A stretch of DNA of 40,491 nucleotides from a virus. Position 1 is the stretch's first letter. Each line of letters opens with the position of its first letter. The DNA lies in the IMG/VR virus record IMGVR_UViG_3300050821_023937, positions 1 to 40,491 of that record; one strand, given 5' to 3'. The notes under the pieces were generated by a model. It saw only the letters and a program-made list of their open reading frames with translations. It did not search any database and was not told where the DNA came from. The translations under genes were made by a program, and so were the position numbers. Of the stretch, positions 1 to 40,491 are shown piece after piece.

Positions 1-828
1 ATGAACACTCCGGAGACGGTGCGTATACCGCTCGACCGCATTGAGGTCGGCAAGCGGCTGAGGAAGGTCGACCCCGACTATGTGGCTTGGGTCGCGGCAT
101 CCATGGCCGAGATCGGGCAGATGACCCCGATCGAGGTTCGCCCGGTCGGGCACGCCAACGCGAACCGCTACCGGCTTACCGCCGGGGCGCACCGGCTTGA
201 AGCCGCCAAGGTCAATAACTGGCGCGACATCGAAGCCAGAGTGGTCAAGGCATCCGATCTCGAAGCCGAAGTGCGCGAGATCGATGAAAACCTGTTCCGG
301 CGCCATTTGAACGCGCTGGATCGGGCGACGGCGCTGGCGCGGCGGCAAGAACTGTATCTGGAGCTGCACCCCGAGACGGCGCGGGGAAAAGCGGGCGCTG
401 CCGGGCGCTGGATGCAAAGCCCAAATTTGAGTTTTGCATCGCTGACGGCGGCAAAGCTCGGGATATCGAAAACAGACATCACCCGCTCGGTCGGCCGGTT
501 CAACAAGATCGCGCCGGACGTGCGGGACAGGATCGCCGGCACGTGGATCGCCGACAAGGGCGTCGATCTCGATGCGTTGGCCAGGCTGGGGCCGGAAGAT
601 CAGCGCAAGGCCGTGAAGCTGATGCTGCAGGAGGCGCATCCGGCGCCGAGCGTCGCCGCGGCGATAAAGGCGATCAGCGGCGGGATGGACGCGACGCCGG
701 ACGTCGACGGCGAGCAATTCAAGAAGCTCCTGGCGGCGTGGCGCAAGGCCGGCGCGAAGGCGCGGCGGGAGTTTGTCGACTTCCTGCGGTCTGAGGGTGC
801 GCTGGACGCGCCGAAGGTGGCGACGTGA
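1..828 (+). CDS. ParB/Srx-fold nuclease-like domain protein
   Basis: The 275-residue protein begins with a ParB N-terminal-type fold. Residues 8-16 resemble the first ParB strand, the segment around residues 36-48 (SMAEIGQMTPIEVRPV) is the typical box I, and YRLTAGAHRLEAA (about residues 57-69) matches the ParB GxHR box that binds the nucleotide in ParB-like enzymes. A helical region near residues 148-165 could be the DNA-contacting helix-turn-helix. It sits upstream of the transposase operon, and its stop overlaps the next start (GTGAACG junction at 825-828). Genes like this occur in alphaproteobacterial Mu-like phages. A role in DNA binding or early regulation is inference; no ParA partner is present. 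The window starts at its ATG, so its upstream region cannot be judged. Confidence 0.85.
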   Translation: MNTPETVRIPLDRIEVGKRLRKVDPDYVAWVAASMAEIGQMTPIEVRPVGHANANRYRLTAGAHRLEAAKVNNWRDIEARVVKASDLEAEVREIDENLFRRHLNALDRATALARRQELYLELHPETARGKAGAAGRWMQSPNLSFASLTAAKLGISKTDITRSVGRFNKIAPDVRDRIAGTWIADKGVDLDALARLGPEDQRKAVKLMLQEAHPAPSVAAAIKAISGGMDATPDVDGEQFKKLLAAWRKAGAKARREFVDFLRSEGALDAPKVAT

Positions 829-1118
829 ACGGGCAGAAGGAGATGTCGCTCCCGTCGCTGACGCCGGGCGGAGAGTGCTGGCAGGTGATCGTCGGCTACG
901 GCGTTCGCCGCGTGCTGCTGCGCCGCTTCACGGCGGCTGGGTTGGCCCGGGTGTCCAAGCCATACCGGTTCGGCGAGTGGCGGCGGGACGAGATCGAGAT
1001 CCACCCGCGCAACCTGTTCCTGACGCGCGACGCCGCGCTGGCGAAGTATCGGCTGCAGCCGCGCCGGCGCCTGGCAGACCCGATCCCGGGGCTGGATGCG
1101 CCGAGGGCCGCGGCATGA
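825..1118 (+). CDS. Small early protein of unknown function
   Basis: This is a 97-codon gene with a GTG start inside the end of the ParB-like gene (4-base overlap). The product is basic, rich in Arg, and probably has beta structure in its first half (WQVIVGYGVRRVLLRRF). I do not recognise a family. Its stop overlaps the next ATG (ATGA at 1115-1118), so it is very likely co-translated with its neighbours. Position in the early operon suggests an accessory replication or regulatory role, but nothing in the sequence identifies one. Confidence 0.6.
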   Translation: MNGQKEMSLPSLTPGGECWQVIVGYGVRRVLLRRFTAAGLARVSKPYRFGEWRRDEIEIHPRNLFLTRDAALAKYRLQPRRRLADPIPGLDAPRAAA

Positions 1119-1333
1119 GCGCCGACAGCATCCCCGTCGAGCCGGGCGACATCGCCATGCTGGGCGACGATATCCGGGCGCATCTGGCGGATTTCTCGGC
1201 CGCCGAGCGGATGGCGGTGGCGCTGTATCTGCTGTCGTTGTCGAAGATCGAGATCGCGCCGGTCGAAATGCCTCGCGCGGACATGCTGGCGGAGCGCGCG
1301 ATCGCCATCGGGGTGATGGAGCACGCGGCATGA
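1115..1333 (+). CDS. Small acidic helical protein, paralogue of the next gene
   Basis: The 72-residue product begins at the ATG of an ATGA overlap with the preceding gene. It is acidic and predicted mostly helical. Its central part (DDIRAHLADFSAAERMAVAL) lines up with the equivalent part of the following gene (ADDLAEQISHFAPEDKVAVA), with conserved DD, the F, a small acidic turn and the AVA helix. The two look like an old tandem duplication. Function is unknown. The stop overlaps the next ATG by four bases (1330-1333). Confidence 0.6.
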   Translation: MSADSIPVEPGDIAMLGDDIRAHLADFSAAERMAVALYLLSLSKIEIAPVEMPRADMLAERAIAIGVMEHAA

Positions 1334-1533
1334 TCGCGGGGGACCTGACGATCGGCATTGCGGACGATCTAGCCGAGCAGATCAGCCACTTCGCGCCCGA
1401 GGACAAGGTGGCCGTCGCGATGGCCTTCCTGGCGCGCGAGATCAGCAAGCTGCCGGAGCCTCAGCGCTCCAGGAGTATCGATATCATCAGCTATCGGCTG
1501 CCGAGGGTCGTTGCTGGGATGGTGTCGCCCTGA
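1330..1533 (+). CDS. Small acidic helical protein, second paralogue
   Basis: The 67-residue product is encoded from an ATGA overlap (1330-1333), and its own stop shares a base with the next start (TGATG at 1531-1535). It resembles the preceding 72-residue protein over about 30 residues. No catalytic motif or membrane segment is visible. Tight overlap on both sides supports it as a real gene of the early operon. No function can be assigned. Confidence 0.6.
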   Translation: MIAGDLTIGIADDLAEQISHFAPEDKVAVAMAFLAREISKLPEPQRSRSIDIISYRLPRVVAGMVSP

Positions 1534-2000
1534 TGCCGCGCCGCGCGCCACTTCGGCTCGACCAGCTCGATCTGCTGACGTGGCAGCCGCCGGAGACGGT
1601 GGCGCGGTTCGATGACCACCAGGTGCGCGCGGCGTCCGTCGCCGGCCGGCTGTGCAAGGCGATCTCCGCGGCGCTGGACGAGTGCGGGAAGTCACGTGAG
1701 ACGGTCGCCTCGGCGATGTCGCAGTTCCTCGGTGTGCGGGTCAGCCTGAACATGCTGAACGCCTATGCCAGCCAGGCGCGCGAGGGCCACCAGGTCAGCG
1801 CCGTGCGGTTCGTGGCGCTGATCCACGCGACCGGCGACCGCCGGTTGCTGGAGCTGCTGGCGGAGGGCTTCGGCTGGGCAGTGATCGAGCGGAAATACCT
1901 GCCGCTGATCGACCTAGCGCGGTTGCGCGAGCGGTCCGACGAGCTGGACCGCACGGCCGACGCAATCCGGCGCGACGCACGCGCGAAGGGCATCTTCTGA
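1533..2000 (+). CDS. CII-like / HTH-type early phage protein
   Basis: The 155-residue product lies directly upstream of the transposase and shares one base with it (TGATG). Residues 54-118 hold a helix-turn-helix-like run (SRETVASAMSQFLGVRVS, then LNMLNAYAS). This is followed by a segment, RFVALIHATGDRRLLELLAE (about residues 90-109), with the layout of phage CII-family regulatory proteins, where a FxALxxATGD motif precedes a helix and then FGxxVI. The C-terminus (about residues 124-155) is a charged amphipathic helix. Proteins in this position of alphaproteobacterial Mu-like phages are conserved and are presumed to act in transposition or early regulation. The CII resemblance comes from reading the pattern only. 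Confidence 0.65.
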   Translation: MPRRAPLRLDQLDLLTWQPPETVARFDDHQVRAASVAGRLCKAISAALDECGKSRETVASAMSQFLGVRVSLNMLNAYASQAREGHQVSAVRFVALIHATGDRRLLELLAEGFGWAVIERKYLPLIDLARLRERSDELDRTADAIRRDARAKGIF

Positions 2001-3967
2001 TGCTGACCAGGGAATGGTTCAGCGCTGCCGAGCTTGCCGCGATGGCGCTGCCGTCCCTGCCAAACACCACACGCGGGATCAACCTGCTGGCCGAGCGTGG
2101 CGATTGGCAGCGGGACGCCTGGCGGGACGTGCGCTGGCGGGCGCGTGCGGGACGTGGCGGCGGGATGCAGTACCACTACTCGGTGCTGCCGAGCGTGGCG
2201 CAGATCGTGCTGACGATGCAGTTCAGCCAGGTGGCCGAGGCATCGGAGCGCGCCGTCGCAAAGGCGCAGCTCACGCAAGCCGAGATGTGGCGCTGGTTCG
2301 ATGCGTTGCCGGCGCTGAAAAAGGCGAAGGCGGCCGACAAGCTGGAAACCCTGGACGCGGTGCGGGCGCTGATACGCGGCGGCATGGGCAAGGTGATTGC
2401 CATGCAGCAGGTCGCCGCGCATTGCGGGGCCAAGCTGTCGTCGCTGTATGCCTGGGAACAGTGCATCCACGGGATCGACCGGCATGACTGGCTGCCATAC
2501 CTGGCGCCGCGACATGCCGGCCGCACGACGACGGTCGAGTGTTCCGATGCGGCGTGGGATTTCCTGAAGGGCGACTATCTGCGCCCGGAACGTCCCGACT
2601 TCGAAGCGTGCTGGCGGCGGCTGGAGAGAGCGGCGAAAGAGCATGGCTGGACGCTGCCGAGCCGGCGCACGCTGGCCAGGCGGATAGAAGCGCTGCCGGC
2701 CGAGCTGCGGGTCTATGCGCGTGACGGCGCCGATGCGCTGAAGCGGATGTATCCGGCGCAGCAGCGCGATCGTGGCGTGTTCCATGCGCTGGAGGCGGTG
2801 AACGCCGACGGGCACAAATGGGACGTGTTCGTGCGTTGGCCCGACGGGACTGTCGGCCGGCCGCTGATGGTGGCGTTCCAGGATCTGTATTCCGGCAAGC
2901 TGCTGTCGTGGCGGATCGACCGCAGCGAGAATAAGGAAGCGGTGCGGCTGGCTTTCGGCGACCTGGTCGAGCAGTTCGGCATCCCCGATTTGTGTTGGCT
3001 GGACAACGGCCGGAGCTTTGCCAGCAAGTGGCTGACCGGCGGCACGCCGAACCGCTACCGGTTCAAGGTGCGCGACGAGGATCCTGTGGGCATCCTGACG
3101 AAGCTCGGCGTCGAGGTGCACTGGACCGAGCCGTATGCCGGGCAGTCGAAGCCGATCGAGCGGGCGTTTCGCGACTTCGCCGGCGACACGGCGAAGCATC
3201 CGAAATTCGCGGGCGCCTACACCGGCAACGATCCGCTGGCGAAGCCGGAAAATTACGGGTCCAAGGCTGTGCCGCTGGATGTGTTCCTGGCGGTGCTGGA
3301 GGAAGAGATCGCGGCGCACAACTCGCGCGCCGGGCGTCGGGCGCTGGTGTGCGCGGGACGCAGCTTCGATGCGACGTTCGCCGCCAGCTACGAGACGGCG
3401 CCAATCAAAAAGGCGACCGTCGAGCAGCGGCGGCTGTGGCTGCTGGCGGCCGAGGCGATCACGGTCGGGCGCACCGATGGCGTGATCGGCCTGCTGGACA
3501 ATCGGTATTGGGGCGAATTCCTGCACCAGCACATGGGGCAGAAGGTGATCGTGCGGTTCGATCCGCAGCGGCTGCACGACGATCTGCACGTGTATCGGTT
3601 GGACAACGCCTATCTGGGCGCCGCGCGGTGCGTGGCCAAGGTTGGTTTCGCCGACGCGACGGCAGCGCAACAGCACGCCCGGGACCGCAACAGTTTCAGG
3701 AAGGCGACGAAAGCGGCGTTGGCCGCGGAGCGCCGGCTGTCCATCCAGGATATCGCGGCGCTGATGCCCGAGCCGGAGATGCCGGCGGTGGCACCGGCGG
3801 CACGCGTGGTGCGGCTGGTGCGGGCCGTGGGCGCGCCGACACCGATGCAAGTGCAGGAGGAAGAGGGATCGCAGGACGCGGTCTTCGATGCGCTTTCGCA
3901 AATGAACGCCGCCCGGCGAGGCGGCGTTCATCTGCGGGTCGTCAACCCGGAAGCCGACGGCGACTGA
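2000..3967 (+). CDS. A: Mu-type transposase (MuA-like, DDE)
   Basis: This is the 655-residue recombinase that carries out strand transfer of the phage ends during integration and replicative transposition. The N-terminus (residues 1-60) resembles the MuA winged-helix DNA-binding domain (EWFSAAELAAM, LPNTTRGINLLAERGDW). The middle holds further HTH-like segments. The catalytic RNase-H fold follows: D270 in AVNADGHKWD, D335 in CWLDNGRSF and E387 in QSKPIERAFRDF. Length and spacing closely match MuA (663 residues; D269, D336, E392). The Mu transposase C-terminal beta-barrel lies near residues 470-560, and the Lys/Arg-rich tail would be where MuA contacts MuB. It is followed by the MuB-like gene after 27 bases. 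All three acidic residues are present, so it looks intact. Confidence 0.96.
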   Translation: MLTREWFSAAELAAMALPSLPNTTRGINLLAERGDWQRDAWRDVRWRARAGRGGGMQYHYSVLPSVAQIVLTMQFSQVAEASERAVAKAQLTQAEMWRWFDALPALKKAKAADKLETLDAVRALIRGGMGKVIAMQQVAAHCGAKLSSLYAWEQCIHGIDRHDWLPYLAPRHAGRTTTVECSDAAWDFLKGDYLRPERPDFEACWRRLERAAKEHGWTLPSRRTLARRIEALPAELRVYARDGADALKRMYPAQQRDRGVFHALEAVNADGHKWDVFVRWPDGTVGRPLMVAFQDLYSGKLLSWRIDRSENKEAVRLAFGDLVEQFGIPDLCWLDNGRSFASKWLTGGTPNRYRFKVRDEDPVGILTKLGVEVHWTEPYAGQSKPIERAFRDFAGDTAKHPKFAGAYTGNDPLAKPENYGSKAVPLDVFLAVLEEEIAAHNSRAGRRALVCAGRSFDATFAASYETAPIKKATVEQRRLWLLAAEAITVGRTDGVIGLLDNRYWGEFLHQHMGQKVIVRFDPQRLHDDLHVYRLDNAYLGAARCVAKVGFADATAAQQHARDRNSFRKATKAALAAERRLSIQDIAALMPEPEMPAVAPAARVVRLVRAVGAPTPMQVQEEEGSQDAVFDALSQMNAARRGGVHLRVVNPEADGD

Positions 3968-3994
3968 CATCGCCGACAACACAGGAACAAGCAC

Positions 3995-4978
3995 ATGAGT
4001 AGCACTGCCGAAGCGGCCCTGGAAGATGGACCGCAAGAACTGGATGAAGCGGCCGTAAGGGCCGATTTTGATGGCGCGATCGCGCAGGACGGAAGGGCGC
4101 TGACGAAGATCGCGCCGGAAGTCGGCATCGCCTACGGCACGCTATCGGCGTGGCGCGGTGGCACCTATGCCGGGGACGGCAAGCGCATCACCCTCGCGGC
4201 AAAGGCGTGGCTGCTGCAGCGCGTCGCGCGGGCTCGGGCGAAGATGCTGCTGCCCGCCGAGCCGGCGTTCATGATGACGAAGACCGCGTCGCGGATCTGG
4301 GATGTACTCGAGTTCGCGCAGACGGTACCGACGATGGGGCTGGTGGTAGGCGGCGCGGGGGTCGGCAAGACGACCGCGTTCGAGGGATATCAGCAGCAAC
4401 AGCCGAACACGGTGTGGATCGCGACGATGCAGCCGTGCCACCGCACGATCGCCTCGGTGCTGCAGGAGTTGCAGGTTGCCCTGCGCATCCCGCGCGATCT
4501 GGGAATGGCGGCGATCAGCCGGTCGATCGTGAGGCGTCTGCGCGGCACCGCCGGCCTGGTGATCATTGATGAGGCGCAGCACCTGTCGTCGCAGGCGCTG
4601 GATCAGATCCGTTCGCTGGCCGATGCAACCAAGATCGGCTTTGTGGTGGGCGGCGGGAACGCGCTGCTGACCAACATGGGCGCGGACAGCCGACAGGCGC
4701 AGCTCGCGCACGTGTTCAGCCGGATGGGCATGCGGTTCAAGCTCGACCGGCCTCTGCGCGAGGACATCGGGGCGCTGCTGGATGCATGGAAGATCGAGGC
4801 GCCGGAGACGCGGCAAGAACTGACCGGCATCGCGCTGAAGCCGGGCGGCGGCCGGGTGATGACGATGATCCTGCGCATCGCGTTCGGGTTGGCCGGCATG
4901 CAGGGCGTGCCGCTGCCGACGGTCGAGCATGTGCGGACGGCGTGGCAGCAAATCGGCGCCACGACGGTTGCGGCGTGA
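3995..4978 (+). CDS. B: MuB-like ATP-dependent target DNA activator
   Basis: This is a 327-residue AAA+ ATPase that selects target DNA and stimulates the transposase. An N-terminal helix-turn-helix is visible around residues 33-60 (TKIAPEVGIAYGTLSAWRGG), as in Mu B. Walker A is GGAGVGKTT (residues 119-127) and Walker B is LVIIDEAQHL (188-197); sensor residues should follow in FVVGGGNALL. The C-terminal small domain fits the DNA/MuA-interacting end of MuB. The length is close to Mu B (312). It follows the transposase in the same order as in Mu. Start ATG at 3995 is preceded by AGGAAC (3981-3986), a fair ribosome-binding site. Confidence 0.95.
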   Translation: MSSTAEAALEDGPQELDEAAVRADFDGAIAQDGRALTKIAPEVGIAYGTLSAWRGGTYAGDGKRITLAAKAWLLQRVARARAKMLLPAEPAFMMTKTASRIWDVLEFAQTVPTMGLVVGGAGVGKTTAFEGYQQQQPNTVWIATMQPCHRTIASVLQELQVALRIPRDLGMAAISRSIVRRLRGTAGLVIIDEAQHLSSQALDQIRSLADATKIGFVVGGGNALLTNMGADSRQAQLAHVFSRMGMRFKLDRPLREDIGALLDAWKIEAPETRQELTGIALKPGGGRVMTMILRIAFGLAGMQGVPLPTVEHVRTAWQQIGATTVAA

Positions 4979-4989
4979 GGGAGGGAACG

Positions 4990-5169
4990 ATGGACGATCA
5001 AACTCCCTCCCCGGTCGAGCGCGAGCTGTGGGAAGCGCTGGATGGGCTGCTGAAGCTCTGGGAACCGAACGGCTACTCCAGCAAGTCAACAACGAAAGCG
5101 CGTCTCACGGTCGCGCGGCATGTGCGCGACCGGCTGCGGCCATTGATGAACGAAGGGAAGCCGAAATGA
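4990..5169 (+). CDS. Small early protein of unknown function
   Basis: A 59-residue protein starts at ATG 4990 behind GAGGGA (4981-4986). Its stop overlaps the next ATG (ATGA at 5166-5169). It has an acidic N-terminus and a basic helical C-terminus (ARHVRDRLRPLM). No family is recognised. The ribosome-binding site and the overlap with the next gene are the main support for it being real. Confidence 0.6.
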   Translation: MDDQTPSPVERELWEALDGLLKLWEPNGYSSKSTTKARLTVARHVRDRLRPLMNEGKPK

Positions 5170-5660
5170 TCCGCGAGTGGATTGGCGGCTTCGTGCTGGG
5201 CTGCATCAGTGCGCACAAGGGGCAGCAGTTCTTTGCCCGGATCGACAAGGTTGATCTGGCGAAGCTGACCGATCGGCAGCTTTCCGATTTCGTGCACGGA
5301 CGCTCGATCGACTGGAATGAGGTCAAGCCGGCGGCGTTGGGCAAGACGACGATCTGCGAGACGGCCGAGTTGCCGAGACCCGCACCGCCCCTGTCTCGGA
5401 GCAACGTCCAGGAAGAGATCAGTCTGCGGCAGCTCATGTTATCGCGCGGTGGGCCGCAGGTTCTCAACCGCTATGACATCCTGGAGCATTTGCAGCGCTG
5501 GGAGCCCGATGCGGGCCTGCCCAGCATCGGCTGGGGAGAAGGTCGCGGCGGGATCGAAGTGACCGTCACCACCGCGGCGCACGTGGCGCCCTTCACCCGC
5601 GGTCTGCTCGATGCGTGGATGCCGGTCGGGGCTGTTCTGACCTTCGTGGTGCGGCCGTGA
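5166..5660 (+). CDS. Hypothetical early-region protein
   Basis: The 164-residue product begins with a hydrophobic stretch (WIGGFVLGCIS) that is short for a membrane segment. It continues with a charged helical part (RIDKVDLAKLTDRQLSDFVH), and ends in a beta-rich region (GGIEVTVTTAAHVAPF). I recognise no catalytic motif or known family. It overlaps the previous gene (ATGA) and the next (GTGA, 5657-5660), so it is embedded in the early transcript after MuB, where Mu carries its variable accessory early genes. Confidence 0.6.
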   Translation: MIREWIGGFVLGCISAHKGQQFFARIDKVDLAKLTDRQLSDFVHGRSIDWNEVKPAALGKTTICETAELPRPAPPLSRSNVQEEISLRQLMLSRGGPQVLNRYDILEHLQRWEPDAGLPSIGWGEGRGGIEVTVTTAAHVAPFTRGLLDAWMPVGAVLTFVVRP

Positions 5661-6145
5661 CCGCTGGTGCCGAGCACGGCACGCCGATCGCGATGATCGT
5701 GCAGCTTTGTGCCGATCATTTCGGCATGCGGGCGGCCGACATCCGGTCGGCGCGGCGCGATAAGCCGGTCGCGCTGGCGCGCCACGTGGCGTTCTATCTG
5801 GCGCGCGAGCTGACCGACAGCTCGTTTCCGGCGATCGGGCGCTGCGTCGGCGATCGCGACCATACCAGCGTGATGCACGGCGTGCGGCGCATGCGGCGGC
5901 TGATCGGCACCGAGCCAACGATGGCCGCGCGCGTTTCCGTCCTTCGCGGGCTGGCGCAGCAGCGGATGACACGGCAGGGGACGCCGGCGCCCGACGGCGG
6001 CATCGTCGAGGCGCAGGTGATCTGCAACGGGCTGCTCGATGGGTCGGTGTTGCCGCAGACGCGCGCCGCGCTGCTGGACTTGGCGATCGCGGCGCTGACC
6101 GAAGCCCGGCGCGCCTATCCGCACATCGAAGGGGACGCATCATGA
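5657..6145 (+). CDS. Stand-alone DnaA domain IV-like DNA-binding protein
   Basis: The product is 162 residues from a GTG start that overlaps the previous stop. Residues about 10-80 follow the DnaA C-terminal (domain IV) layout. First is a helix ending VALARHVAFYLARELT (38-53), as in DnaA, where chromosomal DnaA reads RQIAMYLARELT. Then comes FPAIGRCVGDRDHTSVMHGV (57-76), carrying the DnaA-box-binding signature with the R-D-H-T-S/T-V core. There is no AAA+ ATPase part and no Walker motif. Residues 95-162 are an unrelated helical extension. It could bind DnaA-box-like sites in the phage or host origin. Recognition of the domain is firm; the role is inference. Confidence 0.82.
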   Translation: MTAGAEHGTPIAMIVQLCADHFGMRAADIRSARRDKPVALARHVAFYLARELTDSSFPAIGRCVGDRDHTSVMHGVRRMRRLIGTEPTMAARVSVLRGLAQQRMTRQGTPAPDGGIVEAQVICNGLLDGSVLPQTRAALLDLAIAALTEARRAYPHIEGDAS

Positions 6146-6774
6146 GCCATCTGCCGGGCGATCCGATCCCAGTGGGCGAGCCGACGATGCTGAATTCGCT
6201 TGGGCATTTCGTGCCAGCTTCGCTGGTGCGGCCGGAGCACCGCTTGGAAGACGACCTGGTGCGCGGGCTGGCCGATCAGGCGGACCTGCTGCACGACGCG
6301 CTGACTGTGTTCAAGGCCCGCGCGTTCGACGACGTGCGCGCGCTGATGTCGCTGCTGGGCGAGAAATACAAGGTGAAGCTGGGTGGCGCGCGCGGCGGCG
6401 TGCAGTTGCACAGCTACGACGGCCTGGTGCGCGTCACGATCAGCGTCGCCGATGCGATGACCTTCGGGCCGGAGCTGCGCGCGGCGAAGGCGCTGATCGA
6501 TGAGTGCATCACCGAGTGGAGCGCGGGGGCGAACGCCAACATCTGCGCCATCGTCAACGATGCATTTGCGGTCGGTGATGGCGGCAAGCTGCAGGTGGAT
6601 CGCGTGCTGGCGCTGCGCCGGCTGGAGATCACGGACGAGAAGTGGCAGCGGGCGATGGGCGCGATCGGCGACGCCCTGCGCGTGGTGCAGACGCGGGAAT
6701 ATATCCGGATTTACCGACGGAAAGACCGCGACGCGCAGTTCGAGCAGATCGTGCTGGATGCGAGCCGGGTGTGA
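6142..6774 (+). CDS. DUF3164-family Mu-like early protein
   Basis: This 210-residue protein matches the DUF3164 family common in the early region of Mu-like phages. Recognisable parts are the N-terminal FVPASLVRPEHRLEDDLV and the aromatic-poor central helix with LLGEKYKVKLGG. Then come VQLHSYDGLVRVTISVADAM and the C-terminal REYIRIYRRKDRDAQFEQIV with its basic cluster. The molecular function of the family is not known; location between MuB and GemA is as expected. It overlaps the previous gene by ATGA (6142-6145) and shares one base with the next (TGATG at 6772). Confidence 0.85.
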   Translation: MSHLPGDPIPVGEPTMLNSLGHFVPASLVRPEHRLEDDLVRGLADQADLLHDALTVFKARAFDDVRALMSLLGEKYKVKLGGARGGVQLHSYDGLVRVTISVADAMTFGPELRAAKALIDECITEWSAGANANICAIVNDAFAVGDGGKLQVDRVLALRRLEITDEKWQRAMGAIGDALRVVQTREYIRIYRRKDRDAQFEQIVLDASRV

Positions 6775-7052
6775 TGGGCGAGCAGGTTCCTTTGATGGTG
6801 CTGCCGGAGCACGTGCTCAATGCGCCGCGCCAGGCGCGTGTGAAAAAGCACGGGCATGCCGCGCCGCCTGGCACCGGGCCGGCGGGCGAGGCGTGTGGGA
6901 GCTGTCAGCACCGTGAGCGCGTCCGGGGCGGCAACAAGACGTTCAGCAAGTGCGCGCTGGCTAAGGCCAGGTGGACGTGCGGACCGGGCAGCGACATCCG
7001 CATAAAGGATGCTGCATGCAGGCTTTGGACACGAAAGGAAACGAAGACATGA
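6774..7052 (+). CDS. Small Cys-rich, possibly zinc-binding protein
   Basis: The 92-residue protein has an early hydrophobic segment (VPLMVLPEHVL) and then a Cys cluster: CGSCQH, C in FSKCAL, C in WTCGPG and C in DAACRLW. With the GSDIRIKDAACRLW ending, this looks like a small zinc ribbon of the kind seen in other phage early regions. Metal binding is inferred from the cysteine spacing. Its stop overlaps the start of the next gene (ATGA at 7049-7052). Confidence 0.68.
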   Translation: MGEQVPLMVLPEHVLNAPRQARVKKHGHAAPPGTGPAGEACGSCQHRERVRGGNKTFSKCALAKARWTCGPGSDIRIKDAACRLWTRKETKT

Positions 7053-7609
7053 GCTGGAGGCCATACGAACCGCTATACACCATGAGTGGCTCGGAGAAGG
7101 CGACAATCCCGGTCACGGTTTCGCTGAACGCTCAAGGAGCGCGCGGTACGGGAAGAATGCGCATGAAGGTGGTGGTGCGGACCGAACTGCTGGACGGCGG
7201 ACTGCCGTTCTGGAATGCAGCCGCCACCGTCTCGCTGCTGATCGGCGCAGACGAGAACGCCGGCTCGATAAGGATCGTGCCGAGGGGCCCAATCAAATTG
7301 CGCACGGCGGGTGGCCGCCTCGGTCGCGTCATGCTGTCCGTCCCCGCGTGGCCGGAGCTATCGACCGATGCGGTTAAAACGATTGCCGTCGAATACGATC
7401 ATAGCGAGAACTTTATCGAGATCGACTTGCCGGCGTGCATGTTGGCGAAGGTCAACAGCACGGCGACGAAGCCGGCGCCTTCATCGACGGCCGCGGGGTC
7501 GCTGCCGATCGAGGACAAGAAGAGCAAGCCGTTCACGGGCCTCGGCAGCACGGGGCCGCACCCGCATCCCGCCATGCAGCGGCCGGCGACGCGCACGACG
7601 CGGTCATGA
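7049..7609 (+). CDS. Beta-rich protein of unknown function
   Basis: The ATG at 7049 is chosen because AAGGAA lies eight bases upstream and because it overlaps the previous stop (ATGA). The 186-residue product is mostly alternating hydrophobic strands (KATIPVTVSLNAQG, RMRMKVVVRTELL, AATVSLLIGAD, SIRIVPRGPIKL) up to about residue 135. A Pro/Ser/Thr-rich tail follows. It has no signal peptide. I recognise no family. The tail and GemA overlap by ATGA at 7606. A DNA-mimic or host-takeover role is possible for a beta-rich early phage protein, but this is a guess. Confidence 0.6.
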   Translation: MSWRPYEPLYTMSGSEKATIPVTVSLNAQGARGTGRMRMKVVVRTELLDGGLPFWNAAATVSLLIGADENAGSIRIVPRGPIKLRTAGGRLGRVMLSVPAWPELSTDAVKTIAVEYDHSENFIEIDLPACMLAKVNSTATKPAPSSTAAGSLPIEDKKSKPFTGLGSTGPHPHPAMQRPATRTTRS

Positions 7610-8076
7610 CCGCGCCGGCGACCGAGCAACCGGCTGCCGATCGGCGGGCGATGCTCGCGAAGATCCATCTGGCGCGCAAGCAGAAGGGTCTCGACGACGA
7701 AACGTATCGCGAGCTGCTGGAGCGTGTGACCGGGCGGCGCACCTGCGCGACGTGCAGCGACGCCGAGCTGCATCGCGTGCTGGCGGAATTCCAGCGCCTC
7801 GGCTGGACCGCGAAGCCGGCGGCCAGGCGCAGCGACAAGGCGCAGGTGCGGATGATCTACGCGATCTGGGCCGACATCCGCCCGCTGCTGGAGGACGCCG
7901 GCGATGAGGCCTTGCGCGGGTTCGTGCGGCGCCAGACGAAGAGCGCCGTGCACCCAGACGGCGTTGACGCTCCGGAATGGTTGAACGGCACCGACGCGGC
8001 AAAGGTGATCGAGGGCCTGAAGGGCTGGCTGGCGCGGCTGCGCAAGGCGTGGGAGGCGGTGCCGGTTCATGAGTGA
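7606..8076 (+). CDS. gemA: GemA-like (Mu gp16) regulatory protein
   Basis: This 156-residue protein matches the GemA/DUF1018 family. The family signature runs through AMLAKIHLARKQKGLDDETY (residues 15-34), then a Leu-rich run ending in the CxxC-like CATC. It continues in ELHRVLAEFQRLGW, MIYAIWADIRPLLEDAG, ALRGFVRRQTKSAVHPDGV and the closing AKVIEGLKGWL. In Mu, GemA modulates host gene expression and DNA topology. It lies just upstream of the Mor-like gene, the same order as in Mu. The next gene overlaps its 3' end by eight bases. Confidence 0.93.
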   Translation: MTAPATEQPAADRRAMLAKIHLARKQKGLDDETYRELLERVTGRRTCATCSDAELHRVLAEFQRLGWTAKPAARRSDKAQVRMIYAIWADIRPLLEDAGDEALRGFVRRQTKSAVHPDGVDAPEWLNGTDAAKVIEGLKGWLARLRKAWEAVPVHE

Positions 8077-8314
8077 GATCATGCTGGAGATCGGCGATCT
8101 GCAATTCCTGCGGACGCTGCCCAGGCTGACCAAGCGCTACGTGCACGGCCAGACCGAGCAGCAGGAGGCCGCGGAGAACAAGCGCATCAGGCGCCTGCAA
8201 GGGCGCGGGCTGCTGCGTTGTGTGATCGATACCGAGGAAAGCGTCGGCCATTTCATCCTGGCCGAGCTGACGCTGACCGATGCGGGGCTCGCCGTGCTGG
8301 CGGCGGACGCGTGA
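8069..8314 (+). CDS. Small winged-helix-like protein
   Basis: The 81-residue protein overlaps the end of gemA by eight bases. It contains a charged helix rich in Gln/Glu (GQTEQQEAAENKRIRRLQGR), then GLLRCVIDTEE, and ends LTLTDAGLAVLAADA. The last part resembles the wing and final helix of MarR/PadR-type winged helices (LTxxGxxxL). A DNA-binding role is plausible from this pattern only. Its stop overlaps the next ATG (TGATG at 8312). Confidence 0.6.
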   Translation: MSEIMLEIGDLQFLRTLPRLTKRYVHGQTEQQEAAENKRIRRLQGRGLLRCVIDTEESVGHFILAELTLTDAGLAVLAADA

Positions 8315-8532
8315 TGCGCGCACGGCGGCAATCGCACGACAGTTTCGACGCGGCCGAGTGCTGGGCCAAGTCGCCGTCGATACAGATGCTCAGTAACGAC
8401 TTTGAGAAGCGCGGCTTCGTGCTGAACCCGATGGTCCGGATGTTCACGCGCAAGAATGGCAGCCACACGGTGCGCCTGGTGTGGCGGCATCGTGAGCTGA
8501 CTTGCTCGATCGTGCTGACCGTTCGCACATGA
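8314..8532 (+). CDS. Small basic protein of unknown function
   Basis: The 72-residue product is basic, with a likely beta hairpin at its end (FTRKNGSHTVRLVWRHRELT). No family is recognised. It starts on the ATG of a TGATG junction and its stop overlaps the start of the mor-like gene (ATGA at 8529-8532), so it is translated with its neighbours. Confidence 0.55.
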   Translation: MRARRQSHDSFDAAECWAKSPSIQMLSNDFEKRGFVLNPMVRMFTRKNGSHTVRLVWRHRELTCSIVLTVRT

Positions 8533-8936
8533 TCGAGCCGCCGCCGCCCGCCGAGCTGGCCTTCCTGACCGATGCGATCGGCGCGCCGGCGACGCTGGCG
8601 CTGATCGAGGCGCGGGCGGGCACGCGGGTTTATGTGCCAACGCGGATCGACGCCGACGGGACGCTGGCGCAGGTGATCGGCGCGAAGGCCGCCGCGGCGC
8701 TGGCGGTGGCGCACGGTGGCTGCTACATCATGCCGCCGTCGGCGAAACGATGGCGCGCCGCGGTCTATCGCGCGCGGGGCCTGTCCAATGCGGAGATCGC
8801 ACGCACTCTCCGGTTGAACGAGCGGACGGTGGAGCGGTATTTCTCCACGTCGCTCGGGACGCACCGGCACGAGTGCCAGGCACCGCGACGGCGCCCCGAT
8901 CTCAAGCCGACCAAACAAACCGAACTGCCGATCTGA
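8529..8936 (+). CDS. mor: Mor/C-family middle/late transcription activator
   Basis: This 135-residue protein fits the Mor transcription-activator family of Mu. The N-terminal dimerisation part has LALIEARAGTRVYVPTRI (residues 23-40). GGCYIMPPSAKRWRAAVY follows, and then the C-terminal helix-turn-helix RGLSNAEIARTLRLNERTVE (about residues 83-102), with a basic tail. Mu uses two paralogues, Mor for the middle promoter and C for late promoters. Only one family member is seen here, so it may do the late-activation job. The palindromic repeat starting at 8932 includes its stop codon and lies between it and the endolysin gene, where a Plys-like late promoter would be expected. Confidence 0.85.
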   Translation: MIEPPPPAELAFLTDAIGAPATLALIEARAGTRVYVPTRIDADGTLAQVIGAKAAAALAVAHGGCYIMPPSAKRWRAAVYRARGLSNAEIARTLRLNERTVERYFSTSLGTHRHECQAPRRRPDLKPTKQTELPI

Positions 8937-8961
8937 TGCCGGTCGGCGCCGGCATGATCCG
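8932..8961 (+). promoter_or_regulatory. Candidate late activator site, copy 1 (R1)
   Basis: This is a 30-base sequence with the dyad ATGCCGG-N6-CCGGCAT (8936-8955). It recurs at 19479 and 31908 with one substitution among the copies. This copy overlaps the stop codon of the mor-like gene and precedes the endolysin. The N6-spaced dyad resembles in form the binding sites of the Mu C protein. A second stem, GCGCCGGC pairing with GCCGGCGC (8946-8968), can also form in this copy. No T-run follows, so an intrinsic terminator is unlikely. Regulatory function is inference from position and repetition. Confidence 0.55.
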
Positions 8962-8994
8962 CCGGCGCATCCGCTAGCACGCTGCCCCTTCAAG

Positions 8995-9020
8995 CCCGCG
9001 TCGCGATCTTCGCGCGCGGG
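8995..9020 (+). promoter_or_regulatory. Strong hairpin in leader of the lysis operon
   Basis: CCCGCG (8995-9000) pairs with CGCGGG (9015-9020), and inside it CGCG (9002-9005) pairs with CGCG (9011-9014), with one bulged T and a five-base loop. It ends about ten bases before the GGAGGGG ribosome-binding site of the endolysin. It could affect translation or mRNA stability of the lysis genes; there is no T-tract for an intrinsic terminator. Confidence 0.4.
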
Positions 9021-9038
9021 TGTCCTGCCGGAGGGGCA

Positions 9039-9605
9039 ATGACCCGGTTCGATGATTGTCTGGCGTTCACCTGGCGACCGGAGAACGACGGGCAGGCGTT
9101 CCACAACGAAGCGAACGATCCCGGCGGGGCGACCGCATGGGGTGTGACGTTCAGCACCTTCCGCTCGTGGCGGCTGATGCGCGGGATGCCGGACCCGTCG
9201 CTGTCGGTGTTCATCGGCGTCGATATCCACGAATTGCGCAGTCTGTACCAGACGCTGTTCTGGAACACGGTGCAGGGCGACGCGCTGCCACCCGGCGTCG
9301 ATCTATGCGTGTTCGACTTCGCGGTGCTGTCCAATTGCGTGCGCGCCGCGCAGTTCCTGCAGCGCTGCCTTGGTGTCGCGGAGGACGGCCATATCGGGCC
9401 GATCACGCTGCACGCGGCCAGCGCCGCGGTGCCCGGCGCGCTGATGCAGGCGCTGACCACGCGCGACGAAGCCTTCTACGCGAGCCTGTCGACATTCCGG
9501 ATCTTCGGACGCGGCTGGGATCGCCGCGCCGAGGACCGGCTGCGGCTCGCGCTGACGATGACCGGCGCGCCCGCGCTGGGCAGTGCAACAACGGAGACTG
9601 TGTGA
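9039..9605 (+). CDS. Endolysin, GH108-type muramidase with peptidoglycan-binding region
   Basis: The 188-residue protein is a phage lysozyme of the glycoside hydrolase 108 type that cuts the peptidoglycan glycan strand. The N-terminal part has a family-like catalytic region. FTWRPENDGQAFHNE contains the Glu (residue 15) expected to act as the acid, and it runs into the conserved NDPGGATAWGVT (about residues 26-37). A C-terminal peptidoglycan-binding domain of the PG_binding_3 kind is visible in VFDFAVLSNCVRAAQFLQRC and GVAEDGHIGPIT. There is no signal peptide, so a holin or other export route is needed. ATG 9039 has GGAGGGG at 9030-9036. It is the first gene after copy R1 of the repeat. Confidence 0.88.
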   Translation: MTRFDDCLAFTWRPENDGQAFHNEANDPGGATAWGVTFSTFRSWRLMRGMPDPSLSVFIGVDIHELRSLYQTLFWNTVQGDALPPGVDLCVFDFAVLSNCVRAAQFLQRCLGVAEDGHIGPITLHAASAAVPGALMQALTTRDEAFYASLSTFRIFGRGWDRRAEDRLRLALTMTGAPALGSATTETV

Positions 9606-9606
9606 C

Positions 9607-10170
9607 ATGGACTTGCTGTCGATGATTCAGGCGATCCCGGGCATCGGCCCGTATCTGCCTTACGTGCTGATGCTATTCGGGGTGTGCGCGGTGATTGCCG
9701 CACAGCTTCCGGCGCCGAGATCATCAGGCGTCTACTCGATGATCTATGGCATCGTGAACCTGCTGGGGCACAACTACAATCAGGCGAGAAACGCACTCGC
9801 TCCGGCCGCGAAGGCGCCGGCGCCGCCCGCTGCGGTGCTTGTGCTGGCCTACGCCCTGACGATGTCGTTGATGGCGTGCTCGAACACCGGCAGTCCATCG
9901 GCCGATACCGCCGCGCTGGAGGCTGGCCTGACCGCGGCCGAGGGCGTCGCGACCGCGTATGTGCAGCTTCCGCTGTGCACCGGCAGCAACGGACCGTTGT
10001 GCTCCGACGCCACGATCGTTGCGCAGATCAAGAACGCTGACGCGAAAGCCTACGCGCTGGTGAAGGCGGCCGAGAACGCGGCGGGCGATCCGTCCGCGCT
10101 ATCCGCCGCGGAGCTCGCTATCACGGCGCTGACCACCATCACCGCCAATCTGCCGAAAAAGGGGAGCTGA
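9607..10170 (+). CDS. Lysis-region membrane protein with internal lipobox
   Basis: The 187-residue product has an N-terminal hydrophobic region (residues about 14-36, IGPYLPYVLMLFGVCAVIAA), a Pro/Ala linker, and a second hydrophobic segment that ends in a lipobox-like LMAC followed by SNTG (about residues 84-103). After that comes a soluble Ala-rich domain with two cysteines (PLCTGSNGPLC). The first part looks like a small holin or membrane anchor. The second, if it started internally, would look like an outer-membrane lipoprotein. It is just downstream of the endolysin, so a holin or spanin-like role is plausible but unproven. Confidence 0.65.
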   Translation: MDLLSMIQAIPGIGPYLPYVLMLFGVCAVIAAQLPAPRSSGVYSMIYGIVNLLGHNYNQARNALAPAAKAPAPPAAVLVLAYALTMSLMACSNTGSPSADTAALEAGLTAAEGVATAYVQLPLCTGSNGPLCSDATIVAQIKNADAKAYALVKAAENAAGDPSALSAAELAITALTTITANLPKKGS

Positions 10171-10173
10171 CCG

Positions 10174-10371
10174 ATGCCGATCGCGCTCATTACCGCACTG
10201 ATCCAACTTGTTCAGATGGGGATCACCGTCGCGCCGCAGATCATCAGCGCGGCGCAAACCGCCGTGTCGCTGATCGAGGGTGGCGCGGCGCCGACTGCCG
10301 CGCAGCAGGCGGAGATCGATGCCGCGCTGGATACCGCGCACGCGGCGCTGCAGGCCGCCACGCCGGCCTGA
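10174..10371 (+). CDS. Small hydrophobic lysis-region protein
   Basis: The 65-residue protein has an N-terminal hydrophobic half (MPIALITALIQLVQMGITVA) and an Ala-rich amphipathic C-terminus. It starts three bases after the stop of the preceding gene, behind AAAGGGGAGC, a good ribosome-binding site. It could be membrane-associated. No family is recognised. Confidence 0.58.
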   Translation: MPIALITALIQLVQMGITVAPQIISAAQTAVSLIEGGAAPTAAQQAEIDAALDTAHAALQAATPA

Positions 10372-10374
10372 TCG

Positions 10375-10587
10375 ATGGACGATGCCGACCTCGCGGGGGA
10401 ACAGACCGACCGGCTGCTGTCGGCCGCTACCGCCGCGGCGTCGGCCAGTCTGCGCGGGTCGAGCGGCATCAGTCCGTTCTGCCTGGGTTGCGACGTCGAG
10501 ATCCCGGAGGGGCGGCGGCGTGCGCTGCCGGGGGCCACGCTCTGCATCGAATGCCAGTTGATCATTGAGGAGACGATATTCCGATGA
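10375..10587 (+). CDS. DksA/TraR-type C4 zinc-finger protein
   Basis: The 70-residue protein has the TraR/DksA short form: an N-terminal helix and a C4 zinc finger with CLGC (about residues 36-39) and CIEC (about residues 57-60), separated by EIPEGRRRALPGATL. The segment between the cysteine pairs matches the family's I-P-x-x-R-x-x-x-x-P-G pattern. Family members bind the secondary channel of RNA polymerase and change promoter choice. Small homologues are common just before the packaging genes of Mu-like phages. It overlaps the DUF2730 gene by ATGA (10584-10587). Confidence 0.85.
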   Translation: MDDADLAGEQTDRLLSAATAAASASLRGSSGISPFCLGCDVEIPEGRRRALPGATLCIECQLIIEETIFR

Positions 10588-10937
10588 TCGACTGGATGAC
10601 GGTGTCCACCGCCGCGATGGCCGCAGTTACCGTGGGCGGCGTGGTGATTGGCGTCGCGCAACGGATGATCCGTCACACGCTGCGTGCTTCCTTCGCAACG
10701 ATCGACCAGGTGGTGATGGTGGCGGGAAGGCTGGACGCCGTGGAGCGGCGCATCGAGCAGATGCCGAATTCCCAGAGCATCCAGGGCTTCGGCGTGCGGT
10801 TGGGCGGCGTCGAGCAGAACGTTGCGGTGGCGCGCGAGACGATCTCCGGCGTCAAGGAAGGGCTGTCTCGGGTCGAGCACATGATGGGGTTGCTGCTGGA
10901 GGCCGAGTTGCGGAAAGAGGAAGGGGCGAAATCATGA
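10584..10937 (+). CDS. DUF2730-family membrane/coiled-coil protein
   Basis: The 117-residue protein has one N-terminal transmembrane segment (about residues 4-24, WMTVSTAAMAAVTVGGVVIG) followed by an amphipathic coiled-coil with repeated Val/Leu and charged residues (DAVERRIEQMP, GVEQNVAVARETI). This layout is that of DUF2730 proteins near Mu gp25. A lysis-related or membrane-bound role has been suggested for such genes; it is not shown here. It overlaps the next gene by ATGA (10934). Confidence 0.8.
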   Translation: MIDWMTVSTAAMAAVTVGGVVIGVAQRMIRHTLRASFATIDQVVMVAGRLDAVERRIEQMPNSQSIQGFGVRLGGVEQNVAVARETISGVKEGLSRVEHMMGLLLEAELRKEEGAKS

Positions 10938-11236
10938 GCCTGGCGGCCGTGCTGGCGGAAGATCAGCGCCTGGTGATCCTGCGGACGCTGTCCGAGGTTC
11001 AAGGCTACGCGCTGAACGAACAGGTGCTGCACCGCGCATTGTCCGCCGTCGGCCACAACATCACGCACGACGTGGTGCGCGGCCATCTGCAATTCCTGAA
11101 GGACGCCGGCCTGGTGCGCACCGATGTTATGTCGATGCAGTCCGGGGATCTATGGGTGGCGCACCTGATGGTGCGCGGCCAGGACGTGGCGACCGGCGCG
11201 CATTACCCGGGCGTGGCCAGACTGCCGGCGGAGTAG
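10934..11236 (+). CDS. Mu gp26-like (VpaChn25_0724 family) protein
   Basis: This 100-residue protein has the winged-helix-like pattern of the Mu gp26 group: AEDQRLVILRTLSEVQGYAL (residues 8-27), LNEQVLHRALSAVGHNITHD, then VRGHLQFLKDAGLV and a hairpin ending in GDLWVAHL. It lies between the DUF2730 gene and the small-terminase-like DUF3486 gene, the standard Mu order. The family's biochemical role is unknown. DNA binding in packaging is a reasonable guess from the fold. Confidence 0.82.
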   Translation: MSLAAVLAEDQRLVILRTLSEVQGYALNEQVLHRALSAVGHNITHDVVRGHLQFLKDAGLVRTDVMSMQSGDLWVAHLMVRGQDVATGAHYPGVARLPAE

Positions 11237-11240
11237 GCCG

Positions 11241-11825
11241 ATGGCCCGGCCTTCCACCATCGATCAGTTGCCCGAGGAGATCCGCAGCGAGATCGGCCGG
11301 CTGCGGCTGCAAGGCTGCACCATCGATCAGATCCTGGCGCATCTGCGGACGCTGCATGGCGACACGAGCGCGCCGAGCCGGTCCGCGCTGGGGCGGCACA
11401 TCAAGGGACTGGAGGTTGTCGCCGAGCGCGTGCGCCGCTCCCGCGCGGTGGCCGAGGCGCTAGTCAACCAGATGGGCGACGCGCCGGAAAGCCAGGCGGC
11501 GCGCGTGAACATCGAGCTGATGCACACCGTGGTGATGGATCTATTCACCAACGCGGCCGATGGTGCGCAAGTCGCCGAGGACGGCAAAGCCGCGCTGGCG
11601 GGCAGCCCCGAGGGGGTGATGTTCCTGGCGAAGTCGCTGGACCACCTGGCGCGGGCGAGCAAGACGAACATCGACTTCATTGCGGCGGCGGAGAAGCGGG
11701 CTGCCGAGCGGGCGAAGCGCGACGCGGTGACCGCCGTAGAAGCGGTGGGCCGTGAGAAGGGACTGAGCGCCGACACGCTGAACGCGATCAAGGCGGGGAT
11801 CTTCGGCGTGAGGACCGCGGCGTGA
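11241..11825 (+). CDS. DUF3486 (Mu gp27-like) probable small terminase
   Basis: The 194-residue protein matches DUF3486. STIDQLPEEIRSEIGRLRLQ (residues 5-24) contains the family's LPEEIR motif. It continues with an HTH-like part (GCTIDQILAHLR), SRSALGRHIKGLE and long helices to the end, and GLSADTLNAIKAGIFGV is the typical C-terminal motif. In Mu-like phages this is the gene before the large terminase and is thought to be the small subunit that recognises packaging DNA. It starts five bases after the gp26-like gene; the next gene overlaps its end by four bases. Confidence 0.86.
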   Translation: MARPSTIDQLPEEIRSEIGRLRLQGCTIDQILAHLRTLHGDTSAPSRSALGRHIKGLEVVAERVRRSRAVAEALVNQMGDAPESQAARVNIELMHTVVMDLFTNAADGAQVAEDGKAALAGSPEGVMFLAKSLDHLARASKTNIDFIAAAEKRAAERAKRDAVTAVEAVGREKGLSADTLNAIKAGIFGVRTAA

Positions 11826-12055
11826 GCGCGGCCCAAGACAGCGTCCTGGCCACGCGCATCAAAGCGGTGACCGCCTCGACCGCTCTGACTGACACGATCG
11901 AGATGTTGCGCGCCGCTGGCGTCATGGACGCGGCGATCCTGAATGCGCTCGCCGGCGTGTGCGGCGCCCTGATCGGGAAGATTGCGCAGCCGGAATTCGA
12001 ACGGCGACTTGCCGCTGATTTCGCGCAGCGAGTGCGCGGGGCGATCCGGCGATGA
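11822..12055 (+). CDS. Small helical protein between terminase genes
   Basis: The 77-residue product begins on a GTG overlapping the DUF3486 stop (GTGA) and ends on an ATGA overlap with the next gene. It is predicted wholly helical (IKAVTASTALTDTIEMLRAA, VMDAAILNALAGVCGALIG). No family is recognised. Tight overlaps and good codon use support it as real. Confidence 0.62.
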   Translation: MSAAQDSVLATRIKAVTASTALTDTIEMLRAAGVMDAAILNALAGVCGALIGKIAQPEFERRLAADFAQRVRGAIRR

Positions 12056-12519
12056 GCCTGGAACGTGTCCTGGCCGTCTACGACGGCAGCGATGGCGATG
12101 CGACGATGGCGCTCTACGCTGACCTGGCGCAGTTCGGTGCGCTCGGCAACATTGCGATCAACCTGTTCCGAGCACAGAAGAATAGCTCTCGCGCGAAGGT
12201 CTATCGTGGCCGCGGCTATCGCGATGCCGCTTACGACCGCAAGCAGTGGGCGATGGACAATCTCGTCACATCCCTGTTTGCCAGTGCCCCCGACCTCTCG
12301 ATGCGGTGGGGCTGGGGAACCGATCCGACGCAGTCGGTGCACAACGCCGTATTGTATGTCGATCTGCCCACCGGCCAGGTCAGCTTCCACACCGGGCTTC
12401 GAGGCATCGGGCCGGACTATCCTGGCGAATGGGATGGCCGTGTCGGGCAGTCGCCGGACCGGATCATTCGGTTCGTGGTGCGGGTGCTGGCAAGCGGCGA
12501 GGTTGCTGATGCCGCTTGA
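12052..12519 (+). CDS. Conserved prophage protein of unknown function
   Basis: This 155-residue protein has a distinctive C-terminal half: VHNAVLYVDLPTGQVSFHTG followed by RGIGPDYPGEWDGR and IRFVVRVL. The pattern, a beta sheet with GxVSFH and GPxYxGEWDG, is familiar from proteins placed beside terminases in alphaproteobacterial prophages. Its function is not known. A short N-terminal helix (LADLAQFGALGNIAINLFRA-like) precedes it. The large terminase starts 11 bases before its stop. Confidence 0.65.
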   Translation: MSLERVLAVYDGSDGDATMALYADLAQFGALGNIAINLFRAQKNSSRAKVYRGRGYRDAAYDRKQWAMDNLVTSLFASAPDLSMRWGWGTDPTQSVHNAVLYVDLPTGQVSFHTGLRGIGPDYPGEWDGRVGQSPDRIIRFVVRVLASGEVADAA

Positions 12520-14098
12520 CGCTCTGCCCGACGTTTTCCTGCCGTATCAGCAGGAGCTGGTGACTTCGGTCAGCCACAACGCGGTGACCGCCGTCGAGAA
12601 GTCGCGCCGCACCGGCTACACCTGGACCGTCGCTGAAGTCGCCGTCGAGCACGCCGCATTGAAGAAGTCCGCCGGCGGCATGAACGTTTATTACATGGGC
12701 TACAACTTCGACATGGCCCGCGAGTTCATCGGCTACGTCGCCGAATGGGCCGGCGTGTTCCAACGCGGCGCCAGCGCGGTCGAAGAGTTCGTCTTTCCCG
12801 ACCCGGATCATCCCGAGCGCGACATCAAGGCATTCCGGGTCACCTTCGACAGCGGCTTCGAAGTGGTGGCGCTGCCGTCCGTAGCACGCGTGCTGCGCGG
12901 CAAGCAGGGCCTGGTGATCCTGGACGAGGCCGCCTTCATCGACGATCTGGACGAGGTGCTGAAGGCCGCGCTCGCGCTGCTGATGTGGGGCGGCAAGGTG
13001 GTGGTGATCTCCACCCACAACGGCGAAACAAACCCGTTCAACGTCCTGATCAACGATATCCGCGCCGGCAAGCGGCCATTCCACCTGCTGCGCCTGACGT
13101 TCGATGACGCGCTGGCGCAGGGGCTGTTCAAGCGCATGTGCCTGACCAAGCGCGACACCTGGTCGGCGGAGAAGGAAGCCGCGTTCCGCCAAAGCATCCT
13201 GGATTCCTACGGCGACAGCGCGGACGAAGAGCTGCACGTCATTCCGAACCCGTCCAGCGGCAGCTACCTGCCGGCGCCACTGATCGAGGCGCGGATGCGC
13301 GATGGCATCCCTGTGCTGAGGCTGGAGCGCGACACCACCTTCACGATGTGGCCGGAGTACATGCGCCAGGCCGACATCAAGCAGTGGATCGTGGAGAACC
13401 TCGACCCGGTGCTGGCCACGCTGGACCTGACGCTGGCCTACTGTTTCGGGTTCGACTTCGCGCGCAAGGTCGACCTGTCGGTGTTCATGCCGGCGGCGAT
13501 CCTGAAGAACCTGGTGCGCCGCGTGCCGTTCCTGCTGGAAATGCGCAACGTGCCGTTCGCGCAGCAGCGCCAGGTGCTGTGGCACATCCTCGAATTCGTG
13601 CGGCTGTGGCGGGCCGGCAAGATGGACGCCGGCGGCAACGGCGCGCAGATCGCCGAGGAAACCGTGCAGCGGTTCGGCGCATGGATCGAAGCCGTGATGC
13701 TGAACGAGCCGTGGTATCGCGACAATATGCCGCCCTACAAAGCGGCCTTCGAAGACGCGACGATTGAGCTGCCGCGCGACAGCGAAGTGCTGGACGATCA
13801 TCGGGCGGTCAAGGTGGTGCGCGGTGTCGGCCGCGTGGTGGAACACACCAAGGCGGAGGACGGCAAGAAGCGGCACGGCGACGCGGCGATCGCCGGCGTC
13901 CTGATGTATGCCGCCAGCCGCGCCGACCCGGAGTTCTACGGCTACGAAGCCGCCAGCACGCGGGCGGAGGCGTCGGGCAGTACCGGTACCGGCTGGCGCG
14001 ATCGGGCGGACACCTGGGCCGAGGATCATCCGATGCCCGGGCGCGGCATCATGCCGGGACTGCGCGGCGGGCTGATGCCGGCAGGGCGGCGCGTATGA
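12509..14098 (+). CDS. Large terminase subunit (Mu gp28-like)
   Basis: The 529-residue packaging motor has an ATPase and a nuclease half. ATG 12509 is chosen because it gives the conserved LPYQQELV start. The ATP-binding segment is EKSRRTGYTW (about residues 30-39), the altered P-loop of this family. Walker B is GLVILDEAAF (134-143), and STHNG (168-172) fits the coupling motif. The nuclease half holds a probable metal-binding Asp in FGFDFARKVDLS (D316) and a further acidic site in KMDAGGNG (D373). Later segments (HGDAAIA) match the family's last conserved motif. The length is normal. The gene follows gp27-like and overlaps the next gene by ATGA. Confidence 0.93.
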   Translation: MPLDALPDVFLPYQQELVTSVSHNAVTAVEKSRRTGYTWTVAEVAVEHAALKKSAGGMNVYYMGYNFDMAREFIGYVAEWAGVFQRGASAVEEFVFPDPDHPERDIKAFRVTFDSGFEVVALPSVARVLRGKQGLVILDEAAFIDDLDEVLKAALALLMWGGKVVVISTHNGETNPFNVLINDIRAGKRPFHLLRLTFDDALAQGLFKRMCLTKRDTWSAEKEAAFRQSILDSYGDSADEELHVIPNPSSGSYLPAPLIEARMRDGIPVLRLERDTTFTMWPEYMRQADIKQWIVENLDPVLATLDLTLAYCFGFDFARKVDLSVFMPAAILKNLVRRVPFLLEMRNVPFAQQRQVLWHILEFVRLWRAGKMDAGGNGAQIAEETVQRFGAWIEAVMLNEPWYRDNMPPYKAAFEDATIELPRDSEVLDDHRAVKVVRGVGRVVEHTKAEDGKKRHGDAAIAGVLMYAASRADPEFYGYEAASTRAEASGSTGTGWRDRADTWAEDHPMPGRGIMPGLRGGLMPAGRRV

Positions 14099-14394
14099 CC
14101 ATGTGGTGGATCGAGCAGGAGCGGACGCCGGAGGATGCCGAGCGCACCGCAATCGCGCTGGCGCCTAGCGTCCGCGAGCACATCAAGACGCTGCTGCAGC
14201 TTGACCTGTTGCAGAACGACCGCGACTTGATGGAAGCGCTGCTGCGCCGGCCGGACAATGAACTGACAGCGGAACGGCGGCGCTGGGTGCGCCAGGCGCT
14301 TTGGCGGCACCGGCGCAGGCTGCCACCTGATATCCGGCCGAAGGCGAACCCGGACGATCCAATCGTGCGTGAGCTGGAGGCCGCCGGTGTCTGA
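14095..14394 (+). CDS. Small basic protein between terminase and portal
   Basis: The 99-residue product is mainly helical, with a Trp/Arg-rich middle (RRRWVRQALWRHRRRLPPDI). It overlaps the terminase stop by ATGA and itself overlaps the portal start by eight bases. No family is recognised. Small genes of this kind sit between gp28 and gp29 in several Mu-like phages, so it is probably a packaging or connector accessory. Confidence 0.6.
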   Translation: MTMWWIEQERTPEDAERTAIALAPSVREHIKTLLQLDLLQNDRDLMEALLRRPDNELTAERRRWVRQALWRHRRRLPPDIRPKANPDDPIVRELEAAGV

Positions 14395-16309
14395 CAACAT
14401 GTCGAGCCTGATCGACCAATACGGCAAGCCGATCTCACGCGCGGTGATCGCGGCGCTGCGCGAGGAAATCAGCCCTGTCGGCGCGATCCATGCCCGACCG
14501 CCGTTCGAAGGGCATTTCGCGTTCGGCATGGATCCGGCGCGGCTCGGCGCATTCATCCGCGCGGCCGACACCGGCAACACGCTGAACTGGATGATCCTGG
14601 CCGAAGAGATCGAGGAGCTGTTTCCGCACTACTATGCGGTATTATCGAAGCGTCGGCGCCAGGTGTCGCAATTGCCGATCACGGTGAACGACGCCGACGA
14701 GACGCCGGAGGCGAAAAAGCACGGCGACCTGGTGCGCGATTGGCTGAAGACCGACGTGTTGCAGCAGGCGCTGTTCAACATGCTGGATGCGATCGGCAAG
14801 GGCTATTCCGTGCACGAGATCATCTGGGAACAAAAGCCCGGTCGCGTGCGCCCGGCGCAGCTTCTGTATCGGCCGCCGCGGTTCTTCGAACTGAGCTGGG
14901 AAGACGGCGCAACGATCTGGCTGCGCACCGAGGGCGGCTTCCAGGATCTGTTGCCGCACAAGTTCCTGGTGCACCGGCACCCGAGCAAGTCGGGGCTGGT
15001 CGCGCGTTCCGGCCTGACGCGTGCGGTGGCGTTCCTGTGGCTGTTTTCGACTTACACCGCGAAAGACTGGGCGGTGTTCTGTCAGGGTTATGGCATGCCG
15101 ATCCGCCTCGGCCGTTACGGGCCGGAGGCGTCGGAAACCGACAAGAGCATCCTGTGGCAGGCGGTGTCCTCGGTCGCCGGCGACGTCGCTGCGATGATCC
15201 CGAAGTCGATGGAGATCGAGTTCGTCAAGGGCAACGAAGGCACCGCGGGCACCGAGCTGTATCTGAAGCGGGCCAATTGGCTTGACCAGCAGGTGTCCAA
15301 GCTGGTGCTGGGCAGCACGGCCGGGACCGACGCGATCGCCGGCGGCCACGCGGTGGGCAAGGAACATCGCCAGGTCGAACAGGACGTCGAGAACTTCGAT
15401 GCCGGCCTGCTGGCTTTCACGCTGACGCGCCAGATCGTGCCTGCCATGGTGGCGTTCACCTTCGGGCCGCAGGATGCGTATCCATCACTAACGATCGGGC
15501 GGCCTGACCTGGTGCCGCTGCCGGATCTGATCAATGCGATCAAAGAATGGGGCCCGATGGGCATGAAGGTGAAGGCGTCTCAGCTACGCGAGCGCCTTCA
15601 ACTTGAAGAACCGGAAGACGGCGACGAACTGGTCGGCGGCGTGCCGGCGCACATGCTGGAGCGCGTCGACGTGCCCGCGGCGCCGGACACCGGCGAAGTG
15701 GATATTCCGAACGAGGATGCCCCGACGCGCGCGGGCCAACGCGAGGGGCGGCCCAACAAACAGGCACCGGCGCCGGCGCGAAACACGATCCTCGGCTCAT
15801 TGATCTCGTTGCACGCGGCGGCGGACCCGGAGATCCACGTTGCGCTGACCGCGCGGCTGGCACAGGAAGCCGCCGGCGCGCTGCACGGCCTGACCGACCA
15901 GGTGCGGCACGCGTTCGAGCAGGCGACGGATCTGCGCGACCTGGCGCACCGCGTGCACGCGCTGAAGCTGAAGCCGGCGGCGTTTGCCGAGGCGATGGCG
16001 CGCGGCATGGCGCTGGCGCAGCTAGTTGGCCAGGCGAGCTTGGTGGAAGAGCTGCACGGACGGCAGACCGAACGGATGGCGGCGCTGACCGCGGCAGAGC
16101 GCGACGCGCTGGCGCCGGAAGATTTCGCGGTGCCGGACAAGCGGGAGCTGCCGATCAAGGATCGGGATCACGTCCTGGCGGCGTGGGACCTGGTGGACCG
16201 CACTGCTGATCTGACCGGCGCGGAGAAGGTCGAGGCGCGGCGACGGATCGTGGCGCGGGCGAAGGCACTCGGGATCAATACGAGCAAGTGGCAAGGGGTT
16301 ACGACATGA
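14387..16309 (+). CDS. Portal protein (DUF935, Mu gp29-like) with C-terminal extension
   Basis: The 640-residue protein forms the dodecameric DNA gate of the head. GTG 14387 is preferred over ATG 14399 because GGAGG lies six bases upstream (14376-14380). Family hallmarks are present: IDQYGKPISRAVI near the start, HYYAVLSKRRRQV, DGATIWLRTEGG, ARSGLTRAVAFLWLFSTYTA, KDWAVFCQGYGMPIRLGRYG and VLGSTAGTDA. After about residue 440 a low-complexity linker leads to a second region. The last 50 residues (IKDRDHVLAAWDLVDRTADL) resemble a short module that elsewhere ends phage head proteases, so this looks like a portal-plus-module fusion. It overlaps the next ATG by four bases. Confidence 0.92.
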   Translation: MSDNMSSLIDQYGKPISRAVIAALREEISPVGAIHARPPFEGHFAFGMDPARLGAFIRAADTGNTLNWMILAEEIEELFPHYYAVLSKRRRQVSQLPITVNDADETPEAKKHGDLVRDWLKTDVLQQALFNMLDAIGKGYSVHEIIWEQKPGRVRPAQLLYRPPRFFELSWEDGATIWLRTEGGFQDLLPHKFLVHRHPSKSGLVARSGLTRAVAFLWLFSTYTAKDWAVFCQGYGMPIRLGRYGPEASETDKSILWQAVSSVAGDVAAMIPKSMEIEFVKGNEGTAGTELYLKRANWLDQQVSKLVLGSTAGTDAIAGGHAVGKEHRQVEQDVENFDAGLLAFTLTRQIVPAMVAFTFGPQDAYPSLTIGRPDLVPLPDLINAIKEWGPMGMKVKASQLRERLQLEEPEDGDELVGGVPAHMLERVDVPAAPDTGEVDIPNEDAPTRAGQREGRPNKQAPAPARNTILGSLISLHAAADPEIHVALTARLAQEAAGALHGLTDQVRHAFEQATDLRDLAHRVHALKLKPAAFAEAMARGMALAQLVGQASLVEELHGRQTERMAALTAAERDALAPEDFAVPDKRELPIKDRDHVLAAWDLVDRTADLTGAEKVEARRRIVARAKALGINTSKWQGVTT

Positions 16310-16593
16310 CACCGACAATCGGACGGATGGTGATCTTCCGCGAGGGGGACCTTGATGGCGTTAGCTATGGGCACGGACCGCATTCGGATCGTTCATCTGG
16401 CACCAACGGAACACGCGACCATCCTGCTGTCATCACCAGGGCGTGGGGCAGCGACGAACACAGCGCCGTCAACCTGATGGTGTTCTTCGACGCCACGGGC
16501 GCCGAGCCACGGAATTCGGTGATGCCGCTGCAAGATCTCGGTGAGGGCGTGCACAACCCAAACCAAGGCTGGCGCTGGCCGACGCGCGACTGA
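16306..16593 (+). CDS. Small hypothetical protein
   Basis: The 95-residue protein begins on the ATGA overlap at the end of the portal gene. It has a beta-rich, Trp/Asp-containing composition (GRMVIFREGDLDG, NLMVFFDATGAEPR, GWRWPTRD). The PxIGRMV start and the WRWP ending recur in small phage proteins that lie near portal genes, but I cannot name a family. Downstream it leaves a short gap holding an inverted repeat and one arm of a direct repeat. Confidence 0.58.
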   Translation: MTPTIGRMVIFREGDLDGVSYGHGPHSDRSSGTNGTRDHPAVITRAWGSDEHSAVNLMVFFDATGAEPRNSVMPLQDLGEGVHNPNQGWRWPTRD

Positions 16594-16597
16594 AATT

Positions 16598-16641
16598 GTT
16601 GTCAGCAACAGTTTAAGCGGTGCCCACCGACGCCGAAGCGA
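16598..16641 (+). repeat. Direct repeat arm 1 (split repeat)
   Basis: GTTGTC at 16598-16603 and, after 16 bases, GTGCCCACCGACGCCGAAGC and the next GA (16620-16641) recur at 16810-16815 and 16832-16853 with the same internal spacing, 212 bases apart. The central 16 bases have diverged. Each copy supplies a GTG start for the gene after it. It also contains the short inverted repeat TGTTG-TCAG-CAACA (16597-16610 region). Confidence 0.6.
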
Positions 16642-16829
16642 CCGAGGCTCGCCTGCTGCTCTTTGCCTCCTTGGCATCATACCGCAGCGCATGGATGCGC
16701 GACGCAGTCGAGCACGTCAGGAGCGCGAGGATCGCACGCAAGGTCGGCCTCAAAGGCGACACAGCGAAGCATCTTGCGCTTGCTGCCGCGGCCCGTGAGC
16801 TCGTCGGCCGTTGTCGCAGGAACGCATAG
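16620..16829 (+). CDS. Small basic protein bracketed by a direct repeat
   Basis: The 69-residue product starts at GTG 16620 with MPTDAEA, the same seven residues as the following F-like gene. It continues as an Ala/Arg-rich helical protein (MRDAVEHVRSARIARKVGLK). There is no recognised family. The shared start sequence and 212-base repeat spacing suggest that this short gene arose by insertion or duplication at the beginning of the F-like gene. It may be expressed by borrowing that gene's translation start. Coding status is moderately supported. Confidence 0.5.
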   Translation: MPTDAEATEARLLLFASLASYRSAWMRDAVEHVRSARIARKVGLKGDTAKHLALAAAARELVGRCRRNA

Positions 16830-16853
16830 CCGTGCCCACCGACGCCGAAGCGA
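16810..16853 (+). repeat. Direct repeat arm 2 (split repeat)
   Basis: This is the second copy of the split repeat seen at 16598-16641. It places GTTGTC (16810-16815), 16 diverged bases, then the 22 identical bases that begin the F-like gene at GTG 16832. The pair encloses the 69-codon gene. Confidence 0.6.
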
Positions 16854-17635
16854 TCAGCCTGCCCTTCCAGGAAGCGATCGACTTCTTCATGCGGAAGGCG
16901 CGCGTGCCGACCGCGCACTGGGACGATATCTGGCGGACCGCGCACAGCCACAGCTTCATGGTCGCCGGCGCCACCAGCGACGAGCTGCTGGCGGACTTCC
17001 AGCACGCCATCGCCCGGGCGCTGAAGGAAGGCACCACACTCGCGGACTTCACCAAGACGTTCGATGAGCTGGTCGAGAAATACGGCTGGGCGCACTTCGA
17101 CATCCCCAGTATCCCAGGCTGGCGCGCGCAGATCATCTACGACACCAACCTGTCGACCGCTTACTCGGCCGGGCGCTACGCGCAGCTCACGGAGCCTGAC
17201 ACGCTCGCGGCGTTTCCGTATTGGACCTATGTGCACGGCGACAGCCAGCGGCCTCGGCCACAGCACCTGGCGTGGAACGGCATGACGCTTCGCGCCGACG
17301 ATCCGTTCTGGGCCAGTCATTATCCGCCGAACGGCTGGCGATGCAGTTGCAGCGTGGCGGCGACAACGGAGCGCGGCCTGGCGCGCATGGGCAAGTCCGT
17401 GCCCGACACTGCGCCTCCGCTGGAGACGCGGCCGTGGCGATCGCGGACCGGCACGGTGCACCAGGTGCCCGTCGGGATCGATCCGGGGTTCGATTACAAC
17501 CCCGGCATGGCGTGGAAAGAAGGCGGTGAGAAGCTGCCGGTGCGCTCGCCCGACTGGCGCCCGGTCGGGCCGCCGCCGCCGATCGAGCTGCCCGACGGCA
17601 GTCACCAGCCGGCGCCGGAGGGTGATGAAGAGTGA
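16832..17635 (+). CDS. F: Head morphogenesis protein (Mu gpF-like)
   Basis: This 267-residue protein carries the phage Mu F / SPP1 gp7-type head morphogenesis domain. The conserved run is RAQIIYDTNLSTAYSAGRYA, followed by PYWTYVHGDSQRPRPQHLAW and WASHYPPNGWRCSCSV (about residues 161-176), which has the family's NGWxCxC signature. The protein is a minor head component linked to the portal and may be injected. GTG 16832 is used rather than the upstream in-frame start because it is the repeat-defined start with a Pro-Thr-Asp opening. It overlaps the G-like gene by GTGA. Confidence 0.9.
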   Translation: MPTDAEAISLPFQEAIDFFMRKARVPTAHWDDIWRTAHSHSFMVAGATSDELLADFQHAIARALKEGTTLADFTKTFDELVEKYGWAHFDIPSIPGWRAQIIYDTNLSTAYSAGRYAQLTEPDTLAAFPYWTYVHGDSQRPRPQHLAWNGMTLRADDPFWASHYPPNGWRCSCSVAATTERGLARMGKSVPDTAPPLETRPWRSRTGTVHQVPVGIDPGFDYNPGMAWKEGGEKLPVRSPDWRPVGPPPPIELPDGSHQPAPEGDEE

Positions 17636-18141
17636 CCGGCGCCCGCATTGTCTCGGCGCTGGATGACAAGGCCGTGCTGGCGGCGTTCACCCGGCTGCGC
17701 CAGGTCACCACGGTCAGCCAGGGCATGATGCGCGCGATCGGCGTCGGCTTGGTGACGACGACGCAACGGCGAATCACACAGGGCGTCGATGCGGACGGCA
17801 ACCCGTTCGCGCCGCTGAACCCAGCCTACGCGGCGATCAAGCGCGGGCCTGGCATCCTGCGCGAGAGCCTGATGTTGCAGCGCTCGATCACCTTCGAGGC
17901 CGGCCACAATACGGTGACGGTGGGCAGCAACCGGATCTACGCGGCGATCCGCCAGTTCGGCGGCAAGATCGTGCCGAAGAACGCGAAGGCGCTGGTGTTC
18001 AAGCTGGGCGCCGGCGGGGGCATTGTGCGCGTGAAGTCGGTGACGACCCCGGCGCGGCCGTATCTGGGCTTCGGCGCGGCGGAGACTGAGGTCACGCTGG
18101 ACGTGGTGGAAGTGTTCACCATGCGAGCATTGAAAGCTTGA
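17632..18141 (+). CDS. G: Virion morphogenesis protein (Mu gpG-like)
   Basis: The 169-residue product belongs to the phage virion morphogenesis / tail-completion family that includes Mu gpG. A conserved part runs from TTTQRRITQGVDADGNPFAP through AAIKRGPGILRESLMLQRSI. The GSNRIYAAIRQFGGKI stretch follows, and the last motif is TTPARPYLGFGAAE. These are the usual R-x-F-x-x-G-x-D-P-x-G-x-x-W-type and PARPflG motifs. In Mu, G is a head-tail joining protein. A GTG start overlaps the F-like stop. After it the synteny is interrupted by a methyltransferase gene. Confidence 0.88.
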   Translation: MTGARIVSALDDKAVLAAFTRLRQVTTVSQGMMRAIGVGLVTTTQRRITQGVDADGNPFAPLNPAYAAIKRGPGILRESLMLQRSITFEAGHNTVTVGSNRIYAAIRQFGGKIVPKNAKALVFKLGAGGGIVRVKSVTTPARPYLGFGAAETEVTLDVVEVFTMRALKA

Positions 18142-18198
18142 CGGCGTGCGGGCCGGCGACGACCAGCACGAGGTGAAGAGGATCGGAGTGCGGCGGAG

Positions 18199-19215
18199 AT
18201 GATTAACAAGCGCGATCGGATGTTGGGAACGATCTCGATCGGGAGCTCCAGCGGTTTGGAGATAGGTCCTCTCGCTTCGCCGTTGGTGGCGAAGTCGGAA
18301 GGCCGCGTGTTGTATGTCGACTATGCGACAACGGAGATCGTGCGGGCAAACCAGCGTGATCCCGCTTTCAACCTCGCGGATATTGTGGATGTGGATATCG
18401 TTTGGGGCGAGCGGCCTCTGAAGCAAGCGGTGGGCGGGACCGTAGATTACGTGGTGGCTAGCCACGTCATAGAACATGTTCCGGATCTGATCGGATGGCT
18501 TCGCGAGATTTACGATGTGCTCGCGCCCGGGGGGACACTCGGGCTTGTCATACCAGACCGGCGCTTCACGTTCGATCTCTGGCGCTACGAAAGCACCTTG
18601 GGCGAGATGGTAGAGGCATATCTGCTTCGTTACCGTCGTCCTTCGATCCGACATGCGTTCGATGCCTTCCACTTGTCCGCTGCCGTCGATACATCCGCAG
18701 CATGGCAATCCGATCTGCGGACGGCCGGCTTGCCGCACGACACCCGGGCTCGTCTGTCCGAAGCTTTTGCCGTGGCGAAGAGCCTGGTTGCGACACCGCG
18801 TTACGTGGATTTGCATTGCTGGGTGTTCACCCCGGCGACCTTCCTGGATACCGCCGAGGCCCTGCTCCGGCTCGACCTATTCCCGTTCTTGATCGACGGC
18901 TTCTTTCCGACCGAACCAGGGGAGCTTGACTTCCAGGTCAGGCTCATCGCCGTGGCGGAAAATCAGCAGGATGCCATCGCCGCATCAATCGCCGCAGCGC
19001 GACGAAATCTGGCGAACGCCAGCGCATGGCCGCTGGAGCGCTCTTGCGCTGCAACCTCCCCGACCCACCCGCCTGATCAACCAGATATCGGGCAAATTCA
19101 GAGCGAGATCGTCGAGTTGCGCCGTGCGCTTGAATCCATGCACAGGTCCACGTCCTGGCGTATCACCGCTCCGTTACGCGCCGCTGCTCGCCGGATCGGC
19201 TTGCTAATGCGATGA
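18199..19215 (+). CDS. Cargo SAM-dependent methyltransferase, surface-glycan type
   Basis: The 338-residue protein has the class I methyltransferase fold. LEIGPLASPL (residues 20-29) is motif I and VLYVDYATTE (37-46) carries the acidic ribose-binding Asp. ASHVIEHVPDLIGWL (87-101) is motif II/post-motif II and LAPGGTLGLVIPD (108-120) is motif III. Residues 120-260 are a cap-like region. The end, ESMHRSTSWRITAPLRAAAR, has the STSWRITAPLR motif found at the ends of many bacterial LPS/O-antigen glycosyltransferases and methyltransferases. That suggests it modifies a surface polysaccharide. It does not belong to the Mu gene plan and looks like a moron gene. Base use seems a little less GC-biased than its neighbours. 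ATG 18199 is a tentative start. Confidence 0.82.
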   Translation: MINKRDRMLGTISIGSSSGLEIGPLASPLVAKSEGRVLYVDYATTEIVRANQRDPAFNLADIVDVDIVWGERPLKQAVGGTVDYVVASHVIEHVPDLIGWLREIYDVLAPGGTLGLVIPDRRFTFDLWRYESTLGEMVEAYLLRYRRPSIRHAFDAFHLSAAVDTSAAWQSDLRTAGLPHDTRARLSEAFAVAKSLVATPRYVDLHCWVFTPATFLDTAEALLRLDLFPFLIDGFFPTEPGELDFQVRLIAVAENQQDAIAASIAAARRNLANASAWPLERSCAATSPTHPPDQPDIGQIQSEIVELRRALESMHRSTSWRITAPLRAAARRIGLLMR

Positions 19216-19537
19216 GCCGTTCCGGCCGCAGCGATCAGGTTGAAATCGCCCTGGCAGTGGACTGACCCGACGTGGCCCGCGCCGAAAATATCATCACCGA
19301 TCGGCCTGCCAGTTTAAGTAACCCATAAGAGCGCTAAGAGGCACCCTGTGCGCCTCGCAGCGGAAAATCCGCGCCTCTGTTGCTGAAAACGCCGCCCCGC
19401 CTGTCCGGGCTGGCAATCGCGCGCGCGTGCCTGTAGCGTTCGCGGGCGAGCGGGGTGCCGAGACCGCCCTCGCGCAGATCTGATGCCGGTGGGCGCCGGC
19501 ATGATCCGGCGCATGGGCGGTCGCCAGTCTCCGCGTC
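19216..19537 (+). other. Intergenic region with alternative hairpins and the PI-like site
   Basis: This is the largest non-coding gap in the window. GAGGC (19338-19342) can pair with GCCTC at 19352-19356 or at 19373-19377, giving mutually exclusive hairpins. The perfect GCGGA-AAA-TCCGC hairpin lies at 19360-19372. The end holds copy R2 of the palindromic repeat. No gene with a usual start codon is convincing here. It could hold the terminator of the cargo gene and the late promoter of the head genes, but no T-tract or clear -35/-10 pair is visible. Confidence 0.45.
19479..19508 (+). promoter_or_regulatory. Candidate late activator site, copy 2 (R2)
   Basis: This copy of the 30-base repeat has one substitution (G for C) in the spacer of the ATGCCGG-N6-CCGGCAT dyad. 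It lies 29 bases before the ATG of the protease/scaffold gene, matching the place of the Mu late promoter PI. An additional stem, GCGCCGG with CCGGCGC across 19492-19512, is possible. Unlike the other copies, it does not overlap the stop codon of a recognised gene, which argues that the repeat's conservation is not due to coding. Confidence 0.55.
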
Positions 19538-20569
19538 ATGTTGCTCGCCTCCTACCACACGACGCTGCCGACCGGCGCTGGCGTGCCCGAATGGGTGCAC
19601 CTGATGCCCGCGGGCACGTTCATGGGCGTCGACGGCCGCGGGCCGTTCCATCTGCGCGACGCCGAAGCGGTGATGCGCGCCTCGATGGCCAACGACAACA
19701 AGCTGGCGATCGACATCAACCACAGCATCGATCGGGCGACGCCGCGCGGCGATCCCAGCCCGGCGTTCGGCTGGATCGTCGAGATGCAGTCCCGCGCCGA
19801 TGGCATCTACGGCCGCGTCGAGTGGACGCCGGACGGCACCGAGTTGATGACCAAGAAGACTTATCGCGGTCTCAGCCCGGTCTTTGATCGCACCAAGGAT
19901 GGCACGGTCATCCGCGTGCTGCGCGCCGCGCTGACCAACAATCCGAACCTGGCCGGCCTGGCCACGCTTCACTCACAGCAGGACACCGACATGGATCTGA
20001 ACGCTTTGCGGCCGGTCCTCGGGCTGGCCGCCACGGCGGACGAGGCCGCGATCCTGGCCGCGATCACCGCGAACGCCACCGCAGTCAGCCTGCACACCGC
20101 GCAGATCGAGGCGATCCGCACCGCGGCTGCACTGCCGGTGACCCTGACCGTCGAGGGCATCGCCACCGAGCTGCAGACGCGCCGCGTCGCCGCCGGCAAC
20201 GCCGACCAGCTCGCCGAGAAGGTGCAGACACTGAGCACCGAGCTGGCGACGCTGCGCAACACCGGCGCGAAGGAACGCGCGACGATGTTCGTCGACAACG
20301 CGATCAAGGCCGGCAAGCCGATCGTGCCGCTGCGCGATCGTTACATCGAGATGCACGCCGCCAATGCCGCTGACACCGAGGCGCTGGTCAACGGGCTGCC
20401 GAGCATCAACACCGGAGGCGTGGTGTTGAACGCTGGAGGCGGCGCGGGCGATGGCGACGAGGCTACAGCCTCGGAGAAGATGGTCGCCGAGAAAACCGGC
20501 GTCGACGTCAAGAAACTCGTTGCCCAGCGCAAGAAGCGCGAAGGCGCCAGCAACGGAGGGATGGGCTGA
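19538..20569 (+). CDS. I: Head maturation protease/scaffold (Mu gpI-like)
   Basis: The 343-residue protein matches the Mu I protease family. The N-terminal protease part has VPEWVHLMPAGTFMGVDGRG, AVMRASMANDNKLAIDINHS (the conserved D-x-N/E-H-S-type core) and PAFGWIVEMQSRADGIYGRV. It continues with YRGLSPVFDRTKDG and ALTNNPNLAGLATLHSQ, the usual end of the protease domain. The C-terminal half (from about residue 152) is a helical scaffold rich in Ala, Glu and Gln. It would trim scaffold and capsid precursors in the prohead. It follows R2 directly. The next gene's ATG overlaps its TGA by one base. Confidence 0.9.
   Translation: MLLASYHTTLPTGAGVPEWVHLMPAGTFMGVDGRGPFHLRDAEAVMRASMANDNKLAIDINHSIDRATPRGDPSPAFGWIVEMQSRADGIYGRVEWTPDGTELMTKKTYRGLSPVFDRTKDGTVIRVLRAALTNNPNLAGLATLHSQQDTDMDLNALRPVLGLAATADEAAILAAITANATAVSLHTAQIEAIRTAAALPVTLTVEGIATELQTRRVAAGNADQLAEKVQTLSTELATLRNTGAKERATMFVDNAIKAGKPIVPLRDRYIEMHAANAADTEALVNGLPSINTGGVVLNAGGGAGDGDEATASEKMVAEKTGVDVKKLVAQRKKREGASNGGMG
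19991..20569 (+). CDS. Z: Possible internal-start scaffold protein (Mu Z-like)
   Basis: An in-frame ATG at 19991, seven bases after AGCAGGA (19977-19983), would give a 192-residue protein covering the scaffold half of the protease gene. It begins MDLNALRPVLGLAATADEAA, and the tail is helical. Mu makes a separate Z scaffold from inside gene I in just this manner. The site lies right at the protease-scaffold border, which supports it. Expression is inferred from the start signal and the Mu precedent. Confidence 0.5.
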   Translation: MDLNALRPVLGLAATADEAAILAAITANATAVSLHTAQIEAIRTAAALPVTLTVEGIATELQTRRVAAGNADQLAEKVQTLSTELATLRNTGAKERATMFVDNAIKAGKPIVPLRDRYIEMHAANAADTEALVNGLPSINTGGVVLNAGGGAGDGDEATASEKMVAEKTGVDVKKLVAQRKKREGASNGGMG

Positions 20570-21258
20570 TGGCCCTGACAGCAGGTTACGGGCCGGCGCG
20601 GCGCGGGCAGCCGCCGACCGCCGGACAGTTCGGTGGTCTGGTGGCAGCCGGCGAGCAGATCTGGCGCGGCGGCATGATGGCGTGGAACGCCGGCGGCTCG
20701 CTGCAGCGCGTGCAGACTACGGGGTCGATCGTCTTCGCCGGGTTGGCGGAACGCGATTACAACAATACCGCCAGCGGGGTCGCCGCCGCGGTGCCCCCGA
20801 TGGTCGGACTGAAGGGAACCTTCGGGTTGACCGTTCCGGGCGCCACGCTCGCGAACCTCTATCAGAACGTCTACGCGACAGACGACAACACCTTCACCCT
20901 GTCGAACGCCGAGACCGGCGTCTTTGCCCTGGGCGGCAGCGACACCGGCACCCGCGTGCCGGCCAGCGTCACGGTCGCCGCAGGCAGCAAGGTCGGCGTT
21001 TACACCGGCACCGTGCTGTCAGGCGCTGCCACTTTCAGCTTCGCCGATCCGAACGGCGACGCGCTGGCGACCGGCACGATCGGCACTGCGTATTCCGCCG
21101 GCGGCGTCGGCTTCACCATACCGGGCAGCGGCGGCGTTGCCCCCATCGCCGGCGACACTTTCACCATCACGGTGTCAGAGAGCGCCGGCGCGATGCTGGT
21201 CGGCACGCTGGCCGGCATCGAGAACGGCCAAACCTACGTCAAGCTGCTCGGGGGCTAA
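20569..21258 (+). CDS. Probable head decoration protein
   Basis: The 229-residue protein lies between the protease and the major capsid gene. It has an N-terminal part with GQPPTAGQFGGLVAAGEQIW, a strand-rich middle (SIVFAGLAERDYNN), and a Gly/Thr-rich, beta-sandwich-like remainder (VPASVTVAAGSKVGVYTG, GVAPIAGDTFTITVSESAGA). Proteins like this, sometimes labelled DUF2190-like, decorate or stabilise the capsid. The assignment rests on position and composition. An Ig-like repeat region in the middle is possible. Confidence 0.6.
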   Translation: MALTAGYGPARRGQPPTAGQFGGLVAAGEQIWRGGMMAWNAGGSLQRVQTTGSIVFAGLAERDYNNTASGVAAAVPPMVGLKGTFGLTVPGATLANLYQNVYATDDNTFTLSNAETGVFALGGSDTGTRVPASVTVAAGSKVGVYTGTVLSGAATFSFADPNGDALATGTIGTAYSAGGVGFTIPGSGGVAPIAGDTFTITVSESAGAMLVGTLAGIENGQTYVKLLGG

Positions 21259-21264
21259 CCAGTC

Positions 21265-22197
21265 ATGGAGATCACTTTTCCCAACCTGATTTCGATCAAC
21301 GACAGCGTCTCGCTGTCGTTCAACGATCAGCTCTGGGCCGCCGAGACGATCTACGGAAAGTACTGCTACGAGGCGAATTCGACGGGCGCAGCCGAGGTTT
21401 ATCCCCGCCTGGAAATGCTGCCCGGGTTGCGGGAGTGGGTCGGCGACCGCGTGGTGCGCAGCCTGACGAATGTCACCTTCACGATCACGAACCGATCGTT
21501 CGAAGAGACCATCGGGATCAAGCGCACGGATATCGAGGACGATAAATTCGGGCTGCTGACGCCGATCGCGCAGGAGCTGGGCAATAACGCAGCGCGCTTT
21601 CCTGATCTGCTGACCGCGCAGCTTCTGAAGGCCGGCCACACCACGATCTGCTACGACGGGCAGAACTTCTTCGACGCCGCGCACCCGACGTACGACGCCA
21701 CCGGAAACGCGATCACCCTGGCGAACTTCGCCTCGGGTTCTTCGCCAGTCTGGTATCTGTTCGACATGTCGCGCGCGTTGAAGCCGGTGATCTGGCAGCG
21801 CCGCCGTCCGTTCCAGGTCATCCCGAAGTTTTCGATGACCGATCCGCAGGTGTTCTGGAACCAGGAATTCGAATGGGGCGTCGACGGCCGCTGCAATGCC
21901 GGCTTCGGGATCTGGCAGCTTGGCTTCATGAGCACCCAACCGCTTACGGTGGAGAACCTGCTCGCGGCCCGGACTTTGATGGCGCAATACCGCCGCCCGG
22001 ACGGCGCGCCGATGGGCATCAGGGGCACCCTGATCGTGACCGGCAGCAACAACTATCCGATCGCGAAGGCGCTCGCCGAAAACGAAAACATCCCGAACAC
22101 CTACAGCAGCACCTACGTCACGAGCACCACCGTCACCACGCTGCCGAACGCGGCGCGTGGGATGTTCAAGGCGCTTGAAAACGAGTGGCTGAACTAG
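21265..22197 (+). CDS. T: Major capsid protein (Mu gpT-like)
   Basis: This 310-residue protein matches the Mu-like major head subunit gpT family and would form the capsid shell. Family landmarks are the early sequence RLEMLPGLREWVGDRVV, followed by NRSFEETIGIKRTDIEDDKF. Then come AQELGNNAARFPDLLTAQLL, DGQNFFDAAHP, and in the second half FWNQEFEWGVDGRCNAGFGI. The C-terminus is NLLAARTLMAQYRRPDGAPM and PRALIVTGSN-type strands. The length agrees with the Mu protein (305). It is followed by the small gp35-38-like genes. Confidence 0.93.
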   Translation: MEITFPNLISINDSVSLSFNDQLWAAETIYGKYCYEANSTGAAEVYPRLEMLPGLREWVGDRVVRSLTNVTFTITNRSFEETIGIKRTDIEDDKFGLLTPIAQELGNNAARFPDLLTAQLLKAGHTTICYDGQNFFDAAHPTYDATGNAITLANFASGSSPVWYLFDMSRALKPVIWQRRRPFQVIPKFSMTDPQVFWNQEFEWGVDGRCNAGFGIWQLGFMSTQPLTVENLLAARTLMAQYRRPDGAPMGIRGTLIVTGSNNYPIAKALAENENIPNTYSSTYVTSTTVTTLPNAARGMFKALENEWLN

Positions 22198-22259
22198 CGC
22201 CGCAGCGCTGATACGCACCGCCGGGCCGTAAGGCTGCGGCACACCAAGGAGAGCGACAC

Positions 22260-22499
22260 GTGCTCGATCTGCACATCGTCTGCATGCGCCCCGGCGGCAT
22301 GAACCGTGGGGGCCGGCGCCACGATCGCCATGCCGTCCATTCTCTGGCCGACTTCACCCCCGCGCAGTTGCGCGAGATGCTGGCGGAGCCGGACCTGGTG
22401 CTGCTTGGTGGCGTCGTGCTCACCGAGGATTATATCGGGGAACTGGAGGCGGAGGCACAGACGAAGGCCGGAGCCAAGGCCGCTAAGGCCAAGGGCTGA
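22260..22499 (+). CDS. Mu gp35-like small protein (HI1506-related)
   Basis: The 79-residue product starts at GTG 22260, eight bases after AAGGAGAG. It has MRPGGMNRGGRRHDRHAVHS, then LADFTPAQLREMLAEPDLVL and a charged Ala/Lys-rich tail. The R-x-G-G/H motif followed by D-F-T-x-x-Q-L-x-x-x-L-x-x-x-P-x-L is the HI1506-like pattern of proteins between capsid and gp36 in Mu-like phages. Function is unknown, probably head assembly. The tail is low complexity. Confidence 0.65.
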   Translation: MLDLHIVCMRPGGMNRGGRRHDRHAVHSLADFTPAQLREMLAEPDLVLLGGVVLTEDYIGELEAEAQTKAGAKAAKAKG

Positions 22500-22505
22500 C
22501 GATGC

Positions 22506-22916
22506 ATGCCGGCTTACGCTTGCGTCCAGGACATGATCACACGCTTCGGCGAGACGGAGATGATCCGTCTCACGACGCCGTCCGGCCAGGACATGGACGC
22601 GGTGATCATCGAGAAGGCCGAGGCGGCGCTGGCCGATGCGTCGGCGTTCATCGATACGTTCCTGCGCAAGCGCTACGAGGTGCCGCTGGACATCGTTCCG
22701 CCGGAGATCGGACGGGCGTGTGGGATCCTGGCGCGCTACGATCTGTATCTCGGCGAGGACAAGCAACCGTCCGAGCAGGTCAAGATCACCCGCGACGAAA
22801 CGGTGCGCTGGCTGGAGCGGATCGCGCTCGGCCAGGTGCTACTGGATCTGACCGAGGTCGCTGCCGGCGACAACAGCTTCGCCCAGGTGTCCACCAGGCG
22901 CCCGGTGTTTCGCTGA
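22506..22916 (+). CDS. DUF1320 (Mu gp36-like) head-tail connector protein
   Basis: The 136-residue protein matches DUF1320. The start PAYACVQDMITRFGETEMIR (residues 2-21) and the later DAVIIEKAEAALADASAFID are family features. They are followed by KRYEVPLDIVPPEIGRACGI and the closing QVLLDLTEVAAGDN. In Mu and relatives, the equivalent protein forms the head-tail adaptor. It shares one base with the next gene (TGATG at 22914). Confidence 0.9.
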   Translation: MPAYACVQDMITRFGETEMIRLTTPSGQDMDAVIIEKAEAALADASAFIDTFLRKRYEVPLDIVPPEIGRACGILARYDLYLGEDKQPSEQVKITRDETVRWLERIALGQVLLDLTEVAAGDNSFAQVSTRRPVFR

Positions 22917-23515
22917 TGTCCGGCTCGATCGACATCCTCGACGACGGCCCGCTGGAACGGGTCGGCCGGTTCGCGCGCGAGCGGCTGGAGCTGGCGTTCA
23001 CGCCGAAGCTGTTCACGCACAGATGGATGCCGTCGCGCATCACGCCGCAGATCTGGGGCGAGCTGCTGAACCGGACGCCGTTCGTCGGGCTGGGGTGGGC
23101 GCAGCTCGGGCCCAAGCCCGCGACGCCGCTCAATATGTTCGTCGGCTATGCGGCCTGGTCGGCCTACCTCGTGGCGCGCAATCCGAACGGCCAGGAAGCG
23201 CGGCTCTTCGGCGACAAACAGGGGCCAGGGCTGCTCAAGATGACCCGCGCGGCCATTGCGGTGCTGCATGGCGCAAAGGTCCCGGGCGTCGGCACGATCG
23301 AGGTAACCAGCACCGGGCACGCTACCATGGAAGGTTACGAGAAAGACGACGTCTCGTTGGCCTCCGTCGATTTCCACTGCCAGATCGGCATCACGCTCGC
23401 CAACACACTGAGCGGCATCCACGCGCCGTCGCTTAGCGAAATCGACAGCACCTGGTCGTTCCAGGGCAGCGATGGCGCCACGCTATCCGACACAAATCAG
23501 ACGGGGGCATCGTGA
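22916..23515 (+). CDS. Mu gp37-like (DUF1834) tail-region protein
   Basis: The 199-residue product is in the place of Mu gp37 and shows the pattern of DUF1834: RITPQIWGELLNRTPFVGLG, a sheet with MFVGYAAWSAYLVARNPNGQ, and PGLLKMTRAAIAVLHGAKVP with GTIEVTSTG. The C-terminus (about residues 170-199) is Ser/Thr/Asp-rich. Such proteins are tail terminator-like components that join the tail to the head. The family match is by motif order and synteny; detailed similarity should be confirmed. Confidence 0.75.
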   Translation: MSGSIDILDDGPLERVGRFARERLELAFTPKLFTHRWMPSRITPQIWGELLNRTPFVGLGWAQLGPKPATPLNMFVGYAAWSAYLVARNPNGQEARLFGDKQGPGLLKMTRAAIAVLHGAKVPGVGTIEVTSTGHATMEGYEKDDVSLASVDFHCQIGITLANTLSGIHAPSLSEIDSTWSFQGSDGATLSDTNQTGAS

Positions 23516-23736
23516 TGCCGGCCAAGCCGACACAGATCAGGGTCAAGCCGACCGGCACGCAGCCGGTGCCGCTGCCGGTCTCGATGCGCAAGCCGGGGCG
23601 CATGTCCATTCCGGTATCGGGCGCCACGGTCACGCTGACCCGCTTCATCCAGCGGCGCCTCGACGCGAACGACCTGGCGCTTGTCACCGACGCGCCACCG
23701 CCGGCAGCAACCACGACGCCGGCAAAGGGGAGCTGA
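23515..23736 (+). CDS. DUF2635 (Mu gp38-like) small protein
   Basis: The 73-residue protein starts at ATG 23515 on a TGATG junction; a GTG one codon upstream is also possible. It has KPTQIRVKPTGTQPVPLPVS, then RMSIPVSGATVTLTRFIQRR and LDANDLALV, which is the DUF2635 layout (short basic strand, Pro, G-x-x-V, RR-L-x-D-G/N-D-V). It always precedes the sheath gene in Mu-like phages. Function is unknown. Confidence 0.8.
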   Translation: MPAKPTQIRVKPTGTQPVPLPVSMRKPGRMSIPVSGATVTLTRFIQRRLDANDLALVTDAPPPAATTTPAKGS

Positions 23737-23739
23737 TCA

Positions 23740-25266
23740 ATGTCCGGCACCAACGAGAACAGCACCGGCGGCGCCATCCTGCCGTTCAACGAAATCCCGG
23801 CCTACCAGTTGCTGCCTGGCGAGTTCGTCGAGGTCCAGCCGAACTACAACAACATCGGCCTGCTGCCGTATCCAAGTCGCATCCTGCTGATCGCGCAGAA
23901 GCTGTCGACTGGCAGCGGCATTGTGGCGAAGCCCACCCAGGTCATCCGCAGCAGCGACGGCGCGGCGCTGGGGGGCATCGGTTCGATGGCCGACCAGATG
24001 GTCGACGCCATGTTCGACGCGCAGCAGAACATCCCCACCGATCTGATCCTGGTGGCCGATGCCGGTGGCGCAACGAAGGCGACCGGCACGATCACGATCG
24101 CCGGGAGCTGGACGGCAAACGGCACGTATCCGCTGGAGGTCGCCGGCACCGTCATCGGCGTCGGCTATTCCGGAACCGACACACCGACAACGCTCGCCGC
24201 CGACATCGTCGCCGCGGTGAACGCCTACGGCCAGCCGCAGGGCGTGGCGCTGCCGGTGACGGCGGCCAGCACCGCGGGTGTCGTGACCTTCACCGCGCGG
24301 CATGGTGGCGTGGCTGGCAACGATATCCGTCTGGAGGTCGGCGCACTCTCGGGCGACAGCGTTGCGGCCGGGATGACCAACACGATCGTGCAGATGTCGG
24401 GGGGAGCCACGAACCCGACGCTCTCCAGCGTGATCAGCGCGATCAACAATCTCTGGTACACCGACATCTGGATGCCGTGGCAGGACGAGGCGAACCTTCA
24501 GGCGTTCGCGGCCGAACTGCTGCGCCGCTATGGCGCGATGGTCCGGCTGGATGCCACTGGCTATGCGGTGTTCACCGGCAGCTTCTCCGGGATCCAGACC
24601 ACAAAGAGCTTCGTTAACGAGAAGAGCCTGGCGGCGCTGGGGATCACCAATCCCCCGACGGTGCCGTGGGCGATGGGCGCGTCGCTGTGTGGGCTGGCGG
24701 CGAGCAAGTTCAACGACGATCCCGCGCGCCAGCTTCGCAGCCTGGCGTTGCCCGGCATCATCGGTTCGCGCGCTGTCGACCAGTTCGACGACGAGGAACG
24801 AGAGCTGCTGCTGGAAGGCGGCGTGTCCACCTTCACCGAGCTGGTCGACGGTACAGTCGTGCTGGAGCGCATCGTCAGCACGCGCCTGACGAACAACGAA
24901 GGCGTGCCCGACCCGGCGTGGCTAGACATCATGGTCAGCAAGGTGATGTCGCGCACCCGCTACGACTGGCGGAGCTACTGGGCGCTCCTGTATCCGCGCA
25001 ACAAGCTGGCGCCGGACGGCAGCATCGCCGCGCAATACGACCCTTCGATCGTGACGCCGAACCGCGCCCTGGGAAGCTGGATTGCACGCTCCCGGCTCTA
25101 CGAGCAGGCGGGCTGGCTGACCGACATGACCACGGGCTTGATGCTGGCGAAGCAGGCGACGTTCCTGATCGATCCGAACAACAAGAACCGGCTGCTCGGC
25201 ACGCAGCCTGTGAAAATCATCGGCAACATGATGACGCTCGCCGACATCATCACCTTCAACGCGTGA
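23740..25266 (+). CDS. L: Contractile tail sheath protein (Mu gpL-like)
   Basis: The 508-residue protein forms the contractile sheath. It begins with FNEIPAYQLLPGEFVEVQPN and LPYPSRILLIAQK, typical of Mu gpL. A beta domain follows (GTITIAGSWTANGTYPLEVA; VTFTARHGGVAGNDIRLEVG). The C-terminal half holds the strongly conserved part: RYGAMVRLDATGYAVFTGSF, PWAMGASLCGLAASKFNDDP, the long TRYDWRSYWALLYPRNKLAP and ARSRLYEQAGWLTD. The length is near Mu gpL (495). It starts three bases after the gp38-like stop. Confidence 0.94.
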   Translation: MSGTNENSTGGAILPFNEIPAYQLLPGEFVEVQPNYNNIGLLPYPSRILLIAQKLSTGSGIVAKPTQVIRSSDGAALGGIGSMADQMVDAMFDAQQNIPTDLILVADAGGATKATGTITIAGSWTANGTYPLEVAGTVIGVGYSGTDTPTTLAADIVAAVNAYGQPQGVALPVTAASTAGVVTFTARHGGVAGNDIRLEVGALSGDSVAAGMTNTIVQMSGGATNPTLSSVISAINNLWYTDIWMPWQDEANLQAFAAELLRRYGAMVRLDATGYAVFTGSFSGIQTTKSFVNEKSLAALGITNPPTVPWAMGASLCGLAASKFNDDPARQLRSLALPGIIGSRAVDQFDDEERELLLEGGVSTFTELVDGTVVLERIVSTRLTNNEGVPDPAWLDIMVSKVMSRTRYDWRSYWALLYPRNKLAPDGSIAAQYDPSIVTPNRALGSWIARSRLYEQAGWLTDMTTGLMLAKQATFLIDPNNKNRLLGTQPVKIIGNMMTLADIITFNA

Positions 25267-25273
25267 GGCCGAC

Positions 25274-25675
25274 ATGAGCGGAACCGCGAACGCCGGCCAG
25301 GTCCTCGGCATCGTCGATGTCTACTGGGGCGGCAGCTACATCCCGATCGAGCCTGGCGGCACTTTCACGCTGGGAGGCCTGGTCAACAAGCGCGTCATCG
25401 CCGGCGCGCAGGTGTTCTTTGCGCGGGAGATGGTCCCGTCGGAGGCGAGCTTCACGGCCGTTCTGCAAGCCGGTCAATCGCTGACCGGCACGTTCGGGAC
25501 TGCCGCGCAGGAGCTGCAGCTTCAGTGCGACACCGGGCAGATCTTCATCCTGCCAGCCGCGTTCCGTGAAGGCGGCATCGAATTCACCTCCGGTGAGGGC
25601 GGCAAGGTAAAGGTCAAGATCGCCGGGGGCGCGTATCAGGAGAGCGTCGGCACGGCGCCGGCGACGCAAACCTGA
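25274..25675 (+). CDS. M: Tail tube protein (Mu gpM-like)
   Basis: The 133-residue protein matches the phage tail tube family of Mu gpM. VYWGGSYIPIEPGGTFTLGG is a beta-hairpin start. REMVPSEASFTAVLQAGQSL and FGTAAQELQLQCDTGQIFIL carry the usual strand-turn-helix pattern, and GGKVKVKIAGGAYQES closes it. The tube is the inner hollow structure through which DNA passes. Its stop overlaps the chaperone ATG (TGATG). Confidence 0.9.
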   Translation: MSGTANAGQVLGIVDVYWGGSYIPIEPGGTFTLGGLVNKRVIAGAQVFFAREMVPSEASFTAVLQAGQSLTGTFGTAAQELQLQCDTGQIFILPAAFREGGIEFTSGEGGKVKVKIAGGAYQESVGTAPATQT

Positions 25676-26373
25676 TGACCAACGACACACCCGCGATCTC
25701 GCTGACGATCGGCGCGACGCTCGATGATGATGTCCCCGTGCTGCGCGAAGGCGCGGCGCTCGATCTGCCTGACGGCGCGGTGGAAAACCCGGATGGCACG
25801 GTGACCTTCACGCTGCCGACACCGGTGACACTTGCGTTCCGCGCCGGCGCCGGCGCCGTCGCGCAGTCCGAGCCGATCGAGACGTTGCTGTTCCGCCGGC
25901 TGACCGGCGCGGAAGGGCGGCGCTTCCTCAATCTTGGTGGGCGCCGCGCGTTCAAGGCGACGACGGCGGCCAGCATCGGAATGACCGACGCGAAGTTCGC
26001 GCTGTTCAACGCCAGGGCCGACGCGGCCGACGTCAACGCCACCGCCGCGGTGATCGGTGCGCTGCTCGATATCGGCGTCGATCTGCCCGACCATGCGCGG
26101 GAGAATGCGGACGGCACCATCACGCTGCCGCTGCGCCCCGCACCCGATGGCGCCGAAGTGCCTGACAGCCTGACGTTCCGCCGGCTGACCGGCGCGGACC
26201 GCGACATGATCGGCACGTCGAAGGACGCGCTGCTGACCGCCGTGCAGCGCTCGACCGGCATGAAGCTGGCCGACGCCGACGCGTTGCTGAACGAGATCGA
26301 CGGCGCAGATGTGCTGGCGGCACACCGGGTGGTGCTTTTTTTGTCCATGAATGGCCGCCGAACTGGAAGGTGA
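25675..26373 (+). CDS. Tail assembly chaperone (Mu gp41-like), internally duplicated
   Basis: The 232-residue protein occupies the gp41 slot between tube and tape measure. Two similar halves are visible: NPDGTVTFTLPTPVTLAF, LLFRRLTGAEGRRFLN and TTAASIGMTDAKFALFNA in the first, and NADGTITLPL, LTFRRLTGADRDMI and TAVQRSTGMKLADADALLNE in the second. The known gp41 equivalents carry only one such domain, so this is likely an internal tandem duplication. The last residues lie across a T7 run where ribosomes are predicted to shift to the -1 frame. The unshifted protein ends in NGRRTGR. Confidence 0.85.
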   Translation: MTNDTPAISLTIGATLDDDVPVLREGAALDLPDGAVENPDGTVTFTLPTPVTLAFRAGAGAVAQSEPIETLLFRRLTGAEGRRFLNLGGRRAFKATTAASIGMTDAKFALFNARADAADVNATAAVIGALLDIGVDLPDHARENADGTITLPLRPAPDGAEVPDSLTFRRLTGADRDMIGTSKDALLTAVQRSTGMKLADADALLNEIDGADVLAAHRVVLFLSMNGRRTGR

Positions 26374-26501
26374 TGCTCGCCTCGATCGGCGGTCATTTCC
26401 ACTTCACGGCCACTGAACTTGAGGGCCTGACCGCGGCCCGCGCGCTGTTCTGGCTCGATGCGCTGAAGCAGTGGCGCGAGGCAACGACCCAGAAGGGATA
26501 G
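25675..26501 (+). CDS. Predicted -1 frameshift chaperone fusion (gp41')
   Basis: The slippery run T-TTT-TTG at 26337-26343 (inside seven Ts, 26336-26342) would move ribosomes to the -1 frame. From 26343 that frame reads VHEWPPNWKVMLASIGG, then HFHFTATELEGLTAARALFW, DALKQWREATTQKG, and stops with TAG at 26499-26501. The extension continues for about 52 residues and ends three bases before the tape-measure ATG. Long tail phages, including Mu, make such G/GT-type chaperone pairs by frameshifting, so the slip is expected. The heptamer and the fully open extension are visible; the frequency is unknown. Confidence 0.78.
26336..26343 (+). other. Programmed -1 ribosomal frameshift site
   Basis: Seven Ts followed by G give the slippery heptamer T-TTT-TTG in the reading frame of the gp41-like gene (codons CTT-TTT-TTG). 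The -1 frame stays open for about 52 codons to 26501. The zero frame ends at 26373. No clear pseudoknot was worked out. Confidence 0.75.
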
Positions 26502-26503
26502 AG

Positions 26504-28717
26504 ATGGCCGCGAGTGCCGCCATGAAGGCGTCCCTGGTTCTCAACTTCGAGGACAAGCTGACCGGCGGCTTGGATAAGCTGGAAAAGCAGCTCGACCAGC
26601 TCAAGCAGCTCGGCAAGGAACTGAGCCTCGGCAAGCTGGAGACCGGCGCCGAGGGCATCCAGCGCACGATCTCCGCGACGCGGGATCTCGCCGGCGGCCT
26701 GGATAGTGTCGGCAACGCTGCGCGGGAAGCCGAGGCGAAGTTCAAGCACATGCTGGACGGCATCGCGGGCGCGCAGAAGCGCTTGTCGGTCAGTTCCGTT
26801 CTGGGCGGACGCACCCGCGAATTCGGTGCGATGGATGCTCGAGCCCTGTGGGGCGGTGCGCAGGTCGCGCGTCCGGCAGGGGGCGGCGGTACCGGCGGGA
26901 TGGGCGGCATGATGGCCGACATCGGCGCCATGGGTGCCGGCTACGGCATCGTGGAAGCAACCCGGGCATATGGCAGCTTCGAGGACATCGCGCGGCGGGC
27001 CGGGATCACCAAGGGACTGAGTGGTGCGGCGCTGACTGCTGATACCCAACGGCTGATGACGCTGTTCGGCCGTGATGCATTGGCGACCGCGCAAAGCGGC
27101 ACGAACATCGGCGAAGCGTATCTCGACCTGGCCGGCATGGGGATTGCGCCGGCCGAGGTGGAACGGCTGCTGCCGATCCACTCTCGCGTGGCGACTGCCT
27201 ACAACATCAGTCCCGAAGTACTGAGCCCGGCGACGGCCGCGCTCAATCAGAGCTTCAGGATCGACGATACCGACATGGGCGGTGCGCTGGCGGCGATGGC
27301 GACGGCCACCAAGGAAGGCCGCTTCAAGATCGAGGACTTCGCCCGTTTCCTGCCGAGCATCGGCGGCAACATGGCGAAGCTGGGAATGACCGGCCGCGGC
27401 TCGGCGGATTTCGCGTTCGCCGCGCTCGAAACAGTGATGAGGAACTCGGCCGATCCCGGCTCCGGCGCGGCGAACTTCACCGACTTCGTGAACTATCTGA
27501 CCTCCCCGATGGCAGCGCGCAGCTTCGGATTGAGCAGCCGTGGGATGGCCGCGCCGACCAAACGAATGCTGGAACAATATCACGTCACCGGCATCGACAT
27601 GCCCAAGCTGCTGGAGAACGCGCGGCTGCAAGGCGTGGATCCAATCACCGCGGTGCTCGGCACGCTGCAGAAGAAGCTGGCCGGGCTGCCGCCGGATGTG
27701 ATGGCGCAGATCCTGGGTGCGTTCTTCCACAATCAGCAGGCCCGCGATGCGGCGCTCGCGCTGCTGCAACACCCGGGCGACTTTCTGTCGATGCAGAAGC
27801 AGCTCGCCGGCGTGAACGGCGGCACGCTCGACAAGGACTTCCAGTCGCGCATGGAAGGCGCGGCGGTGCAGACGAAGTTGCTGGACGAGGAGCTGGCGCA
27901 GCTCAATCGGCGCCTCGGGCAAGGCTTCTTGCCCGTCGTGCACACCGCGAATGCCGCGCTCGCAGATCTCGGCGAAGCCGTCCGCTGGCTTGACGATAAG
28001 GTGCCAGGTCTCGGCGACGACGTGCTGGTGGTGGGTGGCGCAGTCGCCGGCTTCAGCGGGGCGGCTGGCGCATTGAACCTGGTGCTACCGATCATCGGCG
28101 CGGGACTACGGACGTTCCTGATCGGGCCGCTGCGGCTGGTGGGAAGCGCGTTGCTCGCGGTCACCATCGGCGCCGACGGCTCGGCTGCGGCGATCGGGAC
28201 GCGACTGGTGTCGGCGCTCGACAGCGCCTCCGCCGCGATGACCAGGTTCAATAATCTGACGCTGGCCAATCCGCTTTTCCGCACTGCGGCCTTCGCGGTG
28301 TGGCTCTTCAATGATCTGAAAGGGAAAATGGGCAGCGCTAGCGATGTGAGGATCGACGACAAGACCCCGCAGCAGCTCCGCGCGCTGGGCATCACGCCAG
28401 GCCTGGAACGGATGAACCAAGAAGACGTTGAGCACCACGGTCCCGGGCCTTGGGGCGCGCATACGAACCTTCTGGTTCCGCCGCCGATCAACGCGCCACC
28501 GGGCGCATCCGACGACAGTGGGCGGATGACGCACGAAGAAGGCGCCGGTGATGTCGCGGTACCTGTGCCGTCCGCCGCCCCGGCGGGCAGGGTCGATGTT
28601 TATGTCTGGGCCGATCCGAATGGCGTCCCCATCATCGTGCGCACGGACGGCACCGGGGTAAACCTTCCGCAAGGCGGCGGCGCACCCGATCCCGGCAAGA
28701 CACTGGGCCGCCCGTGA
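26504..28717 (+). CDS. Tail tape measure protein
   Basis: The 737-residue protein sets the tail length. ATG 26504 is chosen because AAGGG lies six bases upstream and because the frameshift extension ends directly before it. The N-terminus is coiled coil (about residues 12-70, LEKQLDQLKQLGKELSLGKL). Then comes the TP901-type tape measure region (GFEDIARRAGITKGL-like, GEAYLDLAGMGIAPAEVERL, MATATKEGRFKIEDFARFLP). A membrane-like hydrophobic part lies near residues 505-560 (VLVVGGAVAGFSGAAGALNL, VGSALLAVTIG). The C-terminus is low complexity and Pro/Gly-rich. It overlaps the next gene by GTGA. Confidence 0.9.
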   Translation: MAASAAMKASLVLNFEDKLTGGLDKLEKQLDQLKQLGKELSLGKLETGAEGIQRTISATRDLAGGLDSVGNAAREAEAKFKHMLDGIAGAQKRLSVSSVLGGRTREFGAMDARALWGGAQVARPAGGGGTGGMGGMMADIGAMGAGYGIVEATRAYGSFEDIARRAGITKGLSGAALTADTQRLMTLFGRDALATAQSGTNIGEAYLDLAGMGIAPAEVERLLPIHSRVATAYNISPEVLSPATAALNQSFRIDDTDMGGALAAMATATKEGRFKIEDFARFLPSIGGNMAKLGMTGRGSADFAFAALETVMRNSADPGSGAANFTDFVNYLTSPMAARSFGLSSRGMAAPTKRMLEQYHVTGIDMPKLLENARLQGVDPITAVLGTLQKKLAGLPPDVMAQILGAFFHNQQARDAALALLQHPGDFLSMQKQLAGVNGGTLDKDFQSRMEGAAVQTKLLDEELAQLNRRLGQGFLPVVHTANAALADLGEAVRWLDDKVPGLGDDVLVVGGAVAGFSGAAGALNLVLPIIGAGLRTFLIGPLRLVGSALLAVTIGADGSAAAIGTRLVSALDSASAAMTRFNNLTLANPLFRTAAFAVWLFNDLKGKMGSASDVRIDDKTPQQLRALGITPGLERMNQEDVEHHGPGPWGAHTNLLVPPPINAPPGASDDSGRMTHEEGAGDVAVPVPSAAPAGRVDVYVWADPNGVPIIVRTDGTGVNLPQGGGAPDPGKTLGRP

Positions 28718-30018
28718 GCGTCACGATCAACACACTCGCGTCGGACATCACGACGCTCTACCAGCAGGCGCTGCTGAACGCGTCCTATGGCGGCGTCGGT
28801 TTCTTTGTTGTCGACGGTAGCGACGAAGGCGGCCGACGGCTGCTGCGTTTCCTGTTCCCCGGCCAGGATGCGGCGGCGTTCCAGGATCTCGGCCAGATGG
28901 ATGGCGAGATCGAGATCAAGGGCGTCCTGGTCGGCGATGACTTCGTCGCGCAGGCCCAGCGCATGCGAGGCGTCTTCTACACGCCAGGCCCGCAAACGCT
29001 GACGCATCCGTGGCTCGGCGAGATCCAGGTTGTCCCGGCGCCGGGCAAGCTACCGAAGTTCAACTTCAGTCAGGACGAAATCCGCATCGCGCGGTTCACC
29101 CTGACCGTGCTGCGCTGGACGCCGGCGCAGCCGCCGGCGCTCAACACACTCAATGCGATCCTGTTCGCGATCGAGGACGCGCAGCTCGCCGTCAATCAGT
29201 TCCTTGCATCTGTCCTGGCGCCAGTCGTGTTGACGCTGGCGGCGATCGGCTACGTGCAGGGCTTCGTCAACCTGCTGGCAACCGAATGGACGGTGCTGAC
29301 CGGCAGCGCCAAGGATGCCGCGGTCGCGCCGGCCGCCGTCGCGCCGATCGCCGCGATGGGCACTGTCGCAACGGTGACCGTCGATGCCAACTATGGAACG
29401 AACGTCGCCGGCCTGCTCGGCGGCGTGCCCGCGGCGATCGCCGGCACGTCGACGCCGATCGTCCCGGCCGCGGTGGCGCCAGGCGGCAGCACCGTGACGC
29501 CGGTTGCTGTGGATCCGCGTGTAACAGCAACCGCCATCTTGCAGGCACTGCCGACGATGGCGGCGGCTGCCTCGGCCGCGGCGCCCGGACCGGCGCTGTC
29601 GCTTGCCGCGCAATCTCTGGCGCTGTCCTATGCAGTGTCGGCAGCTAGCAACATCACCTTCACCAGCCAGCAGGAAGCCCGCGCTTGGTTCAACCAGCTC
29701 GCCACCGCACTGTCCGCCACGGCAGCGCTGGCGGCCTCCCAGGTGCCGGCGCAGGCGACAGCGGCCGGCACGCTGTGGCGCGCCCTGGTAGCGTTGCAGG
29801 CGGCGCTAGCGGCCGACATGAACGCGACGATCGGCCGGCTGCCCGCGGTGGAAACGCTGACGCTGACGTCGCCGGTGTCCGCGTGGCTGATCGCGCAGTA
29901 TCTGGCCGGTGATACGCCCGGCCTGGTGCTGGCGACGTATCTCGACCTGGTGCAGCGCAACGACATCATCAATCCGGCGATCCCGGCGCCAGGCCCGCTT
30001 GAGGTGCTTGTGCAATGA
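28714..30018 (+). CDS. N: DNA circularisation protein-like baseplate/tail protein (Mu gpN-like)
   Basis: This 434-residue protein has the DNA circulation N-terminal domain of Mu gpN: LYQQALLNASYGGVGFFVVD, RRLLRFLFPGQDAAAFQDLG, GDDFVAQAQRMRGVFYTPGP and TLTHPWLGEIQVVPAP, in the family's order. Residues from about 140 on are Ala-rich and helical (VLALAAIGYVQGFVN-like). The protein is part of the tail or baseplate and is delivered with the DNA. Start is GTG 28714 overlapping the tape measure stop; its own stop overlaps the next ATG (ATGA at 30015). Confidence 0.88.
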   Translation: MSVTINTLASDITTLYQQALLNASYGGVGFFVVDGSDEGGRRLLRFLFPGQDAAAFQDLGQMDGEIEIKGVLVGDDFVAQAQRMRGVFYTPGPQTLTHPWLGEIQVVPAPGKLPKFNFSQDEIRIARFTLTVLRWTPAQPPALNTLNAILFAIEDAQLAVNQFLASVLAPVVLTLAAIGYVQGFVNLLATEWTVLTGSAKDAAVAPAAVAPIAAMGTVATVTVDANYGTNVAGLLGGVPAAIAGTSTPIVPAAVAPGGSTVTPVAVDPRVTATAILQALPTMAAAASAAAPGPALSLAAQSLALSYAVSAASNITFTSQQEARAWFNQLATALSATAALAASQVPAQATAAGTLWRALVALQAALAADMNATIGRLPAVETLTLTSPVSAWLIAQYLAGDTPGLVLATYLDLVQRNDIINPAIPAPGPLEVLVQ

Positions 30019-31367
30019 GCGGCGGCATCGTTGCACCCGCGGGATCTCCGCTCGCGAATGCCCTGGACGCCAGCCCGGGCAGCTCGGTTTCCGCCGGGGG
30101 CGTGACCTATGGGCCCCAGTTCCTTGGTGGCAAACCGGTCACCAACCGCGTGACGCTGACCGTCGGCGGCTACGCGTTCACCAACATCGTGCGCATGCGC
30201 ATCGAGCGCGATCTGCAGAACATCGCCGGCAGCTTCGAGATCGAGATCATGGACCAGGCGCGCCTGGCGCATGCGCTGCCGGTGCAGATCGGCAACACGC
30301 CACCGCTGCCGATCGTGCTGAAGGCCGGGCAAGCGGTCACACTGGCGATCGACAACGAGCCGGTGCTGGTGGGCTGGATCGGCAAGCCCAGCGGTCGATG
30401 GCGCGCCGACACAATCCGAATGAGCATCGCCGGACGCGACAAGACGGGCGACCTGGTGGAGTGCTCGGCACTTCCGAAAGGGCCTGCGGAATACAGGGGC
30501 GTCGACATGCTGCATGTCGCGCAGGCTGAGTGCGCGCCCTTCGGCATCACCGTGCGTGCCGACGTCGATATCGGCGCCCCTTTCGATCGATTGTCCCGCC
30601 ACCCGCATGAAACCGTGCTGGCGTTCCTGGAGAAGGCGGCGCGGCAGCGCGCGATCCTGTTGGTCAGCGATGGCATTGGCGGCCTGTTGCTGACCCGCGG
30701 CGGCAGCAGCCGCGCGCCCGATGACCTTGTCGTCGGCGGCAACGTGCAGGAAGCACAGTGGGAAGACGATTGGGACCGGCGCTTCAGCGACTACTACGTG
30801 AAGGGCCAGACCGATCAGCACCGGCAGCGCGCCGGCAAACCGGTCGCGCTGGATAGCACGGTCGAACCGCTGACCGGCGACCCGGAGCCGGCGACCGAGC
30901 CCGGACCCGCGTCCGTGACTGAATCAACCAGCATCCTCATGACCGGGCACGCGATCGATCCGGAGATCACCCGCTACCGTCCCACGGTGCGCTTAACGCG
31001 CTCTCAGAGCGGTATGAGCACCACGCAAGAGCAGGCTGAGTGGATGCTGCGCGTCGCGCGTGGGCAGGCCGAGCGGCTGCGCTACACCGTGCTGGACTGG
31101 CGCGCCGGCGCCAACAAGGTGCTGTGGCGGCCCAACCAGGTCGCCTATGTCTACGACCCGTTCGCCGAGCGCGCGAAGGATATGCTGATCGCCGGCGTCA
31201 CTTACCTATTCGACGCCGATGGCGCGCGCACCGAGCTGCGCGTGGTGGGCATCACCGCCTACGATCGGATCAACGAGGCGGATCGCAAGCGCGGGTCGAA
31301 GCCCAAGGGCAAAGCTGCGCCCGCGGCGCCCCTCGACAGCACCGTCCAGCCGTTGACGGCGCAGTAG
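30015..31367 (+). CDS. P: Baseplate hub protein (Mu gpP/gp44-like)
   Basis: The 450-residue protein matches Mu gp44, the hub of the baseplate, which resembles T4 gp27. It opens with a low-complexity leader and then NRVTLTVGGYAFTNIVRMRI, DLQNIAGSFEIEIMDQA and DNEPVLVGWIGKPSGRW. The inserted domain carries DKTGDLVECSALPKG and AQAECAPFGITVRADVDIG. The end holds GQAERLRYTVLDWRAGANKV and FAERAKDMLIAGVTYLFDAD, typical of late control D / gp44. Residues 1-35 look poorly conserved, so a later start is possible. Confidence 0.9.
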   Translation: MSGGIVAPAGSPLANALDASPGSSVSAGGVTYGPQFLGGKPVTNRVTLTVGGYAFTNIVRMRIERDLQNIAGSFEIEIMDQARLAHALPVQIGNTPPLPIVLKAGQAVTLAIDNEPVLVGWIGKPSGRWRADTIRMSIAGRDKTGDLVECSALPKGPAEYRGVDMLHVAQAECAPFGITVRADVDIGAPFDRLSRHPHETVLAFLEKAARQRAILLVSDGIGGLLLTRGGSSRAPDDLVVGGNVQEAQWEDDWDRRFSDYYVKGQTDQHRQRAGKPVALDSTVEPLTGDPEPATEPGPASVTESTSILMTGHAIDPEITRYRPTVRLTRSQSGMSTTQEQAEWMLRVARGQAERLRYTVLDWRAGANKVLWRPNQVAYVYDPFAERAKDMLIAGVTYLFDADGARTELRVVGITAYDRINEADRKRGSKPKGKAAPAAPLDSTVQPLTAQ

Positions 31368-31375
31368 CCCAGCGC

Positions 31376-31912
31376 ATGGACGAGCTGGCCTACGGCCTGC
31401 GCGTGAACGTGCACCTCGGCATCGTTGAATCAATCAACGATGGCGGCCAGGCGCAGACGGCCACGGTCACGTCGCATGACGGCTTCCCGCGCGCCGATCT
31501 GGAGATAATGCAGCCGTTCGGCTTGGCCAGCCTGCCGCCTGGCGACGGCGCGATCGCGATGATGCTGTCGGTCGGCGGCGATGCGGGGCACTTCGTGCTG
31601 CTGCCGCTGTGCTGCCCGTCGGTGCGCTTCGGCAACCTGCTCGCCGGCGAGAGCGTGCTGTACGGCGCGGACGGATCGCGCGTGCATATCCGCCAAGGCG
31701 GCACGATCGAGGCCAAGGCCGCGACGTCCATCCTGGCGCAGGTCGGCACCAACAGCGTGACGATCTCGCAGACCGATATCGTGCTGGCTGTCGGCGGCGT
31801 CAGCATCACCGTCTCCGCAGCGGGCGTGGCGATCGTCGGCACCCTGACAACCCAGAACATCGTGACGGACGGCAACATCACCGCGACCGGCAACATCACG
31901 GCGCACGTCTGA
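31376..31912 (+). CDS. Baseplate spike protein (Mu gp45-like)
   Basis: The 178-residue protein fits the Mu gp45/baseplate V family, the membrane-piercing spike. It has an OB-like N-terminal half (LGIVESINDGGQAQTATVTS, DLEIMQPFGLASLPPGDGAI) and a C-terminal beta-helix of repeated short strands. That helix runs GADGSRVHIRQGGTIEAKAA, SVTISQTDIVLAVGGVSITV and ends TTQNIVTDGNITATGNITAH. These match the C-terminal needle of gp45. The stop lies inside copy R3 of the 30-base repeat. Confidence 0.9.
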   Translation: MDELAYGLRVNVHLGIVESINDGGQAQTATVTSHDGFPRADLEIMQPFGLASLPPGDGAIAMMLSVGGDAGHFVLLPLCCPSVRFGNLLAGESVLYGADGSRVHIRQGGTIEAKAATSILAQVGTNSVTISQTDIVLAVGGVSITVSAAGVAIVGTLTTQNIVTDGNITATGNITAHV

Positions 31913-31937
31913 TGCCGGTCGGCGCCGGCATGATCCG
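31908..31937 (+). promoter_or_regulatory. Candidate late activator site, copy 3 (R3)
   Basis: This is the third copy of the 30-base palindromic repeat. It overlaps the stop of the gp45-like gene and ends 29 bases before the ATG of the gp46-like gene. The ATGCCGG-N6-CCGGCAT dyad (31912-31931) is identical to copy R1. The flanks differ from the other copies, so the extra GC stem of R1 and R2 is not formed here. The place is slightly downstream of where Mu has PP. Activity is inferred. Confidence 0.5.
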
Positions 31938-31966
31938 ACCCTTGCGCGCGCGCGACGGTGCGCCGC

Positions 31967-32428
31967 ATGGCCTGGATCGATCAAGCTCTGGTCTACGATC
32001 CCGTTCGCCGGCGCTGCGCGCTGGCGTTCAACGGCGTCGATCTACAAATCGACGACACGCCGGTGACGCCAATCCTGATCGCGGCCGGCTGCAATCGCCG
32101 CGCACACCCCGACGATGCGCTGCCGGACACGGTGACCAATACCTACACGCCGTCCCGGCTGAACGCGCGTGGCGGCTGGCCCGGCGATGCGCTGGATCTG
32201 CTCGGCCGGCTGATCGGCAGCCGCATGTGGCTGCTGCAGCGGCGCAAGCAGGACGATGCCACGCGCCAACTGGGCGAGAGCGCGCTATCCGAGGCGTTCG
32301 CGCCGATCAGCGCGCAACGCGGCTGGCCGATCGCCATCACGGTCACCTGGGTCCGCAAGGGCTTCCTAGGCTGCCTGACGCGCGTCGGCAACACGACGCT
32401 GAACCTTGTGCTGCCGGCGGCGTCCTGA
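31967..32428 (+). CDS. Mu gp46-like baseplate wedge protein
   Basis: The 153-residue product matches the GP46 family. The part SRMWLLQRRKQDDATRQLGE is characteristic of the family. Others are WPGDALDLLGRLIGSRMWLL and the C-terminal GWPIAITVTWVRKGFLGCLT. ATG 31967 gives MAWIDQAL, which fits better than the GTG three codons upstream. In Mu it belongs to the baseplate wedge. It shares one base with the gp47-like gene (TGATG at 32426). The short interval before it is where R3 lies. Confidence 0.9.
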   Translation: MAWIDQALVYDPVRRRCALAFNGVDLQIDDTPVTPILIAAGCNRRAHPDDALPDTVTNTYTPSRLNARGGWPGDALDLLGRLIGSRMWLLQRRKQDDATRQLGESALSEAFAPISAQRGWPIAITVTWVRKGFLGCLTRVGNTTLNLVLPAAS

Positions 32429-33540
32429 TGCCCTGGCCGATCCCACAACCCACCGACATCGCCGACCGCGCTGCCGGCGTCTACGAGAGCGAGTTCGCAC
32501 GCATCTATGCGCTGCTGAACCCCAACGCGCCGCCGGCGCAGGTCGATGCGCGGTCGCCGGCGTCGTGCCTGGCCGTGCATGCCCGTGTGCTGGGAATGAC
32601 CGGCTTCGATCTCTACGGCATGCAGGCGCGCCTGGCGCAGGAACTGATGCCCGACACGGCCATCGACTGGCTGCCGCGGCATGGCAGCACGTGGGGTGTG
32701 CCGCAGGATCAACCGGTCGCCGCGGCGGGCAACCTGGTGCTCCCGGGCGGCTCGGTCAACACGATAATCCCGGGTGGTTTTGAATTCAGCGTCAACGGCG
32801 GCAGCGTCTACGAAGTGGTGAACGCCGTCACGATCGAGGCCGCCGGAACGATCTCTGTCGGCATCTCGGCCGCAGTCGGGGGCACCGCCGGCGATCTGGC
32901 CGCGGGCGTCACGCTGACGGCGGTCAACGCGCTGGGCGGCTTGTTCTCCCAGTCCGGCACCGTCGACGTGAACGGCATCACCGGTGGGCAGGATCTGGAG
33001 CCGATCGAGAGCTGGCGGTCGCGCATCATCCAGCGCATCCAGCAGCGCGGCGCCGGCGGCGACGCGAACGACTTCATTCAGTGGACGCTGGAAGCGCTGC
33101 CGGGCGCGATGGTCGATCCATTCTCGCCCGGCGTCGGTCTGATCACCGTGGCGATCGCCATGCCCACGCCGACCGGCCCGCGCGTGCCGACCGGCACCGA
33201 GCTATCGGAAGTCACCGCCTATCTGAACAACTCGACGCTGCGGAAGCCGCTCGGCGCGCCGGTGATCGACGTGATCGGTGCCACGCTTCAACCGGTGAAC
33301 TTTACGCTGCACATGAACCCTGACACCGTCGAGGTGCAGCAGGGCGCGACGGCCGCGCTGCAGCTCTACTTCATGTCCAGCGACATCATGATCGGCGGCA
33401 CGCTGGATATCTCGCGGGCGGACAACGCGATCAGCTTCGCCGCCGGCGCCTACAACTTCGACCGCACCGTGCCGAGTGGCGATGTCAGCCCCAGCACGGT
33501 CACGTCGCTGCTGACGCTGGGCACGGTGACCTTCGTATGA
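32428..33540 (+). CDS. Baseplate J-like protein (Mu gp47-like)
   Basis: The 370-residue protein matches the baseplate J / gp47 family (T4 gp6-like wedge). Signals are HARVLGMTGFDLYGMQARLA, MPDTAIDWLPRHGSTWGVPQ and SVYEVVNAVTIEAAGTISVG. The conserved central part is GGQDLEPIESWRSRIIQRIQ, followed by GAGGDANDFIQWTLEALPGA and VTVAIAMPTPTGPRVPT-type strands. The last quarter (about residues 285-370) is beta-rich (VGATLQPVNFTLHMNPDTVE-like). It overlaps the next gene by ATGA (33537). Confidence 0.92.
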   Translation: MPWPIPQPTDIADRAAGVYESEFARIYALLNPNAPPAQVDARSPASCLAVHARVLGMTGFDLYGMQARLAQELMPDTAIDWLPRHGSTWGVPQDQPVAAAGNLVLPGGSVNTIIPGGFEFSVNGGSVYEVVNAVTIEAAGTISVGISAAVGGTAGDLAAGVTLTAVNALGGLFSQSGTVDVNGITGGQDLEPIESWRSRIIQRIQQRGAGGDANDFIQWTLEALPGAMVDPFSPGVGLITVAIAMPTPTGPRVPTGTELSEVTAYLNNSTLRKPLGAPVIDVIGATLQPVNFTLHMNPDTVEVQQGATAALQLYFMSSDIMIGGTLDISRADNAISFAAGAYNFDRTVPSGDVSPSTVTSLLTLGTVTFV

Positions 33541-34127
33541 GCCGCACCGCTGCCCAAGCACAGGAAGGCGTGCTGTCGCTGGTCCCCGATGGCTTTGTGT
33601 TCTCGCGCGACGTGGATGATTACGAGGCCGCGCTGGAACTCGCCACGGCGAAGGAATGGTCGCTTGTCGAGCAGACCATGGAGAGTTTCGAAGACGAGAT
33701 CGACCCCGGCACCGCGGAGCATTTGCTGCCGGATTATCTGCGTGTCCTCGGGCCTGATCCGTATGGTCGCGACGAACTGACGCTGTCTTCGGCGTTGCGT
33801 TCGCTGCTGGCGCACCAGCGCTGGGTAGACGCGCCGATCATCTGCCCCGGCTATTTCGTGCAGAGCGCGGCCGAGCTCGGCATCGCGATCACCATCACCG
33901 AATACGAATTGCCGGTGTGCGGCGAAGCTGTGTGCGGCGACACGCTGATGCCGTGGCTCCAGCAGTGCGTGTTCCTGGTCACGCTGCCGACCGACCTGGT
34001 GTGGGACGCGACCTGTGGTGACTGCGTCTGTGGCGACACGATGGGCGGCTTCACGCCGTCGGTGCTGGAGAACTTCATCACCCAGAAGGCGCCGCTCTAT
34101 ACGCGCCCCGTCTTCAACTACACGTAG
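33537..34127 (+). CDS. Mu gp48-like (DUF2313/YmfQ) baseplate protein
   Basis: The 196-residue protein matches the YmfQ/DUF2313 family, the last baseplate wedge component. The N-terminus has VLSLVPDGFVFSRDVDDYEA and LATAKEWSLVEQTMESFEDE, and then EIDPGTAEHLLPDYLRVLGP, the family's P-x-T-A-x-x-L-L-P-D-W/Y-E-R-x-L-G motif. A C-terminal part has four to five Cys in repeated CGD-like turns (VCGEAVCGD, CGDCVCGDTM). These turns are conserved in DUF2313. The gene links the baseplate to the tail fibre. Confidence 0.92.
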   Translation: MSRTAAQAQEGVLSLVPDGFVFSRDVDDYEAALELATAKEWSLVEQTMESFEDEIDPGTAEHLLPDYLRVLGPDPYGRDELTLSSALRSLLAHQRWVDAPIICPGYFVQSAAELGIAITITEYELPVCGEAVCGDTLMPWLQQCVFLVTLPTDLVWDATCGDCVCGDTMGGFTPSVLENFITQKAPLYTRPVFNYT

Positions 34128-34136
34128 GAAACGCCA

Positions 34137-35018
34137 ATGGATCGGGTTTCATCGGCGGGCTTCCAGACGATCAGCGGGCGCCGCACCTGGCAGAACAAGA
34201 ACCTCGGCGCTGGCCTTCAGGGCACGACGTTCGACCAGATCTTCATGGCCGGCGTGCAGGAAAGCCTCATCGCTCTTGCCGAGCAGGTCGGCATATCGCC
34301 GGCGGACCAGGCGCTCGGAAACATCGATCTGCAAGCGCTTCAGGGCGTGCGCCGGATCGCCGGCGGCAATTTCACCGGCGTCACCAGCACGTCGGAAACG
34401 CTGACCGCCGACAATGCGGGCTTGGTGGTGGTGAACGCCGCCTCGAACAACGTCGCGATCACGCTGCCTCTGGTGAATTCGGCCAACGGCCAGAAGCTGG
34501 ACTTCGACTTCGTGCGGGTGGACACCAGCGGCAACGCCGTCACGGTCGCGGTCGCCGGATCCGATGGTGTAGTCCCCGGCAGCTCGCCGATCCCGATTGC
34601 CTTTGGGGCCCCGGTGCAGATATCCGGCGACGGCGTAAGTCACTGGCTCGTTCTGACCGCACCGCCCGTTTCGACCGCCGGGCTGGTGCCGTTCAGCAAA
34701 ATGGGCATCAACGGTGGGGCACGCAACTCAGGAGGCGGATCGCTCACTTCCAGCGCGAGCTTCACGCCGAGCTGGAACGGCATCCTCTTCGTGAATGGAA
34801 GCGGCGTCACAAACGGCACTCTGACGGCGGTCAGTCTGACCTACAGCGGCGCGACCATTCAGGAAGACGCGACCGGCTTCGGCGACCAGGCCCTTTTTTG
34901 CGGGACCGCCAGCGTGACGGCGGGCACTCCGGTTACGATAACGGTTTCTATGACCGTCCCCGGAGGATCCACCATCACTTCGCTGGGATTTGTCTTTCTC
35001 CTGATGCCGACTTCATGA
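34137..35018 (+). CDS. Tail fibre / receptor-binding-type protein
   Basis: The 293-residue protein follows the gp48 gene, where the tail fibre is expected. The first 70 residues (DRVSSAGFQTISGRRTWQNK) probably attach to the baseplate. Next is a beta region (TLTADNAGLVVVNAASNNVA, ITLPLVNSANGQKLDFDFV) like fibre repeats that hold a capping motif. The C-terminal 100 residues (SASFTPSWNGILFVNGSGVT, ISVSMTVPGGSTITSLGFVF-like) are strand-rich, as in receptor-binding tips. It is small for a full fibre. Function is inferred from position and composition. Confidence 0.72.
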   Translation: MDRVSSAGFQTISGRRTWQNKNLGAGLQGTTFDQIFMAGVQESLIALAEQVGISPADQALGNIDLQALQGVRRIAGGNFTGVTSTSETLTADNAGLVVVNAASNNVAITLPLVNSANGQKLDFDFVRVDTSGNAVTVAVAGSDGVVPGSSPIPIAFGAPVQISGDGVSHWLVLTAPPVSTAGLVPFSKMGINGGARNSGGGSLTSSASFTPSWNGILFVNGSGVTNGTLTAVSLTYSGATIQEDATGFGDQALFCGTASVTAGTPVTITVSMTVPGGSTITSLGFVFLLMPTS

Positions 35019-35025
35019 GGCCGCA

Positions 35026-35505
35026 ATGATCTACTATCTGACCGCGACGGGAAACGGTTGCTCCCCCGACGCGACCCTGCCTGCCGGCGCGGTGGAATGC
35101 ACACAGGCGCAGTATGCGAACGCCGCCGCATGGATGATTTCAGGCGGCGCGATCATCGCTGCGCCAGCTCCGACACTGACACTCGCCCAACAGGCGACGG
35201 CAATGCTGAACGCCGGGATGCAGATCGTCTCGACCGGCACGCCGGCGCTGAACGCGACGTTTGCCTGCGATCCCGCGACCTATCAGCGCGTCGGCGGCAT
35301 CGTCGCGGCGATCGCCGGTGGCCTCGGGCTACCAGGCGGCGGTGCCACGTTCCTTTGGCCTGACACAACCGGCACCCCGCACAGCTTCAGCGTGGTGAAC
35401 TTCAGCGCTTTCGCCAAGGCAATGATGGACTTCGAGTACACGCTGAACGCCATCATCGGGAGCAATAGCGGCACGCTGCCGCCACAGCCGGTGCCGATCG
35501 CCTGA
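35026..35505 (+). CDS. Tail fibre-associated protein of unknown function (DUF4376-like end)
   Basis: The 159-residue product has an N-terminal part with MIYYLTATGNGCSPDATLPA and a helical linker (LAQQATAMLNAGMQIVS). It then has a C-terminal region with FLWPDTTGTPHSFSVVNFSA and FAKAMMDFEYTLNAIIG. The W-x-D-x-x-G-x-x-H-x-x-x-x-x-x-F-x-x-x-A pattern recalls the DUF4376-type tail-fibre chaperone end. This is a weak match. It shares a base with the next gene (TGATG at 35503). Confidence 0.62.
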   Translation: MIYYLTATGNGCSPDATLPAGAVECTQAQYANAAAWMISGGAIIAAPAPTLTLAQQATAMLNAGMQIVSTGTPALNATFACDPATYQRVGGIVAAIAGGLGLPGGGATFLWPDTTGTPHSFSVVNFSAFAKAMMDFEYTLNAIIGSNSGTLPPQPVPIA

Positions 35506-35813
35506 TGGCTCGCGAGATCCACATCAAGCAGGGCGCGGCGCTGCGGCTGACGATGAATTTCTACGAGCACGACGCGCCCGTGGATCTGTCCACGGTCACG
35601 CTGTCGTCGCAGGTGCGCACGTCGCTGAACATCCTGGTCGCCACGCTGCCGATCACCATCACCGGCACCCCCGGACTGGCGACGGTCGAGGTCGACAACA
35701 CCACGAACTGGCCGGTCGGGCTGCTGCGCTGCGACGTGCTGGCGCTGATCGCCGGCGTTCCGTCGCTGACCGACACGTTCCCGATCCGCGTCGAAAGGAG
35801 CGTCACGCAATGA
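35505..35813 (+). CDS. Ig-like small baseplate/fibre protein
   Basis: The 102-residue product is a single beta-sandwich-like protein: HIKQGAALRLTMNFYEHDAP, then VDLSTVTLSSQVRTSLNIL and LATVEVDNTTNWPVGLLRCD. This resembles the N-terminal domain of BppU-like or similar baseplate accessory proteins in arrangement of strands and the D-L-T-G-x-x-x-x-x-x-V/I-R motif. It overlaps the next gene by ATGA (35810). The role, possibly fibre attachment, is inferred. Confidence 0.6.
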   Translation: MAREIHIKQGAALRLTMNFYEHDAPVDLSTVTLSSQVRTSLNILVATLPITITGTPGLATVEVDNTTNWPVGLLRCDVLALIAGVPSLTDTFPIRVERSVTQ

Positions 35814-36241
35814 GGGTGGTGATCGCCCAGTGCGACACGCTGCCGCCGGTGCTTCCGGTCGCGACAGGGGCTTCGAGCACCGATTTCGTGGTGGTCAATC
35901 AGTCCGGGGTAACGCGCACCGTCACGCTGGAACTGATCCTGGAGGCTTTGATGGCAGTCGATTTCACGCCGCTGGCGGTGTCGGTCGGCACGACATACGA
36001 CAACCCAGTCGAGCCGGTCGGCAATGGACCAATGCGCAAGGCGCTGGCGATCCAGAACGCGTCGCCCAGCGCCGGCGTCTACGTGTTCTTCGGGACCGAT
36101 GCGCCGGAAGACGACACACTGTCCTGGGAACTTGGCCCGGGCCAGGCGTGGCCGCCCGCGGGCGTGAATAGCGTCAGCCAGGACGGCGTCTGGCTACGCG
36201 CAACTGCCGCCGCAACCCCCGTCGTCATCATGGTAGGCTGA
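35810..36241 (+). CDS. Fibre-locus protein of unknown function
   Basis: The 143-residue protein has a leading part with MRVVIAQCDTLPPVLPVATG and FVVVNQSGVTRTVTLELIL, then a compact beta domain (AIQNASPSAGVYVFFGTDAP, WELGPGQAWPPAGV, DGVWLRATAAATPVVIMVG). The second part looks like a capping domain of the kind that closes phage fibres. No signal peptide is present, unlike the next gene, which starts one base after its stop. Confidence 0.58.
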   Translation: MRVVIAQCDTLPPVLPVATGASSTDFVVVNQSGVTRTVTLELILEALMAVDFTPLAVSVGTTYDNPVEPVGNGPMRKALAIQNASPSAGVYVFFGTDAPEDDTLSWELGPGQAWPPAGVNSVSQDGVWLRATAAATPVVIMVG

Positions 36242-36242
36242 A

Positions 36243-36689
36243 ATGAAACTCCGCTCCCTCTGGCTTGCCTGCGCGATGCTGCTGGGCGCTGTCGGCGCTG
36301 CCAGTGCCTGCCCAAATGTGCCGACGATAAACCTCGCGACCGACGGCAACGGCAACGGCTGTGTCACAACGACGCCGGGCTTAACCACTGCGGTCGCTCA
36401 GATCGGCCCCGCGATGATACCTTTCGCTGCAACGACCGGCGACCAGGCGCTGACCCTGACGCTGCCGGGCAAGGTTCGCCTGCAAGATCCGGGGTATCTA
36501 ATTGGCACCTCAACGGGCAACCCCACACCGCTGCAGGTTAACTACTCTGGCGGAAACGCTTGCACCGCCCCGACCGAGACGCTGGGGCCGGGGCAGATTG
36601 GCGATTGGGTCTACATCGCCAACACGACGCAGCCCCACGTCTGTCTGCCATCGGGTGCAGCTTCATTCTTGATCGAGGGGCAGCAATGA
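36243..36689 (+). CDS. Small secreted protein with signal peptide in the fibre locus
   Basis: The 148-residue protein begins with a clear signal peptide: MKLRSLWLACAMLLGAVGAA, followed by an ASA-type cut site (about residue 21-22). The mature part is beta-rich with four cysteines (CPNV, CVTTT, CTAP, CLPS), compatible with two disulfides, and has no recognised family. Tail proteins do not normally carry signal peptides, so this one is probably exported to the periplasm or outside. Its stop overlaps the next ATG (ATGA at 36686). Confidence 0.65.
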   Translation: MKLRSLWLACAMLLGAVGAASACPNVPTINLATDGNGNGCVTTTPGLTTAVAQIGPAMIPFAATTGDQALTLTLPGKVRLQDPGYLIGTSTGNPTPLQVNYSGGNACTAPTETLGPGQIGDWVYIANTTQPHVCLPSGAASFLIEGQQ

Positions 36690-39610
36690 TGCGCATCACG
36701 ATGCGCCCAGTTTTTGTCTGCCTCGTGGTCCTTATCGGGTCGCAGTTCGCGGGCCTGACTACGCGGCTGATCGATCGCGATTTTGACGCGGCGATTGCTG
36801 CCAGCGGTCCCGCTGGCCTGGCGCCCGGTCAAAATCTGAAGGATGCGCAAAACTGCGACAGTGTGAGGATCAACGTCGGTCCGGTGCCCCAGGGCTACAG
36901 CCTCGCATGCCCGCAGTGGGGGGCCGTCGCTGACTTGCAGAAGGCGTGGGTTGCCGTCACCACGACGACCAGCTCCACGGCCCTTGCCGCGAGCAACACC
37001 ACGACGCTGACGAACACCAGCGTCACACTCTATCCCGGTGGGCGCCGCATCCATGTCCCGGCCGCTTCCTTCACGACCAGCGACGTCGGCAAGCCGTTCA
37101 CGCTGACAGTTGCCGGCGGCCCTGATCAGTTCGGCAATCTGACGACGCTGTCCGGATACATCACCGGGTATATCTCTAGCACGGATGTCGAACTGAGCGT
37201 GCCGCCAAATAATTACGGAGCGTCTGCCGCGATCACGGCGACGTTCACCTACGGAGCTTTGTTTCAGGCCGGCGATGTCGGAAAAGCCCTAGTCGTCGCA
37301 ACGGCGGGAAGCTCCACACAGCAGCATCTCTACACCACCATCGCTGGCGTCACTGACCCCAACGACGCCACCATGGGGGCGGCAGCGCAGCGGCCAATCC
37401 CTGGCACGCTTGGGGTCCAGGTGACTTGGGCAACCGACAATTATGTGGCGCTTGAGAAGGCGCTCGCCGCCACGCGGGCAGCCGGATACCACTACCTGCT
37501 GTGCCCGAGTGGCGCCTATTACACGCACGATTTCCCGCCCGACATGAGCAACGTTTCGATCGTCGGGGACTGCGACATCGAAACCCCGAATGGCAAGTGG
37601 GAGACGGCCGACGCGCTGGCTTTCGCGGCGTTCGGCACCAGCAATCAGGTCATTCCCTACAGCGCACCCGACGCGCTGCCCCCTCCGAACGAAATCGACC
37701 CTGGGGTAATGCTGACCAACCTCAAGGCGGCCGGCACAGGGGGCGCGGCGGCCGCCGTGGTGGACACATTCGGCGATAGCCTTGGCGTCGCGCTGGACAA
37801 CGGCGCCACCACGACGCCGACGATCGCCTTTTGGTTCGAGAAGCGGCTGGTGGAACAGAACCCGCTGCGCGCCATCAATCCGGTCAACACGCGCAACATC
37901 GGCGGCCAGACCTGGTGGCACATGGACACCGTGCCGAACACGGCGGCTGCGGCGAACGGGGTAGCATGGTATCCCAACTGGGCTCAGGCCAACTTGAGCG
38001 CGCAGGCGAATTCGGGCGCGACCACGCTGACCTTCACCAGCACGGCGGCGTTCACCACCGGGTGGGAGTGCCAGGCCCAGGGTAATTATAGCGCCATCCC
38101 GCTTCACACGACGGCTACCGTGACGAATGGCACGACGCTGACACTGACCAATGCAACGACCGCCGTGCTGGCGAGCGGAACACAGATCACCTGCGGGCAG
38201 CGATGGGTCGACGTCGTCAAGGCCGACACCCCCACGTTGCTTTATCAACAGGCCAACAACAACGACGGCCTGAACTTCTGCCGGGCGGCGACATTCCCCA
38301 ATCCGACGTTCTGGAATTTCCTCGACATCCAGGCATACTCTTTGACCTGGACCACCCAGCCGGACCGTCTGTTCGGCGTGCCTTACACCTATAGCCCGGC
38401 GTCCAATCAGACCACCACACAGCCCTTTGCCACGGCCGATGCCTGCGGAGACGAGTTTATCCGCTCCTGGTCGAAGGCTCACGCGTATGGGGTCTTTGAC
38501 TATTGGCGCCTGTCGACGATGGCCCGCGACGGCTATGATCCGGTTTATCCGCCGATCACACGCGATCTGTCTATCGGCTTCTCGACGGTGGTGTCGCTGC
38601 CATACGTCGTCAAAACATGGACTGCGCCCGACTGGAGCTTCATCGCGGAGGATGCCTCTCACAGCCCGACCACCTATTGGACGGCGTTTACGCCAGCGGC
38701 GGGGAACGGCGAGCTGGACATGACGCTGGGGTGCAGCGCGAGCTGCTCACCCTCGAATGTCAGTGACAATATGTTTCGCCTGGTTGCCGACCAGACCGCC
38801 GACACGCTCGGCGACAACGCGAACGGGAACCTAAAGGTCCAGTGTGATCTGACCATCGGCTATCCCGGCGCCGGCTGCCAAATGCTGAACAGCTCCGGCG
38901 TGCGGATCGGTGGCACTATGCCGAGCGTGCTGGGGCACTTCTCGATCACGTCCGGCGCCAACACGCTGACCTCGACGGAAAACGTGTTCGTCGCAGGCGA
39001 TGATGGGACCGACATCACCGTGCCGGGGGCGAACAACCTGACACAGGGCACCTGGCTGCACGCGATCATGCACTACGTGTCCGCGACGCAGGTGACGCTC
39101 TGGACCACCAACGCGTTCTCAACAGCCGTCAACGCGACGGTGACGCTGAGCGGGCACTATCAGGTGATGCTACGCGGCAATCCGCGCATCGACACCGGGA
39201 TCCCGATCGCCGCGCTCTCGCAGAGCTCGACCCAGTGGTGGTTTTCGGAAAGCGGCGGGCGGGTGACGATCTTCTGGCTTGATCAGTACCACCACTTTTC
39301 CATCCAGGCGACGAACTTCGGCCTTCCCATCCGACCGCAGATCAGTACCCCGGCGGGGACCGTCGTCAACGGGTTCACACTATATAAGGACGCCGGCGGC
39401 TTCGGAGGGTTGGGCACTGCTTCAGGCATGGGCACCCGGTTCCGCAAGACGATCATGGATGAAGAAGTCTCGGGCTGGCAGGCACAGCCGACGACGCTCA
39501 ACAATTCCGCGTTCGCATCTCCAGGCTGGGGGGACGGGACCAACCATCCCCGCACCACGAACTGGATCATCCAGGAACTGATCAATGCGCAGAACCTGTC
39601 TGCGCAGTGA
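36686..39610 (+). CDS. Large signal-peptide-bearing SGNH/GDSL hydrolase-domain tail-locus protein
   Basis: The 974-residue protein starts at ATG 36686 behind GAGGGG (36675-36680). An N-terminal hydrophobic segment (PVFVCLVVLIGSQFAGL, about residues 7-23) looks like a signal peptide or anchor. A beta region has SFTTSDVGKPFTLTV and then DNYVALEKALAATRAAGYHY, like the start of pectin-lyase-fold tailspikes. The SGNH core follows: block I GDS (G363-S365) in DTFGDSLG, block II NIGGQ (G406-G407), a block III-like NNND (524-527), and block V DASH (D656-H659). The C-terminal 300 residues are beta-rich. Esterase action on a surface glycan (deacetylation) is the likely role. GTGA overlap links it to the methylase gene. 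Confidence 0.75.
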   Translation: MMRITMRPVFVCLVVLIGSQFAGLTTRLIDRDFDAAIAASGPAGLAPGQNLKDAQNCDSVRINVGPVPQGYSLACPQWGAVADLQKAWVAVTTTTSSTALAASNTTTLTNTSVTLYPGGRRIHVPAASFTTSDVGKPFTLTVAGGPDQFGNLTTLSGYITGYISSTDVELSVPPNNYGASAAITATFTYGALFQAGDVGKALVVATAGSSTQQHLYTTIAGVTDPNDATMGAAAQRPIPGTLGVQVTWATDNYVALEKALAATRAAGYHYLLCPSGAYYTHDFPPDMSNVSIVGDCDIETPNGKWETADALAFAAFGTSNQVIPYSAPDALPPPNEIDPGVMLTNLKAAGTGGAAAAVVDTFGDSLGVALDNGATTTPTIAFWFEKRLVEQNPLRAINPVNTRNIGGQTWWHMDTVPNTAAAANGVAWYPNWAQANLSAQANSGATTLTFTSTAAFTTGWECQAQGNYSAIPLHTTATVTNGTTLTLTNATTAVLASGTQITCGQRWVDVVKADTPTLLYQQANNNDGLNFCRAATFPNPTFWNFLDIQAYSLTWTTQPDRLFGVPYTYSPASNQTTTQPFATADACGDEFIRSWSKAHAYGVFDYWRLSTMARDGYDPVYPPITRDLSIGFSTVVSLPYVVKTWTAPDWSFIAEDASHSPTTYWTAFTPAAGNGELDMTLGCSASCSPSNVSDNMFRLVADQTADTLGDNANGNLKVQCDLTIGYPGAGCQMLNSSGVRIGGTMPSVLGHFSITSGANTLTSTENVFVAGDDGTDITVPGANNLTQGTWLHAIMHYVSATQVTLWTTNAFSTAVNATVTLSGHYQVMLRGNPRIDTGIPIAALSQSSTQWWFSESGGRVTIFWLDQYHHFSIQATNFGLPIRPQISTPAGTVVNGFTLYKDAGGFGGLGTASGMGTRFRKTIMDEEVSGWQAQPTTLNNSAFASPGWGDGTNHPRTTNWIIQELINAQNLSAQ

Positions 39611-40491
39611 GAGATAGCGGCAGCCGCGCTGCCACCGAGCGGCTGATCACGAACGTCGCCGGCGCTGGCGGGGCGATGCACATGCTGATCCCGGCCGCCG
39701 CCGCCGCGCCCGTCGCTCCCTATATCGGTGGCAAGCGTCGCCTCGCGTCCCTGATCATCGAGCGGTTGGCGGCGATCGCCCACGAAACCTATGTGGAGCC
39801 GTTCGTGGGGATGGGCGGCGTGTTTCTGCGGAGACCTTTCAGGGCGCGGGGGGAAGTGATCAATGATCTCAGTCGTGACGTCGCCACGCTGTTCCGCATC
39901 CTTCAGCGGCACTACGTGCCCTTCATGGAGATGCTTCGCTACCAGGTCACCAGCCGCGCCGAGTTCGAACGGCTCAAGGCAGCCGAGCCCGACACCTTGA
40001 CGGATCTGGAGCGTGCCGCGCGGTTCCTCTATCTCCAGCGCACAGCGTTCGGCGGGAAGGTTGCCGGCCGGCATTTCGGTGTGTCGCCCGCCACGCCCGC
40101 GCGCTTTGACGTGACGAAGCTGGCGGCGATCCTGGAGGCTGCCCACGAACGTCTCGCCAGCGTGGTGATCGAGTGCCTGCCCTACCAGGAGCTGCTGCCG
40201 CGCTACGACCGGCCGGGCACGCTGTTCTACCTCGACCCGCCATACTGGGGCGTCGAGGATGACTACGGCGCCGGCGTCTTCAGCCGCGCCGACTTTGGCC
40301 GGCTGGCGACGCTGCTGGCTGGCCTGAAGGGCCGCTTCCTGATGTCCATCAACGATCGGCCGGAGGTGCGGCGGCTATTCCGAGGGTTCCAGATAGAGCG
40401 TGTGTCGACCACCTATTCGATCGCCGGCTCCAAGGGCAGCCGCCCGGCCACCGAGCTGCTGATCAGCAACGTCCGTAAGGGGCCTCTTTGA
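39607..40491 (+). CDS. D12-class DNA adenine methylase (Dam-like)
   Basis: The 294-residue reading frame starts at GTG 39607; ATG 39676 or 39682 is the better start if the first 23 codons are a relic. The enzyme core is clear: PYIGGKRRLASLIIERL (motif X), YVEPFVGMGGVFLRRPFRA (motif I, FxGxGG), NDLSRDVATLFRIL, QRTAFGGK, and DPPYWG (catalytic motif IV), then FLMSINDRPEVRRLF. It methylates adenine in DNA; the target site cannot be read from the sequence. It takes the place of mom at the right end of Mu and may protect phage DNA. It runs to the last base of the window. The stop of the SGNH gene lies inside its GTGA. Confidence 0.9.
   Translation: MRDSGSRAATERLITNVAGAGGAMHMLIPAAAAAPVAPYIGGKRRLASLIIERLAAIAHETYVEPFVGMGGVFLRRPFRARGEVINDLSRDVATLFRILQRHYVPFMEMLRYQVTSRAEFERLKAAEPDTLTDLERAARFLYLQRTAFGGKVAGRHFGVSPATPARFDVTKLAAILEAAHERLASVVIECLPYQELLPRYDRPGTLFYLDPPYWGVEDDYGAGVFSRADFGRLATLLAGLKGRFLMSINDRPEVRRLFRGFQIERVSTTYSIAGSKGSRPATELLISNVRKGPL
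39619..39657 (+). repeat. Relic copy of the methylase 3' end
   Basis: These 39 bases match 40435-40473 at about 34 positions. The second copy encodes GSRPATELLISNV at the end of the methylase; the first encodes GSRAATERLITNV in the same frame. A piece of a methylase C-terminus thus lies directly before the gene, as expected if an earlier methylase copy was replaced or lost. Confidence 0.65.
40435..40473 (+). repeat. Methylase 3' end, second copy of the repeat
   Basis: This is the coding copy, within the last residues of the adenine methylase (GSRPATELLISNV). Its counterpart lies 816 bases upstream at 39619-39657. Confidence 0.65.

Follow-up and report, generated by a model that had tools for sequence, protein, structure and literature searches.

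The window analysed here, the whole 40,491-nucleotide stretch of viral DNA in IMG/VR record IMGVR_UViG_3300050821_023937, carries one 20-bp dyad three times, which raises the question of what these copies do and which protein binds them. The dyad, ATGCCGG-N6-CCGGCAT, is free of mismatches at positions 8936–8955 (R1), 19483–19502 (R2) and 31912–31931 (R3), with centres at 8945/8946, 19492/19493 and 31921/31922, all on the + strand, and has no other perfect copy in the window. The block common to the three copies, TCTGATGCCGGT(C/G)GGCGCCGGCATGATCCG, spans approximately 30 nt with a single substitution, and the claim of an earlier sequence-only reading, that a 30-bp repeat occurs three times with one substitution in total and holds a 7-bp inverted repeat around a 6-bp spacer, was upheld. 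The 100 nt downstream of the mor-like gene gave a summed score of 60.5 for their two best recurrences, a value reached by none of 527 control windows of 100 nt from the same sequence (mean 27.2, maximum 41.5). A scan of the window allowing up to 4 arm mismatches revealed no convincing fourth site. The three dyads are very likely the operators of the lys (R1), protease (I; R2) and gp46 (R3) late promoters, under the control of a Mor/C-type activator; binding, activation and transcription start sites are inferred.

Genes adjoining the dyads

The dyads are surrounded by genes for a late activator (phrog_836), an endolysin, a Mu I protease, Gp45 and GP46, and the earlier gene calls were correct. 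R1 overlaps the TGA stop codon (8934–8936) of the Mor/C-type late activator gene (8529–8936, + strand), which encodes 135 amino acids from ATG 8529 and matches phrog_836 with an E value of 2.8e-21. The longer open reading frame (ORF), 8496–8936, is the only confident Mor/C-family ORF in the window (E value of 1e-43, against 0.005 for the next ORF). The first late gene after R1 encodes the endolysin (Glyco_hydro_108; 9039–9605, + strand). R2 is non-coding and lies inside a 322-nt gap between ORF 18199–19215 and the gene of the Mu I-type head maturation protease (19538–20569, + strand). R3 is located between gp45 and gp46, overlaps the TGA stop codon (31910–31912) of the gp45 gene and precedes the baseplate wedge gene gp46 (31967–32428, + strand), for which ATG 31967 is the likely start codon, rather than GTG 31958. 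Approximately 270 nt (19216–19482) are non-coding between R2 and the methyltransferase-like ORF (18199–19215) on the other side.

Several claims of the sequence-only reading are thereby settled. The first copy does follow the only Mor/C-family gene of the window, the copies do stand directly before the endolysin, protease and gp46 genes, and R2 does lie in non-coding DNA. The proposed closeness to the Mu promoters Plys, PI and PP held in part: the lys and I positions match, and R3 precedes gp46, which lies two genes after gp44 (the counterpart of Mu P), and not gene P. The correspondence of the gp46 site to PP is rough at best.

The Mor-like protein is assigned to the Mor/C family by its sequence match to phrog_836, which Mu Mor and Mu C match too; the Pfam Mor family matches 27 of 36 aligned relatives and not the window protein itself. 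The alignment of the family profile with Mu C and Mor is limited to the helix-turn-helix and C-terminal stretch. The protein comprises an N-terminal domain, a helix-turn-helix and a low-confidence flexible tail ending KQTELPI; in the structure model (pLDDT of 84.8) the folded part is confident and the tail is not, most of residues 108–118 falling below 50. Structure prediction from the single sequence was poor. A fold search of the PDB with the model gave no hit with E ≤ 0.001; the 50 listed matches were weak, mostly of helix-turn-helix type, and did not include Mor.

The arrangement resembles that of the Mu late promoters, where a small late activator gene lies directly before lys, the late units start at lys and I, the dyad is upstream of or overlaps the -35 element, and the -10 element is non-consensus. 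It differs in having one Mor/C gene, where Mu has two; in operators that are nearly identical, whereas those of Mu are too degenerate for the same recurrence test; in a third promoter that precedes gp46 rather than gene P, with no fourth site seen; and in transcription starts that, for I and gp46, are predicted to coincide with the ATG.

Recurrence of the element in related phages

Three relatives with activators 70–73% identical to that of the window (L004, L005 and L006) each have a variant of the window dyad immediately behind the activator gene, at the position of R1 (ATGCTAGTCGGCGCCAGCAT, ATGCTGGTCGGCGCCGGCAT and ATGCCGGTGGGCGCCGGCAT). In more distant phages this position is occupied by dyads of quite different sequence, with copies that agree within each phage; the dyads include ACGCCCC-GATATC-GGGGCGT (G006), GGCCGCA-NN-TGCGGCC (G021), CTCCCCGCGCGGGGAG (G025), GTGCTGAAATCCTTCAGC (G020) and CCTGTTATCTGACAG (G024). 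As relatives use other sequences, the exact dyad with its flanks was found in no other IMG/VR contig; a megablast of window bases 1–25000 against known phages gave no match.

Genomes of alphaproteobacteria and viral contigs were surveyed; in Mu-like alphaproteobacterial (pro)phages, a further copy of the post-mor element precedes the head protease gene and, where R3 is within reach, gp46 as well. The recurrence test was applied to loci with at least 9 kb downstream, and its threshold was passed by 29 of 83 survey loci compared with 18 of 425 random windows (4%). In a comparison independent of this threshold, 38 of 68 pairs of post-mor and pre-protease regions from the same phage scored at least 12, as did 1.2% of swapped pairs, and the own pair ranked first in 38 of 68. 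The recurrence test fails in G004, G007–G010, G012, G013, G019, G023, Aussie, StopSmel, RS1, MweYong and Mu C. In many relatives, as in Mu, this approach detects no clear recurrence, so their operators are degenerate or lie elsewhere. G001, G002 and G005 are short records with a single site each. A few dyad centres were corrected by hand; the spacing analysis excludes L238, L239, L275, L276 and some others (recurrences resembling other repeats, or unclear centres), and manual exclusion for unclear dyad centres or duplication removed 12 phages from the spacing analysis and 16 from those of the lys -10 and of covariation.

RcapMu of Rhodobacter capsulatus is similar to the window in having a Mor/C-type gene before the endolysin gene, and its activator has the tail DQLPLFPDD. 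Its post-activator region (L091, 13945–14040) recurs just before the protease gene (22356–22438) with a score of 33.5, and the two-hit sum is reached by none of 511 control windows. Unlike the window, RcapMu has no clear dyad centre by automatic search and only one strong recurrence. The post-mor elements of L246 and L249 recur strongly in a longer, different form (for example, GCGGAAAACCGGTTCCCACTTTTCC), perhaps representing another operator class.

Short palindromic repeats of the REP type are common in bacteria, and the recurrence might be due to chance or to such a mobile repeat falling between genes. Against this, the same gene positions are occupied in phages with unrelated dyad sequences, each phage usually has two or three copies in a single orientation, and own pairs match far better than swapped ones. 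Because the gene positions are conserved, a dispersed non-regulatory repeat is very unlikely. Copies at random places in related phages would have refuted the proposed regulon; this was checked, and the dyads lie instead after mor, before the protease gene and before gp46. The repeats and their positions are shown by this comparison.

The same comparison shows that the operators covary with the activator. Among 28 phages, those with more similar recognition helices also tend to have more similar dyad arms when the N-terminal domain is controlled for (partial r of 0.25 for 5-bp and 0.32 for 7-bp arms, p of about 0.001 or less). The covariation is modest and the phages are related, and it constitutes support for binding by the Mor-like protein, not proof. 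That this protein binds a GC-rich operator, as previously proposed, is supported only indirectly, by gene adjacency and by this covariation. The dyads could alternatively be operators of another protein, such as a phage repressor or a host factor, controlling the late operons: dimeric repressors bind dyads too, and there are no binding data for the Mor-like protein. This alternative is unlikely, given that the element follows the Mor/C-type gene in relatives, that its arms covary with the recognition helix of that protein, that it is centred like the activator site of Mu Pm, and that a poor -10 is typical of activator-dependent promoters. The core idea of a Mor-like regulon is supported and extended, the Mu Mor site matching in both centre spacing and N6 spacer. 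Since activator and operators change together between phages, each phage would possess a private late regulon.

Architecture of the putative late promoters

The distal copies mostly adjoin protease or gp46 homologues, with a distance from dyad centre to ATG that is mostly 43–48 nt (mode of 45). ATGs for the -10 alignment were picked near 45 nt. When 34 sites were aligned on the ATG, the strongest columns were A at -12 (23 of 34) and T at -8 (25 of 34), accompanied by a weaker TGAC-like -35 and a C at -1; no Shine-Dalgarno-like motif was found in these 34 sites. The lys sites permit a test that is independent of the lys start codon: 26 of 30 phages have AnnnT no more than 2 nt away from the expected offset, compared with 4.2 expected and a maximum of 10 in 300 draws. 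Because many lys copies, that of the window included, have no ATG at this distance, the -10 does not merely reflect start-codon context. The consensus is a degenerate cAnnnT at fixed spacing from the dyad, which fits Mu-type activator-dependent promoters. Comparison thus shows the -10 element and its spacing, and resolves the earlier statement that no good -10 was present and that the promoter part of the proposal was weak.

The -10 elements of the window are CACGCT at 8978–8983 for the lys promoter (same offset in 26 of 30 related-phage R1 sites, with a predicted start at approximately 8991), CAGTCT at 19525–19530 for the I promoter (same sequence in G003, with a spacing of 44 instead of 45) and GACGGT at 31954–31959 for the gp46 promoter, all on the + strand; in a scan of the window, a -10 at the right offset from the three perfect dyads was found on this strand only. 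An alternating GCGCGCGCG tract occupies the region from dyad to -10 at the gp46 sites of the window (an alternating GC tract, 31944–31954, + strand), G003, G006, G021, G018 and G024, and is also present at the lys sites of L007, L008, L207 and L209. Its presence in several late promoters may affect DNA melting or twist, although this is no more than a possibility.

The typical distance of 45 nt from dyad centre to ATG and the absence of a Shine-Dalgarno sequence lead to the prediction, for which there are no transcript data, that the protease and gp46 late mRNAs are leaderless. In the window, the protease ATG (19538), which has no Shine-Dalgarno sequence, and the probable gp46 ATG (31967) both lie 45 nt from the dyad centre. 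If these transcripts start at the ATG, the dyad is centred at approximately -45.5, in line with the N6 dyad near -44 expected of Mu-type activator-dependent late promoters. At the Mu promoter Pm, Mor binds 5-bp inverted repeats separated by a hexanucleotide spacer and centred at -43.5, and replaces the missing -35 hexamer (PMC4390567). The promoters described here share the N6-spaced dyad (approximately -45.5 against -43.5), a -10 and the inferred replacement of the -35; they differ from Pm in sequence, in being several late promoters rather than one middle promoter, and in the partial TGAC-like -35 of many phages. The predicted lys leader contains a stable RNA hairpin before the Shine-Dalgarno sequence GGAGG (8994–9021, + strand; z of -2.9), with similar sequence in L004 and L006, and this hairpin might influence the timing of lysis.

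The dyads might themselves act not as DNA operators but as RNA hairpins at the 3' ends of upstream units, in end protection or termination: R1 and R3 overlap stop codons, and the element can fold (-13.6 kcal/mol). Such a role is unlikely because the spacing to the -10 is fixed and the fold is unexceptional (z of -1.7). Moreover, the distance to the next ATG is fixed as well, the window copies have no U tract, copies within a phage agree in base identity and not merely in pairing, and R2 lies approximately 270 nt beyond the preceding gene.

In the operator reading, which we favour, the Mor/C-type protein encoded just before R1 would activate the lys, I and gp46 late promoters. An activator dimer would bind both arms across the N6 spacer, centred near -45.5, and largely substitute for the -35 element, with host RNA polymerase using the degenerate -10 (cAnnnT). 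The protease and gp46 transcripts would start at the A of the ATG or an adjacent nucleotide, yielding leaderless mRNAs, and the lys transcript would have a leader of approximately 48 nt with the hairpin and the Shine-Dalgarno sequence.

C-terminal tail of the Mor/C-type proteins

Aligned relatives of the activator have Q-x-D-L-F or a similar sequence at the C-terminal end, after a variable linker. The pattern Qxx[LMI][FLI] is present in the last 25 residues of 49 of 86 non-redundant family proteins (shuffled mean of 2.8, maximum of 7) and in 38 of 2775 other ORFs; a strict form is present in 31 of the 86 (0.2 when shuffled) and in 5 of the 2775, and 27 of the 86 match neither broad pattern. 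The commonest tail residues spell QLDLF, which is the consensus published for ligands of the bacterial beta clamp; a six-residue form of it also exists (PMC11139829). Mu C ends HQPDLFSPETPK (motif HQPDLF) and Mu Mor ends QPSLL; the tails of gammaproteobacterial relatives include QRDLF, QRRLF, QPDLF, QFDMF and QMPLL. The tail of the window protein, QTELPI, is a weak, partial match to the clamp motif (Q-aliphatic-x-[L/M]-[F/L] or the six-residue form). At the N-terminal end, too, gammaproteobacterial C proteins have clamp-like sequences (MQHDLF in Mu C, L090 9963–10385, cf. L285 and L286; QDDLF in Pmp9; QSELF in HS6), and each may have two motifs.

Binding of the host beta sliding clamp by the QLDLF-like tail, which is common in the family, is inferred from sequence without binding data, and we consider that this inference could as readily prove wrong as right. 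Mu late genes are expressed once phage replication has begun (PMC4461284), and, as a looser proposal, a clamp-bound tail would favour late transcription on replicating phage DNA. A bolder reading, for which the balance is equally fine, is that Mor/C activators, Mu C included, are clamp-tethered, coupling late transcription of transposable phages to replication. In T4, late factors have C-terminal clamp-binding tails, that of gp55 on a flexible linker (PMC2988020, PMC7892883). By analogy, and with doubt and belief again evenly matched, the T4 principle may have arisen a second time, by a separate route that combines a site-specific activator with the clamp of the host. The likeness to T4 late transcription (gp55, gp33 and the gp45 sliding clamp) is one of idea only, namely a late transcription factor that reaches the clamp through a flexibly linked C-terminal tail; in T4 a sigma-like factor and a coactivator work with the phage's own clamp, whereas a site-specific DNA-binding activator and the host clamp would be used here, if the reading is correct, which has not been demonstrated.

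Alternatively, the tail may be an RNA polymerase contact or a stability tag, a reading that we regard as somewhat less likely than not. In its favour, Mu C acts through RNA polymerase beta' (PMC4461284), the QTELPI of the window deviates from the motif, gammaproteobacterial members often lack an aliphatic residue at position 2, and there are no DnaN binding data here for any family member. Against it, the preferences Q-L-D/S-L/M-F, together with QLSLPF, QLTLNF and QLKLPL, fit both clamp motif classes (PMC11139829), and the tail is predicted to be flexible.

No prior description of the operator pairs or of the clamp-like tail was found in the open-access literature searched, most of the subscription literature lying outside the search. 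With the operator placed after the activator gene and repeated at the late promoters, activator–operator pairs are readable from sequence in many such phages. These pairs open the DNA-recognition code of the Mor/C family to study and are candidate orthogonal activator–promoter pairs. The predicted leaderless mRNAs of structural genes constitute a testable prediction, and RcapMu is a published, cultivable test system. The clamp-like tail of Mu C allows a simple test, in E. coli, of a physical link between late transcription and replication in Mu.

Follow-up and report, generated by a model that had tools for sequence, protein, structure and literature searches.

Phage spikes and fibres are taken as parts of the virion that are made in the cytoplasm. 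The tail locus studied here raises the question whether this holds for a 974-residue protein that starts with a signal-like segment and continues into a core resembling the SGNH hydrolases. Does it act as part of the particle, or is it exported by the host cell? A sequence-only reading of the DNA had named both options, a depolymerising or deacetylating tail protein or a protein exported by the lysogen. We refer to the whole stretch of DNA analysed, 40,491 nucleotides in length, as the window.

Gene neighbourhood and host

The window is a linear IMG/VR virus record of ~67% G+C from a Mu-like phage of Acetobacteraceae, in which the target gene is situated in the tail locus, between the baseplate and tail fibre genes and a Dam-like methylase gene (Table 1). 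A Mu-type transposase is encoded at 2000-3967 (48% to Ochrobactrum phage POA1180). Relatives of the J-like baseplate protein occur at ~50% identity in two Acetobacteraceae MAGs, and hence the host is likely a member of this family. Amid the head genes, 18199-19215 reads like a SAM-dependent methyltransferase (HVIEHVPDLIGWLREIYDVLAPGGTL).

The open reading frame of the target is real, as previously assumed, and its ATG overlaps the stop codon of the preceding gene (ATGA). Further upstream, the conserved N-terminus of the probable tail fibre shares 41-65% identity with its counterparts in L002-L006 and L009. The three small tail genes that follow are DUF4376-like (35026-35505), LtfC-like (35505-35813) and a third at 35810-36241. 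In the small protein directly upstream of the target, the first ~42 residues are conserved, the C-terminus is variable, and four cysteines remain after cleavage. This protein and those at L002:11388-12257 and L003:16795-17613 are small predicted exported proteins with these ~42 residues in common, consisting of a signal peptide and CPNVxTVNxAxDGxGxxC, and with unrelated C-termini. Their constant/variable layout resembles that of receptor-binding proteins.

Table 1. Tail-locus genes of the window and features within the target gene.
Feature	Position	Strand	Remarks
Baseplate genes: J-like wedge gene (32428-33540) and a second gene (33537-34127)	32428..34127	+	phrog_6, phrog_203
Probable true tail fibre	34137..35018	+	Conserved N-terminal ~180 aa, variable tip, without signal peptide
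Three small tail-locus genes	35026..36241	+	Weak Pfam/PHROG matches; without signal peptides
Small signal-peptide protein, 148 aa, directly upstream of target	36243..36689	+	Mature CPNVPTINLATDGNGN
Target gene: predicted exported SGNH hydrolase with pectin-lyase-like cap, 974 aa	36686..39610	+	
Signal peptide region, residues 1-40	36686..36805	+	MMRITMRP followed by VFVCLVVLIGSQFAGL; candidate cleavage IGS↓QF or AIAA↓S
Pectin-lyase-like cap, residues 245-285	37418..37540	+	Equivalent to WGTDNTAA...FPAGTYC in relatives
Block I GDS (363-365), predicted nucleophile S365	37772..37780	+	Invariant in nine sequences
Block II oxyanion Gly G407 (IGGQTW)	37904..37906	+	Invariant in nine sequences
Insertion between blocks II and III, residues 422-505	37949..38200	+	Absent from relatives
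Block III NNND, predicted catalytic N526	38255..38266	+	N526 and D527 invariant; usual Gly replaced by Asn
Long insertion from core to block V, residues ~640-945, presumed binding domain	38603..39520	+	Architecture common to relatives
DASH (656-659), not catalytic by conservation	38651..38662	+	Found in window protein only
Block V GDGTNH (949-954), predicted catalytic H954	39530..39547	+	G949 and H954 invariant in nine sequences
DNA adenine methylase (Dam-like), right cassette boundary	39607..40491	+	phrog_56, E 3.6e-84

Relatives and membership of the SGNH hydrolases

Direct searches with the target protein gave no match in Pfam (nothing up to E 5), PHROGs, NCBIfam, PDB, annotated phages, IMG/VR or GTDB genomes. 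Sister phages were collected by anchoring on the baseplate gene, and one of them, L002, encodes a full-length homolog (P0002) in the equivalent slot. The two proteins are 27% identical and align by blastp in two stretches (1e-17 and 7e-9); P0002 has a signal peptide and contains GDS as well as a canonical GPND. Relatives were also found in L013 and in the Acetobacteraceae genome loci L022, L023, L024, L049, L050 and L051, and overall identity of the target to its relatives is ~22-28%. The Acetobacteraceae genomes with relatives are compact, at ~2 to 4 Mb (e.g., G059, G136, G727). Three further queries for additional viral relatives gained none.

By homology, the target protein belongs to the SGNH hydrolases, and the earlier assignment to this family is thereby supported. 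A profile built from six relatives, L049 and L051 among them, with the target left out, scored the target at 99 bits, against 7.4 bits for the best of 2000 shuffles. Moreover, the relative in L049 exceeds the Pfam cut-offs for both PF13472 (37.5, cut-off 32.9) and PF00657 (32.4, cut-off 23.6).

Catalytic residues

Thirteen residues are invariant in the nine-sequence alignment: G363, D364, S365, P393, G407, P516, N526, D527, G616, D649, G949, H954 and Q969. In line with the sequence-only reading, these include the GDS of block I, the glycine of block II and the asparagine of block III. The reading had to be revised on three other points. It had taken DASH as block V, which conservation rules out, since the histidine of DASH is kept in no relative whereas H954, ~295 residues further on, is invariant; the predicted catalytic histidine is therefore H954. 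Consequently, the segment 355-665 that had been put forward as the SGNH core lacks the catalytic histidine, and the domain extends from ~340 to 974 with insertions. Finally, the residue in place of the usual glycine of block III is not alanine, as had been stated, but asparagine (N524, in NNND). The corrected histidine shows which residue to mutate.

The spacing of block V in the target is DGTNH rather than DxxH, and the acid ahead of the histidine, D950 in the target, is N or S in the others. Hence, a strict Ser-Asp-His triad does not appear to be a feature of this family. Together with the lack of the block III glycine, this variable position means that full activity is not assured. The protein might even bind polysaccharide by means of a dead SGNH domain, an explanation that would account for the asparagine in block III, the non-conserved acid of block V and the long insertions. 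Yet, the serine, glycine, asparagine and histidine are all kept at such low overall identity, for which selection on catalysis offers the best explanation, and we therefore consider a dead enzyme very unlikely.

Other domains

The pectin-lyase-like start that had been noticed earlier is present at residues ~245-285 (WATDNYVALEKALAA...LLCPSGAY), and the relative P0004 has a sub-threshold match to PF12708 at the equivalent place. Only this cap is recognisable in the target; it ends at ~285-300, and no beta-helix could be recognised beyond it. The insertion at residues 422-505 resembles segments of other prophage tail regions (tblastn to L035, 2e-6). AlphaFold2 models, each based on three aligned sequences, had a mean pLDDT of 27.0 for the full protein and 28.9 for the core of the L013 relative (330-970).

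Signal peptides in the tail-locus slot

The hydrophobic N-terminus passed a rule-based test for signal peptides, in agreement with the sequence-only reading. It has a charged n-region, a hydrophobic h-region and small residues at -3/-1, and is atypical compared to its relatives in its short h-region and the charged stretch ahead of AIAA. The test was a home-made rule with a score of at least 29, and the start codons of some relatives were picked with this rule in view.

Are such N-termini common at this position? In eight loci, we defined the slot as the genes downstream of the small tail genes, up to Dam if the contig is long enough to include it. Signal peptides were predicted for 16 of the 17 slot genes, compared to one of the 33 genes from the baseplate to the slot (Fisher 6e-11, a descriptive value because the grouping was made after the loci were seen). 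The slot proteins with a signal peptide are diverse: SGNH proteins (window, L002, L017), pectin-lyase spikes (L017:13751, L063:3736) and repeat fibres (L009, L011). Slot proteins with a signal peptide also occur in further prophages (L071, L076, L081-L083, L088), while those of L070, L074, L078, L087 and L090 are without one.

At L003:13666-18704, four signal-peptide proteins stand in a row from the tail fibre locus to Dam, namely a repeat fibre, two small proteins and a Gly-rich tip.

The presence of a signal peptide might also be explained by a host origin, with a secreted enzyme taken up as cargo for lysogenic conversion and unrelated to tail function. This would fit P0004, a relative with a signal peptide located between argH and lysA on a chromosome, where no phage genes are recognisable except one fibre-like neighbour (genes named by eye). 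However, the slot is occupied by a wide range of fibre- and spike-like proteins, and the sister phage L002 carries its full-length homolog at the equivalent place, which makes host cargo an unlikely explanation.

At L037:7845-12235, argH and lysA flank a fibre-like gene together with an SGNH relative that has a signal peptide. Other phage genes are not recognisable there, and the two genes are either a remnant or a domesticated pair.

Cysteine parity

Exported proteins of Gram-negative bacteria favour even numbers of cysteines (PMC7678975). The target has 13 cysteines in total and 12 after cleavage at every candidate site. An even number of mature cysteines was found in all 25 complete signal-peptide proteins, including those with odd totals and one cysteine in the signal peptide; three of the 25 had no peptide by the rule and their AxA site was set by eye, and because some are mutual homologs the effective number is below 25. 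Control phage proteins with at least two cysteines comprised 21 even and 12 odd cases (Fisher 6e-4). Parity separated the proteins better than cysteine density, which by itself did not distinguish spikes lacking a signal peptide from proteins that have one (p 0.25).

Fresh prophage loci yielded another six signal-peptide proteins that resemble spikes or fibres (L093, L098, L102, L107, L110, L111), after three further, membrane-protein-like matches had been left out by inspection. Five of the six were even at the site given by the rule, and L102 was even only at a better site, ACHA↓Q. The signal peptides of the slot and of this fresh set support Sec export of the target, as predicted from sequence.

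The default expectation for a gene that follows the tail fibre in a tail operon is a role in the virion. The target could thus be an ordinary tailspike or fibre that acts as part of incoming virions, with a hydrophobic N-terminus that is lost in assembly or else serves in docking or trimerisation. Two relatives are consistent with this possibility, the spike-like protein of L013, which has the same architecture as the target without a signal peptide, and the spike-like protein of L050, which also lacks one and lies in a classic prophage tail locus. In addition, a signal-peptide-like start (MRALPLLLAIALWFLSADNASA↓APVAG) is seen in a protein of Sinorhizobium phage Aussie that is annotated as a tail protein (L053:30701-33496, 932 aa). 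Conversely, AxA-type cleavage motifs, frequently with Gln at +1, occur in unrelated proteins, which is hard to explain if these are assembled in the cytoplasm. Furthermore, cysteine parity is even exactly when the cysteines of the signal peptide are discounted, and the gene at 34137-35018 upstream is already fibre-like. We regard an ordinary virion tailspike as rather unlikely.

In the L050 locus, a prophage in G173, IS3-like transposase genes (L050:9020-10206) lie between the tail fibre gene and the SGNH spike gene.

Possibly, export and attachment are combined, such that spikes fold and form their disulfides in the periplasm and join the virions at lysis. This would reconcile the position in the tail locus with the evidence for export, and for P22, addition of tailspikes to completed particles works in vitro. 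Yet, we know of no description of such a route, and Pfam and PHROG searches gave no match to a known family of virion-attachment domains at the N-terminus, which consists of the signal-like segment. Late attachment thus seems quite improbable.

Export is the reading that we prefer, since AxA signal peptides recur in the slot and the number of mature cysteines is always even. Of the options named by the sequence-only reading, the exported protein is thereby favoured and the tail protein less so.

Comparison with known systems

SGNH deacetylases in phage fibres and in receptor-binding proteins of temperate phages are already known (PMC13123978, PMC9569702). Like the target, the Possum tail fibre gp66 and gp63.1 of Escherichia phage G7C, both SGNH polysaccharide deacetylases, have an SGNH domain in a tail-locus protein. 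However, these are virion fibres with N-termini for attachment, whereas the target starts with a signal peptide and carries a pectin-lyase-like cap along with large insertions. No direct sequence match of the target to either protein was detectable, and the link to Possum runs via the relative in L050, of which the SGNH region matches the tail fibre of this Pectobacterium phage (E 6e-7). The Possum fibre is a proven deacetylase that takes O-acetyl groups off O-polysaccharide (PMC9569702).

Two SGNH receptor-binding proteins of temperate Klebsiella phages were active on p-nitrophenyl acetate (PMC13123978). They are tail-locus SGNH esterases, as predicted for the target; in contrast to our case, the text of that paper makes no mention of signal peptides or secretion. 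Compared to the GDSL lipases/acylhydrolases of PF13472 and PF00657, the target has blocks I, II, III and V in the same order, while it lacks a Pfam match of its own and has long insertions ahead of blocks III and V. With the pectin-lyase-like tailspikes of PF12708 it shares the start of the domain (TDN-TAA...P-G-Y), placed before the SGNH core, yet without a recognisable beta-helix after the cap. Signal peptides on tail fibres or spikes were not described in the titles and abstracts searched, which came largely from outside the subscription journals. To the extent of this literature, the combination of a recurring signal peptide and paired cysteines has no earlier description.

Proposed function

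The contexts of the relatives in L050, L049/L051 and P0004 point to a polysaccharide esterase. The proteins of L049 and L051 adjoin nucleotidyltransferase- and HAD-like genes in what resembles a glycan-synthesis cluster (named by eye), and the similarity of L050 to the Possum fibre makes deacetylation, as proposed earlier, the likeliest predicted activity. In our view, the target is probably an exported polysaccharide O-acetylesterase of the tailspike type, in which a Sec signal peptide replaces a recognisable virion-attachment domain. The protein would be made from the late tail operon and exported via Sec; its signal peptide would be cut off and the 12 remaining cysteines would form pairs in the periplasm. 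With an oxyanion hole made up of G407 and N526, S365 and H954 could then remove O-acetyl groups from a polysaccharide of the Acetobacteraceae host, either on its surface or extracellular. Such an activity might alter the host surface so that sister or competing phages fail to adsorb, or clear away debris and matrix during lysis and thereby keep progeny from being trapped; these two roles are the most speculative part of the proposal. Late addition to virions would be another possible role.

More generally, we see about an even chance that Acetobacteraceae prophages, among them the phage of the window, carry a recurrent class of exported tailspikes. Its members, SGNH esterases and fibre-like proteins as well as spikes of the pectin-lyase kind, would each combine a cleavable Sec signal peptide with paired cysteines and act beyond the cytoplasm without depending on the particle. 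They might, for example, remodel host surface glycans against competing phages or free the progeny at lysis. If this applies to the whole prophage group, the life cycle would regularly involve free receptor-modifying enzymes, and the spike genes of prophages could not simply be read as host-range determinants.

The SGNH relatives at L049:6384-7988 and L051:463-2046 are compact (527-534 aa) and located in conserved chromosomal clusters of two Acetobacteraceae genomes; they are well suited to determination of a crystal structure.
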